A DNA stretch of 64,000 nt, taken from Hemileia vastatrix. Taxonomy: Eukaryota > Basidiomycota > Pucciniomycetes > Pucciniales > Zaghouaniaceae. Position 1 is the stretch's first letter, and each line of letters begins with the position of its first letter. The translations under genes and the position numbers were made by a program. Below the pieces are notes generated by a model that saw nothing but the letters and a program-made list of their open reading frames with translations, ran no database searches and was not told where the DNA came from. This document shows positions 1 through 64,000 of the stretch, one piece after another. The DNA lies in assembly GCA_030280995.1 (NCBI GenBank), contig JASXTE010000011.1:4050501-4114500 (forward strand), written 5' to 3'.

Positions 1-128
1 ATTATTACTAACTTCTCATTTCTTCCTTTTTCCACTCATGCAATTAATGCAAGAAATGAAAAAAGAAGTGTAGTTACGATGGGACTCCCACTGTTGCGCG
101 CCTGGACCCCAACACTTCTACAACCAAT

Positions 129-798
129 ATGATGAGTCAAATGACTATCAAGTGCCCGGCGCCTGCTCCTACCACCCCACCTGGCAACAAACAAGCCAAG
201 GTTGGTTACCGCAAACCTAAACCCAGTAGCATTGCTTCCATCCCAAGATCTCTCCTCTCAGAGGAGAGCACAGTAAGTTTTTCTCTTCCTTCTTTTCTCA
301 CTTCTTATGCTAACATTTTCCCTTTTTCTCTTTTAGAATGCACCAGGCACACCTTATGCTGAAACGCCTCCGCCTCCTAACATCCCTTTATTACTTCCTG
401 CCTTGGAAGAAGATCCCATCTGGGATACCGTACTTACTCCCGAGTGTACTCCTCGTACACCCACCCCTGACTGGACAACTATGCAGCTGGTCTTTGATGC
501 CATCATCCTGCACAAATGGCCCACCAAAACTCTACCGGATGTAGATGATGAAGAGCCCGCCATGGCTCAAAACTGGGAATTCACAGAGCAAATTGCCTGC
601 ACTCCATACGATGCAACCATGCGTTGTATGAACAACATGCTAACTGCTGTCAAAGAATTCCTAGAGGTGGTCCCGGTTTATACTCGCGCGGAGTATAATA
701 AACGGAGACAGCTAATAACCACCTTGCAACAAAACATGCAAGAGGCTTTCAACGACTGGGCTTTCTGCATCCCTATCCTTGATGATGCAGAATACTAG
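129..798 (+). CDS. Antisense accessory gene of a retroelement, C-terminal part
   Basis: Two exons, 129-272 and 337-798, join in frame across a 64-bp intron (273-336) with GTAAGT donor and TTTTAG acceptor. The frame is open back to position 60 with no better start, so the N-terminal zinc cluster expected for this family is probably left of the window. The first exon is a Pro/Ser/Thr-rich linker. The C-terminus holds a helical stretch with EVVPV, then KRRQLI and a distal NM, which resembles by eye the end of the antisense gene of element A (EVVPV, KCRKEI, KM). The gene is on the opposite strand to the retroelement B genes further right and is most likely its LTR-proximal accessory gene. The function is unknown; a nucleic-acid-binding or regulatory role is inferred from relatives. 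Confidence 0.5.
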
Positions 799-1301
799 AA
801 AAAAAATCTTTTTTTGTATTTATTCCTTGTAATGTGTATATAGCCTTGTAAAAAGAGTGTAATATATTTATTTTTATTTTCACTTAACTTTCCTGTGAGA
901 ACTCTACAACTGCAAGATGAGTTGCCCCCAAAAAATATCACCCTTTTTCTAAGCAGCGCACCCTTCTACCAAATGCCTATGAAAGATGAAACAACAAATA
1001 ATAATAAAAGAATAACAACTTGAGATCATTGCTACTTTCTATAGCAACAAATAATTCTTCTGCGTCATATATGCATTCACTCTCTTGAAATCTTCAGATC
1101 TTAGCAATATATGACTTTCCCTTGACTGCAACAGATTTGCCTTTCCTTGGGTTCTTCATTATGACAAAAATCTTTCACTTTCTTCTTAGAAACCATCCAG
1201 CGCTCAAGTCAGACCTGGAGCAACTGATGACTCCTCTATAATGCCATTTTTATCTTATAAATAGCCCATTTAATAACCTAGATCTCCTTCATCCAAATAT
1301 A
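799..1301. other. Non-coding spacer between two accessory genes
   Basis: AT-rich with T-runs directly after the upstream stop codon and no usable reading frame. The segment near 896-909 (GAGAACTCTACA) resembles the LTR edge of element B (GAACTCTCTACA on the minus strand), but too little matches to call a boundary. Nothing else is seen here. Confidence 0.5.
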
Positions 1302-2097
1302 ATGACTCAATACCATACGGTTCCCAAAGATCAAGCGTGCTTGTTTTGTAAACGCTGCAGCTTTCATTGTACATTTTCTAAACCTTAGGGGTATGCCTCC
1401 TTTAGACCTGCCTGTGACAATTGCTATAGATACCCTAAAACTTGAAATATCTCTCTAAACCAGAATACTCCTCAGCCTACTGGTTATATTTGCTTTCCAC
1501 CTAGCTCTACTAGTAGCACTCCCATAATTACAACCACTAGTCCCACTATTTCTACTAATAATAATGTTCCTTATGAATCACCATTGCTTCCTAGTTTTCC
1601 CAGGAGCAATATATCTATAAATCATAGCACTACACCTTCTTCCACTCCGAGCTCTAATTCTTCTATGCGCTCAGCCTCCACTACAGCTGCTCCTGAGGCA
1701 GTTACCATTACTTCGCCATCAGCGCAACCAAAAACTTATTAGCAAGTAATTATCCTTCATTATACTTACGTTCTCCTTTCACACTGACTCCTTGTCAGGC
1801 TTCAATGAATCCATCTCCCTGGGATAGGTTCCTATTCCTTTACCCTTTGTTCATTCCATGCAAATGTTTTCCAGACTTCGTCTTATATATGACGCTATGT
1901 CTCTATCCTATTATAACGCACCAGCTTTTTCTGAAGCTGGACATGAAGCTTGCTATACACATATAGAAATGATAGATCAACTGATGAAAAAAATCAGCTC
2001 ATCAACTATTCTTGGATTCCCCACCGATCTCCATCGCTTCGTCATGCCTGAAGACTGGAAAGGATATCCTAATAGCTTTAACTGCAATACTGAATAG
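1302..2097 (+). pseudogene. Decayed antisense accessory gene of element B, zinc-cluster type
   Basis: From the ATG at 1302 the frame encodes a cluster with CLFC, a Cys seven residues later, then CDNC after 14 residues. A TGA stands exactly where the sixth cysteine is expected, and a TAG interrupts the loop. A Ser/Thr/Pro-rich linker follows to about 1740. A separate open piece (1858-2097) carries a YYNAP...IEMIDQLMKK stretch that resembles the C-terminal helical motif of the other antisense genes. It is antisense to the pol of element B and occupies the same place relative to pol as the genes in C and D. The stops make it a pseudogene. Confidence 0.6.
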
Positions 2098-2693
2098 CCC
2101 ACTAGCGCTCTCCTTATGAGCCTCCTCTGTCCATTCTCCCTGTACATAGTCTTCATCTTCTTTTTTTTTGCTATGCCTTTAAATAATCTTTTTTTAGACA
2201 CGGAGCTATTCTTTAAACCTGTCTTCCATACTACTTTTCTTCTAAATTTAAAGCACCTAACTTTGCTCCCTCAACTTTCTTTAAAAAACTTTAAACCCTA
2301 AAAAAAATCCCAAATAAACTTTATATCATAAAACTTTACCGCCTTTACTGCGATACAGAAATATACAATGTAAAATAAGAATTGAACTGTAGAGCGCCCC
2401 ATCTATAAATTTTTAATTCACTCCTGGTTAGTTAACTCATTAGCTAAATTCCCAGCGCCTTTTGCACTTACATGGTATGCGTCTCCTTTAATCCAATTGC
2501 CTATCTCATCATATCTCCTCGAACAATGAAAATATAAGATTTCATTTTCCTTTACGCCCTCATCTGAACGCTTATGTCAGTTGCCTGTTCAGACATAGTC
2601 GGCCTAACTTCCAGTTAGCGCCCTCTATCTTTCACAACTGTGTCAAAGCCTCCTGTGAGTCCTCTTAGAAAAACAATGCTTAACATAACTTGT
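2098..2693. other. 3' region of element B, no gene
   Basis: No convincing frame on either strand. AT-rich with scattered GCGC tetramers. It connects the antisense gene remnant to the hairpin module interrupted by element A, so it is read as the untranslated 3' part of element B. Confidence 0.5.
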
Positions 2694-2710
2694 TAGTTTA
2701 ACCTCTTCCC
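2694..2710 (-). repeat. Hairpin module of element B, split by element A
   Basis: TAGTTTA then ACCTC and the loop TTCCC run into the left end of element A. The sequence resumes at 11934 with TTCCC and GGAGGT, so the uninterrupted module would have an ACCTC/GAGGT stem. Element A therefore integrated in the loop of one of the conserved hairpins. A second module follows at 11955-11977 (stem CCTC/GAGG). Confidence 0.65.
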
Positions 2711-3471
2711 TGTCACTGGACAACCTACGCACAAGTTCAAGGATGTTACTGTAAGTGAGATGAGGGATTTTAGAAACATCTTCGAAGCACAGAGGAATGA
2801 TTCGAAGGTCACTCGAAGTAATAGCTATAGGTTTGAGGTTCGATCGAGAAGAATTATAAACTAGTTCCAAGGTAATAATAATTCTTAAAATCTCACGAAG
2901 GGTTAGTAACTCAATAATCAAAGATTTAGGATTTAGAAATGAATATTTGAGGAGGTAAAAGAAAGATACAATAACAATGATTTAACTTTTAATGATTTTC
3001 CACTATTAATGTAAATACGATATTATAATTTAATTCTAAGGAATATCGAACCAAATACCCAACTCCTTTTATATCCTTTGTTCCTCCTCGCATTGACCTC
3101 CCTTCCATCGCAGCATTCCCATTCCATTGACCATTACTAACATACACTTAGACCCTCTTCACTAAATATCCGTCCATGCTCAATTTACCCCTTTTTAGTT
3201 AATTAACAAAACTTTAATGAAAAACTACTACTGTACTATTTCGTTGAACCTAGCGCTGTGCGTCGCTTATTGAAAAGGACTAAGGTACCCCATTGGGAGA
3301 TTGACTAATTTAGATTTAGAGTTTAGGCTAGCGCAGTTAAATAGTAAGTACACAAAGGAAAATCGCAGTTGCTATGGAGAATTGCTTTCTGCACTTCGAG
3401 TATAGATTTAGGACTCGATATTATTGATTTAATGAGTTGATTTCGCCTCGAGTGTCACTTGGCGCGTGACA
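2711..3471 (-). repeat. 3' LTR of element A
   Basis: Direct repeat of 11160-11933, 761 bp. It lacks a 13-bp segment present in the 5' LTR near its TGTCACC-side end. It shows several losses of CpG against the 5' LTR, for example CACTTGG here and CACGTGG there. Its inner edge at 3471 abuts GATGCCCGGG and the TATA box of the antisense gene. Confidence 0.93.
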
Positions 3472-3481
3472 GATGCCCGGG

Positions 3482-3490
3482 TATAAAAAA
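3482..3490 (+). promoter_or_regulatory. TATA box of the antisense accessory gene
   Basis: TATAAAAAA lies 10 bp inside the 3' LTR boundary, after GCCCGGG, and reads toward the antisense gene whose ATG is about 100 bp downstream. The same arrangement (GCCCGGGTATAAAAAT) is kept in element F at 60304-60311. The position fits a promoter of its own at the inner LTR edge. Confidence 0.6.
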
Positions 3491-3580
3491 CGCAAACTCC
3501 GTTGAGCTTAAGCCATCTTCCCACACTAATTTCCCTTGTCTAATACTTTTTTCCCTCACCCCTTAATTACTTTTTTTATA

Positions 3581-4508
3581 ATGAACTGCCCTACTCCCAC
3601 ACCCACGCCTCCACACCCTAAAGCGGATGGGGGAATAATCACGCGACAGTTTTCACAGACTTGCACGGCTTGTGAAAGCATGGAATATTTCTGTGTCAAA
3701 AGTACGGCAACTCGAGGCCCTCGCCAGAAATGCGAGTTTTGCCGTTGGCGGCGAGTGGCGTGCGATGCGTTGACGAAGAACGCGGAAATCGAAAAACGAT
3801 TTACAAAAACTAAATTTTGGGTAGTTCCGAAGACCAAAGAGGTGGTCAAAGACATTTGGGATGTCTCGATCAAAGATGAACAATCTGTGGGGGAAAATGA
3901 TAAGGAGATGAACAACGAGATCTCAACCTGGGTAACCCAGGCCACGAGTTCAAAGCGAGGTGTCGAGGAAGAGGTTGACGAATTGGTGGAGGAGGATGAA
4001 GATGAAGTCCCTGTTCCAGGGCGGGCACCCAAGAAACGACGGGTGGTCATCGAGCACAATGAGGAAGAGAGAGAGGTAGAAGTCGAAGTGGCGCCCAGGT
4101 TATTTCTGGAGCCTGATCCCATCTTCGAGGTAAGTTTTAATTGTTTTATTTCAAGGATGAAGTTACTGATGAGTTTTGTTTTAGACATCGAATAACCTTG
4201 AAGAGCCGATTGCGGAGCCTGCGCCGGTTATACCAACTGAGGCAAACCCTCCAGCCATGGAAGTAGTTGAAGAGCCCGAAGACACCCTGGACCAGGTGTG
4301 GTCGAAGAAACCTTGTCAAGGTCGACGAGTAAGGTTCGCGGAAGAACTATGTGGGGAGGTCGACGCTATTATTGACGCTGCTTCCTTTGACGTGGCAGAG
4401 GAGCTATTGGAGATGGGAGAGGTGGTTCCGGTAGGAGGGGAGGAGGTGTTTGAGAAATGCAGGAAGGAAATAAGGGTAGTTTTGGAGAAAATGAAAAGAT
4501 TGGTTTGA
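3581..4508 (+). CDS. Antisense accessory gene of element A: Zn2Cys6-like nuclear protein
   Basis: Two exons, 3581-4129 and 4185-4508, are joined in phase 0 across a 55-bp intron (GTAAGT...TTTTAG), giving about 290 residues. The start is the ATG where similarity with the copy in F begins (CPTP...TPPHPK). Residues about 29-56 hold six cysteines spaced CX2CX6CX12CX2CX6C, the spacing of fungal Zn2Cys6 clusters, with a basic second half (CRWRRVAC). An acidic stretch and a nuclear-localisation-like PKKRRVV follow, then a C-terminal helical part with EVVPV and EKCRKEI. The stop TGA replaces a CGA in F, trimming eight residues. A nuclear regulator of the element or host is inferred; a DNA target is unknown. 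Confidence 0.8.
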
Positions 4509-5523
4509 GAGAAGTTAAAAGAAAAGATTTGAAAAGAAAAGGAGATGTGAAGAAAGAAAATTGTATTTTAGTTTTATTTTATTTTTATTTTATTTTATTA
4601 TGATTATTTTTTTATTGTAGGTGAATGTTGTTAATTTTATAAAATTTGAGAGAGAGAGAAAAAGAAGAGAAAAAAAAGAAAAAAAGAAGTTTTAAATAAA
4701 AAATTTTAGAATTTGAAAGAAGAATTTTAAAGAAAGAAAAAAGGTTGTTTTTAATTGAAGGAAGTTTTAGTGTTTTTTTTTTTTTTTTTTTTTTTTAAAA
4801 AAGGAAAATTTTTATGTAAGAAAAGAGAGAGAAAAGAAACAGTTTTGTGATTGAGATGAGTTTGTTAAATTGAGGATTTTAATTTTTTTTTTTTTCTTTT
4901 TTTTTTTTTTAAGAAATTTTAGTTGAAAAGAGATAAAGAAGAAAGAAAAGAAAAAAAAACACAATTTAGAATTTTAAGAGAATTTGAAAAGTAGAATTAT
5001 TTGTTTCGAAGAATTATTATAGGGAGATTTAGAGGTTGAAATTAAGTTCGAGGAAATGGTCGTGTCGTACAAGATTTGATGATTCAAAGGAAAGAAAGTT
5101 TTTTTTTTTTTTAAAAGAGAGAATAAATTTTTTGGAAGAGAAAATTTTCAAGAGAATTTTAAATTTAAGAAAAGAATGTATTTAAAGAATTGAAAAGAAA
5201 AGAAAGAAAATATTTAGAGAGATTTATTTTTATTTTATTATTTATGTTTTATTCTATTTATTTTATTTTATTTTATTTTATTTTATTTAATTTTAATTTT
5301 AATTTTATTTTTTATTTATTTTATTGTATTTAATTTTAATTTTAGTTGGTTTTGGAGGAAATTTTATAGAAAGAAAAGAAGAGAGAAAGAAGAAAACAAG
5401 GCTAAGAAATTTAAGAGGTGTTTTAGATTTTAAAGAAAGAAAGAAAAAGAAAAGAAAATTTTAAATAAAGAAATTTTAAGGTTTTGGTTTTAAAGGATAT
5501 TTCGAATGAAAAGATTTTAGGAG
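4509..5523 (+). repeat. Purine-rich low-complexity tract
   Basis: About 1 kb downstream of the antisense gene is almost purely A/G plus T-runs on the plus strand (AAGAAAGAAAA, GAGAGAGAGA, 20-plus T, TTTTA repeats). There is no reading frame. The equivalent position in F (58355-59215) has the same composition on the corresponding strand, so the RNA of the element is pyrimidine-rich here. Confidence 0.8.
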
Positions 5524-5528
5524 TTCAG

Positions 5529-6301
5529 TGTCACGCGCCACATGACACTTGAAGCAAAATTAACTCAACAAATCAATAATATCGAGTCCTAAATCTATAC
5601 TCGAAGCGCAGAAAGCAATTCTCCATAGCAACTGCGATTTTCCTTTGTGTACTGCTATTTAACTGCGCTAGCCTAAACTCTAAATCTAAATTAGTCAATC
5701 TTCCAATAGGGTACCTTAGTCCTTTTCAATAAGCGACGCACAGCGCTAGGATCAACGAAATAGTATAGTAGTAGTTTTTTCATTAAAGTTTTGTTAATTA
5801 ATTAAAAGGTACAAATTGAGCATGAACGGATATTTAGTAGAGAGGGTCTAAGTGTATGTTAGTAATGGTCAATGGAACGGGAATGCTGTGATGGAAGGGA
5901 GGTCAATGCGAGGAGGAACAAAGGATATAAAAGGAGTTGGGTATTTGGTTCGATATTCCTTAGAATTAAATTATAATATCGTATTTACATTAATAGTGGT
6001 AAATCCTTAAAAGTTAAATCATTGTTATTGTATCTTTCTTTTACCTTCTCAATATTCATTTCTAAATCCTAAATCTTTGATTATTGAGTTTCCAACCCTT
6101 CGTGAGATTTTAAGAATTATTATTACCTTGAAACTAGTTTATAATTCTTCTCGAATCGAACCTCGAACCTATAGCTATTACTTTGAGTGACCTTCGAATC
6201 ATTTCCTCGAATCATTCCTCTGTGCTTCGAAGAAGTTTCTAAAATCCCTCATCTCACTTACAGGAACATCCTCGACCTTGTGCGTAGGTCGTCCGGTGAC
6301 A
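5529..6301 (+). mobile_element. Solo LTR nested in the pol end of element A
   Basis: A 773-bp LTR of the A family in inverted orientation relative to the LTRs of A. It is flanked by TTCAG on both sides (5524-5528 and 6302-6306). Comparison with F, where the sequence runs uninterrupted through CCTGAACTCC, shows the insertion point. No internal sequence is present, so it arose by LTR-LTR recombination or is a lone remnant. It replaces the last residues of the integrase/chromodomain frame with LTR-encoded ones, the frame stopping at 6254. Confidence 0.93.
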
Positions 6302-9300
6302 TTCAGGAGCGTTAGAAACATTGATGGCTGGTTCCCAGGATGTTTTGTCTGAGTCATTTAGGAAGCCTTCCCATTCCACGAGGTATTGAAGTTTCCCCTT
6401 GCGTATTCTTGAATCAAGGATACGACTTACTTCCCACTCTAGAGGATCTTCTACTTCGACCGGTTCCGGAGGGGGTTGGTTCTTGCCCGGGTATATTTCT
6501 CGAGCCAGTTCCAGGAGAGATACATGGAAAACAGGGTGAATCGCCTGCCATTTAGGAGGTAACTTGAGTCGAAATGCAGTTTTAGAGACTTCAGAGTCGA
6601 TTTCGAACGGTCCCAAGAACTTTTCAGCCAGTTTCTTTGATGGTCTTGTTGTTCGGATGTTTCGTGCATCCAGCCATACTTTGTCGCCTGGTTTAAAGGA
6701 AGGAGCAGATTGTGGATGTTTGTTGGCCTGTTCCTTGTATCTTCGAATCGCTGATTCCAAATTTGTTTTAAGTTCTTCTTGGAGTCGTGATATAGTTCGA
6801 AGATAATGTTCCGCAGGATGATTAGTTCCTACATGAATTGAGTTGAATCAAGGATGTCGTCCATAAATGGTTTCGAAGGGAGATTGTCGTGTCGAAGAAT
6901 GAGTCAAGTTATTATAAGCAAATTCGGCCAATGGTAGCCATGTGGTCCAATCGTCTTGTTGGTAACTGACATACATTCAAAGATATTGTTCGAGGATTTG
7001 GTTAACTCTTTCTGTTTGACCATTGGTTTCAGGGTGATAGGCCGTGGAGAGATTCCTCGTGATATTGAGTTGTCGAAACAGTTGGGTCCAGAATGTGGAT
7101 ACAAACAATGAGCCTCTATCTGAAATAATATCATTTGGTAAGCCGTGTTTAGAAAATACATATTCTAGAAACAATTTTGACAAATCTTCTGCTGTAGCAG
7201 TAGTAGTGGTTTTAATAAAAATAGACATTTTTGAAAATCTATCTACTATTACTTATATAGCATCAAAATCATTAGAAATAGGAAGTTGAGAAATGAAATC
7301 CATCGATAAAGATTCCCAAGGTTTAGAGGGAATAGGAAGTGGTTGAAGCAACCCATGCTTCCGGTGACGGGGAGCCTTATTCCTATTACATTCGTAACAA
7401 GCTTTTATATAGGCCTTGATTTCCTTGGTCATACCTGGCCAGAAGAAATCCCTCGCTATTAACTGGTAGGTTTTATCAACCCCAAAATGACCAGCTAACG
7501 GAGAATCATGTCGACTATTGAAAATCCATAATTTTATCTCATTGTTGTCGGGTATGACTACTCTACCTTCGAAGACTAATAGACCTGATTCAATACTAAA
7601 TCTTTTGGCCCCTTTCTTTGAGAGTATTTTGTCTTTTAACCCTAAACAATAATCGTCCTTCGACTGAGCTTCGAGGATGTTGGATAGTGGATTTCGAAAA
7701 GATTGAATTGTCATCGAATTAAGTTGATGAGTCGTTAAAATTGATTCGTTGAAGATTGATTGCACATTTTCTGGGTTCTTGTCAGCAAATGCGTCCCCCC
7801 GCTGTGGGTAAACGTTGTCCCGACGTGACAAGATATCTGGGACAATGCAGTTTTTTCCTGGGAGATAGGAAATAGAGAAAGAAAATTCAGACAAAACTTC
7901 AGCCCACCTGGCTTGACGCCTGGTTAACACTTTAGAAGACATGAAGTATTTCAAAGCATTGTGATCTGTTAAAATTTGAAAAGGACTATCTAGGCTGAGA
8001 AGAAAAGAACGCCATTTTTTAAGACAATGGATAATAGCTAAAAGCTCTTTGTCATGAATTTCATAATTTAATTCCGCGGCTATGAGTTTGCGTGACTCAA
8101 AAGCAACAGGATGAAACAAATTTGTTTCAGGATTTAATTGGGAGATGACCCCTGCAATAGCATAATTGCTCGCATCTGTCTCAACTATTGTCGAGGCAGA
8201 AGGATCAAAATGCCGAAGAATTGGGGCTGTGGTGAACGCCGTTTTTAGTGCTTCGAATTCCTTTCGTGCTGTAGAAGTAAAAACAAAAGGAATATCTTTT
8301 CTAAGAAGAGAAGTAAGATTGGAAATAGTTTTAGAGTAATCTTTAATAAATCTTCTATAGAAGTTTGCAAAACCCAAAAATCCTTGGAGTGATTTAATGT
8401 TTTTGGGCTCAGGCCATTCCAGGATTTTCTGGATTTTTTTATCATCCATGACTAAACCGTCAGTGGACAACGTAAAACCCAAAAAATCAATTGATTTGAG
8501 GTGGAATTCGCATTTATTATGCTTGGCATAGAGACCATGATCTCGAAGACGATTAAGGACCTGTCGAACATGATGAATATGTTCATCAAGTGTTTTCGAG
8601 AAAATTAAAATATCATCTAAATAGGCGACTACAAATTGTTCAACAACATCTTGAAATATATCATTAACAAAAGTTTGAAAAGTTGAAGGTGCGTTACATA
8701 ATCCAAAAGGCATAACTAAATATTCAAAACTACCAAATCTAGTGCGCATTGCAGTCAGTGGTTCATGACCTTCCGCAATGTGAATAAGATTGTAAGCGCC
8801 TCTAAAATCAATTTTAGAAAATAAATTAGCACCATTGAAAAGGGTAAGAAGTAATGACATAGGAGGAACAGGATATGCATTCTTCTTCGTGACTGTGTTG
8901 AGCTTTCTATAGTCAACACACAACCTAAGACTACCATCCTTCTTTTTTACAAAGAGGACAGGGGAGCTGGTTGGAGATTTACTGGTTCTGATGAAACCTT
9001 TGGCTACATTCTCTGCAATGTAGTCTCAAAGAACTTGAGATTCGTCCTTCGATAAAGAATAGACAGGACCTGCCGGAGGTACTGGGCCTATTAACTCTAT
9101 TTGATGGTCGTAGGGTCGATGAGGTGGTAACTTATCGGCCTTGCGGATTGAGAAAACATCGAGGAAATCGTGGTAGATTTCCGGTAGAGTTGATTTGATG
9201 GCTTCAACGTTTATTTGGTCGTCCTCTTCATCTTCGAGAGAATCTGTCGAGGGGATACCTGTATTGAGAGAGCATAATTTGATTACTTCGAGGCAATTTA

Positions 9301-9886
9301 ATTCCTCTTTGAGTGAAGTCATCAAGCTAGAAGGGTTGGCCAATTCCTCATTTAAAGAAGGTACAGATGCTTGCAAGTCATCTGGCAGAGATTTGTCCTC
9401 TAGCAGGACGTTGTCAGACGGGTTGTTTAACTCCCTATTGACCTGCATTGAAGAATCAGAAATATACTTAGAGCATGGGGCGATCAATCCCCTAGTCCAA
9501 TCAATTTCGGGATTCCAATGCGTTAAAAAGTCATGGCCAAGAATGGTATCGTCCATCCTTGGGGCATCCAAGACTGATAATTCCCACTCAAAGGGGGGGG
9601 AATTCGGAAAGTTGAAAACCCATAAAACTTTCTTACTTACCCAATATTTGGGTTCCTCTGATTCGACCAAATAGATGGGAGTTCGATCGATATCTGTAAA
9701 TGTTAGTTGAAGCTTCTCGTCAAAAGATAAACTAACAAAAGAAATTGAAGCTCCAGAGTCTATAAGACAACTGAAGGGGATGTCCTCCTTAAAAAGAATG
9801 AATCTCAAGCGGTTTAAGGCAACTCCAGTCCTTAAGACATGGAGGTTCTGTGCATTGGGAGAGATAAGATAGTTTGCTTTGCACAC
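6254..9886 (-). pseudogene. pol: Element A pol: protease, reverse transcriptase, RNase H, integrase, chromodomain
   Basis: Aspartic protease motif LIDSGAS near 9760; reverse transcriptase with VDYRKLN, FGLCNAP and the catalytic YLDD; RNase H with TDASNYA and DKELLAI; integrase with an HHCC zinc site (CYECNRNK) and the D,D,E core (SMDF, SDRGSLF, YHPETNGQTERV). The end is a chromodomain (EWEVSRILDS, LVEWEGF, SWEP). In-frame stops lie at 9023-9025 (TGA), 7253-7255 (TAA), 6977-6979 (TGA) and near 6850 (TGA). Two of the TGAs stand where F has CGA. The last residues are replaced by the solo LTR. It acts in reverse transcription and integration, but this copy is not functional as one frame. Confidence 0.9.
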
Positions 9887-9900
9887 AAGTAAACTATCTA

Positions 9901-11088
9901 CTAGTTTTTTGACTTCGAACTAGTACCTTCTCTTTCCTTCAACTTTACACAGTCTTCCAACTTGTGCTTACCCCCACAATACATACATAACCCATTATCT
10001 GCTCGTCTCTTCCTCTCAGCTTCTTTAAGTTCCCCTTTAGGATCCAGTACTTTGCTGATATCGCCTGGGGTCGAGCCTTTTGGTCAAGGTTTATCCTTTC
10101 CCTTATTGGGTTTGGATTGAGTCGAGGAGGATTGATTTGGTTGTGGGTGTGAAGAAGGTCCCGATTTAAAATTTTTGCCTTGAGATTTGTTGGCATATCG
10201 ACGATGTTGAAGTCGTCCTTGATAAACGCCGTCAAGTTTGAGGGTTCGATCCATTAAGTCCGTTAAAGTAGTCATCTTCTGACCGTGAAGATTTAATTGA
10301 TCTAGAATCCTCGAAGGAAGTCCTTTCATGAAATGATACTTAAGGGCAGCGTCATTCCAACCTACTCGAGTTTGAAGTGCTCTGAAGTTCGAGATATATT
10401 CAGAAGCTTAATCATTATCACTCATGCGAAGAAAATCAAGTTCAATTTCTGCGTTGTCCGTTTCATTAGGGTCCCCAAACAACGTAAAAAGTTGGTCCTT
10501 GAATTTTTCCCAATTATTGATAAGTAAGTGGGTTTCTGTCGAGGAAAGCATGAGTAGATAAGGTTTGAACCATCTTGCTGCTTTTCCAGCTAGGAATGAA
10601 GAAGCGTAAACAACCTTTGATCGGTCGCTGTTAAAGGTTCGAGGATCATTATGGAACAGTAGCTTGCAGGTTTGCAAGAAGGGTCGCAATCTGTCGGGGT
10701 GATCTCCGTCGAATTTGTCAGGAGATTTCATAGAAGGAGTTTTGAACTTAGATCCCTCTGAAGACGTTGGATTTGAAAAGGTTTTCATAAAAAGTCTCAT
10801 GAAATCTTCCAGAGAGTTAGATGGTCCCGGTTCTGAGGATTGGCCAGAAGGGTGATTGGCAGGGGCGGATGGTGCCTCATGCATTGTATCCTCTCCTTCT
10901 TCTTCATCACTAGAATCCTCAAAATCTTGTGGAATGTCTTCTACAGATTGAACTGAATGTTTCCATTCCCTAAGGTTGAGTGGTTCCAAAGAGTGAGTGC
11001 GAGAAACAGACCTTGTGGCTGTTGGCCTGCCACTAGCGCGAGCTCTAGTAGTAGCGCCCGTAGGAGGAGTGCGTTGAACAGGTGCCAT
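9901..11088 (-). pseudogene. gag: Element A gag
   Basis: Starts at the ATG at 11088, shortly after the 5' LTR. It has an N-terminal Ser/Glu-rich part, the retrotransposon gag core (ARWFKPYL, LFTLFGD, DQLNLHGQ) and a zinc knuckle CMYCGGKHKLEDC, and ends at TAG 9901-9903. Stops interrupt it at 10408-10410 (TAA, F has a sense codon) and 10081-10083 (TGA, shared with F). The size of about 395 codons is normal for short-gag Ty3 elements. It would form the particle shell that packages the RNA. Confidence 0.88.
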
Positions 11089-11144
11089 TTAAGTTTTTAG
11101 AAACACCTAAAAGGACGTAGTAGTGCAAAGAATGAGAACTACGG

Positions 11145-11158
11145 AGAATTAAATTATA
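11145..11158 (-). promoter_or_regulatory. Self-complementary primer binding site of element A
   Basis: One base inside the 5' LTR the RNA would read TATAATTTAATTCT. It is the exact complement of AGAATTAAATTATA in the LTR at 11486-11499. That LTR stretch begins 36 bases after the first base of TATAAAA (11529-11535), where transcription should start. This matches the self-priming of Tf1/sushi elements, in which the RNA 5' end primes minus-strand synthesis. No tRNA-type TGG primer site is present. Confidence 0.75.
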
Positions 11159-11159
11159 C

Positions 11160-11933
11160 TGTCACCGGACGACCTACGCACAAGGTCGAGGATGTTCCTG
11201 TAAGTGAGATGAGGGATTTTAGAAACTTCTTCGAAGCACAGAGGAATGATTCGAGGAAATGATTCAAAGGTCACTCAAAGTAATAGCTATAGGTTCGAGG
11301 TTCGATCGAGAAGAATTATAAACTAGTTCCAAGGTAATAATAATTCTTAAAATCTCACGAAGGGTTGGTAACTCAATAATCAAAGATTTAGGATTTAGAA
11401 ATGAATATTTGAGGAGGTAAAAGAAAGATACAATAACAATGATTTAACTTTTAAGGATTTTCCACTATTAATGTAAATACGATATTATAATTTAATTCTA
11501 AGGAATATCGAACCAAATACCCAACCCCTTTTATATCCTTTGTTCCTCCTCGCATTGACCTCCCTTCCATCGCAGCATTCCCATTCCATTGACCATTACT
11601 AACATACACTTAGACCCTCTTCACTAAATATCCGTCCATGCTCAATTTACCCCTTCTTAATTAATTAACAAAACTTTAATGAAAAACTACTACTGTAATA
11701 TTTCGTTGAACCTAGCGCTGTGCGTCGCTTATTGAAAAGGACTAAGGTACCCCATTGGGAGATTGACTAATTTAGATTTAGAGTTTAGGCTAGCGCAGTT
11801 AAATAGTAATTACACAAAGGAAAATCGCAGTTGCTATGGAGAATTGCTTTCTGCGCTTCGAGTATAGATTTAGGACTCAATATTATTGATTTAATGAGTT
11901 GATTTCGCCTCGAGTGTCACGTGGCGCGTGACA
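11160..11933 (-). repeat. 5' LTR of element A
   Basis: 774 bp, ends TGTCAC/GTGACA. Contains a TATA box (TATAAAA, 11529-11535 on the minus strand) and the RNA start region at about 11499. Its U3 tip is palindromic: TGTCACG, five bases, CGTGACA (11915-11933). Flanked outside by TTCCC. Confidence 0.93.
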
Positions 11934-11984
11934 TTCCCGGAGGTATTATTCTGGTAGTTTTTCCTCATTCCGGAGGTATCATTG

Positions 11985-13630
11985 TATCACTGGAACACCC
12001 CTTGGGTAGAATCTTTTGATATGATCTGCAGCCACACGTCGCTTCCACTTAGTACCATCCAGTTCCTCCAGTAAGTAAGACCCTCCAGTTATCTGCTTTC
12101 TTATCCTATAAGGACCATTCCATCTGTCAGAAAACATTTTCCCCATTGGCTTTCTAAAATACTATTATAAACCAAAATCAAATCTTCTGGGTTTTATCGC
12201 TTTCTTAACCTATGCGCTAAATGCTCATCCCAAAATTTAATTGACTTGTCCCAGATCTGCATCATTCTTTCATATGCCTTCTCCACAAACTCCTCCTTCC
12301 TTTCAAGCTGCGCTACCCTTGCTAGAATCAAATCTTCAGTTGAGCGCACTTGATCCCAGTCACATCCTAGAAAAGATCCAGCCTCCAGATCAATAGGTAA
12401 TACCGCCCTTTGACCAAACATAAGTTCATAAGGTGAAAACCATGTTGTCCTTTTAACTGAAATCCTGTCCGCAAAAAAATAATGGCAAGTAGTTCTTCCA
12501 CTTTATCCCATTATTTCCACATAATTTAACTAAAGCATCCTTTATAACTTGATGACCTCTTTCTACCATTCCCTCTGCTTTGGGATAATATGGTGTTGCA
12601 ACTCTTAACTTTGGGCCAATACCTTTTACTGCCTCTTGTAATTCTCCAGCAAATTCAGCACCACCATCTAAGGTTACCATCTTCATTACCCCATACCTAT
12701 AAACCCATTCTTTCTTCAAAAATTCAGCTACATTTCTTGCCTTAAGATTTACCAACGGCGCTGCTTCAACCCATCCTGATAGATCATCCCTGGCTACTAC
12801 CAAGTATTTAAAGTGTCCTTCTTTTATATGAACTTCATCTAAACTGACCCTACAAAAATAGTATCTTTGGCCGTCGCTCTACCTTTCTCTTTTGGCTTTC
12901 TGTAACTCCTGCGCTGACATTCAGGACAAGATTTAACCCAATCTCTTACTTCATTCTTCATATTGAGCCACCAGAATCTTTCCCTAACTCTGCGATATGT
13001 CTCATCTTGACCTATATGTCCTAAATTTTCATGTAACTCCCTGAGTATCTTCTCCTTCCCTTCCCTAGTTTGGACAACTAACTGAGAATACGAAGCTTGA
13101 TTCTTCCATAACTTCCCATTTTTAATAAAATAGCCTTTAGCGCGCTTCTCAATATTGCGCCAAACCTTTTTATCACAAAAATCTGGTTGACTATTACCTT
13201 CCAAATATAACCTTGGCAACTCTACTCCCTCATAAATAGATGCATTGTCTTCAGAATACTTCCCCTCTTTGAGATGAGTACTACTATCTTGACTTCCCCT
13301 TGAATCATCTTCATCATCTGACTCTTCCACTACCTTGCCTAGTGCACTCCTTGTCGCTACGTTAGCTTCAGCTTCCCCTAAATCCAGTTGCAGACTACCC
13401 TTTCTACAAACATCCTTTGCATTGTCAATATGTAGTTTTATGTCTTTACGGACATTCCACATTACTAGTTTATCATCATCACAGACAATCCTGCCTGCTA
13501 GTTTATTGTCATTGCGGACGTTCCACGTTACTAGTTTATTGTCATTGTGGACAATCCTGCCAAATATTTCATAACAATAATATATCCCGTTTACCCATCT
13601 CTTATCTTCTTCAAATTCTTTGGCTTCCAA
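11985..13630 (-). pseudogene. pol: Element B integrase
   Basis: HHCC zinc site (HENLGHIG, SCPECQRR) near 12950, then the core with ARDDLSGW, TLDGGAEF and the YYPKAEGMVERG block carrying the last acidic residue of the D,D,E triad, then a basic C-terminal part ending close to 11985. No chromodomain is seen, unlike element A. Frames shift near 12845, 12460 and 12430. The first third is an unusual linker with NDNKL/DDDKL repeats encoded by hairpin modules (13433-13554). Confidence 0.85.
13433..13554 (-). repeat. Four hairpin modules inside the B pol frame
   Basis: Four units begin TAGTTT(A) and continue into short stems: ATGTC/GACAT (13433-13455), a weak one (13466-13489), GTC/GAC (13499-13519) and ATTGTC/GACAAT with loop ATTGTG (13532-13554). 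They lie in frame on the minus strand and encode KDIKL, DDDKL and twice NDNKL. The stems differ from those in C and D while the pairing is kept. Confidence 0.75.
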
Positions 13631-15258
13631 GTCTTCTTGATAATGAACCCGGCTTATGGACTAAATCAAAAGAAAATAAATTAATCTGCACTACCCACCT
13701 CATCATGGGCGCATCTGGTAAATTCAGGCTACTAATAATTTGCACCAACAATAGCGCATCAACCTGCATCTCAAAATGTTGCCCCAAAAGTATCCATTGT
13801 AGCTTCTTAAGAATTTTCGCAACTCTGCATAACTCCAGCTTGGACTGAGAGTACCTGGACTCCACTTTGGTAAATGTAATAGATTCATAAAGGACAGGTC
13901 TATCATTACCTTCCTCATCCTCCTGCATCAGAACTGCGCTCACTGCGAACACACTAGAATCCCCCGCTAGAGTAATTTTCCCAGCCCCTGGTCCATACTC
14001 AAATTTCTTCAAAAGAATATCTTTCCCTACAATCCTTTTCAATAACTCGAATGACTCCTTGCATTCCTCCTTCCAATCCCATACAACATCTTTTCTTGTT
14101 AAGCACCGTAAAGAAGAAGACAACAAAGCAAAATCTTGAATAAACATTCTTACATATGTACAAATTCCTAAAAACCCTCTAACTTCCATAGTATTTCTTG
14201 GTCTTGGCCATGTAAGTACCTTATTCCTCTGTTTTTCAGAAGTTATTCTCCATTCCTTGCATACCACATGTCCCATTATATCTAGCGCTGGAACACAACA
14301 AGCAAATTTGGACCCAGAGATCATTAATCCTGCCTCCTCTATCCTAAATAGCACTCTTTCCAGGGTAATCGAATATTCCCAAACAAACCTTCTAATATAT
14401 TTATTCTCTTCTAACACCTCCCCATCATAATCACTGGCTGGTCCTTTTATACCGCCATCATCAATGAAAATTCCCACATGTTCTGGAATTTCATCATGCA
14501 ATATCCACATCATCTGTGCTTGATATACCGCCACAGAGTTTTTTGTGTTTTGTGGTAACCTTGTCAACCTGAAGCGCCCCAGTGGTGTTTCAAACTTTGT
14601 CATGGGTCTGGATGATTTGTCCTATTCGCCCTCATCGTATCCTCCCATAATATCACCTAATCCATTAAATGCACATCCAGCAAAAGAATCCACAAACTCC
14701 TCTGGAGTTGGTGGCATCCCTGCATCCTTTACTGTAACCTTGTTCATCTCCCTAAGATCATGAACAACCCTTAATTTAGCATTATGTTTAACAACACAAA
14801 ACACTGGACTTGAATAACTAGATATAGACTGTTCATACAAGCCAGACTTTGACCTTCCCCTAATTAATTCTGTATACTCTTCTCTTATAGCCGCTGGTAT
14901 TGGAAAAGCCTTCTTTTGCCACAGCGCATGAGGTATAACTGTAACAATATAAGGTTTACCATAGGAGTGTTTCAACAAACCTCTTCCCTCTTCTGAAAAC
15001 GCAATAGCATTTTCCCTAAGAACCATAACATGCAGCAATAACTTCTTTTCTTCCTGAGACAACCAATACTCTGGTCCAAAATTAACCATCTGAAGCCTTT
15101 CCATCGTAATCTTACTAGTAGGCGCAAAATCAGGTGGAAACTTTGTTAAAGGGGTATCATAAGGATTCCTAGACAGCGCCGGCCTCTGCAAAGGAGGATT
15201 CAAATTGGGCATTGCTACATTCACTGGTTTAACCTTAAAAGCTACTGGTTTATACTTT
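13611..15258 (-). pseudogene. pol: Element B reverse transcriptase and RNase H
   Basis: Reverse transcriptase landmarks VVHDLREMN, GLGDIMGGYDE and the catalytic FIDDGGIKG (an F-I-D-D form of the usual YxDD, shared with C). The RNase H region follows, with LAGDSSVFAVSAV where C has LAVDSSQ, ELCRVAKILKK and QVDALLL where C has the DAKSL acidic residue. A TAG splits the frame at 14622 and the frame shifts near 13630. The tether domain before the integrase is shortened relative to C, which continues KPGKTFTMPDGLS. Confidence 0.87.
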
Positions 15259-15480
15259 TATGCAAAACAGCTCTTGCTGCTTCTTTCATTAGGTAAAATC
15301 AAACCCTTTCTAATATAACTACGGGTTGCAACTAAATCCTGTTTTTGTCTTTTCTTTTTAATATAAGTATAACAATATCCATAATCAAAGAAATCAAAAA
15401 GCTTAGGTATAATACATTCTACAGTAGTATTCCCAAGACACCTATGAAGTACCGCTTTATGTATCCCTTCTTGTTGGACT

Positions 15481-15540
15481 GACTGGTCACTATCCGGGTT
15501 CCTCTCATCCTGGGAGATAGTAACACCTAAAATGCCAGTC
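15481..15540 (-). promoter_or_regulatory. Gag-pol frameshift structure of element B (decayed)
   Basis: Downstream of the gag-protease stop the RNA would form an outer stem GACTGG/CCAGTC (15535-15540 with 15481-15486) and a middle stem TTACTATC/GATAGTGA (15516-15523 with 15487-15494). The same architecture with other bases is present in C and D. Pol is in the -1 frame. The slippery run is worn down to CATTTTC here. Confidence 0.6.
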
Positions 15541-15541
15541 C

Positions 15542-16366
15542 CTAATGAAAATGCTGGTGCCTTCCTGGAGGTCTCCCTATCTCATTATCTGAGACTTCCT
15601 CATAAAACTCTCTTTCTTTCTCTAACAGTGCAGCTCCAGAGTACTTAGTTTCCCAGCCACCATCCTTGGGCGCTACTAAGACTGCTGTTACTGGAACACC
15701 ATCATCACCCATAATCCTTATTCCAATAGTCTTATTCAAAAAATAATTGATAGTTACAGAATAATCCATTAAAAATGGCATGCCTAAACATGGTTTAACT
15801 ACACCCATTGGAACATAAAAATGTATATCCCTCGTTGCTCCCGCAACTCTAGTGCATACATACTCTGCTACACCTATAACAGGCAACCTACCTCCACCAA
15901 TTCCGGAAATAGTGCCATCGCCGTCTTTTACAGGAAGACCTAACTCCACCGCATCATCCACTGACACCACGTTGATTTGTGTACCTGTATCCACTAACGC
16001 TTTAATTTGCTTACCATTTTCAGTAATTTTTAAATACCCTAAGGGTCCTTCATAATGTGGCGCCCTAGGTAATTTAACAACCGGCTTAAATGACTGCTCT
16101 CCAACATCAAGCTCAGCACAATTAGCAACCCTTTTCTTCCTGCACTTATCCACAATTCCATTTGCTACATCTGGCACTACTGCTGCCAGCATCCCCAATG
16201 GAACAGAGACTGTAGTCTTCAAACATTGCACAACTAAATCCTCAGCTGCCTTAAGAAAATCAGAGTGAACCGGGTGCTGCATTCTCCATTTATGTTGAGT
16301 TGCCTTTGCACCAGCTTTTACTCTTCCAGGTGGGTTCTTTGGAGTATTATGCCTTGTTCCCGGCAT
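15542..16366 (-). pseudogene. Element B protease region
   Basis: Retropepsin-like motif ALVDTGTQINVVS near 15990, with GIGGG and the GMPFLMDYSV block typical of this lineage. It would mature the gag-pol polyprotein. It is fused to the gag frame, as in C. It stops at the expected place just before the frameshift structure. Confidence 0.85.
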
Positions 16367-16429
16367 TACTTCAGCAGGTACCGCTCTTTGCTATACTACC
16401 TCTGGCTCCTTCAACATCACAGGTTAGTC

Positions 16430-17851
16430 TTATTCTTCATGTTCCACACCATAACCAATTGATTCCATACCATCCATTTCAACATCCTTGATAGGCTCAG
16501 GTGTATTATCTCTAGTAGTATACCCTACCTCCACCATATCCTCTGGATTCACATACCTAGCGTCAGCCCTTCTTAGCCTAGTAATTGTAGGTGGGGCCAT
16601 TTTCTTGTGCTTTTCTGCCAACATCTCCAAATGCGCTGCAGTAAGTGGTGCTGAAACCACTCCTTCTTTTACTTTAAAATCCAACACTGCGCAAGTAACT
16701 GCAAATTTTACTGACTTTGCATCCTTGCCTTTCTCTTTAATTCCAGGCTCTTTGCCCTTACTCAACCTGCCTGCCATAGACTTTTTATTAATATGATCAA
16801 TGAACATGGCTTGCATCCCTTGATCCTTGTCTTTAAAAAGCTTAGTACCATCTTCCAACATAAGCATAGTCCCATCCTAGTAAACTACCCTTTCCTCTTT
16901 ATCCTTTTGAAGCGCATTACACCTCATCCTAGTATGCCCCTCCTTATTACAATAATAGCACACCATAGCAGTAAAACACCAAGGTTGAGGAGAACTCTTA
17001 GGCCTAAATGATTCTTTTGCATTTTTTGCTTCAATTATTGTTTTCTCCAACTCATCAATCCTTTCCATAACTGAATCTGGCTCCTTAGTGAAACTTTAAC
17101 TTTAGGAGGTGACATCTGAGGAGGCAATCGTACGCCAGACGCATCTTCATTCATCATCCTCATTATCCAAAGCAACCCTAGCTGCGCCACGCTCAACTCC
17201 ATGCAACTTCATTTCAGCTTCCCCTGCCATTTCTACTTCTTCTAATCTAGGGTACTTATAATTTACGTCCATTTTTTTAACCAGCTTTCTTTCGTTATCC
17301 AAGAACCTTTTTGCCCAGTCTTAAACTTCTGGTGCTAACGCTTCAAAAAACCAAGGTAAAGACGCATTAGCATCACTAAAATCTTCATTTCTAACTAAAT
17401 ATTCCACTATTCAATCAAACTATTCCCTGAAACTTTTAAATTCCTTAGGGTCTCAAACACCCCCTTTAGCTTTGACCCTTTTTACCAAGATATCCAGGTC
17501 CTTCATTGTATACTTAGTTTCCTTGATAGCCTTTTGCCATCTCTTGAGCATCTGTTCTTTTAGCGCTGACCAATTTCGTTCTTTGTGCCCCTTTAGATCC
17601 TCTAAATTGTCTTTGCACTCATTAGCCACAAAGAATAGTACTTGACTCACCATATCATATTCAGTTGCTCCATGAAATTCAGATGCTTGTTCAAACCTGT
17701 GTAAAAACTACTTGGTATTAATGCCTGCAAAACGCAAGCTTTCATCTTTACACCTAATGATTGTAGTTACCCTCTGTGGCAACAATGCCAAAGAATTGGG
17801 CTATTTAACCCTCTCCTGACATCCCTTAGATGTAGTTGCAGTAGGATCCAT
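16430..17851 (-). pseudogene. gag: Element B gag
   Basis: The likely start is the ATG at 17851 (MDPTATTS). The core at 17453-17653 matches C (MVSQVLFFVANE against MVKQVRFFIADR). The zinc knuckle CYYCNKEGHTRMRC (CX2CX4HX4C) is near 16950. Stops occur near 17806, 17708, 17452 and 16874, and there are frame changes, so it cannot make a shell protein. Confidence 0.82.
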
Positions 17852-18092
17852 TCCCAAAATATAAAATCAAAACAGAGATCACAAAAACACACACTTGGTA
17901 ATTAAACCTGACTATATTCACAATACAGTCCTACGCTATCCTCTGATAACGGCTATCTATCCACTTGTTGTAGACCCTACAACTCTTCCGCTGAAGCGCC
18001 GGCTTGATCACATCCTCTTGAAGAAACCCTGAAAACCAAACAATCTAATCAAAAAAACTAGTTACAATTATGCCACTGTTGGGACACCCATT

Positions 18093-18707
18093 GTAGAGAG
18101 TTCTAAAGTACTAAGCAGTAGACACAATGTGAGATGGGTTGGTTCTCCTTTTTAATTTTTAAAAAGAAGCGCCTGCCACTCTTATTTTTAAAGACAGCGC
18201 AATAATGTGTAACACAAATATCCGATTTGAAAGTTTATAAGTTGAGAGATAAGTTAAAGATCAGGAAAAATAAATATTACTATCTGGATATTTCTATTCT
18301 TAACAAGCGCTAATATCCACAGCTACTCCCTCTTGTATTGCTCTCTTTGAATATGCCTTATTATAGCAATAAAATAACTCTAATAATAGTCAATCCTACT
18401 GAATCTATATATTCTCTCTATGCTGAGTTTTTCCACTATACTATATGAAATACACACACAGATGCACAAATGACAAAGACTCAGAAATATCTCTAATATT
18501 ATTCTCAAACAAATGACCACAGAAAAATTAATATCTTATACTTGGATTCACAATTATTAACTAATCGTATGTTAACTAATTATTTTTCAATTGTTATTAT
18601 TTTCCTACTAGATGCCCTTTATCCCTATCAAATAGTCCTCCTTTTATATTTTTCCAGTGCTCAAGACACAGTTCCCTAGTGGATCTCCAGCACTGGCTCT
18701 AGCGCTA
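18093..18707 (-). repeat. Element B LTR, inner part
   Basis: Starts on the plus strand with TGTAGAGAGTTC next to the B primer site and runs to the left end of element C. Its continuation is 31263-31944. No gene. CpG occurs here mostly as AGCGC. Confidence 0.6.
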
Positions 18708-19805
18708 TGGTAAGGTAAACTCTTACAGTCGCCTTGCTGTAAGCAGAATCCAGAGGAGATATGTGGATTTAGCTGAAAACCCCGTCCTTCCAATAAAAAT
18801 AACAAAATGAGAATTCTAAATCACTAAGCTAACCAGTCTACTTAGATCTGATTGATAAAATAATGAAACTCTAAAATAATTAACGCTTATTGAGATTTTA
18901 ATAAAAGTGGCTGTTGAGAAAGAAATACTGATAACAACAATTAAGGTGTACCAGTGAAAGATCTGAAAAGATTGACTTTTATGTTTTTATAATAATTTGA
19001 ATTTTTATGAGACAGCAATAATCAAGTCCCAGTGAAGAAGACCTTTCTAAAGATACCCTGTATGAAGTGTGATTTAAATTGTTGAGTAGTATTTCTAAAA
19101 TTTTATATATAAAATATAAAGTTATAAGGGTATTATAATTTATTTACTTTGTTGAGTAATAAAAAATAAGACCGTGGTGGTTAAAGATTAAGCTGTATGA
19201 TGTGTCCCCCCTCTCTCAATTTTGAGTTTGAGAGGAGCTTAAGTATTCCTAGTCATGTGCCTAAGTTTTCCCCTCCAGAGCTCTCCCAGAGTCAATCCGG
19301 AGCCCGTACGGAGTCCGTACGGAGTCCGTCCGGACTTCCGGACTCAATTAGAACCTTAAAAACTATAATAAAAAATCTAGAAAAATTACACATGATAGAG
19401 CTACTTCCCCTTTATATTCCAAACTAATTTTCGTAGTCTGTGCAGCTCTAATTACCCCGTGAAAATTCATCAAAGTTAAGTAATTTCTGAAAATGTAAAT
19501 ATTTCTATAAAACTTTAAAATTCATTTAAAAATATAAGAAAAATAGTAAAAATTCTGGGAAAATTTCCCAAGGTTCTTGAGTGACTCCACTTGATACTTA
19601 TAAATTTTTCAGACCGTAAAAATAAGTTTTCTCCATAAAATAATTTTTTTTTGTGTAGGCATTTGCTTGTGACCAATTTCTTCATATTTTAAACTCAAAT
19701 AAATTAAATAAAACCCTTTTATATAAAAATAATAACACCAATCTTACACGCCGTAATAACTCCATTTACGTACTTAGGTGCCATACTAAACTTTAGGCTA
19801 CCACA
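18708..19805 (-). repeat. 3' LTR of element C
   Basis: Direct repeat of 30154-31262. A possible minus-strand TATA (TATATAAAAGGG) lies at 19714-19725. At 19297-19346 it holds a CpG-dense cluster of near repeats of GGAGTCCGTAC ending in CCGGACTTCCGGACTC. Confidence 0.92.
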
Positions 19806-19815
19806 TCCTCCCTCC
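19806..19815 (-). promoter_or_regulatory. Polypurine tract of element C
   Basis: GGAGGGAGGA on the minus strand directly before the 3' LTR, which starts TGTGGTAGCC. Exactly the same ten bases precede the 3' LTR of D. It would prime plus-strand DNA synthesis. Confidence 0.8.
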
Positions 19816-19928
19816 AATTGAGAATGTCCCCATTCTTATATCTTTGCATAAGTGGTCGAACACAATATTCATCTTTAACCTTCAACCACCATCTTCTTTA
19901 ATCAGCTATAAAATTCATCTTCATCAAT

Positions 19929-20619
19929 ATGTCTTCCAAAGAACTTGTTGCTCCATGTGAGCTCTGCGCTCAATACCAGGTACCTTGTTTAATGTCCAAC
20001 CCTAATCTTCCTGGCAGGACAGCTTGCGACTTATGCCGTGTGAAAAAAGTCAAATGTAACCGGCCAATAGTTCCTTCTAAAACAAACGTATATTTAGGAC
20101 CAGCAGCTCTCCCTGATCCCTCAACTTCTAAAAAGCAATCAAAAATTCCTGTCTTCTTAAAACGAATAAGATCAAAAGCAGCTTCAAAAGTTCAATCTTC
20201 ATCAGCGGATCCTGGCCTTATTTTGCCTTCACAAGATCCTAATCCTATAACGCCAGTGCCCCCAACCAACTTTGCTGAGACTATGTTTCCTGGCTCTAAA
20301 TGTAAGACCCTATTATCTTACTAAAAAACTTTTAATCAAAATTGACTAAACCTATGACTTAATAACATATTTGAACTTCTAGCTGTCGAAATAATCCAAC
20401 ACTGATGATGTTGGTAGAGTGAAGACGGACTATATCAATCATTATCCAAATTTTCATCGCTATCTTTTTCTTGACTTTACTAATGAGTTGAAACGAAAAA
20501 TGCTGGCCTATTTTCAAGAAACTCCAGCTAATAACCATGAAGACCTTATGAAAAGAAGAATTTTAATGCAAAGCTTTGATAATGATGTTGAACAATTTCA
20601 AAGAAATTATCTTTTCTAA
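19929..20619 (+). CDS. Antisense accessory gene of element C: Zn2Cys6-like protein
   Basis: Exons 19929-20301 and 20420-20619 (573 nt in total, 190 residues) join in frame across a 118-bp intron with GTAAGA donor and GTAGAG acceptor. The acceptor choice is inferred from the frame. Residues about 10-37 carry CELC, C, CDLC, C with spacing CX2CX6CX12CX2CX6C and a basic second half (CRVKKVKC). A Pro/Ser linker follows, then a helical C-terminus with LAYFQETPA, MKRRILMQSF and VEQF, related to genes in D and at 129-798. It lies opposite to gag-pol, 120 bp from the polypurine tract. All six cysteines and both splice sites are intact. A DNA-binding role is inferred from the cluster only. Confidence 0.75.
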
Positions 20620-21205
20620 CAGTATAACTTGATAAAATTTTGTTTTTGCTTGGTCTTCTTTAACTTTCAACATAAATGTTGTTTTCTTTCTTCTCTGGCT
20701 TGATATAACATAAAATAAAATAATATAAATCTTGTGATGATTCCACTACTGAGAGAAAGGTTTGAATCCCTTCAGACTCCCATATACCAGTCTTCCTTCT
20801 TGTCACAGCATTGAGAGAGTGGATCTTCCTATGAGCCTAATACTCCTGATTCCAACCTCATAGGGCCCCCCACTGAGCCGAATTCTATGATTCCAATCTC
20901 GCCATAAGGTCCTCCAAGCTTCACACCAAAAATGGCCTAACACTGAGGCACTAAAAAAAATCATTCCCTAAAACCCAACTACCATCCTAACTTCTGATTC
21001 CTTCATCACAATTTTCAAACTTTGCTATACAGCAAACCCATAAAATACTTTTTCCAGGCTTCCAATAATAATTTTAACTTTAGACCATGTTAAAGCGCCA
21101 CAAATTTCACCTAATTAACCATTATGCTTTCATTAGCATCATCACCACCTAAAATTTTAACCTCCTAAAGCTTATCAGCACCCAATTCCAGAAATAATTG
21201 AATAA
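20620..21205. other. Non-coding spacer
   Basis: No reading frame on either strand and no recognised repeat. It joins the end of the antisense gene to the hairpin array. Confidence 0.6.
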
Positions 21206-22030
21206 CCAGTTTAGAGTCTTAGTGGACAGTGATAAATTAAAAGATTGAATTGAGTTATCCAAACAAGATTGACATTCCAGTTTAAAGTCTTGGTGGACCA
21301 AACATATAATTGATTGCCAGTTTATGGTCTTGGTGGACCAAAGATTGTTTAGGTGCATAAATAACTTAAAATATTCCTAAATAAGGCCTAGGCTTGACCA
21401 AAGATTGAATAAACTTGATAATCCAGTTTAATGTCATAGTGGACCAAACATTTGATCGACAGGTAATCCAGTATAAGGCCATAGTGAACCAATGAATGTT
21501 GAATTATCCTGCAGATATTAATTTTCCAGTTTAAAGTCATAGTGGACTAAACAATGAATGAACTACCAGTTTAAAGTCATGGTGGACCAAACATTTGATC
21601 GATAAGAAATCCAGTTTAAGGTCATTGTGGACCCAACAGCTTGATAATAGTCCAGTTTAGGGTCTTGGTGGACCTAACATTTGATAACACTCCAGTTTAA
21701 GGTCTTGGTGGACCTAACATTTGATTGATAAAAAAAATAAAAAAAAATCTGTCTCCAAAAATATCCATAAAATCTTGAACATCCTTGAAATTCAGTTTAA
21801 ATTCTTGAAGGACTAACAGCTTCAATATAAAATCTTTAATGAAAGTCTTGAATTTTAGCCAGTTTAAAGTCTTGGAGGACTAACAGCTCCAAAATTCGTA
21901 TAAAAACCTTAAGGAAAGTCTTGAGCAGTACCCAGTTTAAAGTCTTGGAGGACTAACAGATCCAAAATACGTGTAAAAAAACCTTAAAGAATGTCTTGAA
22001 CAGTAGCCAGTTTAAAGTCTTGGAGGACCA
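21206..22030 (-). repeat. Array of about 14 hairpin modules in element C
   Basis: Units start with (C)CAGTTTA and continue with a short inverted repeat around a loop such as TTGGTG. Positions: 21206, 21277, 21317, 21423, 21468, 21526, 21566, 21611, 21652, 21692, 21792, 21859, 21932, 22007. Stems include TGGTC/GACCA (21317), AGGTC/GACCT (21692), GGTC/GACC (21611) and AGTC/GACT (21859), so bases change in pairs. Spacers are irregular, 17 to 78 nt. The array is in the 3' untranslated RNA of the element. Confidence 0.85.
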
Positions 22031-22129
22031 ACAGATATCTTGAAGTAAAATCCCATAAGTATTGAGTTCCCCTAGACCCTGTTTCCTGTCTAAACTATAT
22101 GAATAAAACTAAAAAGAATGAAAACTAAA

Positions 22130-22335
22130 AAAAAAACTGAGAAATATAATAATTTTGATTTAATTAATTAATTTTTTTTATTTTATTATTTTATTTTTAT
22201 TTTATTTTTTTTTTATAATTATTTTATTTTTATTTAATTTTTTAATTTTTTTTTTTAATTTTATTTATTTTTTATTTTTTTATTTTTTATTTTTATTTAT
22301 TTATTTTATTTTATTTTTTTTTAAAAATTTGTTTT
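22130..22335. repeat. A/T low-complexity tract
   Basis: TTTTATTTTTATTTA-type sequence with no G or C over long stretches and no gene. It separates the hairpin array from the larger hairpins. Confidence 0.8.
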
Positions 22336-22496
22336 TAGTTTAAAATAAAAGATTTAGAAAAGATAGTTTTGAAATAAAAGTTAAAATTTAATTTTTAAAG
22401 AAAGATAAAAAAGTAATAATAAAAAAAATTTCAAAAAGTAAAATTTTAAAAGATGCCCCCCGGCCATTTGATGAGCCATACCCTCGACATCATACC

Positions 22497-22909
22497 CACA
22501 TCCAAGTGAAACTTGATGTGGTTACACAATTTTGAGAAATTGAAAAGAAAAGAAAATAAATGAAAGTTTTTAGAAGATAATTTTTATAATGATGATCACT
22601 GGGTGGGCTCCCTCCAATTTATAAAAATGATTAGAGACCACCAGTGAGCATCACCTTTACAATAATTCATAATATATATTAAGAAAAGAAATCACAATCT
22701 AACATAAAAAAATCAAAAACAAAATAAAATAAAAAGAATCTTGAATCCGGCGTTGAGAGCGGTGTCTCTTGATTCGTTCCAGTTTATAGTCTTAGCGGAC
22801 TTCCTATAATTAAAAGACAAAGCCAGGATTCAACTAGAAACAGGGAAAATTTTGGAAACGAACATTATGGGGTAATTGTGTATAGAGCAGCCAGCCCATC
22901 AATTACCCC
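22497..22909 (-). other. Three larger hairpins and one module in the 3' RNA of element C
   Basis: Hairpin 1 (22497-22521): CCACATC...GATGTGG. Hairpin 2 (22591-22652): GATCACTGGGTGG paired with CCACCAGTGAGCATC. A CAGTTTA module lies at 22779-22802. Hairpin 3 (22869-22909): GGGGTAATTG paired with CAATTACCCC around a loop with GAGCAGCCAGCCCAT. The same three hairpin types occur in the same order in D with paired base changes. The role is unknown; packaging, dimerisation or nuclear export of the RNA are possibilities. Confidence 0.7.
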
Positions 22910-23125
22910 CACACTTGCCAATATTAAATTAAGAAGGTTCCCCTGTGAACACTTCTTCCAATAAATTTTAAAAATTTTCCAACACTATCTTCACCCATAT
23001 TTTAAGAATTTTAAGTTTTTGAAAATTTCAAAGAAGGTCTTCTTGAATTTTGTTAAGTTTCATCATAGTTTCGTCGACCATATACAGTGTAACGATAGTA
23101 AAGTATTTTTGATAAAAAAAGAAGA

Positions 23126-23241
23126 TAGTTTATCCTCTTTGCGGAGGTCATCATAAAATTTTGTTGATATCATAGTTTATCCTCATTGCGGAGGGATCCA
23201 TAAAATTTCGTAGATATCATAGTTTATCCTCTTTGCGGAGG
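23126..23241 (-). repeat. Three hairpin modules at the end of element C pol
   Basis: TAGTTTAT followed by CCTC, a five-base loop and GGAGG, at 23126-23149, 23172-23195 and 23219-23241. The last one lies inside the pol frame, which ends LRKEDKL and uses the TGA at 23217-23219. Confidence 0.75.
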
Positions 23242-24874
23242 AACACTTCAGCACTCCTGGTGCCTCTAGGATAGAACCGTTTCACTTGATCGGCCGCTAC
23301 CCTCTTCTTCAATACTACTCCATCCAACTCTTCTAGCACATATGAACCGCCAGAAACTTTCTACTTGACTTTATACGGTCCATTCCACCTATATGCAAAC
23401 ATCTTTCCCCATTGACTCTCTAGACTTCTATTATACACCAGGACCATATCACCTGGGTTCAAAGGTTTCCTTAATCGATGTGCCAACCGCTCATCCCAAT
23501 ATCTGACTGATTGATTTCGGATCTTCATCATCCGTGAATATGCCTTTTCTAAATATTCTTCTTTCTTTTCTAGCTGCATCATTCTTGCACACAATAATTC
23601 TTCAGTAGTTTTGACCGTGTCCCAGTCAACTCCAAGATATGATTCAGCTTCTAAATCAACCAGTAAAACTGCTTTCTGTCCAAAAACAAGTTCATAAGGT
23701 GAAAATCCGGTCATCCTTTTGGCAGTGATTTGATCAGCAAATAAAACTAAAGGTAAATAGTTCCTCCACTTTTCGGCACTTGTCCCACACATTTTAACTA
23801 AAGCATCCTTGATAACTTGATGCCCTCTTTCAACCATGCCTTCAGCTTCAGGATAATATGGGGTTGCTACCCTAACCTTTGATCCAACTTTCAATACGGC
23901 CTCTTTAAACTCTGTCCCAAATTCAGGACCTCCATCTACCGTTACCAACTTCATCACCCCATACCTATATACCCAATTATTCAAAAAAAATTCTGCCACA
24001 TTTTTGGCAGTTAAATTAATAAGAGGCGCTGCCTCTACCCAACCAGATAAATCATCTCTGGCCACAATTAAATATTTATACCGTCCCTCTTTTATATGAA
24101 CGGCATCTAAACTAACTCTTCCAAAGAGCGTATATTCACCGGTCGCGCGTCCAGGTTCTTTTGGCCTTAAATAACTTCGTCTTTCACATTCTTCGCATGA
24201 CTGAACCCACTGTTTAACAGCCATCTTCATGCCAGGCCACCAAAATCAATCAGAAATTCTTCTAAATGTTTCTCCAACGCCTCTATGCCCAAGATCTTCA
24301 TGCAGTGATTTCAAAACTAATTCTTGCCCCTTTTCTTGAGTTATAACTACTTGAGGATTTGGATACCTTCTCCTCATTAAACGTCGACCAGATAAATAAA
24401 ATGTAGATGACTTCCTCTTGATAGCCACCCATTTATCGTCTTCACACTCTTCTAGCCTCTCTAAAGTCAACAAATATTTGACTAACAAAAAATAAAAACC
24501 AGTCTGACCCCAGACTTCATCTTGAAAATCGATTAATATAACATCAATAGGGACTTCTCTATCACCAATATCACCTGCACATGAATGAGCCAATAATCTT
24601 TGACCCCTAAATAAATCTTTAATCAAGCTATGTCAACATTTTTCTTCTGAACCTTTGGATCCTTCGTAAACCGTATTTGAAAATACCTCTTTCTCTTTAT
24701 CCACCCTTTTATTTAAATTCTCTAATTTTCCAACATATACACCATTCCTTAACTTACTACTATCCCACACTACCAATCCATCTTCCTCTACATACACTAC
24801 ATCTTCTTCTACCTCCTCTCTACCAAATTTATCTACACCTTTTCCAACACCTTTATTAACATGAAAACTATTTT

Positions 24875-24955
24875 CCAGTTTATCCTCTTGGTGGAGGTCA
24901 TCAACACCATAATCTAAACACAATAGTCCTGCCAGTTTAACCTCATGGGGGAGGT
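24875..24955 (-). repeat. Two in-frame hairpin modules in element C pol
   Basis: CCAGTTTA with stem CCTC/GAGG (24875-24899) and CAGTTTA with stem ACCTC/GAGGT (24932-24955), in the linker between RNase H and integrase. In frame they encode DLHQEDKL and YLPHEVKL. Element D has one at the same place (46686-46711, DLTQEAKL). Confidence 0.75.
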
Positions 24956-26932
24956 ATGGAAAGTCTTCAGCTCCTTTAGTGCTGGCTTTGATAATTGGTA
25001 TATCTTCATCGAACTCTTCTGAGTCTGAATCTTCTTGAGTGGGTGGTCTGCTTGATAAACCATCTGGCATAGTAAAAGTTTTGCCAGGCTTATGAACTAA
25101 ATCAAACAAAAAATGTTGAATAAAATCTACCCATCTCGTCATGGGTGCGTTCGGTAAACTTGGGGAATTAATCATCTGGATTAACGATTTTGCATCCACT
25201 TGCAACTCAAAATGTTGCCCCCACAAAATATGCTGAAGTTTCTTCAGTATTTTCGCCACACCACATAATTCCAATTTTGGTTGAGAATATCTTGATTCGA
25301 CCTCAGTAAATACTACAGATTCATACCTAACTGGCCTGATGTAACCAGCTTTATCCATCTGAGACAAAACCGCCCCAGCTGCAACCTGACTTGAATCAAC
25401 TGCTAAATAAATTCTGCCAGCTTCTTTTCCATAATCCAACTTGTGCAGGACTAAATCCTTCCCCACAACCTCCTTCAACTTCACAAACGCCTTCTCACAC
25501 TCTTCATCCCACTCCCAGTCTGCATCCTTTCTTGTTAACCGTCTCAATGGAGCTGCCAATGAAGAAAAGTCCTTGATAAACATTCTAACATATACGCAAA
25601 CGCCTAAAAACCCTCTGACTTTGGTCGTATTCTTGGGTCTTGTCCAGGACTGAATTTTGTTAACTTTCTTCTTGGACATAATCCTACCCTCTCTACATAC
25701 CACATGGCCTAATATTTCTAAGGCTGGCACATAACAGGAAAATTTTGAACCTGAAATAGTTAGACCAGCCTCTTCAATTCGAAACAAGATTCTTTCTAAT
25801 GTAATTGCAAACTCCCAAATGAATTTGCGTATCCCGGGATTCTCTTCCAACACCTGGTTATCATAGTCAGTTTTTGGTCCCTTAATTCCTCCATCATCTA
25901 TAAAGATTCCAGTATATTGTGGAATTTCATCTTGAAGGATCCAAGCCATCTGAGCTTGATAAACTGCAAACGAATTTGTTGCTCTTTGAGGTAATCTTGT
26001 TAACTGTAAACGTCCAAGTGGCGTATCAAATGTAGTGAGAGGCCTTGAGTCTGGATGTAACTCTCTCTCATCATATCCACCCATAATATCTCCCAAACCA
26101 TAACACACTCTCCCTGCAAACGCTTCAACAAACTCTTCAGCACTAGGCGGTATCCCAGCATCCTTTATTGTAACCCTATTTAATTCCCTAAGATCATGAA
26201 CAACTCTAAGCTTGCCATTCGGTTTCTTGATACAAAATACTGGACTAGAATAACTTGATGTTGATTGCTCATACAGTCCAGTGCGTATCCGTTCTCTGAC
26301 AACTTCAATATAGGCTTCTTTTAATGCAGCCGGAATAGGAATTGGTTTCTGCTGCCACGGTTCATGACATACCACAGGAATCTTGTAAGGCTCCCCATAG
26401 GAATGCTTCAACACACCCCTCTCCTCTTCTACAAAAGCAATGGCCTTCTCTCGCTTGACCATCACATCCAACAACAACTTCTTCTCTTCACCAGACAGCC
26501 AACCATCAGGTCCAAAATTAACAACACCCAGTCTCTAAAAAGTGATTCTTGACGTCTCAGAAAAATCAGGCGGATTCTTTACCAAGGGACTTTCATAAGG
26601 ATCTCTTGATAACCTTAGTCTTCTCAAGGGTGGATTTAATTCGGCAGGTAGCGGTTCATTAATAGGTCGAACTTTATTTGCTACTTTCTTATATTTGGCT
26701 GCGTCCACATCTAAATAAACTTGAGGTAAAACATTTACTTTTGTATCACCATTACATATTTCATCAAATGAATCTTCTTCATCGCCAGAATCGGAATAAG
26801 AAAAATTAGAAAAATATTTTATTTCATTTTTAAATTTTACCCTTTTCTCCTTTCCCTTGTCTAATTTATAAACAGATTTTCCAACACCTTTGCTTCCCTT
26901 ATCCAACAGTAAATCACCCGTAAAGAAAGTTG

Positions 26933-27108
26933 GTAGTTTAACCTCTTTCTGGAGGACCAGAATTGAATTTTCACATAAGTTATTTTTTTGTGTTTTAATT
27001 ATACCGAGATTTTTAATTTGGTTTTGATGAGATTTTTGCAGTTTACCCTCTTGCTGGAGGTCCATAATAGAAGGAGATACTTGCAGTTTAACCTCTTGCT
27101 GGAGGTCC
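26933..27108 (-). repeat. Three in-frame hairpin modules near the start of element C pol
   Basis: Modules at 26933-26957, 27039-27062 and 27083-27108 with stems CCTC/GAGG or ACCTC/GAGGT. They encode VLQKEVKL, DLQQEGKL and DLQQEVKL in the pol frame between the frameshift site and reverse transcriptase. Confidence 0.75.
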
Positions 27109-27294
27109 AAAAACATACCCTTCCAATTTTTATCCAACCTAATTTGGCCCATTTTTCCTTTTTCACCATTTTTAAATTTTATAGAAAAACATGGTAAATC
27201 CAATAAACATATAGAAAAGTCCATAACGTATTTGCACTCCAAAGTAATATTAACAGAAAATAATTGAGAATCCACTTGAATTATCTCCAAGTGA

Positions 27295-27374
27295 GCTGAC
27301 CTATTGCAATCAGGGATCTCATCCTGAGGAGAGATTACAACACTAGAGTGATCAGCCCCTGCTACCCCAAAAAA
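27295..27374 (-). promoter_or_regulatory. -1 ribosomal frameshift signal of element C
   Basis: The heptamer TTTTTTG (27374 to 27368, minus strand) sits in the zero frame as CAT TTT TTG, followed by GGG and the gag stop TAG. Pol continues in the -1 frame. About 11 nt downstream is a stem GCTGATC/GGTCAGC (27350-27356 with 27295-27301). It encloses TTGTAATC/GATTGCAA (27333-27340 with 27304-27311). D has TTTTTTA and the same two-stem layout with different bases. Confidence 0.75.
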
Positions 27375-29974
27375 TGAGGGCCTCCATCCCTTTCCAACAA
27401 ACATAATTCACCAGAAGCCGTCTGTTTAATATGCCGCTTCTTGGTGCAAACACAACACTGGCACAGAGTAGTAATCCCTGGCCGTGTTTCCCAACCTTCA
27501 TCTCCAGGAGGCGCTAACCGCATATGTAACCTCCGCATATCTTCACCAGTGATCTCCAAACTAATCCCCATGCCAGCTTGATACCCTATCCTGGCCTCAA
27601 AATCCATCAAAAAAGGACCCCCAAGAACAGTTTTGACTGATCCTCTGGCCACATAAAAGTGAACCTTACCAACAGATCCACCAATGCCTAACCTGACATG
27701 CTCAGCTGTACCCATTAGCTCTGTTGCATGCCCTCCAATACCTCTGAGGTTTCCCCCAGTCCCACTTTTAATTTGCAAGCCTATACTTGTCGCTTGCTCC
27801 AATGAAATTAAATTAATTTGAGACCCTGAATCGACCAAGGCCTTTACTTCTTTACCATTAAGAGTTACCACCAGGTAACCCAGGGGAGTGGAAAAATGCG
27901 TATCTACATCTTCCCCAAACTTTTCAGCATTTTCACAAATATATTCCACCTCTCCAGTGGAAACCCGGCGCCTCGTCAAATGCTTCTTTTGCTTTTCAGC
28001 AAGCGCCGGACTAATTGTAAATAACTCCCCCAAAGATAAGGGAATCTGCAGTTGATTCACCCTATTCAAAACTGCATCCATCGCATTAGCTTGACCAGAA
28101 ACTACTGGTCGCTCATACTGGACCTTTGATTTAACAACCTTGGCCCTGGGCACCTCTTGAGGTCCAACCGAGCCATCTTCACCCCCCGTTATAACATCTT
28201 CACTTTCTATAACCCTAACTCCGTCACCAGCTTCTTGCACTAATCCTGATCCATCGCTAGTCCTTCTTACTCCCTCCATTGGGATGGGACCGCTAAAACT
28301 TGGTCTGGGTAGAGACGCCAATGGTACGTCCTCCTCAGAATCCGAATCATCCTCTGGCATAGGCTCACCATTTAAATCAAACTTGCCATAACTAGGGGGC
28401 CCCATATCAGCAATCCCCTTCTGCATTTTATATAATTTGTCCTTAGAGTAAGGGTTCAATTTGTTGGCAGCAGTTTGAGCACTATAATTCTTGTCCTTAG
28501 AGTAAGGGTTCACTTTGTTATTGGCCTTGCCAGGATTAGCCCTCAATTGGCTCTGAATGCTACTTTTCGCCTTAGTAGCAGCTGCTCTTCTAGCAGCATT
28601 AACATCGTATTCGCCAGCCATACAGCTACCCTCCACCTGGGCAACCGTCGCCAGCTCTAAACCACCAAAAGAAGTTGAAAATGTGGCTTTACTGACCTCT
28701 TTCTCTTTACCTTTGTCAGCTTTTCCACCATTACCATTACCATTTTTTCCACCCTTGGCATTAACATCTTCATCCGTCACCTCTTCAAATCTGGCTCTCC
28801 TTTCAGCCGTTAAACTTCTTCTGACCAAATCAGAAGGAGACTGTCCATCACTGGGCTTGATGAACAAACCATCAGGAAATTTATAAACTTTACCATCAAA
28901 TAAAACTCGCCCAGCATCCATATCCTTATCAAGAGCAAAACAAACTGTTGCTCTGTGACCCCTCCTATTACAATAGGAGCACACCTTTGGCTCATCATAG
29001 CCACCTCTATATCCATTACTACCACCATTCCCACCATTTCTCCCATTTCCTGGGAAGTGGTTACCATTATTATTGCCATTATAATTTTGACGTTCATAAC
29101 CTCTGGACTGATAAGAAGTTGACATCGACGAAGAAGCGATTGCGGCCTTATTGGCCTTCTGGGTTTCTTGAACAAATATTTTTAATTGTTTCATTAAATT
29201 GGCCAGATGATCGACCATCTTATTATCTACATTGCCCTCAACTTTGGCTGCAGGTAATCCCATTTGTGCCTTCTTGGCCTCCTGGGCTTTGACCATAATA
29301 TCATTGTTTTCGGGCAAAACTTCGCTAACCTTGCTATCATATTGAGTGCATGACTCTTGATATTTGTCCAATGCTAACAACTTGAGATGGGCCTGAATGT
29401 TCTCTTTGATAACCTCCAGAGCCGGCAGTTTCTGCTCACCATTAGGCAGTTCCTTCATCAAATCTTTTCTTGAAAGATCCTTCAAAACGTCCATACAAAT
29501 ATCCCTGCTGCATGCTGTCCAAAACAAATCTTTTGCTTGATTCTCATGCACTAACTCATCCACCAATATGAGATATTCCACCACTTCATCAAACTGAACA
29601 CACAGCTTTTTGAAGTCTGCCATAGAAGAAACACCACCTTTTGCTTGCCAGTCTCCAACAATTTTATTGAGGTCCACCATAGTAAACCTAACACCCCATC
29701 TATCAACCATAGCTTTAGAAAGCTTAACCCAATCCTTGTCCTTGAATGCCTTCATAGCAATAACCTCTTTTTCCACCTCCCTATCAGCAATAAAAAATCT
29801 AACTTGCTTCACCATGTCCACATGAGAAGCACCATCAACAGCAGCAGCAGCTTCATACCTGCTAATGACCCATTTAACCTCCTCACCATCAAACTTTGGG
29901 CCATCCCAAGAAACAATTCTAACTGAGGGAGTAAGAGGGTTAGAAGATCCAGAAGCAACAGCAGAAGAAGACAT
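27362..29974 (-). CDS. gag: Element C gag-protease polyprotein, intact
   Basis: 870 residues with no stop. Order: gag core (WDGPKFDGEEVKWV, MVKQVRFFIAD), a helical region to about residue 280, a Gly/Asn-rich stretch, the zinc knuckle CSYCNRRGHRATVC near 335, a long acidic and basic linker, and a retropepsin motif ALVDSGSQINLIS near 730 followed by GIGGHATEL. The first ATG after the primer site is used. The frame ends 43 nt inside the start of the pol frame, at the slippery heptamer. Inferred role: virus-like particle shell and its protease. It is the only complete gag frame in the window and could supply shells to other copies. Confidence 0.93.
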   Translation of the reverse strand: MSSSAVASGSSNPLTPSVRIVSWDGPKFDGEEVKWVISRYEAAAAVDGASHVDMVKQVRFFIADREVEKEVIAMKAFKDKDWVKLSKAMVDRWGVRFTMVDLNKIVGDWQAKGGVSSMADFKKLCVQFDEVVEYLILVDELVHENQAKDLFWTACSRDICMDVLKDLSRKDLMKELPNGEQKLPALEVIKENIQAHLKLLALDKYQESCTQYDSKVSEVLPENNDIMVKAQEAKKAQMGLPAAKVEGNVDNKMVDHLANLMKQLKIFVQETQKANKAAIASSSMSTSYQSRGYERQNYNGNNNGNHFPGNGRNGGNGGSNGYRGGYDEPKVCSYCNRRGHRATVCFALDKDMDAGRVLFDGKVYKFPDGLFIKPSDGQSPSDLVRRSLTAERRARFEEVTDEDVNAKGGKNGNGNGGKADKGKEKEVSKATFSTSFGGLELATVAQVEGSCMAGEYDVNAARRAAATKAKSSIQSQLRANPGKANNKVNPYSKDKNYSAQTAANKLNPYSKDKLYKMQKGIADMGPPSYGKFDLNGEPMPEDDSDSEEDVPLASLPRPSFSGPIPMEGVRRTSDGSGLVQEAGDGVRVIESEDVITGGEDGSVGPQEVPRAKVVKSKVQYERPVVSGQANAMDAVLNRVNQLQIPLSLGELFTISPALAEKQKKHLTRRRVSTGEVEYICENAEKFGEDVDTHFSTPLGYLVVTLNGKEVKALVDSGSQINLISLEQATSIGLQIKSGTGGNLRGIGGHATELMGTAEHVRLGIGGSVGKVHFYVARGSVKTVLGGPFLMDFEARIGYQAGMGISLEITGEDMRRLHMRLAPPGDEGWETRPGITTLCQCCVCTKKRHIKQTASGELCLLERDGGPHFLG

Positions 29975-30132
29975 CCCAATAAGTAATGAAAAGCGTTAAC
30001 AATCGATAAAATAACAAGCCTCTTGCAGGCCAATAACAAAAATCCAATTAGAGTTCCAGAAAATAAGCCTCTTGCAGGCTAATAACGTTCTTGATCCAAG
30101 TAAGTCTTTTAAAGAAAGCTAGAGAAATTGAA

Positions 30133-30149
30133 CCCCACATTGGGCGCCA
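30133..30149 (-). promoter_or_regulatory. tRNA-type primer binding site of element C
   Basis: TGGCGCCCAATGTGGGG on the minus strand, four bases from the LTR end. It starts with TGG, the complement of a tRNA CCA end. Related sites are TGGAGTCCAAGGTGGGG in D and TGGCGTGCAACGTGTGG in E. The tRNA was not identified. Confidence 0.75.
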
Positions 30150-30153
30150 ACTA

Positions 30154-31262
30154 TGGTAAGGTAAACTCTTACAGTCGCCTTGCTGTAAGCAGAATCCGGA
30201 GGAGATATGTGGATTTAGCTGAAAACCCTGTCCTTCCAATAAAAATAACAAAATGAGAATTCTAAATTACTAAGCTAACCAGTCTACTTGGATCTGATTG
30301 ATAAAATAATGAAACTCTAAAATAATTAACGCTTATTGAGATTTTAATAAAAGTGGCTGTTGAGAAAGAAATACTGATAACAACAATTAAGGTGTACCAG
30401 TGAAAGATCTGAAAAGATTGAATTTTATGTTTTTATAATAATTTGAATTTTTATGAGACAGCAATAATCAAGTCCCAGTGACGAAGACCTTTCTAAAGAT
30501 ACCCTGTATGAAGTGTGATTTAAATTGTTGAGTAGTATTTCTAAAATGTTATATATAAAATATAAAGTTATAAGGGTATTATAATTTATTTACTTTGTTG
30601 AGTAATAAAAAATAAGACCGTGGTGGTTAAAGATTAAGCTGTATGATGTGTCCCCCCTCTCTCAATTTCGAGTTTGAGAGGCGCTTAAGTATTCCTAGTC
30701 ACGTGCCTAAGTTTTCCCCTCCAGAGCTCTCCCAGAGTCAATCCGGAGCCCATACAGAGTGGAAGCGGAGTCTGTACGGAGTCCATCCGGACTTCCGGAC
30801 TCAATTAGAACCTTAAAAACTATAATAAAAAATCTAGAAAAATTACACAGGATAGAGCTACTTCCCCTATATTTTTCAAACTAATTTTCGTAGTCTGCGC
30901 AGCTCTAATTACCCCGTGAGAATCCATCGAAGTTAAGTAATTTCTGAAAACGTAAATATTTCTATAAAACTTTAAAATTCATTTAAAAATATAAGAAGAA
31001 TAGTAAAAATTCTGGGAAAATTTCCCAAGGTTCTTGAGTGACTCGACTTGATACTTATAAATTTTTCAGCCCGTAAAAAAAAGTTTTCTCCATAAAATAA
31101 ATTAATTTTGTGTAGGCATTCGCTCTTGACCAATTTCTTCATATTTTAAACTCAAATAAATTAAATAAAACCCTTTTATATAAAAATAATAACACCAATC
31201 TTGCACGCTGTAATAACTCCATTTACGTACTTAGGTGCCATACTAAACTTTAGGCTACCACA
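30154..31262 (-). repeat. 5' LTR of element C
   Basis: 1109 bp, direct repeat of 18708-19805 with few differences. The CpG-dense cluster carries an extra segment here (about 30747-30800) and has lost some CpGs relative to the 3' copy. Confidence 0.92.
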
Positions 31263-31944
31263 GCACCACATTAGTAAAACAATAAATATTCTATTTGTAA
31301 ACTAGGTACACTGCTTGTAGCAACTAAAGCACCTAATCGCACCCTATGCTTACTAACACTAGTTTTTAACTTGTTTCACTCATACTCCATATACGTGCCC
31401 TTGACTATACCTTTGTTTTGTTTCAGCGCTACTTCCAGGTTTGACCCATTCTAATGCTTATCCTAGTTGCCTTGACTTTTGGGTAGTTTTCTTTTGTGAT
31501 CAAGTCCCCATTCTCCTTGCCTCATTACTAGTTGATAGTCCTAGTAACTTACTTGACTAGTTAGACTCTGCAACTTACGTTACTTGACTCAGTAATTATA
31601 GCATTTGCCGCTGTGCAGTATATTATGCACTTGAGTCCTCCTTAAGCCATAACTCTTTCCTTAATGCATAACACACAATTATTGGAAAATCCAAATCCAT
31701 ATTGTTTAGAGCTTGCAGTCCTAAATCAATAAAACACAATTCCTTATTGTGCGGCACATCCTGCTGCAAAATCCGAGCGCACAGACCCTAAATCCTTTTT
31801 TGCGCTTCTATTTCCCTTTCTTTGAAACACAAAAATACATATTATATTTTAATACTATCTACGGCACTAACTCCCCTTTTGTTCTTCCTGGACTACGCGT
31901 GCTGATTGGTCCAAAACCTCGCTTCCTGTGAGGCGCGTACCACA
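31263..31944 (-). repeat. Element B LTR, outer part
   Basis: No gene. It ends GGCGCGTACCACA, so the LTR would begin TGTGGTACGC on the minus strand, like the LTRs of C (TGTGGTAGCC) and D (TGTGGTCTTC). Together with 18093-18707 it gives an LTR of about 1.3 kb. Assignment rests on these end motifs. Confidence 0.55.
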
Positions 31945-33015
31945 ACATGCTACCTTACAAGTTGCTAAATATATCAGCTGTCTAGATGGTAATAAAGTAT
32001 ATCACCAGGTACCTGTTTAGAAGAATTCCCAGAATTTTCTGCTCATTTCTACTCATATGGGTATTTATAAGTATTTTAGGATGCCATTTGGCCCAAAAAT
32101 GCCCATTCAGTTTTTCAAAAAGTTATGGATAACACATTCCATAAAAAATAGTTGAAGGATGGCTGATGGTTTACACCTATGATATTATCATATTCTCTAA
32201 ATAATTTGAGGACCATCTTCACCACCTATGTAAAGTGTTCCATAAGATGGATGAGATAAATATGAAACTCGCTTTGAAAAAATGCAAATTTTGTTTTCAT
32301 TCCTTGAAAGTTCCTGCTCATGTTGTCTCAGGTTTGCAGATATGTGTTGACCAGAACAAAGTGGCAGCTATACAATAGGTGAAAGCTTCTACTACAGTTA
32401 GAGAGCTCAAGAGTTTTTTGGAAACGGGTGGATACTATAGACAGTATATTAAAAATTATTAGGTCATAGCATTACCCCTTACCCTATTAACTAGAAAAGA
32501 TGTTACTTTTGTCTGGAACAGTGAAAGACAAAGAGATTTTGACACTATGAAAAATTGTTTGATGTCAGCCCCAATTCTTTCTTTTCCTGACTTTAATCAA
32601 ATGTTTTTTCTATTCACTGATTCCAGTTTTATTGGTTTGGTGCCCCCCTCCATCAAAATAAGTCTTGAATGATAGAGTATCAGAAGTAGTAATTTTTTAT
32701 ATCCTGAGAACCTTGAGAAATAGTGAATTCAAATATGCTTCCACTTAACTGGAACTTTTATCAGTAGTATGGGCTCTAAAGAACCTATATTATTATCTGA
32801 ATGACCAAAAATTTGAACTTGTCACTGACTGCAGTGCTGTACAATCTCTCTTGAACTTGAAGATAACTAACAGACATATGTTCAGATGTCAGATAGCTGT
32901 ACAGGAATACAGAGGGAGGATGGAAATAATTTATAGGGCTAGTATTGTTCACTCAAATGTGGATATGTTAACAAGGTTACCTTTGCTAAATGATGAATCA
33001 AATCCTGCTTATTAA
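31945..33015 (+). pseudogene. Degenerate third-lineage gypsy reverse transcriptase and RNase H
   Basis: Broken frames still show LDGNKVYHQVP, THMGIYKYFRMPFGPKNA, KLALKKCKF, RELKSFLETGGYYRQYI, LTRKDVTFVWN and an RNase H-like TDCSAVQSLL. Stops and shifts are frequent. The sequence is unlike A and unlike B/C/D, so it is a separate, older lineage. It begins where the B LTR ends, which suggests B inserted into it. Confidence 0.75.
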
Positions 33016-34015
33016 CCTGAGAATAAAATATTTCACATTCATGGGATATATGTGGTTGATATGGAGGGAGAGCTATTCACCACAGAATATTTGGGGGGGT
33101 ATTGCTAGCAACACCCCTCATTTAAAAATATTGGGAAGTGGTTGGAAAGCTGTTGGGAATTCATTGTGAAACCAGATTTAAATCAATTGGACAAATATTC
33201 GGTAATCAGTTTGACCTAGATTCAACCCAACTCAATCACAGATCTCTTGGAGCTTGGTGATTACTTTGATCTTCAGCTGAGCACAGATTGAGCAAAGCTT
33301 GAACATATCAATTAACATATCATAATATTCACTTTCCCATTTTGTGGAAAGCAAAATTTGATATTCAGTCTAAAAAAATCTACAGATATTTTCTTGCCAA
33401 GTTGGAAACATAAGGTTAAACTGTAGTATCTCAATTATTACATTAGACCACATAGATATTTGATAAAACATAAAATTCAAATCAATTTTAATATTATTGA
33501 GATCACCATAAGTGTCTGTCCAAAGACTTACAAAAAGTATGTTAGTATCAAGACATTGTTCTAGGTAGTAGTTTCAATTTTGATTTTGAACTGCCATCTA
33601 AAGCATTTTACTATTAGAAAGAAACATAAATAAGTGTAATAAGAGTGAAATTATTCCATTTTGTGATTAAAATGTAAGTATAAAGCACATTTTTATTAAG
33701 AAAATTTTTCTTCTTCCACAAACCCAAATTTACTCTATAGGCTCAAGATTTATTTTTAAGCCATATTATTTATTTCAGTTATCATTCATTTACTTCCAAT
33801 ATTTTTTAAAAAGATAATAATAATACATGTGATAGAATTATGATCTTAGCATAGTGTATGATATAAAGTTATTTTCTTGTTATAATCAAAACTGATTATT
33901 CATTTTTTGGTTAAATTCATCTTTCAACAAACACTATCTTCAGATACTATTCTTACTTAATATTTCAAGTCTCAGATGTGTTGGACAGTTCTCAATAATA
34001 ATCAATCAAATTTAT
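33016..34015. other. No gene seen
   Basis: AT-rich, CpG almost absent, no frame on either strand and no repeat matching other parts of the window. It may be the decayed flank of the gypsy remnant or of the SNF2 gene. Confidence 0.5.
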
Positions 34016-36240
34016 ATGAATTTTATTTCAAGATTTCAAAACTCACCAACCCCCACAACTTTTCAGCAAGGACATTTGAATGTTCATATTTTTGGACTAT
34101 TTGAAGAAAGAAAACCAACCCTTGTCGGTAATCTTTCTCAAGTGCAGAGTCAGCACATTGGACCACTATTGGGTGAAATTGGGACTGTATCTCACAATTT
34201 AAACCAAAGAAGTGCCTTGAATCCTATGAAGCCATTCTATTTTCATGCTTACTTGGTTCCAGTTTTTGGTAATCAGTATCAACTTTGGGGATGTCTCTTT
34301 TCTTCAAGAACACTAATCAGTCTTGCTAAAGAAGCATTTTCTTCTGCTCAAATCAATTTATGTGTGATCTTGAACTACGACTCCACTATCTTTTTTAATA
34401 TCCCGCATGTAATGTTTGAAGGCTCTTTCCAAACATCTCAGAGTACTCAAGATTGGAAAGCTGATCAACTTATCCAAGGAGTAAAAACAGCTCTCAAAAC
34501 ACATCAACTTCAAGCAATAAATTTTATGATTGACAGTGAAAAAATGTTAAAGGAAATGTTGGATATCATGTGGAGGCACCAGGAAAACCATTGACTTAGA
34601 ACTGGATTTGATGACTATAAAGATCAGTTTCCTAGAAATAAATTAACCCCTGAAGGAGACGGGCCAATACTCGCTGATGATATGGGTTTGGGAAAGATGC
34701 TGTCAACTCCTTCTCTTATAAGTGCAACTCAAAGTGAATCAAGACAATTCCAGGTATCTGAAAATCAAGAAGGTATTAAATGGAGTTCAGCCACACTCAT
34801 TATATGCCCACTGGCAACAGTATCGAATTGCATCAATGAAATAAGTGTGCACTTTGAAGATAATGTGCTTCTTTGCAAGGTTCTTTATGGGAAAGATTTT
34901 CAAAATACTAACCTCAATGAGCTACAGGACACTGCTATTGTTTTAACGACCTATGAACAGCTAGCCCAACAATGTCAAAAAATTAAAGCCAAAAAAAGAT
35001 ACTGGTGACTCAAAAGCTCTTTTGGTATAGAGTTGTTTTAGATGAAGCTCAGTTAGTGCCCAATTTTATATCTAAATCTTAAAACTTAATTTTCATAATC
35101 AATTTTTATAAATATTCTTTTAGTTACATTAAAAATCCTTACTTGCAGAGGGCTCAAACAATATTTGACTTGGAATCCCAATACCAACTATGCTTGACTA
35201 GAACTCCACTTCAGAACAGGCCAACTGACCTTCAAAGTTTCATATTTTTTCTTAGAATTGAAAAGTGGCAAGAAGACTGGTTATGGAAGAATTTCCTTTT
35301 TCCAGGTTTGCAAAAAGGAAAGGCTAATTCTATTAAATCAATCAATCACTTAATGAAAGTCATAAGCCTACGTAGAGCAAAAGATGCAATTTTGTCTCTT
35401 CCAAAAAATATTCAAAGGGGGATATCAATTCAATTAGCAGATCCATGGAGGTCTAAACTTGATGTGCTTCAAGAAGGATTAACTGAGCAATATGGGCTCT
35501 CCAGAAGCACTGACCTCCCTTGGGACTCATCTGAGTTTCTTAGAGAGCTGATGATTTTAAGAAAATTCTGCAACCATCTAATCTACAAAAATCTGGATAA
35601 AACTCCAGCTTTTGGTTTCACCTGGCAGCATTCCACAAAGATTTGTCATCTTTTAGGCCACTTGAAAAACTTTTTGTCTGGTGAAAGGGGCATAAATTTT
35701 CTGAAAGCTGTTATATTCTCAAACTTTGAAGACTTTTTGCAGATATTAGTGATTCTATAATGAATTTTTTTACAAAACTTTGTAGGCTTATTAAAAACAA
35801 TTTTCTAATATTTCAAAATAGAATAAAAATCGCTCTAGATGATCACAATATTAGGTATACCTAGTATATGGGTGAACCCAGCAGGACAAAGCAAGACAAA
35901 AATATGCATGAATTCCATTTTAATAAAAATTGCCAAGTTTTGGTTGGAACAATTCAGGCTGCAGGAGTGGGTATAGATCTCAAGTGTGCTCAAAATGTAT
36001 ATATAGTGGTGAGCTCAATGTCTTATATTTCATATTAAGAACAAAAATATTAAATTTTTTATATCTTCAATGTTGAAATAGAAGCTGAATTGGAATCCAG
36101 CAGTTGAGCAGCAGGCTGTTGATTGGCTGTATAGAATGGGGCAGCAAAATGAAGTAAATGTTTTGAATTATTTTGTGCATGGAAGTGTAGAATTCAGCAT
36201 GTATAAGATTCAAAGGAAAAAAATGCAGCTACCATTTTAA
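34016..36240 (+). pseudogene. Decayed SNF2-family ATPase
   Basis: Motifs in order: Walker A ILADDMGLGKM (34670-34700; the usual T after GK is M), VLDEAQ where the family has DEAH (about 35040), LTRTPLQN where it has LTGTPLQN, SLRRAKDAILSLP, then helicase C-terminal VIFSNFEDFL, QAAGVGIDLKCAQN and WNPAVEQQAVDWLYRMGQ. A good intron (36009-36081, GTGAGC...AAATAG) splits the last two in frame. Defects are TGA 34592-34594, a shift near 35008 and a TAG near 35860. The layout is like the Rad5/Rad16/HLTF group, but no RING finger is seen. It may be a relict host gene or cargo of the neighbouring DNA transposon. Confidence 0.75.
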
Positions 36241-36372
36241 GCCAAATTAAAACTCTATAAATATTAATGATAATAGTAATTGTTAAAATTATGTTTTTGT
36301 ATTCAAGGCTAAGTGTCCCAAACAGTGGAAATGAGGAGTATGAGTGTGCAAACCTATTATTAAGAGAGTTTG

Positions 36373-37499
36373 TCAATCACTCACATTAGAGGAAGCAAGA
36401 ATTTCAAGGAGAGCAGGTAAATTTATGGGATTTTGATGATTTAAAAGTCTGAGTTGTTGAGGATTTAGAGATGCAAGATATAAGGGAGAATAAAATTCAT
36501 TTGGCAAACCCTGGGGGACATGAGAAGGATTAAGGTTAGGTGATAATGTTGAAACCAAACTGATTCTTTTGTACAAGGCCAAGTCCTTTAGCACACTTCC
36601 AGAGTAGGTCAAAGTATCTTGTATATCAAAGTGTTGTTGGTCAAGATATTGTGCAACTTTAGAAAAATCTTCAGACCTCCAATGCATTGAGATACGTGTT
36701 AAAGATCCATCATTATCAATTTTGGTGTCTGAACAACACTTGATGTTTGTGAAAAGGTTGTGATAAGTTTCACAATGTAGAAGTAGTTTAAGAAGTTTAG
36801 TTTGGTTAACTGAATTCTAAGAATTATTGTTATTTGAAATAAAGGTCATATACAAAAATTGTTGAAAAAAAAGGGATTTTCATACTTTTTTTTAAATTCT
36901 ATATTTATGCTTTCTCACTTTGATTATTTCTTGAGAGATATCAGTATCTTTCCCAAGTCTTAAATTATCAGAATGACCTAAAAGCCAATGGTGAAGAACT
37001 CCCATTTGATTTGAGAAGCTAATTTGAGTTGAGTCAATTGGATATGCAATCAAATTATTGGTTTTTAAGGCATTTTCCCAGTGTTTAATGAGAATATTTG
37101 CCAAGACCTGGTTCCATTTGTCAAACCAATCTAGGTTCCAAGCAAAAGTTGAACCTGGGAAACTGCACATGCCAAGGTGGTAAATAAAAGATTCATGGAA
37201 AATTGGTGGAAACTTTTCTGAAACAGCTGAATTTGATTCTGGATGAGGTACTTTAAAGGCGATGTTTCAAAATTCATGTCGAATGATGAAAATCTGTCTA
37301 ATTTCTCTTCATTAGGGTTTTGTTTCCATACATTTGATTCTGGTGACATATCCAAAAGTGAACAACAAAAATTTTGTATAGATCTACAAAAGTGGGAATT
37401 AAATGGAGGCAAAGTCTCATTAAAAATTCTTTTAAGTGTTTGTGTGTTTTTGGGAAGGATTCCATGAGGAAAGTAAGAGCTACTAGGGTTCATAAACAA
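36373..37499 (-). pseudogene. Unknown gene convergent with the SNF2 gene, one frameshift
   Basis: I do not recognise it. From ATG 37499 an open frame runs to about 37240, where a one-base shift moves to the frame with FPGSTFAWNLDWFDKW. This continues to an intron with GTGAGA donor after QEIIK (about 36914) and TTCTTAG acceptor (about 36822). The spliced frame goes on without stops to TGA at 36373. About 340 residues in all, no transmembrane or zinc motif seen, rich in Leu, Asn, Ser and Phe. Apart from the single shift it is well preserved. It could be a second gene of the adjacent Plavaka-like transposon. Confidence 0.45.
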
Positions 37500-38547
37500 T
37501 TAGATTAAGAAAGTGTTCAATAAAATTAAACAAAGAGGAAGGATAAATTGTGGAGCTTTAAAACTTTATGATCAAAGTTGATTTAAGGAGAAGTATCACA
37601 AAAATTAAGAATAAGAAATATTTCAACTTTATGGCATTATAATATGCATAAATTATATTTTTAGATGCAACTTGAACTTAAAAGGAATGGTACAAAAGGA
37701 AGAGAATTATTATGTGATAAAAGCGGACTCATTTGAGAAAAAGATTTTTTTTTCTTTTCAAAAAATGTTTCCACAAAAATAATTTGATAAATGTGAGGCT
37801 ATGTTCATTTTTGATTACAAAAAATTATTTTTGGTCCAATATGATAGTAATAAATATTCCATTGAGTAATCTTTTTCAACCTGAATAAATAGACTAGAGT
37901 GTCACTTCATCACCTTTATGTATGAAAATTTATACAAGTTTTCAGATTTTTTGTGATGCTTTAAGGTTTAAACTTTTGTAGCATCTATTATTTAAGTATT
38001 TTTGATTATTTCTTTATGTAATATTATACCTAGTACAGATCAATTTTCAAAGTGAAGGAAATATTTTTGTGATTGTTTTTTACAAAAAATTAACCTTATT
38101 TTTGGAGTAACTTTTTAAATAATTATGTTAAAAATATGGATTACTTTTCTTATAGTCCATAACTAAATTTCCTTACTAAAATCAAATAATTATAGGGTAG
38201 TTAGATATAACTCAGAAGGCATTTGATAGAAAAATAATTAAGATGCTTGTGTGTACAATAGAATTTTTTCTATGATAGAAAATATTCTGATAAACATGCA
38301 TGCATTGTTGTACAAATGCAGAGAGTATGCGGAATACAAATAAAGTAGACTGCATAGCTTTTAATTAATATATAATTTATCTGATTAAAAAGTAAACATT
38401 TAAACTTAAATAATTTCAAAACATATTCCATCATATTCTTTTGATAAAAAAATATATCTTATATTAGCTAGTGCCTTGCAAAAAAAGGAATCCCTTCATT
38501 TGGTAACTTTCAAAAGCTAACTTATTCCTACATTTACCACAATTACA
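37500..38547. other. No gene seen
   Basis: Strongly AT-rich, long T and A runs, almost no CpG, no frame on either strand. Terminal repeats of a DNA transposon were looked for by eye and not found. Confidence 0.5.
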
Positions 38548-40016
38548 ATGCTTCCATTTTTTCATGTATGTCGATGTCAAGAGCTTCGATGTGTCAATAG
38601 AAAGTATCAAACTTCTTCTGGGTCCTTTGAAGTTGGTATGGCTTTCAAAAGCTCTAATTCTTTTGCAAAACATCAAGAGGAAAGAAATAGGAAGGTCCAG
38701 ATGGTTATTTCTTCCAACAATCCTCTTAACATTGGAAGTTCCAGCTCCACAGAAACAGTAAGCTGTATATCTATAGTTCAAAGTGAGAATAAAAGCCTTT
38801 ATGATGTTTTGATGATTTATTATATTGGGGCAGTTGCTATTGGGGGGAGAAGTATCTTCAACAGTCTCTAGAAACTCAAATCTTGGGGAACGGTATAGCC
38901 AAATAATTATGTGGCAGGCAGCAAAGATTTTTCTGATTCATCATTTGATAAAAGAAGTTTGTACTCAATTTTTGGATGAATAAATTAAGAAGCTCAAACT
39001 TCTAGGTGATAGTGGAAGACTGGATTCTGATAGCATTGTCCACCTGATCCCACGCTCAATAGATACAGTTTTTAGTCGATTAAAGCTCAATCAATCATTT
39101 TTCACTAAAACATGCTGTCCTAAATGCTTTGCTCTTCATGAGTATAACTCTGAATCTCAAACATCTATACTATGTTTCAATCAACCATTTTTTTCACATT
39201 AAAGCGCTATTTAAATATGTTTGGAGCAGGACAAATTGTAGTTAAATTTGATGAAAGGCTATATTTGATGAAGCAACATCAAGAACATGTAAAATACTTA
39301 TCTCTTAAAACATTTCATCACCATTCATTTATCGACTTGCTTAAGAAAAAGATCAAATAGTTCAAATTTGAGCTTCTGATTGAGAAGAAAACCCCTGTGG
39401 CAGACGATGTAGAGTGTGATTTAATGAAGGATATTTGTGATGGTTCAATTTGGAAAAACTTTCCATTACCACTCCATCTCTGGGTGGCAATGATGATGAA
39501 TATACAATAACTTCAGACAACTAAATGTTTACTTTATATGTTGACTGGTTTAGGCCTGGTGTTAATAGGATTGAGGGTCATCAGATGTCTGTAGGCAATA
39601 TAATTAAGATGTGTAAGAACCTACCTCAAGAAGATAGATACAAAATGGAAAATATTTATTTGTATGCTATTATACCTGGACCATCAGAACCCACAAATGA
39701 ACAGCTTAATCACCTTCTAAAACCTCTGGCTAATTATCTACAAACTCTATGGGATGGTATATTGATTGAAAAGACGCATCTTTATCCACGAGGCCAGAAT
39801 TTAAGAGTTGCATTGTTTTCTTTGATAGGTGACATTCCTGAAATACAAAAATTGGCTGGCTTTTTGAGTCACTCTGCAATAATGTTCTTCTCTTTCTGCA
39901 ATATCTCTAAAGATTAAATTAGTGAAAAAAATGTGGAAAATTTTTCATTATGGAATCATGAGGATCATATGTGCTGGGCAACAAAGTGGAAAAATTCTAG
40001 GTCACATTGGGAGCGT
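38548..40016 (+). pseudogene. Plavaka/CACTA-like (Tnp2-type) transposase, truncated by element D
   Basis: An N-terminal Cys-rich segment CRCQELRC with a later His (FAKHQEE) fits the entry zinc motif of these transposases. CCPKCFALHEYN follows near 39115. The most diagnostic part is at 39525-39917: LYVDWFRPG, CKNLPQEDRYKMENIYLYAI, IPGPSEPTNEQLNHLLKPL and a final FLSHSA...FCN. Another frame continues LWNHEDHMCWATKW to 40016, where the LTR of D begins. Several stops and shifts are present. Basidiomycete genomes carry many such cut-and-paste elements. Confidence 0.8.
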
Positions 40017-41103
40017 TGTAGAAAATCCTATAGTACTAGCTATAGGCCTTGACCAAGGGAGTTGGAGAAAAACCAGAGAGAAAATCCCCTGTCGCTTTAA
40101 AAAAATAGAGTGAGATTTACTTGCTAAAGTAAGTTGGTTCCTGTTTGCTAAAGCTCCTTTTCAACACACTTGACTGCTTGATGAGCCAAGAAAGTAGTCA
40201 CCAGACAGACTACCAGACCAAAGAACTGAAATGTAGACCAATTTCCACACCAGAAAAAGCAAAGATACTTGATGTAGGCTGCAAATCCACACCAGAGACA
40301 GCAATAATACTTGATATAGCTTGCAAGACTATACCAGAGAACCTGTTGCCAAAGTTGAGTTAAATGAAGAACTAACCTTGCAACAAACACAGCCAATTGT
40401 GGCCAAAAACAGTGAAAACTGAGTGAGGAACAAGGATATCACCTCCAGATGGTTGTATGATAATTAAAGTTGCCCCAAACTGTCTTATTCACTATATACA
40501 CACAGACCACTACTAAAGAGCCCATGCACGCCAACAAATTTGGCAACTGTACCAGCCAAATTGAATAAAAACCCTCCAGAAGCGCTCCCCAACCTTCTAA
40601 AACAGAGGGGGGTGGGCTTCCCAAATTTGGAGATGCCTCCTGAAGCGGCCCGCTCTCCCTGAAGCCAGAAAACCAATAAAAACACCTAATCTACTTAGAA
40701 AAATTAACTACAACTACTAAAACCCTTAAAACACAGAATTACACTATAAAAACCTTGAAACATGAAATATAGAGCAAAATTAGCCCTATCCAATGGTACT
40801 AAGTACTTAACCCTAAGACTTAAGGTTAGCCCGTAAAACACAAAAAACAAAATTAAACAGCTATCTTTGTAACTGAAGAGTGAAGAAATGACCCCTTAAA
40901 ACTTAGAATATGAAAAATATTATCGAGTAATGAAATATAGAGAAAACCGGGGCTATCCAATGATAGTACCACATACCTGCAGTCCCAATATTCACAGAAT
41001 ACAACCAGAAAAACACCCAATTTTCCAACAGATGCCAATTAAGACATGCACAAACAGCGCCAAACAAAACAACACAGGCACCTGCCAATGTTGGAAGACC
41101 ACA
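40017..41103 (-). repeat. 3' LTR of element D
   Basis: 1087 bp, direct repeat of 51802-52808 and inverted relative to the E LTR at 62543-63614. Its outer edge interrupts the transposase frame. Its inner edge abuts the polypurine tract GGAGGGAGGA (41104-41113, minus strand), identical to that of C. Confidence 0.92.
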
Positions 41104-41184
41104 TCCTCCCTCCAATTCAGAATTTCCACATTCTTTCTTCATCAAACCACCATGTTAAACTTTCTTCCCAAATAAACCTCTGAA

Positions 41185-41793
41185 ATGGGTCCTTGCCAAT
41201 ACTGCATTGACAATAATCTAATCTGCACCATCACACCTCCTGTCCATCCATACAGAACGTCCTGTGATGTCTTCCAAACCAGAAAGAAGACCTGCTACAG
41301 ACCTGGTCCATTATCTCCTGCAACAGCTTCACCTCCACCTCAACCTAGTGCATCTTCTATCAGCACCAAAAGATCTGGGCCATCCATCTTGATTCCCAGA
41401 TTAATCAAAAATCTACACCCTTCCCAGAAGAGTGCCAAAACCACTAAAACAACAAGTTCCACCATCCCTGGTCCATCTAATGGTAAAAACTTCCATTTCT
41501 TCTTTCCACTTTATAAAACGGATGACTTCTCAGTTCCTTCATCTTCTGACAGTGATAATAACAATGTAGGATCCATTGAACCAACAACACCAAACCACTT
41601 GACCACCATTAAGGCCAAGTTCCAACAAAACACGTCTCAACAGAAAAAACTTCTGCTAAACTACTTCCAATCCACTCCTGCTAGAGATCCACAGGACATT
41701 GAGAACAGAAGACACCTCATTCACCAGTTTTAGGCTAACTCTGAACAATTCATTTCATCTCTTGATTCCCTGTGTAATTCCACTAGTACTTGA
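41185..41793 (+). pseudogene. First antisense accessory gene of element D, zinc-cluster type
   Basis: Starts at ATG 41185, 72 bp from the polypurine tract. The cluster reads CQYC, C after six, then CDV with the fifth cysteine changed to Phe, then C: CX2CX6CX12C, two residues, F, six residues, C. A Ser/Pro-rich linker contains a likely 51-nt intron (GTAAAA...TCTCAG, neutral for the frame). The C-terminus LLNYFQSTPA, ENRRHLIHQF, then EQF resembles the end of the gene in C (LAYFQETPA, KRRILMQSF, VEQF). A TAG follows HQF. The lost cysteine and the stop indicate loss of function. Confidence 0.7.
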
Positions 41794-41853
41794 TCTTGAT
41801 TCAGAAAAGAAAAATTGACCACACCCTCTATAGGATGTAACCACAAACAACCC

Positions 41854-42224
41854 TCAGTTTTAAGTCTTGGGTGACCATCCTCATTTTATAGTCTTGGGGG
41901 ACTCAAAAACCCTCAGTTTAAAGTCTTAGGTGACTCAAACATCTAAATCATAAACTCAGAACCAGAGATCAACTACATTAAGACACAGAGAAAAAACTAT
42001 CATTCTGGGGTAATTGTGAATAGAGCTTCCAGCCAATAAATTACCCCCAAACTTGCCTTTGCTAAATTCAGAGGCTCCCCCTGTGGATACCCTCCGCCAA
42101 TCTTTCAAACCCATTCCTCAGTTCATAGTCTTGGGGGGCTACACCATCAAACAATCCTCAGTTTAAAGTCTTGGGGGACTATTCTTGAAACCATAGATTT
42201 TTCAGTTTAGAGTCTTGATGGACT
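41854..42224 (-). repeat. Six hairpin modules between the two antisense genes of D
   Basis: Modules at 41854, 41881, 41913, 42118, 42157 and 42201, with stems such as AGTC/GACT and loops TTGGGG or TTAGGT. They surround hairpin 3 of the D type (42007-42047, GGGGTAATT/AATTACCCC). The intergenic region is therefore structured RNA like the array in C. Confidence 0.75.
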
Positions 42225-42376
42225 ATCAGAATTTTGCATAAAATAGACGCAGCCAATTTCATACAGAATACACCTACAGCCAACCTACTGAACTTCCACC
42301 TTCACTTCATCATCTACCCATCACTGACAAAAATCTCCTTCTTATCTCTTTCCATTCTATTTTCTCACCACAGATC

Positions 42377-43878
42377 ATGGCTGAATCCCCTGATGTTGAC
42401 CTCTCTAATCTTCCTTGCTTCACTGCTCCCAAGGACTATTCCTTCAAACAGTGCATCCACATGTGCAGACCTTGCACATTCACTCTTCAAACTCCTGAAG
42501 CCACATTCTACAACAGGGCCTGTGATTCTTGCTACTCCAAAAAGAAGAACTGTGACAAGGATGCCAACTATCTTATTCCTCCTCCTTCACCTTCTCATAA
42601 ATACCTCTCCAGATCCCCTACCAGATCCCCAGAGCTTGGTCCAGCCTCTTCATCTTTATCCTCAGCACCATCCAGAAGATCCCGGAACTCAGTTTCCAGA
42701 ACTCTTTCAAAAAGGCCTGCTTTAACTTCCCAAGAAACAGCTTTTATCTCTGCTAAATTAGCTCCAAAAGCTTAAAAATCAGCTCCTAGGCTTCTAGACC
42801 ACGTCCAGGCGGCCCTCCCGCCTCACTAGACAGTGAAAATCAAGCTGAAAACCTCCAAAAACAATGAGAAAACAGCCAAATTCCTCCAATAAACAAAAAC
42901 AACTCCACGCAGCCACCTCCCACTGCTCCCAGAGCAATGCAGCCAACCTCTCCAAGGTCCGAAAACTCCACAATTTCACAAATTTCTAGGAGACCTTCCA
43001 GAGGACCCCAGGAAGAAACCAGAGCACCCAACACCGCACCCAAGCAACAACTTTGCCCCCAATTAAGGCAACGAAACTACACCTCTCCTCTGTCATCCAA
43101 CTATTCTTCTGACAGTTCCATTCCTTCAAAAGAATCATCCAGAAGAGATCAATCCGCTTCCAGATCAACCTCTCCTTCCCCATCTTATAAAAACCCTGGT
43201 ACGCCATCACCAGCACCTCATCCAACTGAATCAAGCAGAAATATTAACAACACCAACAACATACCTGCTACTCCAACTAGGCCCCAGGAACATCAGCCTC
43301 CTAGTTCACCTTCCTCAAACCTTTCAGAGGAAGACCAAGAGAATCCATATCTTTCCCTGATTAATCCACCTACTATCACCATTCCAAAATCTTCAAAAGT
43401 CCTAATTCTTGCCGCTTACAAATTTGATGAGCTTCCAAACTGTAAGTACCACATTAATTCATTCAATTTCTTCAACAAAAAAAATTACTGATCCAATTCT
43501 TCTTGTCTAGTTGGCACCCTTCCTCCTGAATCTACTATTGGAGTTTGCCAACCTCTAGAAACTTCTTTAACCCTGGATTATGGAGACATGAAACAACACC
43601 TCAGCACCATGTGTTCAAACATGCTGAAAGCCTTTGCCCTCCATGGACCTTTAAATGACTTTGAGAAAAACTTTAGGAAACAACTATTGGACGACCACTG
43701 GAAGATGTCTAGGATCATTAAGCACACCTTCAAACAATCCATTCCTGCCTCTTCTTCTTCCTCTTCTAAACTTCCATCCAAACCCATTCCTGCCCATTAT
43801 AATCCATATAATCTCTCCAGCAGGATGCACTTCAAAGAACACAGTGCTTCCCACAACCCCAACAAAAAACAAAAATGA
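42377..43878 (+). pseudogene. Second antisense accessory gene of element D
   Basis: From ATG 42377 the frame has CRPC, a Pro where the third cysteine is expected, then CDSC, six residues and C with a basic YSKKKN segment. A long Ser/Pro/Arg linker follows. The first frame stops at 42773; a second frame, 42937-43441, continues the linker. It joins in frame, across a 69-bp intron (43442-43510, GTAAGT...GTCTAG), to 43511-43878. This last exon has KAFALHGPLNDFEKNFRKQL, related to the C-terminal motif of the family. One frame change and the altered cluster suggest decay or divergence. It is larger than the first gene and not a recent copy of it. Confidence 0.62.
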
Positions 43879-44133
43879 CATCATAATCCAGACCAGCTTC
43901 CAAAAACATCATCATCCAGACAAAGAGCTCCTGCAAAAAGATTAAAAACATAATAAAAGATAAAAAATAAAAAACAATTAATAACTATAAATTTAATTTT
44001 TTTTAAAAGTCTACTAACATACTAAAATAAAAAGTGATCAGTAAAATAAAAATAAATGAAATAAAATAAAAGATAAAAAATAATACAAATGGTATCCACC
44101 AGCCAATTGATGAGCTGATCCCCTGATACCCTA

Positions 44134-45039
44134 CCACATCCAAGTGCACCTTGATGTGGATACACCTTAAATAATTTAAATGATTTGAAATAAGAAACAT
44201 AAATTAAGGGTAATAATGAGAATATAAAATAAAAAAATGACATTAATGAAAATAAAAATAAAATAAAATGATAAAATAGCATTGCCCGGCCAATTGATGA
44301 GCCTTTCCCCACCAATGCTTGCCCACATCCAGGTGACCCTGATGTGGTAACACCCTATATTTTTTATTTTATAATTTTAACAACCCCCATTAAAAAAATT
44401 AAAAGAAAAAAAGAGAAAAACGAAAATAATCTGAAACTACTATCTAGTAAAATCATAACTAAAAAAATCAAAGAAAGTCCAGCTCCATGTATGGTCCAGA
44501 TTAAGAGAAGGTCCAGTAAGAGAAATTCCAGTCCATAGAAATGATCACTGGGTGGGATCCCAAAAATATGTAAAAATGATGGGAGACCACCAGTGATCCA
44601 CCACCAACCCAAAAAAACCAAAGATAAAGAAGCCAGTCCCAAACCAGTTTAAAGTCATAGTGGACTTAAAACCTGAATAATAAATGATAGAACTAGAATT
44701 CAACTAGGAAAAACAAAAGACTTGAGACAGAAATTCTAGGGTAACTGTTCTAAAGAGCAGCCAGCTCATCTGTTACCCCCACACTTGCCAGAATAAAATC
44801 TAGAAGCCCCCTCTGGGTACCTTCTAACAAAAACACAACATCCAACACAATAGACCAAAACCAATAAGAGTGAAGAGTCCAGCATTTGAAAACCAAAGGA
44901 AATTCCAGTTTAAAGTAATAGACAACTAAAAACTGTAAAAAGAAACCAATACTAGGGTTAAACCAAATTAAGAGAAAGGGTTGGAAACAGACAATCTGGG
45001 GTAACTGTTCTACAGAGCAGCCAACCCATCAGTTACCCC
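44134..45039 (-). other. Structured 3' RNA region of element D
   Basis: Hairpin 1 twice (44134-44159 and 44323-44347, CCACATC...GATGTGG), hairpin 2 (44543-44598, GATCACTGGGTGG/CCACCAGTGATC), a CAGTTTA module (44644-44667), and hairpin 3 twice (44739-44778 GGGTAAC/GTTACCC; 44998-45039 GGGGTAACTG/CAGTTACCCC). The order matches C. Each is surrounded by AT-rich sequence with no gene. Confidence 0.72.
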
Positions 45040-45176
45040 TACACTTGCCAAAATCAAATCTAGAAGCCCCACCCATGGGTACCTTCTAACAAAAAGTTTC
45101 CAACTCAAAAGTTGCTCTGCAACACCAAAAATTTTAAAATTTAAAGAATGTTCCATAGTTTATCCTCATTGCAGAG

Positions 45177-48100
45177 TCAATCTTCTTCATTTCTAGTGTC
45201 TCTGGGATAGAACCTCTTCACCTGGTCTGCAGCCACTATGTTCTTTAAGACTGCACCATCCAACTCTTCCAAAACATAAGAACCTAAAGACGCCTGAAAT
45301 CTGACTCTGTAAGGTCCGTTACAGCTGTCAGAAAACATTTTTCCCCACTGACTTTCCAAAATTCTATTATAAACCAAAACCAAAAAACCAGGTTTCAAGG
45401 GATTCCTGAGTCTATGAGCCAACTTCTTGTCCCAGTATCTGACTGATTGATTCCTAATCTTGACATTCCTCTCTACATTCTAACTTTTGCATCCTCGCAC
45501 CAAGTGATTCATCTGTTGAGTGCACAGCATCCCAATCAATTCCAAGAAAAGAGATAGCTTCCAAGTCCACTGGTAGAACAGCTTTCTGCCCAAACAATAA
45601 CTCATAAGGAGAATAGCCAGTTCTCCTCTTCAAAGTGACCCTATCAGCAAATAACTCCAAGGGTGAATAATGCCTCCAATTTTCAGCACTATCCTCACAC
45701 ATCTTTACCAAAGCATTCTTGATAACTTGATGGCCTATTTCAACCATGAATTCAGCTTCAGGATAATAAGGTGTAGCCACTCTAAATTTAGAACCAACAC
45801 TAGCCACAGCTACTTTAAATTCCGCAACAAACTCTGGCCCGTTATCAACAGTCACCAACTTCATCAACCCATACCTATAAATCCACTCCTTCTTCAAAAA
45901 CTCTGCCACATTCTTGGCAGTCAAATAAACCAGAGGAACTGCCTCAACCCAACCAGAAAAATCATCTCTGTCAACAATTAAGTATTTATACCTGCCCTCT
46001 TTAATATGGACAGCATCCAGACTGAATCGTCCAAAAACAGTTGTTTCACCAGTAGAACGGCCGACCTCTATAGGTTTCAAGTGACTTCTTCTTTGACATT
46101 CTTCACAAGATTGAACCCAACCCTGCACAGCCAACTTCATACCTGGCCACAAAAATCTGTCAGCTACTCTTCTATAAGTCTCCCCAAAGCCTCTATGACC
46201 AAGGTCTTCATGCAAAGAGTTCAACACAACTTCTTGAACCTTTTTCTGAGTCACCACAACTTGAGGATTAGAATGTTTCCTCCACATCAACCTTCTACCT
46301 GACACATAAAATCCAGGACTCTTTTTCTTGATTGCCAACCAAGTATCATCATCACAACTATCTGGCCTCTCCAAGGTCAACAGATATTCCACCATAATAA
46401 AATAAAACCCAGACTGAGTCCAGGTCTTATCTTCAAAATCCAACAAAACAACATATAAGGGTACAACTCTGTCATCAAAATCACCAGTGTGAACATGAGC
46501 CAATCGACCAGCCCAACAAGGACACCAATCCTTAAATTTTGGCACATCCTTCTCTTTCCACTGAATCTTGTGAGAAACCAGTTCACTAACAAAAACACCA
46601 TTTTCCATATTTGAGCTGTCCCAAACAACAACTCCATCTTTAACCACAAAAACATCCTGATCACCAGAGTCAAGATCAGATCCAGACAGTTTAGCCTCTT
46701 GGGTGAGGTCAGAAAAATCTTCAGCACCCTTTGTGCTGGCCCTAACCACTGGAACATCTTAATCAAACTTTTCAGCCTCAGAATCTTCATCTGTAGGTGG
46801 CCTCCTTGATAATCCATCAGGAATTGTAAAAGTTTTGCCTGGTTTGTGTACCATGTAAAAAGAAAAATGTTGAATAAGTGCCACCCACCTAGTCATTGGA
46901 GCCTTTGGAAGACTAGGTGTATTAATCATCTGAACCAAAGATTTTGCATCCACCTGCAGCTCAAAATGCTGCCCCACAAAACCTTCTGTAGCTTCTTTAA
47001 ACTTTTTGCTACACCACACAATTGCAACTTAGGTTGAGAATACCTAGATTCCACCTCATTAAACACCACAGACTCATATTGTATTGGCCTGACCCTCCCA
47101 GTTTTATCCTCCTGAGACAAAACAGCACCAGCAGCAATATAGCTTGAGTCCACTGCCAGATAACTTTTTCCAGTACCAACACCATAATCCAACTTGTGAA
47201 GAACAATATCTTCCCCAACAAACTTTTCCAACTTCTGGAAAGCCTCTTCACACTCTTAAGTCCATTCCCAATATGAATCTTTCCTGGTCAACCTCCTTAA
47301 AGGTGAAGCCAACAAAGAAAAATCTTTAATAAAAATCCTGACATATACACACAAACCCAAAAATCCCCTGACTTCAGTAGTATTTTTAGGCCTTGGCCAT
47401 GACTGAATTTTATTAATCTTTTTATTTGACATAATCCTTCCCTCTTTACATACCACATGACCCAGAATTTCTAAAGCAGTAACAAAACAACAGAATTTTG
47501 ACCCTGAATTGGTCAAACCAGCCTCTTCAATCTTAAATAACACTCTCTCTAGAGTTATTGCATATTCCCAAACAAACCTCCTTTTGCCGGGGTTCTCCAT
47601 TAACACCTCATTATCATAATCAGTAGATGGTACTTTAATTCCAACATCATCAATAAAAATACCAGCATGAGTAGGAACCTCATGCTGCAAAATCCAAGCC
47701 ATATGTGCTTGATATACTGACATTGAATTAGTTGCTCCTTGAGGCAACCTAGTGAGCTGAAATCTTCCCAAAGGAGTCTCAAAAGTTGTGAGGTGCCTTG
47801 AATCCCTATGAAGCTCCCTCTCATCATAACCACATATAATATCACCCAAACCATAACACACCCTTCCAGCAAAATCTTCAAAAAAATCCTCTGCACTTGG
47901 TGGCATACCAGCGTCCTTGATAGTGACTCTATTCAAGGCTCTAAGATCATGAACCACCCTCAACTTTCCATTCTGCTTCTTTACATAGAAACCAGACTTG
48001 AGTAACTGGATGTCGATTGTTTGTATAACAAAGTCTTGACTCTTTCCCTAACAATCTCCACAAAATCTTCTCTGATAGCAGCTGGAATCGGAATAAGTTT

Positions 48101-49333
48101 GATTTGCCATGGTTCATGACAAACCACAGGAATCAAGTAAGGTTCCCTATAAGAGTGCTTCAACACACCCCTTTTCTCTTCAACAAAAGCCACAGATTTT
48201 TCCCTTAGCACAATAATGTGCAACAACAACTTCTTTTCTTCTTCAGAAAACCATGTATCAAGACCAAAATTAACAACTTTCAACCTTTTGACAGTCACCC
48301 TAGCCGTCTCTACAAATTCTGGAGGATTCTTCACAAAAGGAGTACAGTACGGATCTCTTGACAAAGGAGGGCTCTTCAAGGGTGGATTCAAACCCAAAGG
48401 CATAGGCTCATTGACAGGCCTAATCTACTGTGCTACTTTCTTATACATTGCCGCTCCACCTTCAAATTAAGGGATCTTCAGAAATCTTCACCACCAGACC
48501 TGGAACAAAAACCCATGGTTTCCCCATTGCTCACATGTGTGGCCAAGGTAATGTTTTTGAAAGGTGTATAAGAAACCCTAGCAGTGCACAATTGGGAGGA
48601 CTTACTTTTAGACCCCAATCTCACCACTCCAAAACTTTTGCGCAATTTAAAATCTTCATCTTCACTTCCTTCATCCAAATCTTTGAATCTTGATTCATCT
48701 TCAGAATCTACTCTTCTAAAATTGAGCAGCTTAACCTAATGCTGGAGGCCCAAAAATTGATCTTGATGATCTTCTTTCTTCAAAATTTCCTGCAGTTTAA
48801 CTTCATGCTAAAGGCCCAAAAATTGATCTTGATGATCTTCTTTCTTCATTATCTTCAGATTTTTTTCTTGACTTTCTTGAATTATCTTGAAATCTTTATC
48901 TTCTTTTCTTGAGTTTTATTCTGACCTACAAAAATAACCAGGGGTTTCCCCAATGCTCACAGGTGTGGCCCAGGTAATTTTTTTGAAAGTTGTAGAAGAA
49001 ACCTTAATGGTGCACAATTTGGAGGACTTACTTTTAGTGCCCAATCTCACCACCCCAAAACTTTTCCGCATATCTTTCAATAAATATATATAACCAATCT
49101 TCTTCCTTTATAACCAATATTCTTCCTTGAGCTTGAATTAAAAATAATTGAGAATAATGAGAGAGAACAGAGACTTGATAAAAAACTTGATGAATACTTG
49201 CAGAGAAGAGAAACATTAAAAAGAGAATGTTGAAAATCCACTTGGTATATCTCCAAGGGAGCTGACCTACTACAACCTGGGATTTCCTCATATTGGGGAG
49301 AGGTTGTAGCACTAGGGCGATCAGCCCTTCTCA
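45177..49333 (-). pseudogene. pol: Element D pol, broken
   Basis: Reverse transcriptase with VVHDLRALN and FIDDVGIKV, RNase H with LAVDSSY and DAKSLVQM, integrase zinc site HEDLGHRG...SCEECQRR and core SLDAVHI, TVDNGPEF, PEAEFMVEIGHQ. No chromodomain. Breaks: stop near 49077, disrupted leader to 48404, shift near 47980, TAA 47256-47258, shift near 46990, TAA 46759-46761, shift near 45460. The frame ends at TGA 45177. One in-frame hairpin module (46686-46711) lies at the position equivalent to C. Confidence 0.88.
48512..49072 (-). repeat. Internal duplications in the D pol leader
   Basis: A segment of about 140 bp (48512-48652, GGTTTCCCCATTGCTCAC onward) recurs diverged at 48950-49072. Between them a unit of about 62 bp containing one hairpin module is tandemly doubled (48728-48790 and 48791-48852, sharing GGCCCAAAAATTGATC). 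No frame survives here. Confidence 0.7.
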
Positions 49334-49343
49334 TTATAAAAAA
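49261..49343 (-). promoter_or_regulatory. -1 ribosomal frameshift signal of element D
   Basis: Heptamer TTTTTTA (49343 to 49337, minus strand) in zero frame TCT TTT TTA, followed at once by the gag stop TAA. The -1 frame continues MRRADRPSA, matching the start of C pol. Downstream stems are GCTGATC/GGTCAGC (49319-49325 with 49261-49267) and a perfect nine-base CTACAACCT/AGGTTGTAG (49301-49309 with 49270-49278). Confidence 0.75.
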
Positions 49344-51711
49344 GACAGACCCTCACTAGAGCCTGAGCCACACTCCAAAAAACCAAAGGCAGAATCCACT
49401 TCTCTTCTTCTCCCACAACAATCCATGCACTGTCACATTGAAGATAAACCATGCCTGGTCTCCCAACCATCCTCTCCAGGGGATGATAACCTCATGTGAA
49501 GTCTCCTTTCATCTTCACCTTTCAACTCCAAACTGATTCCTGAATCAAATCAATAACCAATTCTTGCCTAAAAATCCATCAAGAATGGCCCACCCAAAAC
49601 AGCTTTAACTGTTCCCTTAGCAATATAAAAATGAACCTTCCCTGAGGCTTCGCCAACATCTAACTTCACAAGCACAGAAGTTCAAACCAATTCATTGACA
49701 TGTCCACCAATCCCTCTCAAATTCCCACAAATACCAGTTTTGATGGGGAGGCCCAAATGAGTAGCCTCAAACAAAGAAATAAGGTTTATCTGAGAACCTG
49801 AATACACCAATGCCCTTGCCTCCCTGCCATTCAGAGTGACATTGAAATAACCCAGAGGAGCAGAAAAATGAGCTTCCAACCCCTCACCAAACTTTTCAGC
49901 AGAATCACAAATGTATTCCACCTCCCCAGGAGAAACTCTTCTCCTTGTCAACAACTTATTTTGTCTATCAGAAAACCCTGGACTGATAGCATACAATTCC
50001 CCATAAGTAAGGGAAACCTGCTCATGATTCATCCTTTCCAGGACAGAGTCCATAAAATTAACTTGACCAAAAACTACTTGCCTCTCAAAGTGAGCTCTTT
50101 GCTTCACTACCTTGGTCCTACAAGCTTCTTGAGGACCAGCACCACAAACAGATTTACCATTTACAGGAACCAAACCAGATCCCTTGCCAGAACCTCTAAC
50201 TCCAGCAGGCTTTGGCAATGAAGCCAAAGGGACATCCTCCTCAGAGTCAGAATCAACCTCCATTGGCATTGGCTCACCATTCTTGTCCAATGCACCAAAA
50301 CTAGGAGGGCCCACGTCAGCCATACCCTTCTGCATCTTGTACAGCTCCTCTTTGCAGTACCTCTTCCTAGCTACACTCAGCTTAGGATCCACCTTTGAAG
50401 CATTTGGCTTTGGTTGGGCCTGAGAGCTGCTCTTAGGCCTTCCCACCTTCCCTGCTTCCACATCATAAACACCAGCTAAGCATTCTCTACTTGACTGTCC
50501 ACCACAGGAATACAACTCCAAACCACCAAATAAAGTAGAAAAAGAGACCTTATTGACCTCCCTCCCCTTTCCCTTGACATCATCATCCTCCTTACCAGAA
50601 GACTTCCCCTGATCAGGAATCTCCTCAAACCTTGGCCTTCTTTGATTGAGACCACCCCTTCTCCTGACCAAATCAACAGGAGCCTTCCCCTCACTGGGCT
50701 TCACAAAAGATCCATCAGGGAACTTGAAAACCCAACCATCAAATTCCAACTTTCCTTCAGACACATCCCTGTTCAATGCCCAACAATCATTGGACCTGTG
50801 CCCCCTCCTTCTGCAATAAGAGAAGACCCAAGGATAACTCCTACCAGCCCTCCTATCAAAATCTCTAGGATGAGAAGGTGCCTTATTGACCTTCTTAGCC
50901 TCCTGAACAAAAATATGCAGCTGCTTTGTGAGATCAGCCAACTTCTCCACCACTGGGTCCCTCTCCTGTTTGGGAACCTGCACCATATTCTTCTCCTCCT
51001 TCATCACCCTAACTTCCTCTTCAGCCAAAGCCTCACTGACTTTGCTGAGATATTTGGCACACCCCTCCTGATAGGTGTCCACAGCCAATAACTTCAAATG
51101 GGCCTCAACAGCCTCCTTCACCTTATTCAAGGCAGGAAACTTCTGCTCTCCTTTAGAAAGAGTCTTCATCAAGTCTTTTCTTGAAAGCTCCTTCAACACA
51201 TCCATCCTGACATCTCTAGCCAGGGCAGACCAAAAAACATCCTTGGCAGCATTTTCATGTGCCAGCTCCTCCACTTCTACCAAGTATTCCACCAAAGGAT
51301 CAAACTATAGCAGAAAATTTCTGTAACTATGAAAGTTACCAACACAATTATAAGATTTCCATTCACTGACAACCTTTTTCAGATCCACCATAGTGAACCT
51401 GACACCCCATCTATCTACCATCTCCCTACACAATAACTTCCAATCCCTCTTCTATGAGCCAGACATGGCCACAATCTCCTTCTCCACTGCCCTATCACCA
51501 ATGAAGAAAATTATCTGCTTTACCATGTCCAGGTAAGAAGCACCATACACTCCAGCAGCAGTTTCATAATTCTCCAGAAACCACTTGAAATCCTCCCCAT
51601 GAAACTTGGTACCATCAAAAGTTTTAATCCTTACACTCCTTGACCATCACAGCAGAAGGACCATCTCCCCCACTGACAGTCAACACAGAAATAGAGGAAC
51701 CAGTAGCCATT
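49334..51711 (-). pseudogene. gag: Element D gag-protease
   Basis: Start ATG 51711 (MATGSSIS, like E MASGSSIP). A small deletion soon after shifts the frame against E. The open part from 51295 to 49682 resembles C. The zinc knuckle has lost its first cysteine (FSYC where C has CSYC), and the protease motif reads ALVYSGSQ, so the catalytic Asp is Tyr. It ends at TAA 49334-49336 in the frameshift site. It is inactive on several counts. Confidence 0.87.
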
Positions 51712-51780
51712 CCTCCAGACCAAAACACCAAAATGATCCAACCAAAGAAAACAGAGATTCAAAATAAGTAGCAAGTTCTA

Positions 51781-51797
51781 CCCCACCTTGGACTCCA
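51781..51797 (-). promoter_or_regulatory. tRNA-type primer binding site of element D
   Basis: TGGAGTCCAAGGTGGGG on the minus strand, four bases (TTTC) from the LTR end CTACA. Same spacing and layout as in E. Confidence 0.7.
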
Positions 51798-51801
51798 GAA
51801 A

Positions 51802-52808
51802 TGTAGACAATCCTATAGTACTAGCTATAGTCCTTGACCAAGGGAGTTGGAGAAAAACCAGAGAGAAAATCCCCTGTCCCTTTGGAAAAAAAGAGTAAGA
51901 TTTACTTGCTAAAGTAAGTTGGTTCCTGTTTTATAAAGCCCCTTTTTCAACACACTCGAATGCTTGATGAGCCATTAAAGTAGTCCCCAGACAGACTACC
52001 AGACCAAAGAACTGAAATGTAGACCAATGTCCACACCAGAGAAAGAAGAGATACCTGATGTAGGCTCCAAATCCACACCAGAGACAGCAATAATACTTGA
52101 TATAGCTTGCAAGACTATACCAGAGAACCTGTTGCTAAAGTTTAGTTAAATGAAGAGCTAACCTTGCAACAAAAACAGCCAATTGTGGTCAAAAACAGTG
52201 AAAACTGAGTGAGGAACAAGGATATCACCTCCGGATGGTTGTATGATAATTAAAGCTGCCCCAAACTGTCTTATTCAGTATTTACACATATTCCATCCTC
52301 TAAGAGCCCATGCACACCAACAAATTTGGCGCCTGTACCAGCTAAATTGAATAAAAACCCTCCAGAAGCGCTACAAAACCTTCTAAAACAGAGGCGGGCA
52401 GGCCACCCAATGTTGGAGATGCCGCCTGAAGCGACCTGGCCTCCCTGAAGCCAGAAAACCAATAAAAACATCTAATCTACTTAGAAAAATTTACTACAAC
52501 TACTAAAACCCTTAAAACACAAAATTACGCTATAAAAACATTGTGAGATGAAATATAGAGCTAAATTAGCCATATCTAATGGTACTAAGAACTCAACCCT
52601 AAGACTTAAGGTTAGCCCGTAAAACGTGAAAAACAAAATTAAACAGCTATCTTTTGTAACTGAAGAGTGAGGAAATGGCCTCTTAAAACTTAGAATATGA
52701 AAAATATTATCAAGACATGAAATATATAGAAATACAGGGGCTATCAAATGATAGTACCCACATACCTGCAGTCTCAATATTCACAGAATAAAACCAGGAA
52801 AACTCCCA
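51802..52808 (-). repeat. 5' LTR of element D, truncated
   Basis: Matches 40017-41103 up to the CAATT-TTCAAC segment, then changes abruptly into the LTR of F. The terminal part, about 80 bp in the 3' LTR (AGATGCCAATTAAG onward), is missing. Confidence 0.88.
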
Positions 52809-53470
52809 ATTCTTCAACCTAAATTAGTCAATCTCTCAATAGTGTGTGTCAGTCTTTTCCTCAATAAGCGACGCACAGCGCAATAGTCAATGTAATATTA
52901 TGCTAAAAGGTTTTTTAAATGTCTGTGGATTATTTTAAGGGGTAGTGAGAATGGACAGAATGGATAGTGGAGGATTAAAGGGTTGACGGATGTTAGTGAG
53001 GAGGGTCCAAGTGTAACCAGTGTATTTTTAAATGGTCTGTGGTGTGTGGAATAGTGGATGGGTATGAGGTCAATGGGAGGAAGAGTAAAGGATATAAAAG
53101 GGGTTGGGTTTTTGGTTCGGCATTCTTTAGAATTAAATTATAAAACGTATATATAGTTAATAGTGGTAAAAAAATTGGTTAAATCATTATTATTGTATCT
53201 TTCCTTATTTTCTCAGTAATCATTTCTAAATCCTAAATCTTTGATTATTGAGTTTCCAACCCTTTGTGAGATTTTAAGAATTTTAACATTACCTTTAAAT
53301 TATATTAAAATTCTTCTCAAACATATCTCAAAGCAGTAGCTTTTCACTCGAGTCATCTTTGAATCACTTCCACAAAGATTTCCTCTGTGCATAGAAGAAG
53401 TTTCTAAACTCCTCCCTCCATCTCACTTCCAGAGACACCCTTGACCTTGTGCGTAGGTCTTCCGGTGACA
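52809..53470 (+). repeat. 5' LTR of element F, truncated
   Basis: Begins inside the LTR at CTAAATTAGTCAATC; about 170 bp including the TGTCAC end are missing at the junction with D. TATA box 53093-53099, RNA start region AGAATTAAATTATA 53129-53142. The primer site TATAATTTAATTCT follows at 53472-53485 and is its exact complement. Confidence 0.88.
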
Positions 53471-53545
53471 GTATAATTTAATTCTCCATAGTTCTCATTC
53501 TTTGTACTACTACATCCTTTTTCAGGTGTTTTCTAAATTCTTAAA

Positions 53546-54733
53546 ATGGCACCTGTTCAATGCACTTCTACTACAGGCACTACTACTAGAGCTTGCGCCA
53601 GAGGCAGGCCAACAGCCACACGGCCTGTTTCCCGCACCCACTCCTTGGAACCACTTGACCTAATGGAACGGCAGCATTCAGTCCAATCTGTAGAAGACAT
53701 CCCACAAGATTTTGATGATTCTAGTGATGATGAAGAAGCAGAGAATACAATGCACAAGGCACCATCCGCCCCTACTACTCACCATTCTGGTGAACCTTCG
53801 GAACCTGGACCATCTAATTCTCTGGAGGACTTCATGAGACTTTTCATGAAGACCCTTTCCAATACAAAGTCTTCAGAGGGATCTAAATTCAGAACTCCTT
53901 CCATGAAATCTCCCAATAAATTTGATTGAGAACATCCAGACAGATTGGGGCCCTTCTTTCAAACCTGAAAGCTCCTGTTCCATAATGACCCTCAAACCTT
54001 CAATAAAAACCAATCAAAGGTTGTTTATGCTTCTTCATTACTAGCCAGGAAATCAGCAAGATGGTTCGAGCCTTATCTTCTCATGCTCTCTTCAACAGAA
54101 ACCCACTTACTTATTAATAACTGGGAAAAGTTCGAAGACCAACTCTTCACGTTGTTTGGTGACCGTAATGAAACTGACAACGCAGAAATTGAACTTGATT
54201 TTCTTTGCATGAGTGATAATGGTAAAGCCTCTGAATATATCTCAAACTTCAGAGCACTTCAAACTCGAGTAGGTTGGAATGATGCTGCCCTCAAATATCA
54301 TTTCAAAAAAGGACTTCTTTTGAGGATTCTGGATCAGTTAAATCTTCACGGTCAGAAGATGACTACTTTAACGGATTTAATGGATTAGAGCCTCGAACTT
54401 GACGGTGTTTACCAAGGATGACTTCAACATCTTTGATACACAAACAAATCTCAAGGCCTAAATTTTAAATCGGGACCTTCTTCACACACACGGACAACTC
54501 GATCCTCCTCGACTCAATCCAAACCCAATAAGGGAAAGGACAAACCTTGACCTAAAAGCTCAACCCCAGGCAATATAAGCAAAATACTGGATCCATAAGG
54601 GGAACTTAAAGAAGCTGAGAGGAAGAGATGAGCAGAGAATGGGTTATGTATGTATTTTGGGGGTAAGAACAAGCTGGAAGATTGTGTAAAGTTGAAGAAA
54701 AGAGAAGGTACTAGTTCAAAGTCAAAAAACTAG
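53546..54733 (+). pseudogene. gag: Element F gag
   Basis: Starts MAPVQCTSTTG, matching A. A TGA after NKFD (53927-53929), where A has GGA, and further stops follow. The core (ARWFEPYL, LFTLFGD, DQLNLHGQ) is recognisable. The TGA after GKDKP is shared with A. The zinc knuckle region is degraded. Confidence 0.87.
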
Positions 54734-54747
54734 TAGATAGTTTACTT

Positions 54748-57700
54748 GTGTGCAAAGAAAGCTATCTTATCTCTCCCAGTGCAAAGAACCTCCATGTCTT
54801 AAGGACTGGACTTGCCTTAAACTGCTTGAGATTCATTCTTTTTAAGCAGGATATCCCCTTCAGTTGTCTTATAGACTCTGGAGCTTCAATTTCTTTTGTC
54901 AGTTTATCTTTTTCCAAGAAGTTACAACTAACATTTACAGATATCGATCGAACTCCAATTTACTTGGTCAAATAAGAGGTACCCAAATATTGGGTAAGTA
55001 AGAAAGTTTTATGGGTTTTCAACTTTCCAAACTTTCCCCCCTTTAAGTGGGAATTATCAGTCTTGGACGCCCCAAGGATGGACGATACCATTCTTGGCCA
55101 TGACTTTTTAACGCATTGGAATCCTGAAATTGATTGGTCCTGGGGATTGATCACCCCATGCACTAAGTATATTTTTGATTCTTCAATTCAGGTCAATAGG
55201 GAGTTAAACAACCCACCTGAAAATGTCTTGCTAGAGGACAAATCTCTGCCAGATGACTTGCAAGCATCTGATCTTTCTCTAAATGAGCAATTGGATAACC
55301 CTTCTAGCTCAATGACTTCACTCGAAGAGGATTTAAATTGCCTTGAAGTAATCAAATTATGCTCTCTCAATTCTGGTCTTCCCTCAACATATTCTCTAGA
55401 AGATGATGAGGACAACCAAATCAACGTTGAAGCCATTAAATTGACTCTACCAGAAATCTATCATGGTTTCCTCAATGTTATCTCAATCCGCAAGGCCAAT
55501 AAGTTATTACCTCATCGACCCTACAACCATCAAATAGAGTTAATAGGTCCAGTACCTCCGGCAAGTCCTGTCTATTCTTTGTCGAAGGACGAATCTCAAG
55601 TTCTTTGAGACTACATTGCAGAGAATGTAGCCAAAGGTTTCATCAGAGCCAGTAAATCTCCAACCAGCTCCCCTGTTCTTTTTGTAAAGAAAAAAGACGG
55701 TAGTCTTAGGTTGTGTGTTGACTATAGAAAGCTCAAAACAGTCACTAAGAAGAATGAATATCCTGTTCCTCCTATGTCATTGCTTCTTACCCTTTTCAAT
55801 GGTGCTGATTTCTTTTCTAAAATTGATCTTAGAGGCACTTACAATCTTATTCTCATTGCAGAAGGTCATGAGCCACTGACTGCAATGCGCACTAGATTTG
55901 GTAGTTTTGAATATTTAGTTATGCCTTTTGGATTGTGCAGTGCACCATCGACTTTTCAAGCTTTTGTCAATGACATCTTTCAGGATGTTGTCAAACAATT
56001 TGTTGTTGTCTATTTAGATGATATTTTAATTTTCTCAAAGACACTGGATGAACATATTCATCATGTTCAACAGGTTCTAAATCAACTTTGAGATCACGGT
56101 CTCTATGCCAAGCACAATAAATACAAATTTTATCTTAAATAAATTAATTTTTTGGGTTTTAGGTTATCCACTAATGGTTTAGTCATGGACAACAAAAAGG
56201 TCCAAAAAGTCCTGGAATGGCCTGAGCCCAAAACCGTTAAATCCCTCCAAGGATTTTTGGGTTTTGCCAATTTCTATAGAAGATTTATTAAAGATTACTC
56301 TAAAACTATTTCCAATCTTACTTCTCTTCTTAGAAAAGATATTCCTTTTGCTTTTACTTCTAAAGCACAAAAGGAATTTGAAGCATTGAAGACTGCGTTC
56401 ACCACAGCCCCAATTCTTTGACACTTTGATCCTTCTGCTTTGACAATAGTCGAGACAGATGCTAGCAATTATGCTATCGCAGGGGTAATTTCTCAATTAT
56501 ATCCTGAAACAAAATTGTTTCATCCTGTTGCTTTTGAGTCACGCAAACTTGTTGCAGCAGAATTAAATTATGAAATTCATGACAAAGAGCTTTTAGCTAT
56601 CATCCATTGTCTTACAAAATGGGGCTCTTTTCTTCTCAGCCTAGATAGTCCTTTTCAAATTCTAACAGACCACAATGCTTTGAAATACTTTATGTCTTCC
56701 AAAGTGTTAACCAGGCGTTAAGCCAGGTGGGCTGAATTTCTGTCTGACTTTCCTTTTTCTATTTCCTATCGCCCAGGTAAGAGCTTTATTGTCCCAGATA
56801 TCTTGTCACGTTCGGACAATGTTTACCCACAGTGGGGGGACGCATTTGCTGACAAGAACCCAGAAAATGTGAAATCAATTTTCAACGAATCAATGTTAAT
56901 GACTCATCAACTTAATTCAATGACAATTTATCTTTTCAAAATCCACTATCCAACATCCTCAAATCTCAGTCAAAGGACAATTATTGTTTAGGGTTAAAAG
57001 ACAAAATACTCTTGAAGCAAGGGGCCAAAATATTTAGTATTGAATCAGGTCTATTAGTTTTTGAAGGTGCAGTAGTCATACCCGACAACAATGAAATAAA
57101 ATTATGGATTTTCAATAGTCGATATGATTCTCCATTAGCTGGTTATTTTGTTGTTGATAAAACCTACCAGTTAATAGCGAGGGATTTCTTCTGGCCAGGG
57201 ATGACCAGAGAAATCAATGCCTATATAAGAGTTGTTATGAATGTAATAGGAATAAGGCTCCCCGTCACCAGAAGCATGGGTTGCTTCAACTGCTTCCTAT
57301 TCCCTCTAAAACGTGGGAATCTTTATCAATGGATTTCATTTCTCAACTTCCTCTTTCTAATAATTTTGATGCTATATTAGTAATAGTAGATAGATTTTCA
57401 AAGATGTCTATATTTATTAAAACCACTACTACTGCTAAAGCAGAAGATTTGTCAAAATTGTTCCTAGAATATGTATTTTTTAAACATGGCTTACCTAATG
57501 ATATTATTTCAGATAGAGGCTCATTGTTTGTATCCACATTCTGGACTCAACTGTGTTGACAACTCAATATTACGAGGAACCTCTCCACGGCCTATCATCC
57601 TGAAACAGATGAGCAAACGGAAAGGGTCAATTAAATCCTCAAACAATACCTTCGAATGTATTTCAGTTACCAACAAGACGATTGGACCACATGATTACAA

Positions 57701-58354
57701 TTGGCCAAATTGGCTTATAATAACTCAACTCATTCTTTGACACAACAATCTCCTTTCAAAACTGTTTATGGAAGACATCCTCGATTCAACTCAATCCATG
57801 TAGGAACTAATCATCCTGCAGAACATTATCTTCAAACCATATCACAACTCCAAGAGTAACTTAAATCAAATTTGGAATTAGCAATTCGAAGGTACAAGGA
57901 TCAGGCCGACAAACATCGACAATCAGCTCCTTCTTTCAAGCCAGGTGACAAAGTATGGCTCGACGCACGAAAAATTTGAACAACTTGACCATCAAAGAAA
58001 CTGGCTGAAAAACTCTTAGGACCATTCGAAATTGACTCTGAAGTCTCTAAAACTGCATTTCGACTCAAGCTACCTCCCAAATGGCAGGCTATTCACCCTG
58101 TTTTCCACGTATCTCTCCTGGAACTGGCTCAAGAAACATACCCAGGCAAGAACCAACCTCCTCCAGAACCGGTTGAAGTAGAAGACTATCTAGAGTGGGA
58201 AGTAAGCCGTATCCTTGATTCAAGAATGCGCAAGGGGAAACTTCAATACCTCGTGGAATGGGAAGGCTTCCATGATGATTCAGGCAAAACATCCTGGGAT
58301 CCAGCCATCAATGTTTCTAACACCCCTGAACTCCTAAAATTTTTTTCATCTTAA
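54748..58354 (+). pseudogene. pol: Element F pol with chromodomain
   Basis: Protease LIDSGAS, reverse transcriptase VDYRKLK and YLDD, RNase H TDASNYA, integrase core (SMDF, SDRGSLF) and chromodomain (EWEVSRIL, LVEWEGF, SWDP), ending NTPELLKFFSS at TAA 58352-58354. This gives the natural pol end that element A has lost to its solo LTR. Stops include TAA in the protease-reverse transcriptase linker (54972-54974), the TGA after QVL shared with A, and several later ones. Not functional. Confidence 0.9.
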
Positions 58355-59215
58355 ATATCCTTTAAAACCAAAACCTTAAAACTCACTTTTATTTTTTCTC
58401 TTCTTTATCTTTTTTTATTTTCTGTTTCTTAAAATTCTAAAACTTCTTCTCTTTAAAATCTAAAATACCTTTACCTCTAAAAAATTTCCTTATTTTCTTT
58501 TCTTCTTCTTTCTTTTTTTTCAAAAAAAAGTTTTCAACCTTCTTCAAAAATAAAAAAAATTAAGTTGAAATTAAATTAAATTAAATTAAATTTAAATTAA
58601 ATTAAAATTAAAATTAAATTAAAAAAAATAAAAAAATAAAATAAAATAAAAATCTTAAAAAACAATAAATTCCTTTAAATTTTCTTTTCTCTTTTCTTTA
58701 TTTCTTTATCTTCAAACTATAAAAATTTTCCACAAACTCAATACGACAATCTTTCTCAAACTTCACTTCAACCTTTAAATCTCTCTGTTAAAATTCTTAA
58801 AACAAATTACTTCTTTCTTTCAAATTCTTTTCTTCTCTTCTTTTCTTCTTTCTTTTCAAATAACCAAAATTCCTCAAAACTTCAATAAATGAACTTTCAC
58901 AAATAACAATTTTTTTTCATTAAATTTCCATGTCAAACAAAATTATTTCAATCAACTATTTCTTTTTTTCTTACTTAAATTTTTCTTTTCAAAATTTAAA
59001 CTAAAATTCCTTCAATTAAATATTCTTTCTTTTCTTCTTTCAAAATTTAAAACAAAATTTTATTTAAATCTTTTTCTTTCTTTTCTTTTTCTCTCAAAAT
59101 ATTATAAAAATAAATATTAAAATTTTAAATAAAATAACAAAATAAAAATAACTAAATATACAAATTGTTTCTACTTTTCTTTCCTCTTTCTTTCTTTTCC
59201 TTTTTTCCTTCCATT
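58355..59215 (-). repeat. Pyrimidine-rich tract of element F
   Basis: C/T-rich on the plus strand (TTCTTTTCTTCTTT type) with an AAATTAAATT repeat. It corresponds in place and strand to the purine tract 4509-5523 of A. No gene. Confidence 0.8.
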
Positions 59216-60224
59216 TTAAATTCTCTCCTTTATTTTCTCTCGAACCAATCCCTTCACCTTCTCCAAAATCACCCTTATTTCTTCCCTACATTTCTCAAAA
59301 ACCTCCTCCTCTCCTACCGGTACCACTTCCCCAATTTCCAGTAATTCTTCGGCCACGTCGAAGGAGGCAGCATCGACAATCTTATTGACTTCATTGCTTA
59401 AATCTTCAATAAACCTAGCTCGTTGACCCTGGCAAGGTTTTCCCAACCATACCTGGTCAAGAGTCTCTTCATTATCCTCCCTTGAGGCAATCACTGGTAA
59501 ATGTTCTTTGGTAGGGATCAACGGCGCCACCCCAACAATGGCCACTTCCACAGCAGTGGTTTCCACAATAGGAGCTCCCACACTTGAGGCTTCCGTGATG
59601 ACATCGAAATTCTAATTCATACGGTCATCAGTAATATTTTTCTTTGTAAAATAAAATTAAAGTAAAATAAAATAAAAGCAAACTTACTTCGAACATCTGA
59701 TCAGCCTCTAGAAATAACTTCGATGTGACTTCCACTGGCACTTCTTTTTCTTCTTTGTCATCTTTGATGACCATCCGCCGCTTCTTTGGCGTCCGCCTTG
59801 AAATGGGGACTTCCTCCTCATCTTCCTCCACCTCCTATTCTACCCTTTGCTTTTTACCATTGGCTTGGGTTACCCAGGTCACCATGGTGTCTTCAACTTC
59901 CTCCTCGGCTGCTTCTGTTTGATCATCCCCAATCAACACGTCCCATATGTCTTCGACCACTTCTTTGGTCTTTGGTATTACCCAATATTTTGTCTTGGTA
60001 AACCTTTGTTTGATGTCAGAGTTTTTTGCTAAAGCATCGCACGCCACCCGTCTCCATCGGCAAAACTTGCATTTCTGGTGAGGACCTCGAGTAGCCATGC
60101 TTTCAACACAAAAGTATTCCATCGTTTCACAAGCTGTGCATGCTTGGGAATACTGTCGGGTAATGAGCCCACCATCCACTTTGGGGTGAGGAGGCGTGGG
60201 AGCTGGAGTTGGACAAGTTGACAT
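59216..60224 (-). pseudogene. Antisense accessory gene of element F
   Basis: Exon 1 60224-59688 and exon 2 59611-59216 join in phase 0 across a 76-bp intron with GTAAGT donor at the same codon as in A and acceptor GAATTAG. About 310 codons. The cluster CTAC, C, CKFC, C keeps the CX2CX6CX12CX2CX6C spacing and a basic CRWRRVAC half. The linker keeps an acidic run and PKKRR. The C-terminus keeps EVVPV and EKCREEI and runs on to KERI. The only defect seen is TAG at 59835-59837 in the acidic run. While gag and pol of F are heavily broken, this frame is nearly clean, which hints at longer selection or a lower hit rate. Confidence 0.8.
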
Positions 60225-60303
60225 AATAATAAAAATAAACAAGAATTAAATGAAAGGGAAAATAGTGTGGGAAGAATATGTCTCACGCTCAACGGAGCTT
60301 GCA

Positions 60304-60311
60304 TTTTTATA
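60304..60311 (-). promoter_or_regulatory. TATA box of the F antisense gene
   Basis: TATAAAAA on the minus strand, 10 bp inside the 3' LTR after GCCCGGG and 80 bp before the ATG, the same arrangement as in A. Confidence 0.6.
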
Positions 60312-60321
60312 CCCGGGCATC

Positions 60322-60757
60322 TGTCACGCGCCACGTGACACTTGAGGCAAAAGCAGCTCATTAAATCAATAATTCAGAGGTCTAAATTCATACTTGAAGC
60401 GCAGAAAGCAATTCTACATAGCAACTGCAACTTTCCTTTGTGTACTCACTATTCAACCGCACTAGTCAAAACTCTAAATCTAAATTAGCCAATCTCTCAA
60501 TAGTGTGTGTTTCTAAATCTTAAATCTTTGATTATTGAGTTTCCAACCCTTTGTGAGATTTTAAGAATTTTAACATTACTTTTAAATTATATTAAAATTC
60601 TTCTCGAACATATCTCAAATCAGTAGCTCTTCCCTTGAGTCATCTTCGAATCACTTCCACAAACATTTTCTCTGTGCATTGAAGAAGTTTCTAAACTCCT
60701 CCCTCCATCTCACTTCCAGGAAGACCCTCGACCTTGTGCGTAGGTTGTCTGGTTACA
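60322..60757 (+). repeat. 3' LTR of element F, internally deleted
   Basis: Starts with the palindromic tip TGTCACGCGCCACGTGACA and ends TGGTTACA. At about 60509 it jumps from TAGTGTGTG to TTTCTAAATC, losing roughly 380 bp that include the TATA box and RNA start present in the 5' LTR. Confidence 0.88.
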
Positions 60758-62542
60758 AAGATTCTTTCTAAATATTAAATGAATTTTACAAACCAATAAA
60801 AATGTATTAAGAGTCCTATTAAAAGAAAAAAATTAATCAGTTTAATTGGTTTATTATCTGCTAAGATCACAAATTTAATTAGTCTATTGACAGACTCCCA
60901 CTAATAACAATTTTATGTTAAATTAGTGGTAAAAACTTTATCTGCAAAGATAACAAATTTAATTGGTCTATTGGCAGACTTTCACTAATAGCAATTATGT
61001 GTTAAATTAGTGGTTAATTTGTTGATTCAATATCACAATTTTATTATATAACAGGGCTTCTTTTTCTGATATCAATATATGAGTGACCCCAACCTGTTGT
61101 AATTATCCAAATATTTTTATAGGGATTTTATTAACTTGTAGCCTCTTTTTTGAATTTTTTACTTACTGGAAGATAACCAACAGAATTCTTGAGGAAAGGA
61201 CCCCAATTGTCAGGCTGAGGTCAAGTACAGAGACGTGAACTAGCTTGAATGGTCAGTTTTCTAGAAGATTTTAATGGTCCTATATGAATACTGTAGTACA
61301 AATCCAATAAGTATTAAAATATAACTCAATATAAGGGTCTCAGTAATTCTAATCTCACTAATTATATATGGCTTACAATCTTTATAGTTGGTAGAAAAAA
61401 AGATTTAATAAATTCAGATACTATTCAAAGACTTTATAAGTAATATTAATATGTATTGTAATTGTATTGGTTATATGTTTTAATTGTAATGATAAAGAAT
61501 AAAAAAATAAGATAAAAAACCTCCTCCTTTCATATACAGTTACTTCCCCAATTCCCCCTATGATTTACCAGCTCAATACACAGTTGATGACACATCATTA
61601 TAGCCAATAGAAATGTTCAGAACCAATAAGAGTGACTAGTAACATATTTAGAATGATTTCACCTGCCAGAATCCTGTAGTAATAGGGATAATTCATTAAA
61701 AATAAAGAATAAGCAAAAAAGAGAGTATATGTGTATTATACATTAATATAAAAGGCCAAAAAGGGAAAATTAAGAATAATTAATTCTTAATAATAAGGGG
61801 GATTAAAAGTAGAAATATTGGGGCTAATCATGACATTATACTACATGAAATCCCCATTCAAAAATAACCAAAATTGACTGAGAAACCACCAAAAACCCCC
61901 AAAATGGGCATGAGATGTGGGGTAACTACATGCAGTCCTTGAAAGACGCTTGCACAGGTAAATACTTGACTAATTTATGCATATTTAGGTGTGGTAGTGA
62001 ATTAAAGCGCCAAGAACGAGGTTATTAATGAAATTAGTGCATATAAGGAGGGTCAATGCATTTATAATTAAGCTAGGACACTAAATAAGCGCCTGTCACC
62101 TATTTTAGTGTGTTTCCCCACAGTGGGCATAGAATGTGGGGTAATTATAGTGTGAAAAATCTAAATTTGCTAAAAATTAAGCTATTCACACAGGAAAAGG
62201 GTAGGCAGTATGTGGCCAGTACACACAAGCCATTTCTGGCATAAAAACACCAAATTTGAAAAGTGTTATTTTTATGAATTTGAGAAGCCAAATAAATAGT
62301 CCTAATTAAGACAAATTGATCTGTCAAAGCGCATTTTTAATATTATTAAATTTATAGCGCATATAATCAACTTTAAAGTGTTTTAGAGCGCATTTCATGT
62401 TTTTTACATAAAACAATGAAAACAACAGCTTTAAGTGTACTTAAAAATTATGTAGCCTTATATATAAGGTTCTTAAGACTACTGTAACATATTACAACTT
62501 AATATTAAGTACATAAGACTTATAAAAACTGGATATATGGGT
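60758..62542. other. AT-rich intergenic stretch
   Basis: No frame on either strand. Contains a tandem duplication of about 77 bp (60854-60930 and 60938-61013) and, in 61850-62400, several AGCGC motifs and two GATGTGGGGTAA/GAATGTGGGGTAA segments. It could be a remnant of another LTR, but no partner is in the window. Confidence 0.5.
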
Positions 62543-63614
62543 TGTGGTCTTCCAACATTGGCAGGGGCCTTTGTTGTGTGGTTTGGCGCTGTTTGTGCAT
62601 GTCTTAATTGGCATCTGTTGAAGAATTGGGAGTTTTTCTAGTTTTATTCCTTGAATATTGTGACTTCAAGTATGTGGGTACTATCATTGGATAGCCCCGG
62701 TTTTTCTCTATATTTTATGTCACGATAATATTTTTCATATTCTAAGTTTTAAGGGGTCATTTCCTCATTTTTCAGTTACAAAAGATAGCTGTTTAATTTT
62801 GTTTTTCATGTTTTATGGGCTAACCTTGAGTCTTAGGGTTAAGTGCTTAGTACTATTAGGTAGGGCTAATTTAGCTCTATATTTCATGTCTCAATGTTGT
62901 TATAGTGTAATTCTGTGTTTTAAGGGTTTTAGTAGTTGTAGTGAATTTTTCCAAGTAGATTAGATGTTTTTATTGGTTTTCTGGCTTCAGGGAGGCTGGG
63001 CCGCTTCAGGCAGCCTGCCCGCCTCTAATTTAGAAGGTTGGGGAGCGCTTCTGGAGGGTTTCTGTTCAATTTGGCTGGTACAGGTGCCAAATTTGTTGGT
63101 GTGCATGGGCTCTTAGATAGTGGTCTGTGTGTACATAGTGAATAAGACAGTTTGGGGAAACTTTAATTATCATACAACCATCCGGAGGTGATATCCTTGT
63201 TCCTCACTCAGTTTTCACTGTTTTTGGCCACAATTGGCTGTGTTTGTTGCAAGGTTAGTTCTTCATTTAACTCATCTTTAGCAACAGGTTCTCTGGTATA
63301 GTCTTGCAAGCTATATCAAGTATTATTGCTGTCTCTGGTGTGGATTTTCAGCCTACATCAAGTATCTTTGCTTTCTCTGGTGTGGACATTGGTCTGCATT
63401 TCAGTTCTTTGGTCTGGTAGTCTGTCTGGGGACTACTTTCTTGGCTCATCAAGCAGTCAAGTGTGTTGAAAAAGGGGCTTTAGCAAACAGGAACCAACTT
63501 ACTTTAGCAAGTAAATATCACTCTATTTTTCTAAAGGGACAGGGGATTTTCTCTCTGGTTTTTCTCCAACTCCCTTGGTCAAGGCCTATAGCTAGTACTA
63601 TAGGATTGTCTACA
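62543..63614 (+). repeat. 5' LTR of element E
   Basis: 1072 bp, TGTGGTCTTCC...GATTGTCTACA, the same family as the D LTRs but on the plus strand. Followed by TTTC and the primer site TGGCGTGCAACGTGTGG (63619-63635). Confidence 0.9.
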
Positions 63615-63705
63615 TTTCTGGCGTGCAACGTGTGGTGAAAATTTCTAGTTCTTTGGAATCTCTGTTGTCTTTGGTTGGCTCTTTTTGGTGTTTTGGTCTG
63701 GAGGA

Positions 63706-64000
63706 ATGGCTTCTGGTTCCTCTATTCCTGTGGTGACTGTCAGTGGGGGAGATGGTCCTCCTGCTGTGATGGTCAAGGAGTGTGTTAGGATTAAAACTTG
63801 GGATGGTACCAAGTTTAATGGGGAGGATGTCAAGTGGTTTCTGGAGAAGTATGAAACTGCTGCTGGTGTGGATGGTGCTTTTTACCTGGACATGGTTAAG
63901 CAGATTATCTTCTTCATTGGTGATAGGGAAGTGGAGAAGGAGATTGTGGCCATGTCTGGCTGCAAGAAGAGGGATTGGAAGTTATTGTGTAGGGTGATGG
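63706..64000 (+). CDS. gag: Element E gag, N-terminal part
   Basis: 98 codons without a stop to the window end. Begins MASGSSIPVV and continues WDGTKFNGEDVKWF, DMVKQIIFFIGDREVEKE, closely matching D and C gag. With an intact LTR and primer site it may be the start of a full-length, younger element running to the right. Confidence 0.88.
   Translation, partial: MASGSSIPVVTVSGGDGPPAVMVKECVRIKTWDGTKFNGEDVKWFLEKYETAAGVDGAFYLDMVKQIIFFIGDREVEKEIVAMSGCKKRDWKLLCRVM

What the first reader, a model, noticed from the sequence alone, without database searches (positions are those of the whole stretch)
3581..60224. Antisense Zn2Cys6-like accessory genes in five retroelements of two lineages
A (3581-4508), F (59216-60224), C (19929-20619), D (41185-41793 and 42377-43878) and B (1302-2097, and probably 129-798) all carry, between pol and the 3' LTR and opposite to it, a gene for a protein with six cysteines at CX2CX6CX12CX2CX6C or a worn version of it. 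It is followed by a disordered linker and a C-terminal helical motif (EVVPV or QETPA, then a basic RR or KCR, then M or EQF). The spacing is identical in A, F and C although their pol genes belong to different lineages. Antisense regulators are known in retroviruses (HTLV-1 HBZ), but I know of no described fungal Ty3 family with a zinc-cluster antisense gene. Repression or activation of the LTR, or of host genes, is a natural hypothesis.
Basis: partly seen in the sequence, partly recalled or inferred. Interest (0 to 1): 0.92.

Follow-up and report, generated by a model that had tools for sequence, protein, structure and literature searches.

The report
Antisense zinc-cluster genes in fungal retrotransposons
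Jumping genes of two different lineages in a large, probably fungal genome carry on their opposite strand a conserved, apparently spliced gene for a small protein that resembles gene-switch proteins, which suggests that these elements encode a regulator of their own.

Summary
In A and F a two-exon gene lies opposite to pol, between pol and the 3' LTR, at the stated coordinates. It is coding sequence: A versus F gives dN/dS 0.126, against 0.47-1.45 in 500 neutral simulations. The window's own genome (748 Mb) holds many copies. In the 50 A-type copies examined, exon 1 is 549 nt in 50, splice signals are kept, and 31 genes are open throughout.

The strict six-cysteine motif occurs three times in the window (A, C, F) and never in 200 random windows. 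It matches Gal4-type Zn2Cys6 domains with the two halves in swapped order.

Corrections: one B gene has no cluster; the D and B1 clusters are worn; B's 3' LTR is outside the window; the A-to-C link is moderate. A fungal Ty3 antisense gene (brtn of Boty) and plant ones (Grande, Retand) are already known.

Best reading: a new fungal variant of the antisense accessory gene, encoding a nuclear DNA-binding regulator, probably of the element's own LTR. That last step is inferred; no transcript or binding data were available.

The parts
2710..3471 (-). 3' LTR of element A (TGTCAC...GTGACA)
   Evidence: pair with 11160-11933; target duplication TTCCC on both sides of A
3480..3489 (+). TATA-like GGTATAAAAA, antisense, about 10 nt past the inner edge of the 3' LTR
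   Evidence: sequence; kept in F; TATA-type pattern in 35 of 50 copies; promoter function not tested
3581..4129 (+). A antisense gene, exon 1: six-Cys cluster (3662-3763), acidic linker, PKKRRV putative nuclear signal
4130..4184 (+). A predicted intron, GTAAGT / CTGAT / TAG
4185..4508 (+). A antisense gene, exon 2: C-terminal part (EVVPV...KCRKEI)
6302..11088 (-). A gag-pol (chromodomain lineage), broken into several frames
59688..60224 (-). F antisense gene, exon 1 (six-Cys cluster 60039-60140; one in-frame stop)
59216..59611 (-). F antisense gene, exon 2
19929..20301 (+). C antisense gene, exon 1 (six-Cys cluster 19956-20057; PF00172 match)
20395..20619 (+). C antisense gene, C-terminal part (QETPA...KRR)
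41185..41793 (+). D gene 1, 5 of 6 cluster cysteines, one late stop, no intron seen
42377..43878 (+). D gene 2, worn cluster, several stops; predicted intron 43442-43510
129..798 (+). B gene 0: exons 129-272 and 337-798, open; A-like C-terminal part, no zinc cluster
1302..2097 (+). B gene 1: worn cluster, stops; N-terminal part resembles D gene 2

Best explanation
Ty3-type retrotransposons of two lineages in this genome carry an element-encoded antisense gene on the 3' LTR side of pol. It is transcribed from the inner edge of the 3' LTR back towards pol, spliced once, and translated into a small protein with a Zn2Cys6-like cluster whose two halves are in swapped order, a linker (acidic with a PKKRR signal in the A type) and a C-terminal helical part. 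Shown: gene structure, conserved splice signals, purifying selection, copy number, cluster likeness. Inferred: antisense transcription and splicing, nuclear entry, DNA binding. Most likely role: a trans-acting regulator of transcription from the element's own LTRs. Likelihoods: real protein-coding gene about 0.97; nuclear DNA-binding protein about 0.8; acts on its own LTRs about 0.5.
For: A/F dN/dS 0.126 in the antisense frame; the other five frames 0.27-2.02 with more stops; neutral simulation 0.47-1.45, with 8.2 stops on average (at least 2) against 1. Variants shared by at least 4 of 51 copies give omega 0.14, singletons 0.45 (Fisher P 0.00024): selection acts between rounds of transposition and relaxes after insertion. 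Of 50 copies: exon 1 549 nt in 50; donor GTAAGT 49 and GTGAGT 1; acceptor TAG 50; branch block 48; six-Cys pattern 48; ATG 48; gene open from ATG through at least 100 codons of exon 2 in 31. An antisense intron is not removed from the sense RNA that is reverse-transcribed, so its upkeep fits an antisense transcript. Pol on the opposite strand beside it in 20 of 20 long copies. C type exon 1: 150 matches in 150 scored candidates, 149 without stops. Cluster. TATA-like element at the LTR edge.
Confidence: 0.55

Rival explanations
1. The antisense protein is a nuclear DNA-binding factor that serves something other than the element's own LTR promoter: integration-site choice, anti-silencing or host gene control.
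For: Same protein evidence. A, F and D LTRs show no clear CGG enrichment.
Against: No host target is known. The CGG/CCG cluster in the C LTR (11 overlapping triplets within 45 bp) favours own-LTR action for C. Steady linkage of gene and element (20 of 20) fits both readings.
Confidence: 0.25
2. What is selected is antisense RNA (or double-stranded RNA made with the sense transcript); the reading frame matters little.
For: Position and orientation fit; small-RNA roles of fungal retrotransposons are described in PMC8365987 (passages seen).
Against: Codon-position diversity 0.039/0.023/0.107, omega 0.13-0.14, Cys pattern in 48 of 50: selection sees the protein.
Confidence: 0.06
3. The frame is a by-product of a sense-strand gene on the pol strand (the 210-aa ORF 3556-4188, minus).
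For: The minus frame is open in 34 of 51 copies (39 of 51 for the antisense frame, exon 1) and has omega 0.22 among shared variants.
Against: Discriminating changes: 0 of 149 versus 4 of 74; for A/F omega 0.27 with 1 and 5 stops against 0.126 with 0 and 1; a conserved intron signal set follows on the antisense strand.
Confidence: 0.02
4. The two lineages captured unrelated zinc-cluster genes independently, so the shared cluster is convergence, not one accessory family.
For: hhalign probability only 7% (P 0.0048) between the A/F and C/D1 profiles; most cross-lineage pairs did not pass z 4; C-terminal parts share 3 invariant columns.
Against: Identical 2-6-12-2-6 spacing, the same swapped half order, the same place and orientation, and a predicted intron ahead of the C-terminal part in A, F, B0, C and D2; B0 brings an A-like C-terminal part into the other pol lineage (A-B0 z 6.0; F-B0 did not pass).
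Confidence: 0.3

Closest known systems
brtn, antisense gene of Boty-like Ty3 elements in Botrytis cinerea (Zhao et al. 2011)
   Different: BRTN's sequence and domains could not be seen here (paper not held), so kinship is untested; its host is an ascomycete (recalled).
Antisense additional ORFs (aORF-3R) of plant Ty3 elements: Grande gene23, Retand, RIRE2
   Same: Antisense, between pol and 3' LTR, conserved in most copies; Grande protein nuclear, with a promoter upstream of gene23; TRP28 of Retand predicted to bind DNA; tandem repeats in the same region in about half of the elements (PMC7264820, PMC11963269: passages seen). C here also has tandem repeats there.
   Different: No TRP28 (PF04195) match in the four accessory sequences scanned; a zinc cluster instead; a predicted intron.
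Gal4-type Zn2Cys6 transcription factors (PF00172; PPR1, LAC9, GAL4)
   Same: Six cysteines with allowed spacings, a basic CX2C-containing half (in C, CDLCRVKKVKC), a short helix after each CX2C in the model.
   Different: The basic half comes second, not first; small protein; gene belongs to a transposon.
HTLV-1 HBZ
   Same: Antisense retroelement gene for a nuclear regulator (PMC11963269, PMC7264820 passages; start in the 3' LTR and splicing partly recalled).
   Different: No bZIP match in the four accessory sequences scanned; different host and element type.

Membership tests
Zn2Cys6 binuclear cluster (PF00172) | Six cysteines CX2CX6CX5-12CX2CX6-8C (pattern recalled) | tested here: met
   A, C, F exact; 48 of 50 genomic A-type copies; D1 5 of 6, D2 and B1 worn, B0 none
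Zn2Cys6 binuclear cluster (PF00172) | Score above the curated Pfam cut-off | tested here: inconclusive
   C 23.6 bits (cut-off 21) but over profile positions 1-15 only; D1 11.9 bits; A and D2 not reported; F, B0, B1 not scanned
Zn2Cys6 binuclear cluster (PF00172) | Basic half first, plain half second | tested here: not met
   A profile of five clusters matches PPR1 and LAC9 as two stretches in swapped order; C 31-45 to profile 1-15, D1 3-19 to profile 18-35, the latter weak
Zn2Cys6 binuclear cluster (PF00172) | Zn2Cys6 fold | tested here: inconclusive
Zn2Cys6 binuclear cluster (PF00172) | Sequence-specific DNA binding | not testable with these tools
   Needs an experiment; CGG triplets clustered only in the C LTRs
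Antisense additional ORF of Ty3 elements (aORF-3R) | Antisense, between pol and 3' LTR | tested here: met
   A, F, C, D in the window; B antisense but its 3' LTR is outside the window; 20 of 20 long copies have pol on the opposite strand
Antisense additional ORF of Ty3 elements (aORF-3R) | Kept in many copies under selection | tested here: met
   A type: 268 matches, exons counted apart, from 135 scored of 10314 candidates; C type exon 1: 150 matches from 150 scored of 8810; omega 0.14 among shared variants. B and D types not counted
Retand TRP28 antisense proteins | TRP28 domain (PF04195) | tested here: not met
   No PF04195 match at E <= 1 in A, C exon 1, D1, D2 N-part; F and the B genes not scanned
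brtn of Boty | Sequence homology to BRTN | not tested
   BRTN sequence not held
HBZ-like antisense proteins | bZIP domain | tested here: not met
   No bZIP among the Pfam matches of A, C exon 1, D1 and D2 N-part

The most novel reading that the evidence does not exclude
A transposon-borne class of transcription factors with a circularly permuted Zn2Cys6 cluster, encoded antisense from the LTR edge, exchanged between Ty3 lineages as a module, and controlling the LTRs (and through the many dispersed LTRs, host genes) of a giant fungal genome.
Probability: 0.4. Interest if true: 0.86.

Novelty: new variant of a known kind. Interest (0 to 1): 0.72.

Why it matters
Antisense accessory genes of plant Ty3 elements have been described since the 1990s (references in PMC7264820) with no settled function. 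Here is a fungal counterpart whose protein carries a recognisable DNA-binding-type cluster, whose selection can be measured on many copies, and which occurs in two pol lineages. It gives a concrete hypothesis, an element-encoded zinc-cluster regulator, that RNA-seq could test at once, and it bears on how retrotransposons came to fill a 748-Mb genome. The swapped half order would be an unusual zinc cluster in its own right.

Tried and rejected
Searches that gave nothing: 5.8 billion proteins with the spliced A protein (1581 candidates, none at E <= 1) and with a five-sequence alignment (4567 candidates, none). The same database holds rust-fungus and other fungal proteins (pol control), so this absence means not annotated there or too diverged, not absent from fungi. 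IMG/VR with A RT, A exon 1 and C exon 1: none; an alignment query was too variable. Genome searches with B gene 0 did not complete and D1 was not searched, so copy numbers of the B and D types are unknown. The C-terminal model was poor (pLDDT 53.5) and was not compared with folds. PMC3411680 (Laccaria transposons) holds none of the five words sought.

Considered and rejected: sense-coding by-product; chance motif; RNA-only function; a CGG-rich target in all LTRs. Left open: accessory dS 1.68 against pol dS 0.29 for A/F, and accessory dS above pol dS in 128 of 136 pairs, point to exchange of the 3' module, but a higher mutation rate there was not excluded. All 50 introns of the examined copies are multiples of 3 nt while those of A (55) and F (76) are not; probably the frame-bound search favours such copies, so this sample is not random.

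Full report
What is there. Element A is a complete insertion (LTRs 2710-3471 and 11160-11933; target duplication TTCCC) inside element B; a solo LTR (5529-6301, target duplication TTCAG, opposite orientation) sits in the end of its pol. On the strand opposite to pol, next to the 3' LTR, lies a gene of two exons, 3581-4129 and 4185-4508. Element F, on the other strand, has the same gene at 60224-59688 and 59611-59216 with one in-frame stop. Both predicted introns are phase 0, start GTAAGT, hold TTACTGATGA and end in TAG.

Is it coding. A against F: dN 0.212, dS 1.68, omega 0.126; the other five frames give 0.27 to 2.02 and more stops. In 500 neutral simulations from the A sequence, omega was 0.47-1.45 (mean 0.80), and stops were 8.2 on average and 2 at least, against 1 seen. 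The strict six-cysteine pattern is found three times in the window's six frames, each time in these genes, and 0 times in 200 random windows.

The genome. The window lies in G000, 747.6 Mb in 791 contigs. Among the 120 pol relatives listed, those with fungal names are mostly from the rust Austropuccinia psidii at about 46-63% identity, so the host is probably a rust fungus, but it is unnamed. The A protein gave 268 matches, exons counted apart, from 135 scored of 10314 candidates, a lower bound. I examined 50 copies: L001-L030 with short flanks and L031-L050 with 9.5 kb. Exon 1 is 549 nt in 50 of 50; it has no stop in 38; ATG in 48; donor GTAAGT in 49 and GTGAGT in 1; the branch block in 48; acceptor TAG in 50; six-Cys pattern in 48; PKKRR in 35; TATA-type pattern in 35; 31 genes are open from ATG through at least 100 codons of exon 2. 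Intron length varies from 54 to 78 nt. In the intron, diversity is near zero at the donor and the branch block and high between them and at the T-run before the acceptor. In exon 1, diversity by codon position is 0.039, 0.023 and 0.107.

Selection between copies. Variants shared by at least four of 51 sequences (A and the 50 copies): 50 synonymous, 25 replacement, 1 stop (omega 0.14). Singletons: 47, 71, 5 (omega 0.45) (Fisher P 0.00024). This is what a gene needed for transposition leaves behind: constraint between rounds, decay after landing. The sample was picked by likeness to A, so replacement singletons are undercounted. One opposing frame also looks constrained (0.22) and is open in 34 of 51, as overlapping wobble positions would give; changes that separate the two frames favour the antisense frame, 0 of 149 against 4 of 74 (P 0.011). 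In 136 pairs of 17 sequences, accessory omega was 0.15 and pol omega 0.38, a contrast helped by the way the copies were picked; accessory dS exceeded pol dS in 128. Together with dS 1.68 against 0.29 for A/F, the 3' module seems to have a history of its own, most simply by recombination. Pol lies on the opposite strand in 20 of 20 long copies, full length in 16 (only that strand was searched).

The second lineage. B, C and D form a lineage whose RT is about 26-27% identical to that of A; the printed frames of the C and D pol ends show no chromodomain by eye, while F has one by Pfam. C exon 1 has 150 matches from 150 scored of 8810 candidates, 149 without stops, many with the same score. In two fetched copies (L051, L052) the two exons can be read in one frame across the same splice sites; the window copy carries a frame lesion. 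D gene 1 is like C over its length (z 20.3) but has lost one cysteine. B gene 0 (129-272, 337-798) is open, shares the C-terminal part with A (z 6.0; with F it did not pass z 4) and has no cluster. D gene 2 and B gene 1 are worn and resemble each other in their N-terminal parts (z 5.9). Whether the two types are one family is moderately supported: z 6.1 for A and C, 4.1 for F and C, hhalign P 0.0048 with probability 7%.

The cluster. C exon 1 passes the Pfam Zn_clus cut-off, but only residues 31-45 match, to profile positions 1-15; D1 residues 3-19 match profile 18-35 weakly. A profile of five clusters finds PPR1 (E 0.0018) and LAC9 (E 0.002), each as two stretches in swapped order; 11 of the 12 sequences listed are Zn2Cys6 proteins. 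The model puts a short helix after each CX2C, and the 22 Foldseek matches are all Zn2Cys6 proteins, weak one by one (the family of some chains is recalled). Since the fold is nearly two-fold symmetric (recalled), swapped order could be a true circular permutation or a shift of the basic residues from one half to the other; the data do not separate these.

How it may work. A TATA-like element about 10 nt past the LTR edge, kept in F and in 35 of 50 copies, would start an antisense transcript that runs towards pol, is spliced and makes the protein. The A-type protein has an acidic linker with a PKKRR signal. By likeness to Zn2Cys6 factors it should bind DNA; by likeness to plant Grande and Retand antisense proteins and to HBZ (PMC7264820, PMC11963269, passages seen) it may regulate the element. 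In the C 3' LTR, 11 overlapping CGG/CCG triplets lie within 45 bp (8 remain in the 5' LTR), upstream of a TATA-like stretch seen by eye; A, F and D LTRs show nothing of the kind. So own-LTR action is plausible for C and open for A.

Known or new. [quoted passage not shown] What I did not find in print is a zinc-cluster one, or one in rust-like genomes (searches; open-licence PMC papers only, listings seen). I file it as a new variant of a known kind.

Noticed in passing
about 19297-19341: The C 3' LTR holds a dense array of CGG/CCG triplets (CGGAGTCCGTA repeats), upstream of a TATA-like stretch; partly decayed in the other LTR.
   Followed up: partly
3472-3490, 60304-60321: A and F have no polypurine tract next to the 3' LTR (sense ...TATACCCGGGCATC|TGTCAC), whereas C and D have GGAGGGAGGA|TGTGGT. 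Plus-strand priming of the A/F family is unexplained.
   Followed up: no
5529-6301: Solo LTR in opposite orientation with target duplication TTCAG cuts the chromodomain end of the A pol.
   Followed up: yes
L001-L050: All 50 antisense introns are multiples of 3 nt (54-78) although those of A (55) and F (76) are not; probably search bias.
   Followed up: partly
21396-22036: Tandem repeats between the C antisense gene and pol, as described for plant Retand elements (PMC11963269 passages).
   Followed up: no
32148-33003 and 35143-35757: Fragments resembling another Ty3 pol and a SNF2-related domain ORF between elements C and D.
   Followed up: no
window:7256-8920 as query; P0001-P0003, P0012: Among the best pol matches are proteins annotated in frog genomes (46-56% identity) beside rust proteins: contamination or horizontal transfer.
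   Followed up: no
62540-64000: LTR and start of another D-family element on the + strand, cut by the window end.
   Followed up: no
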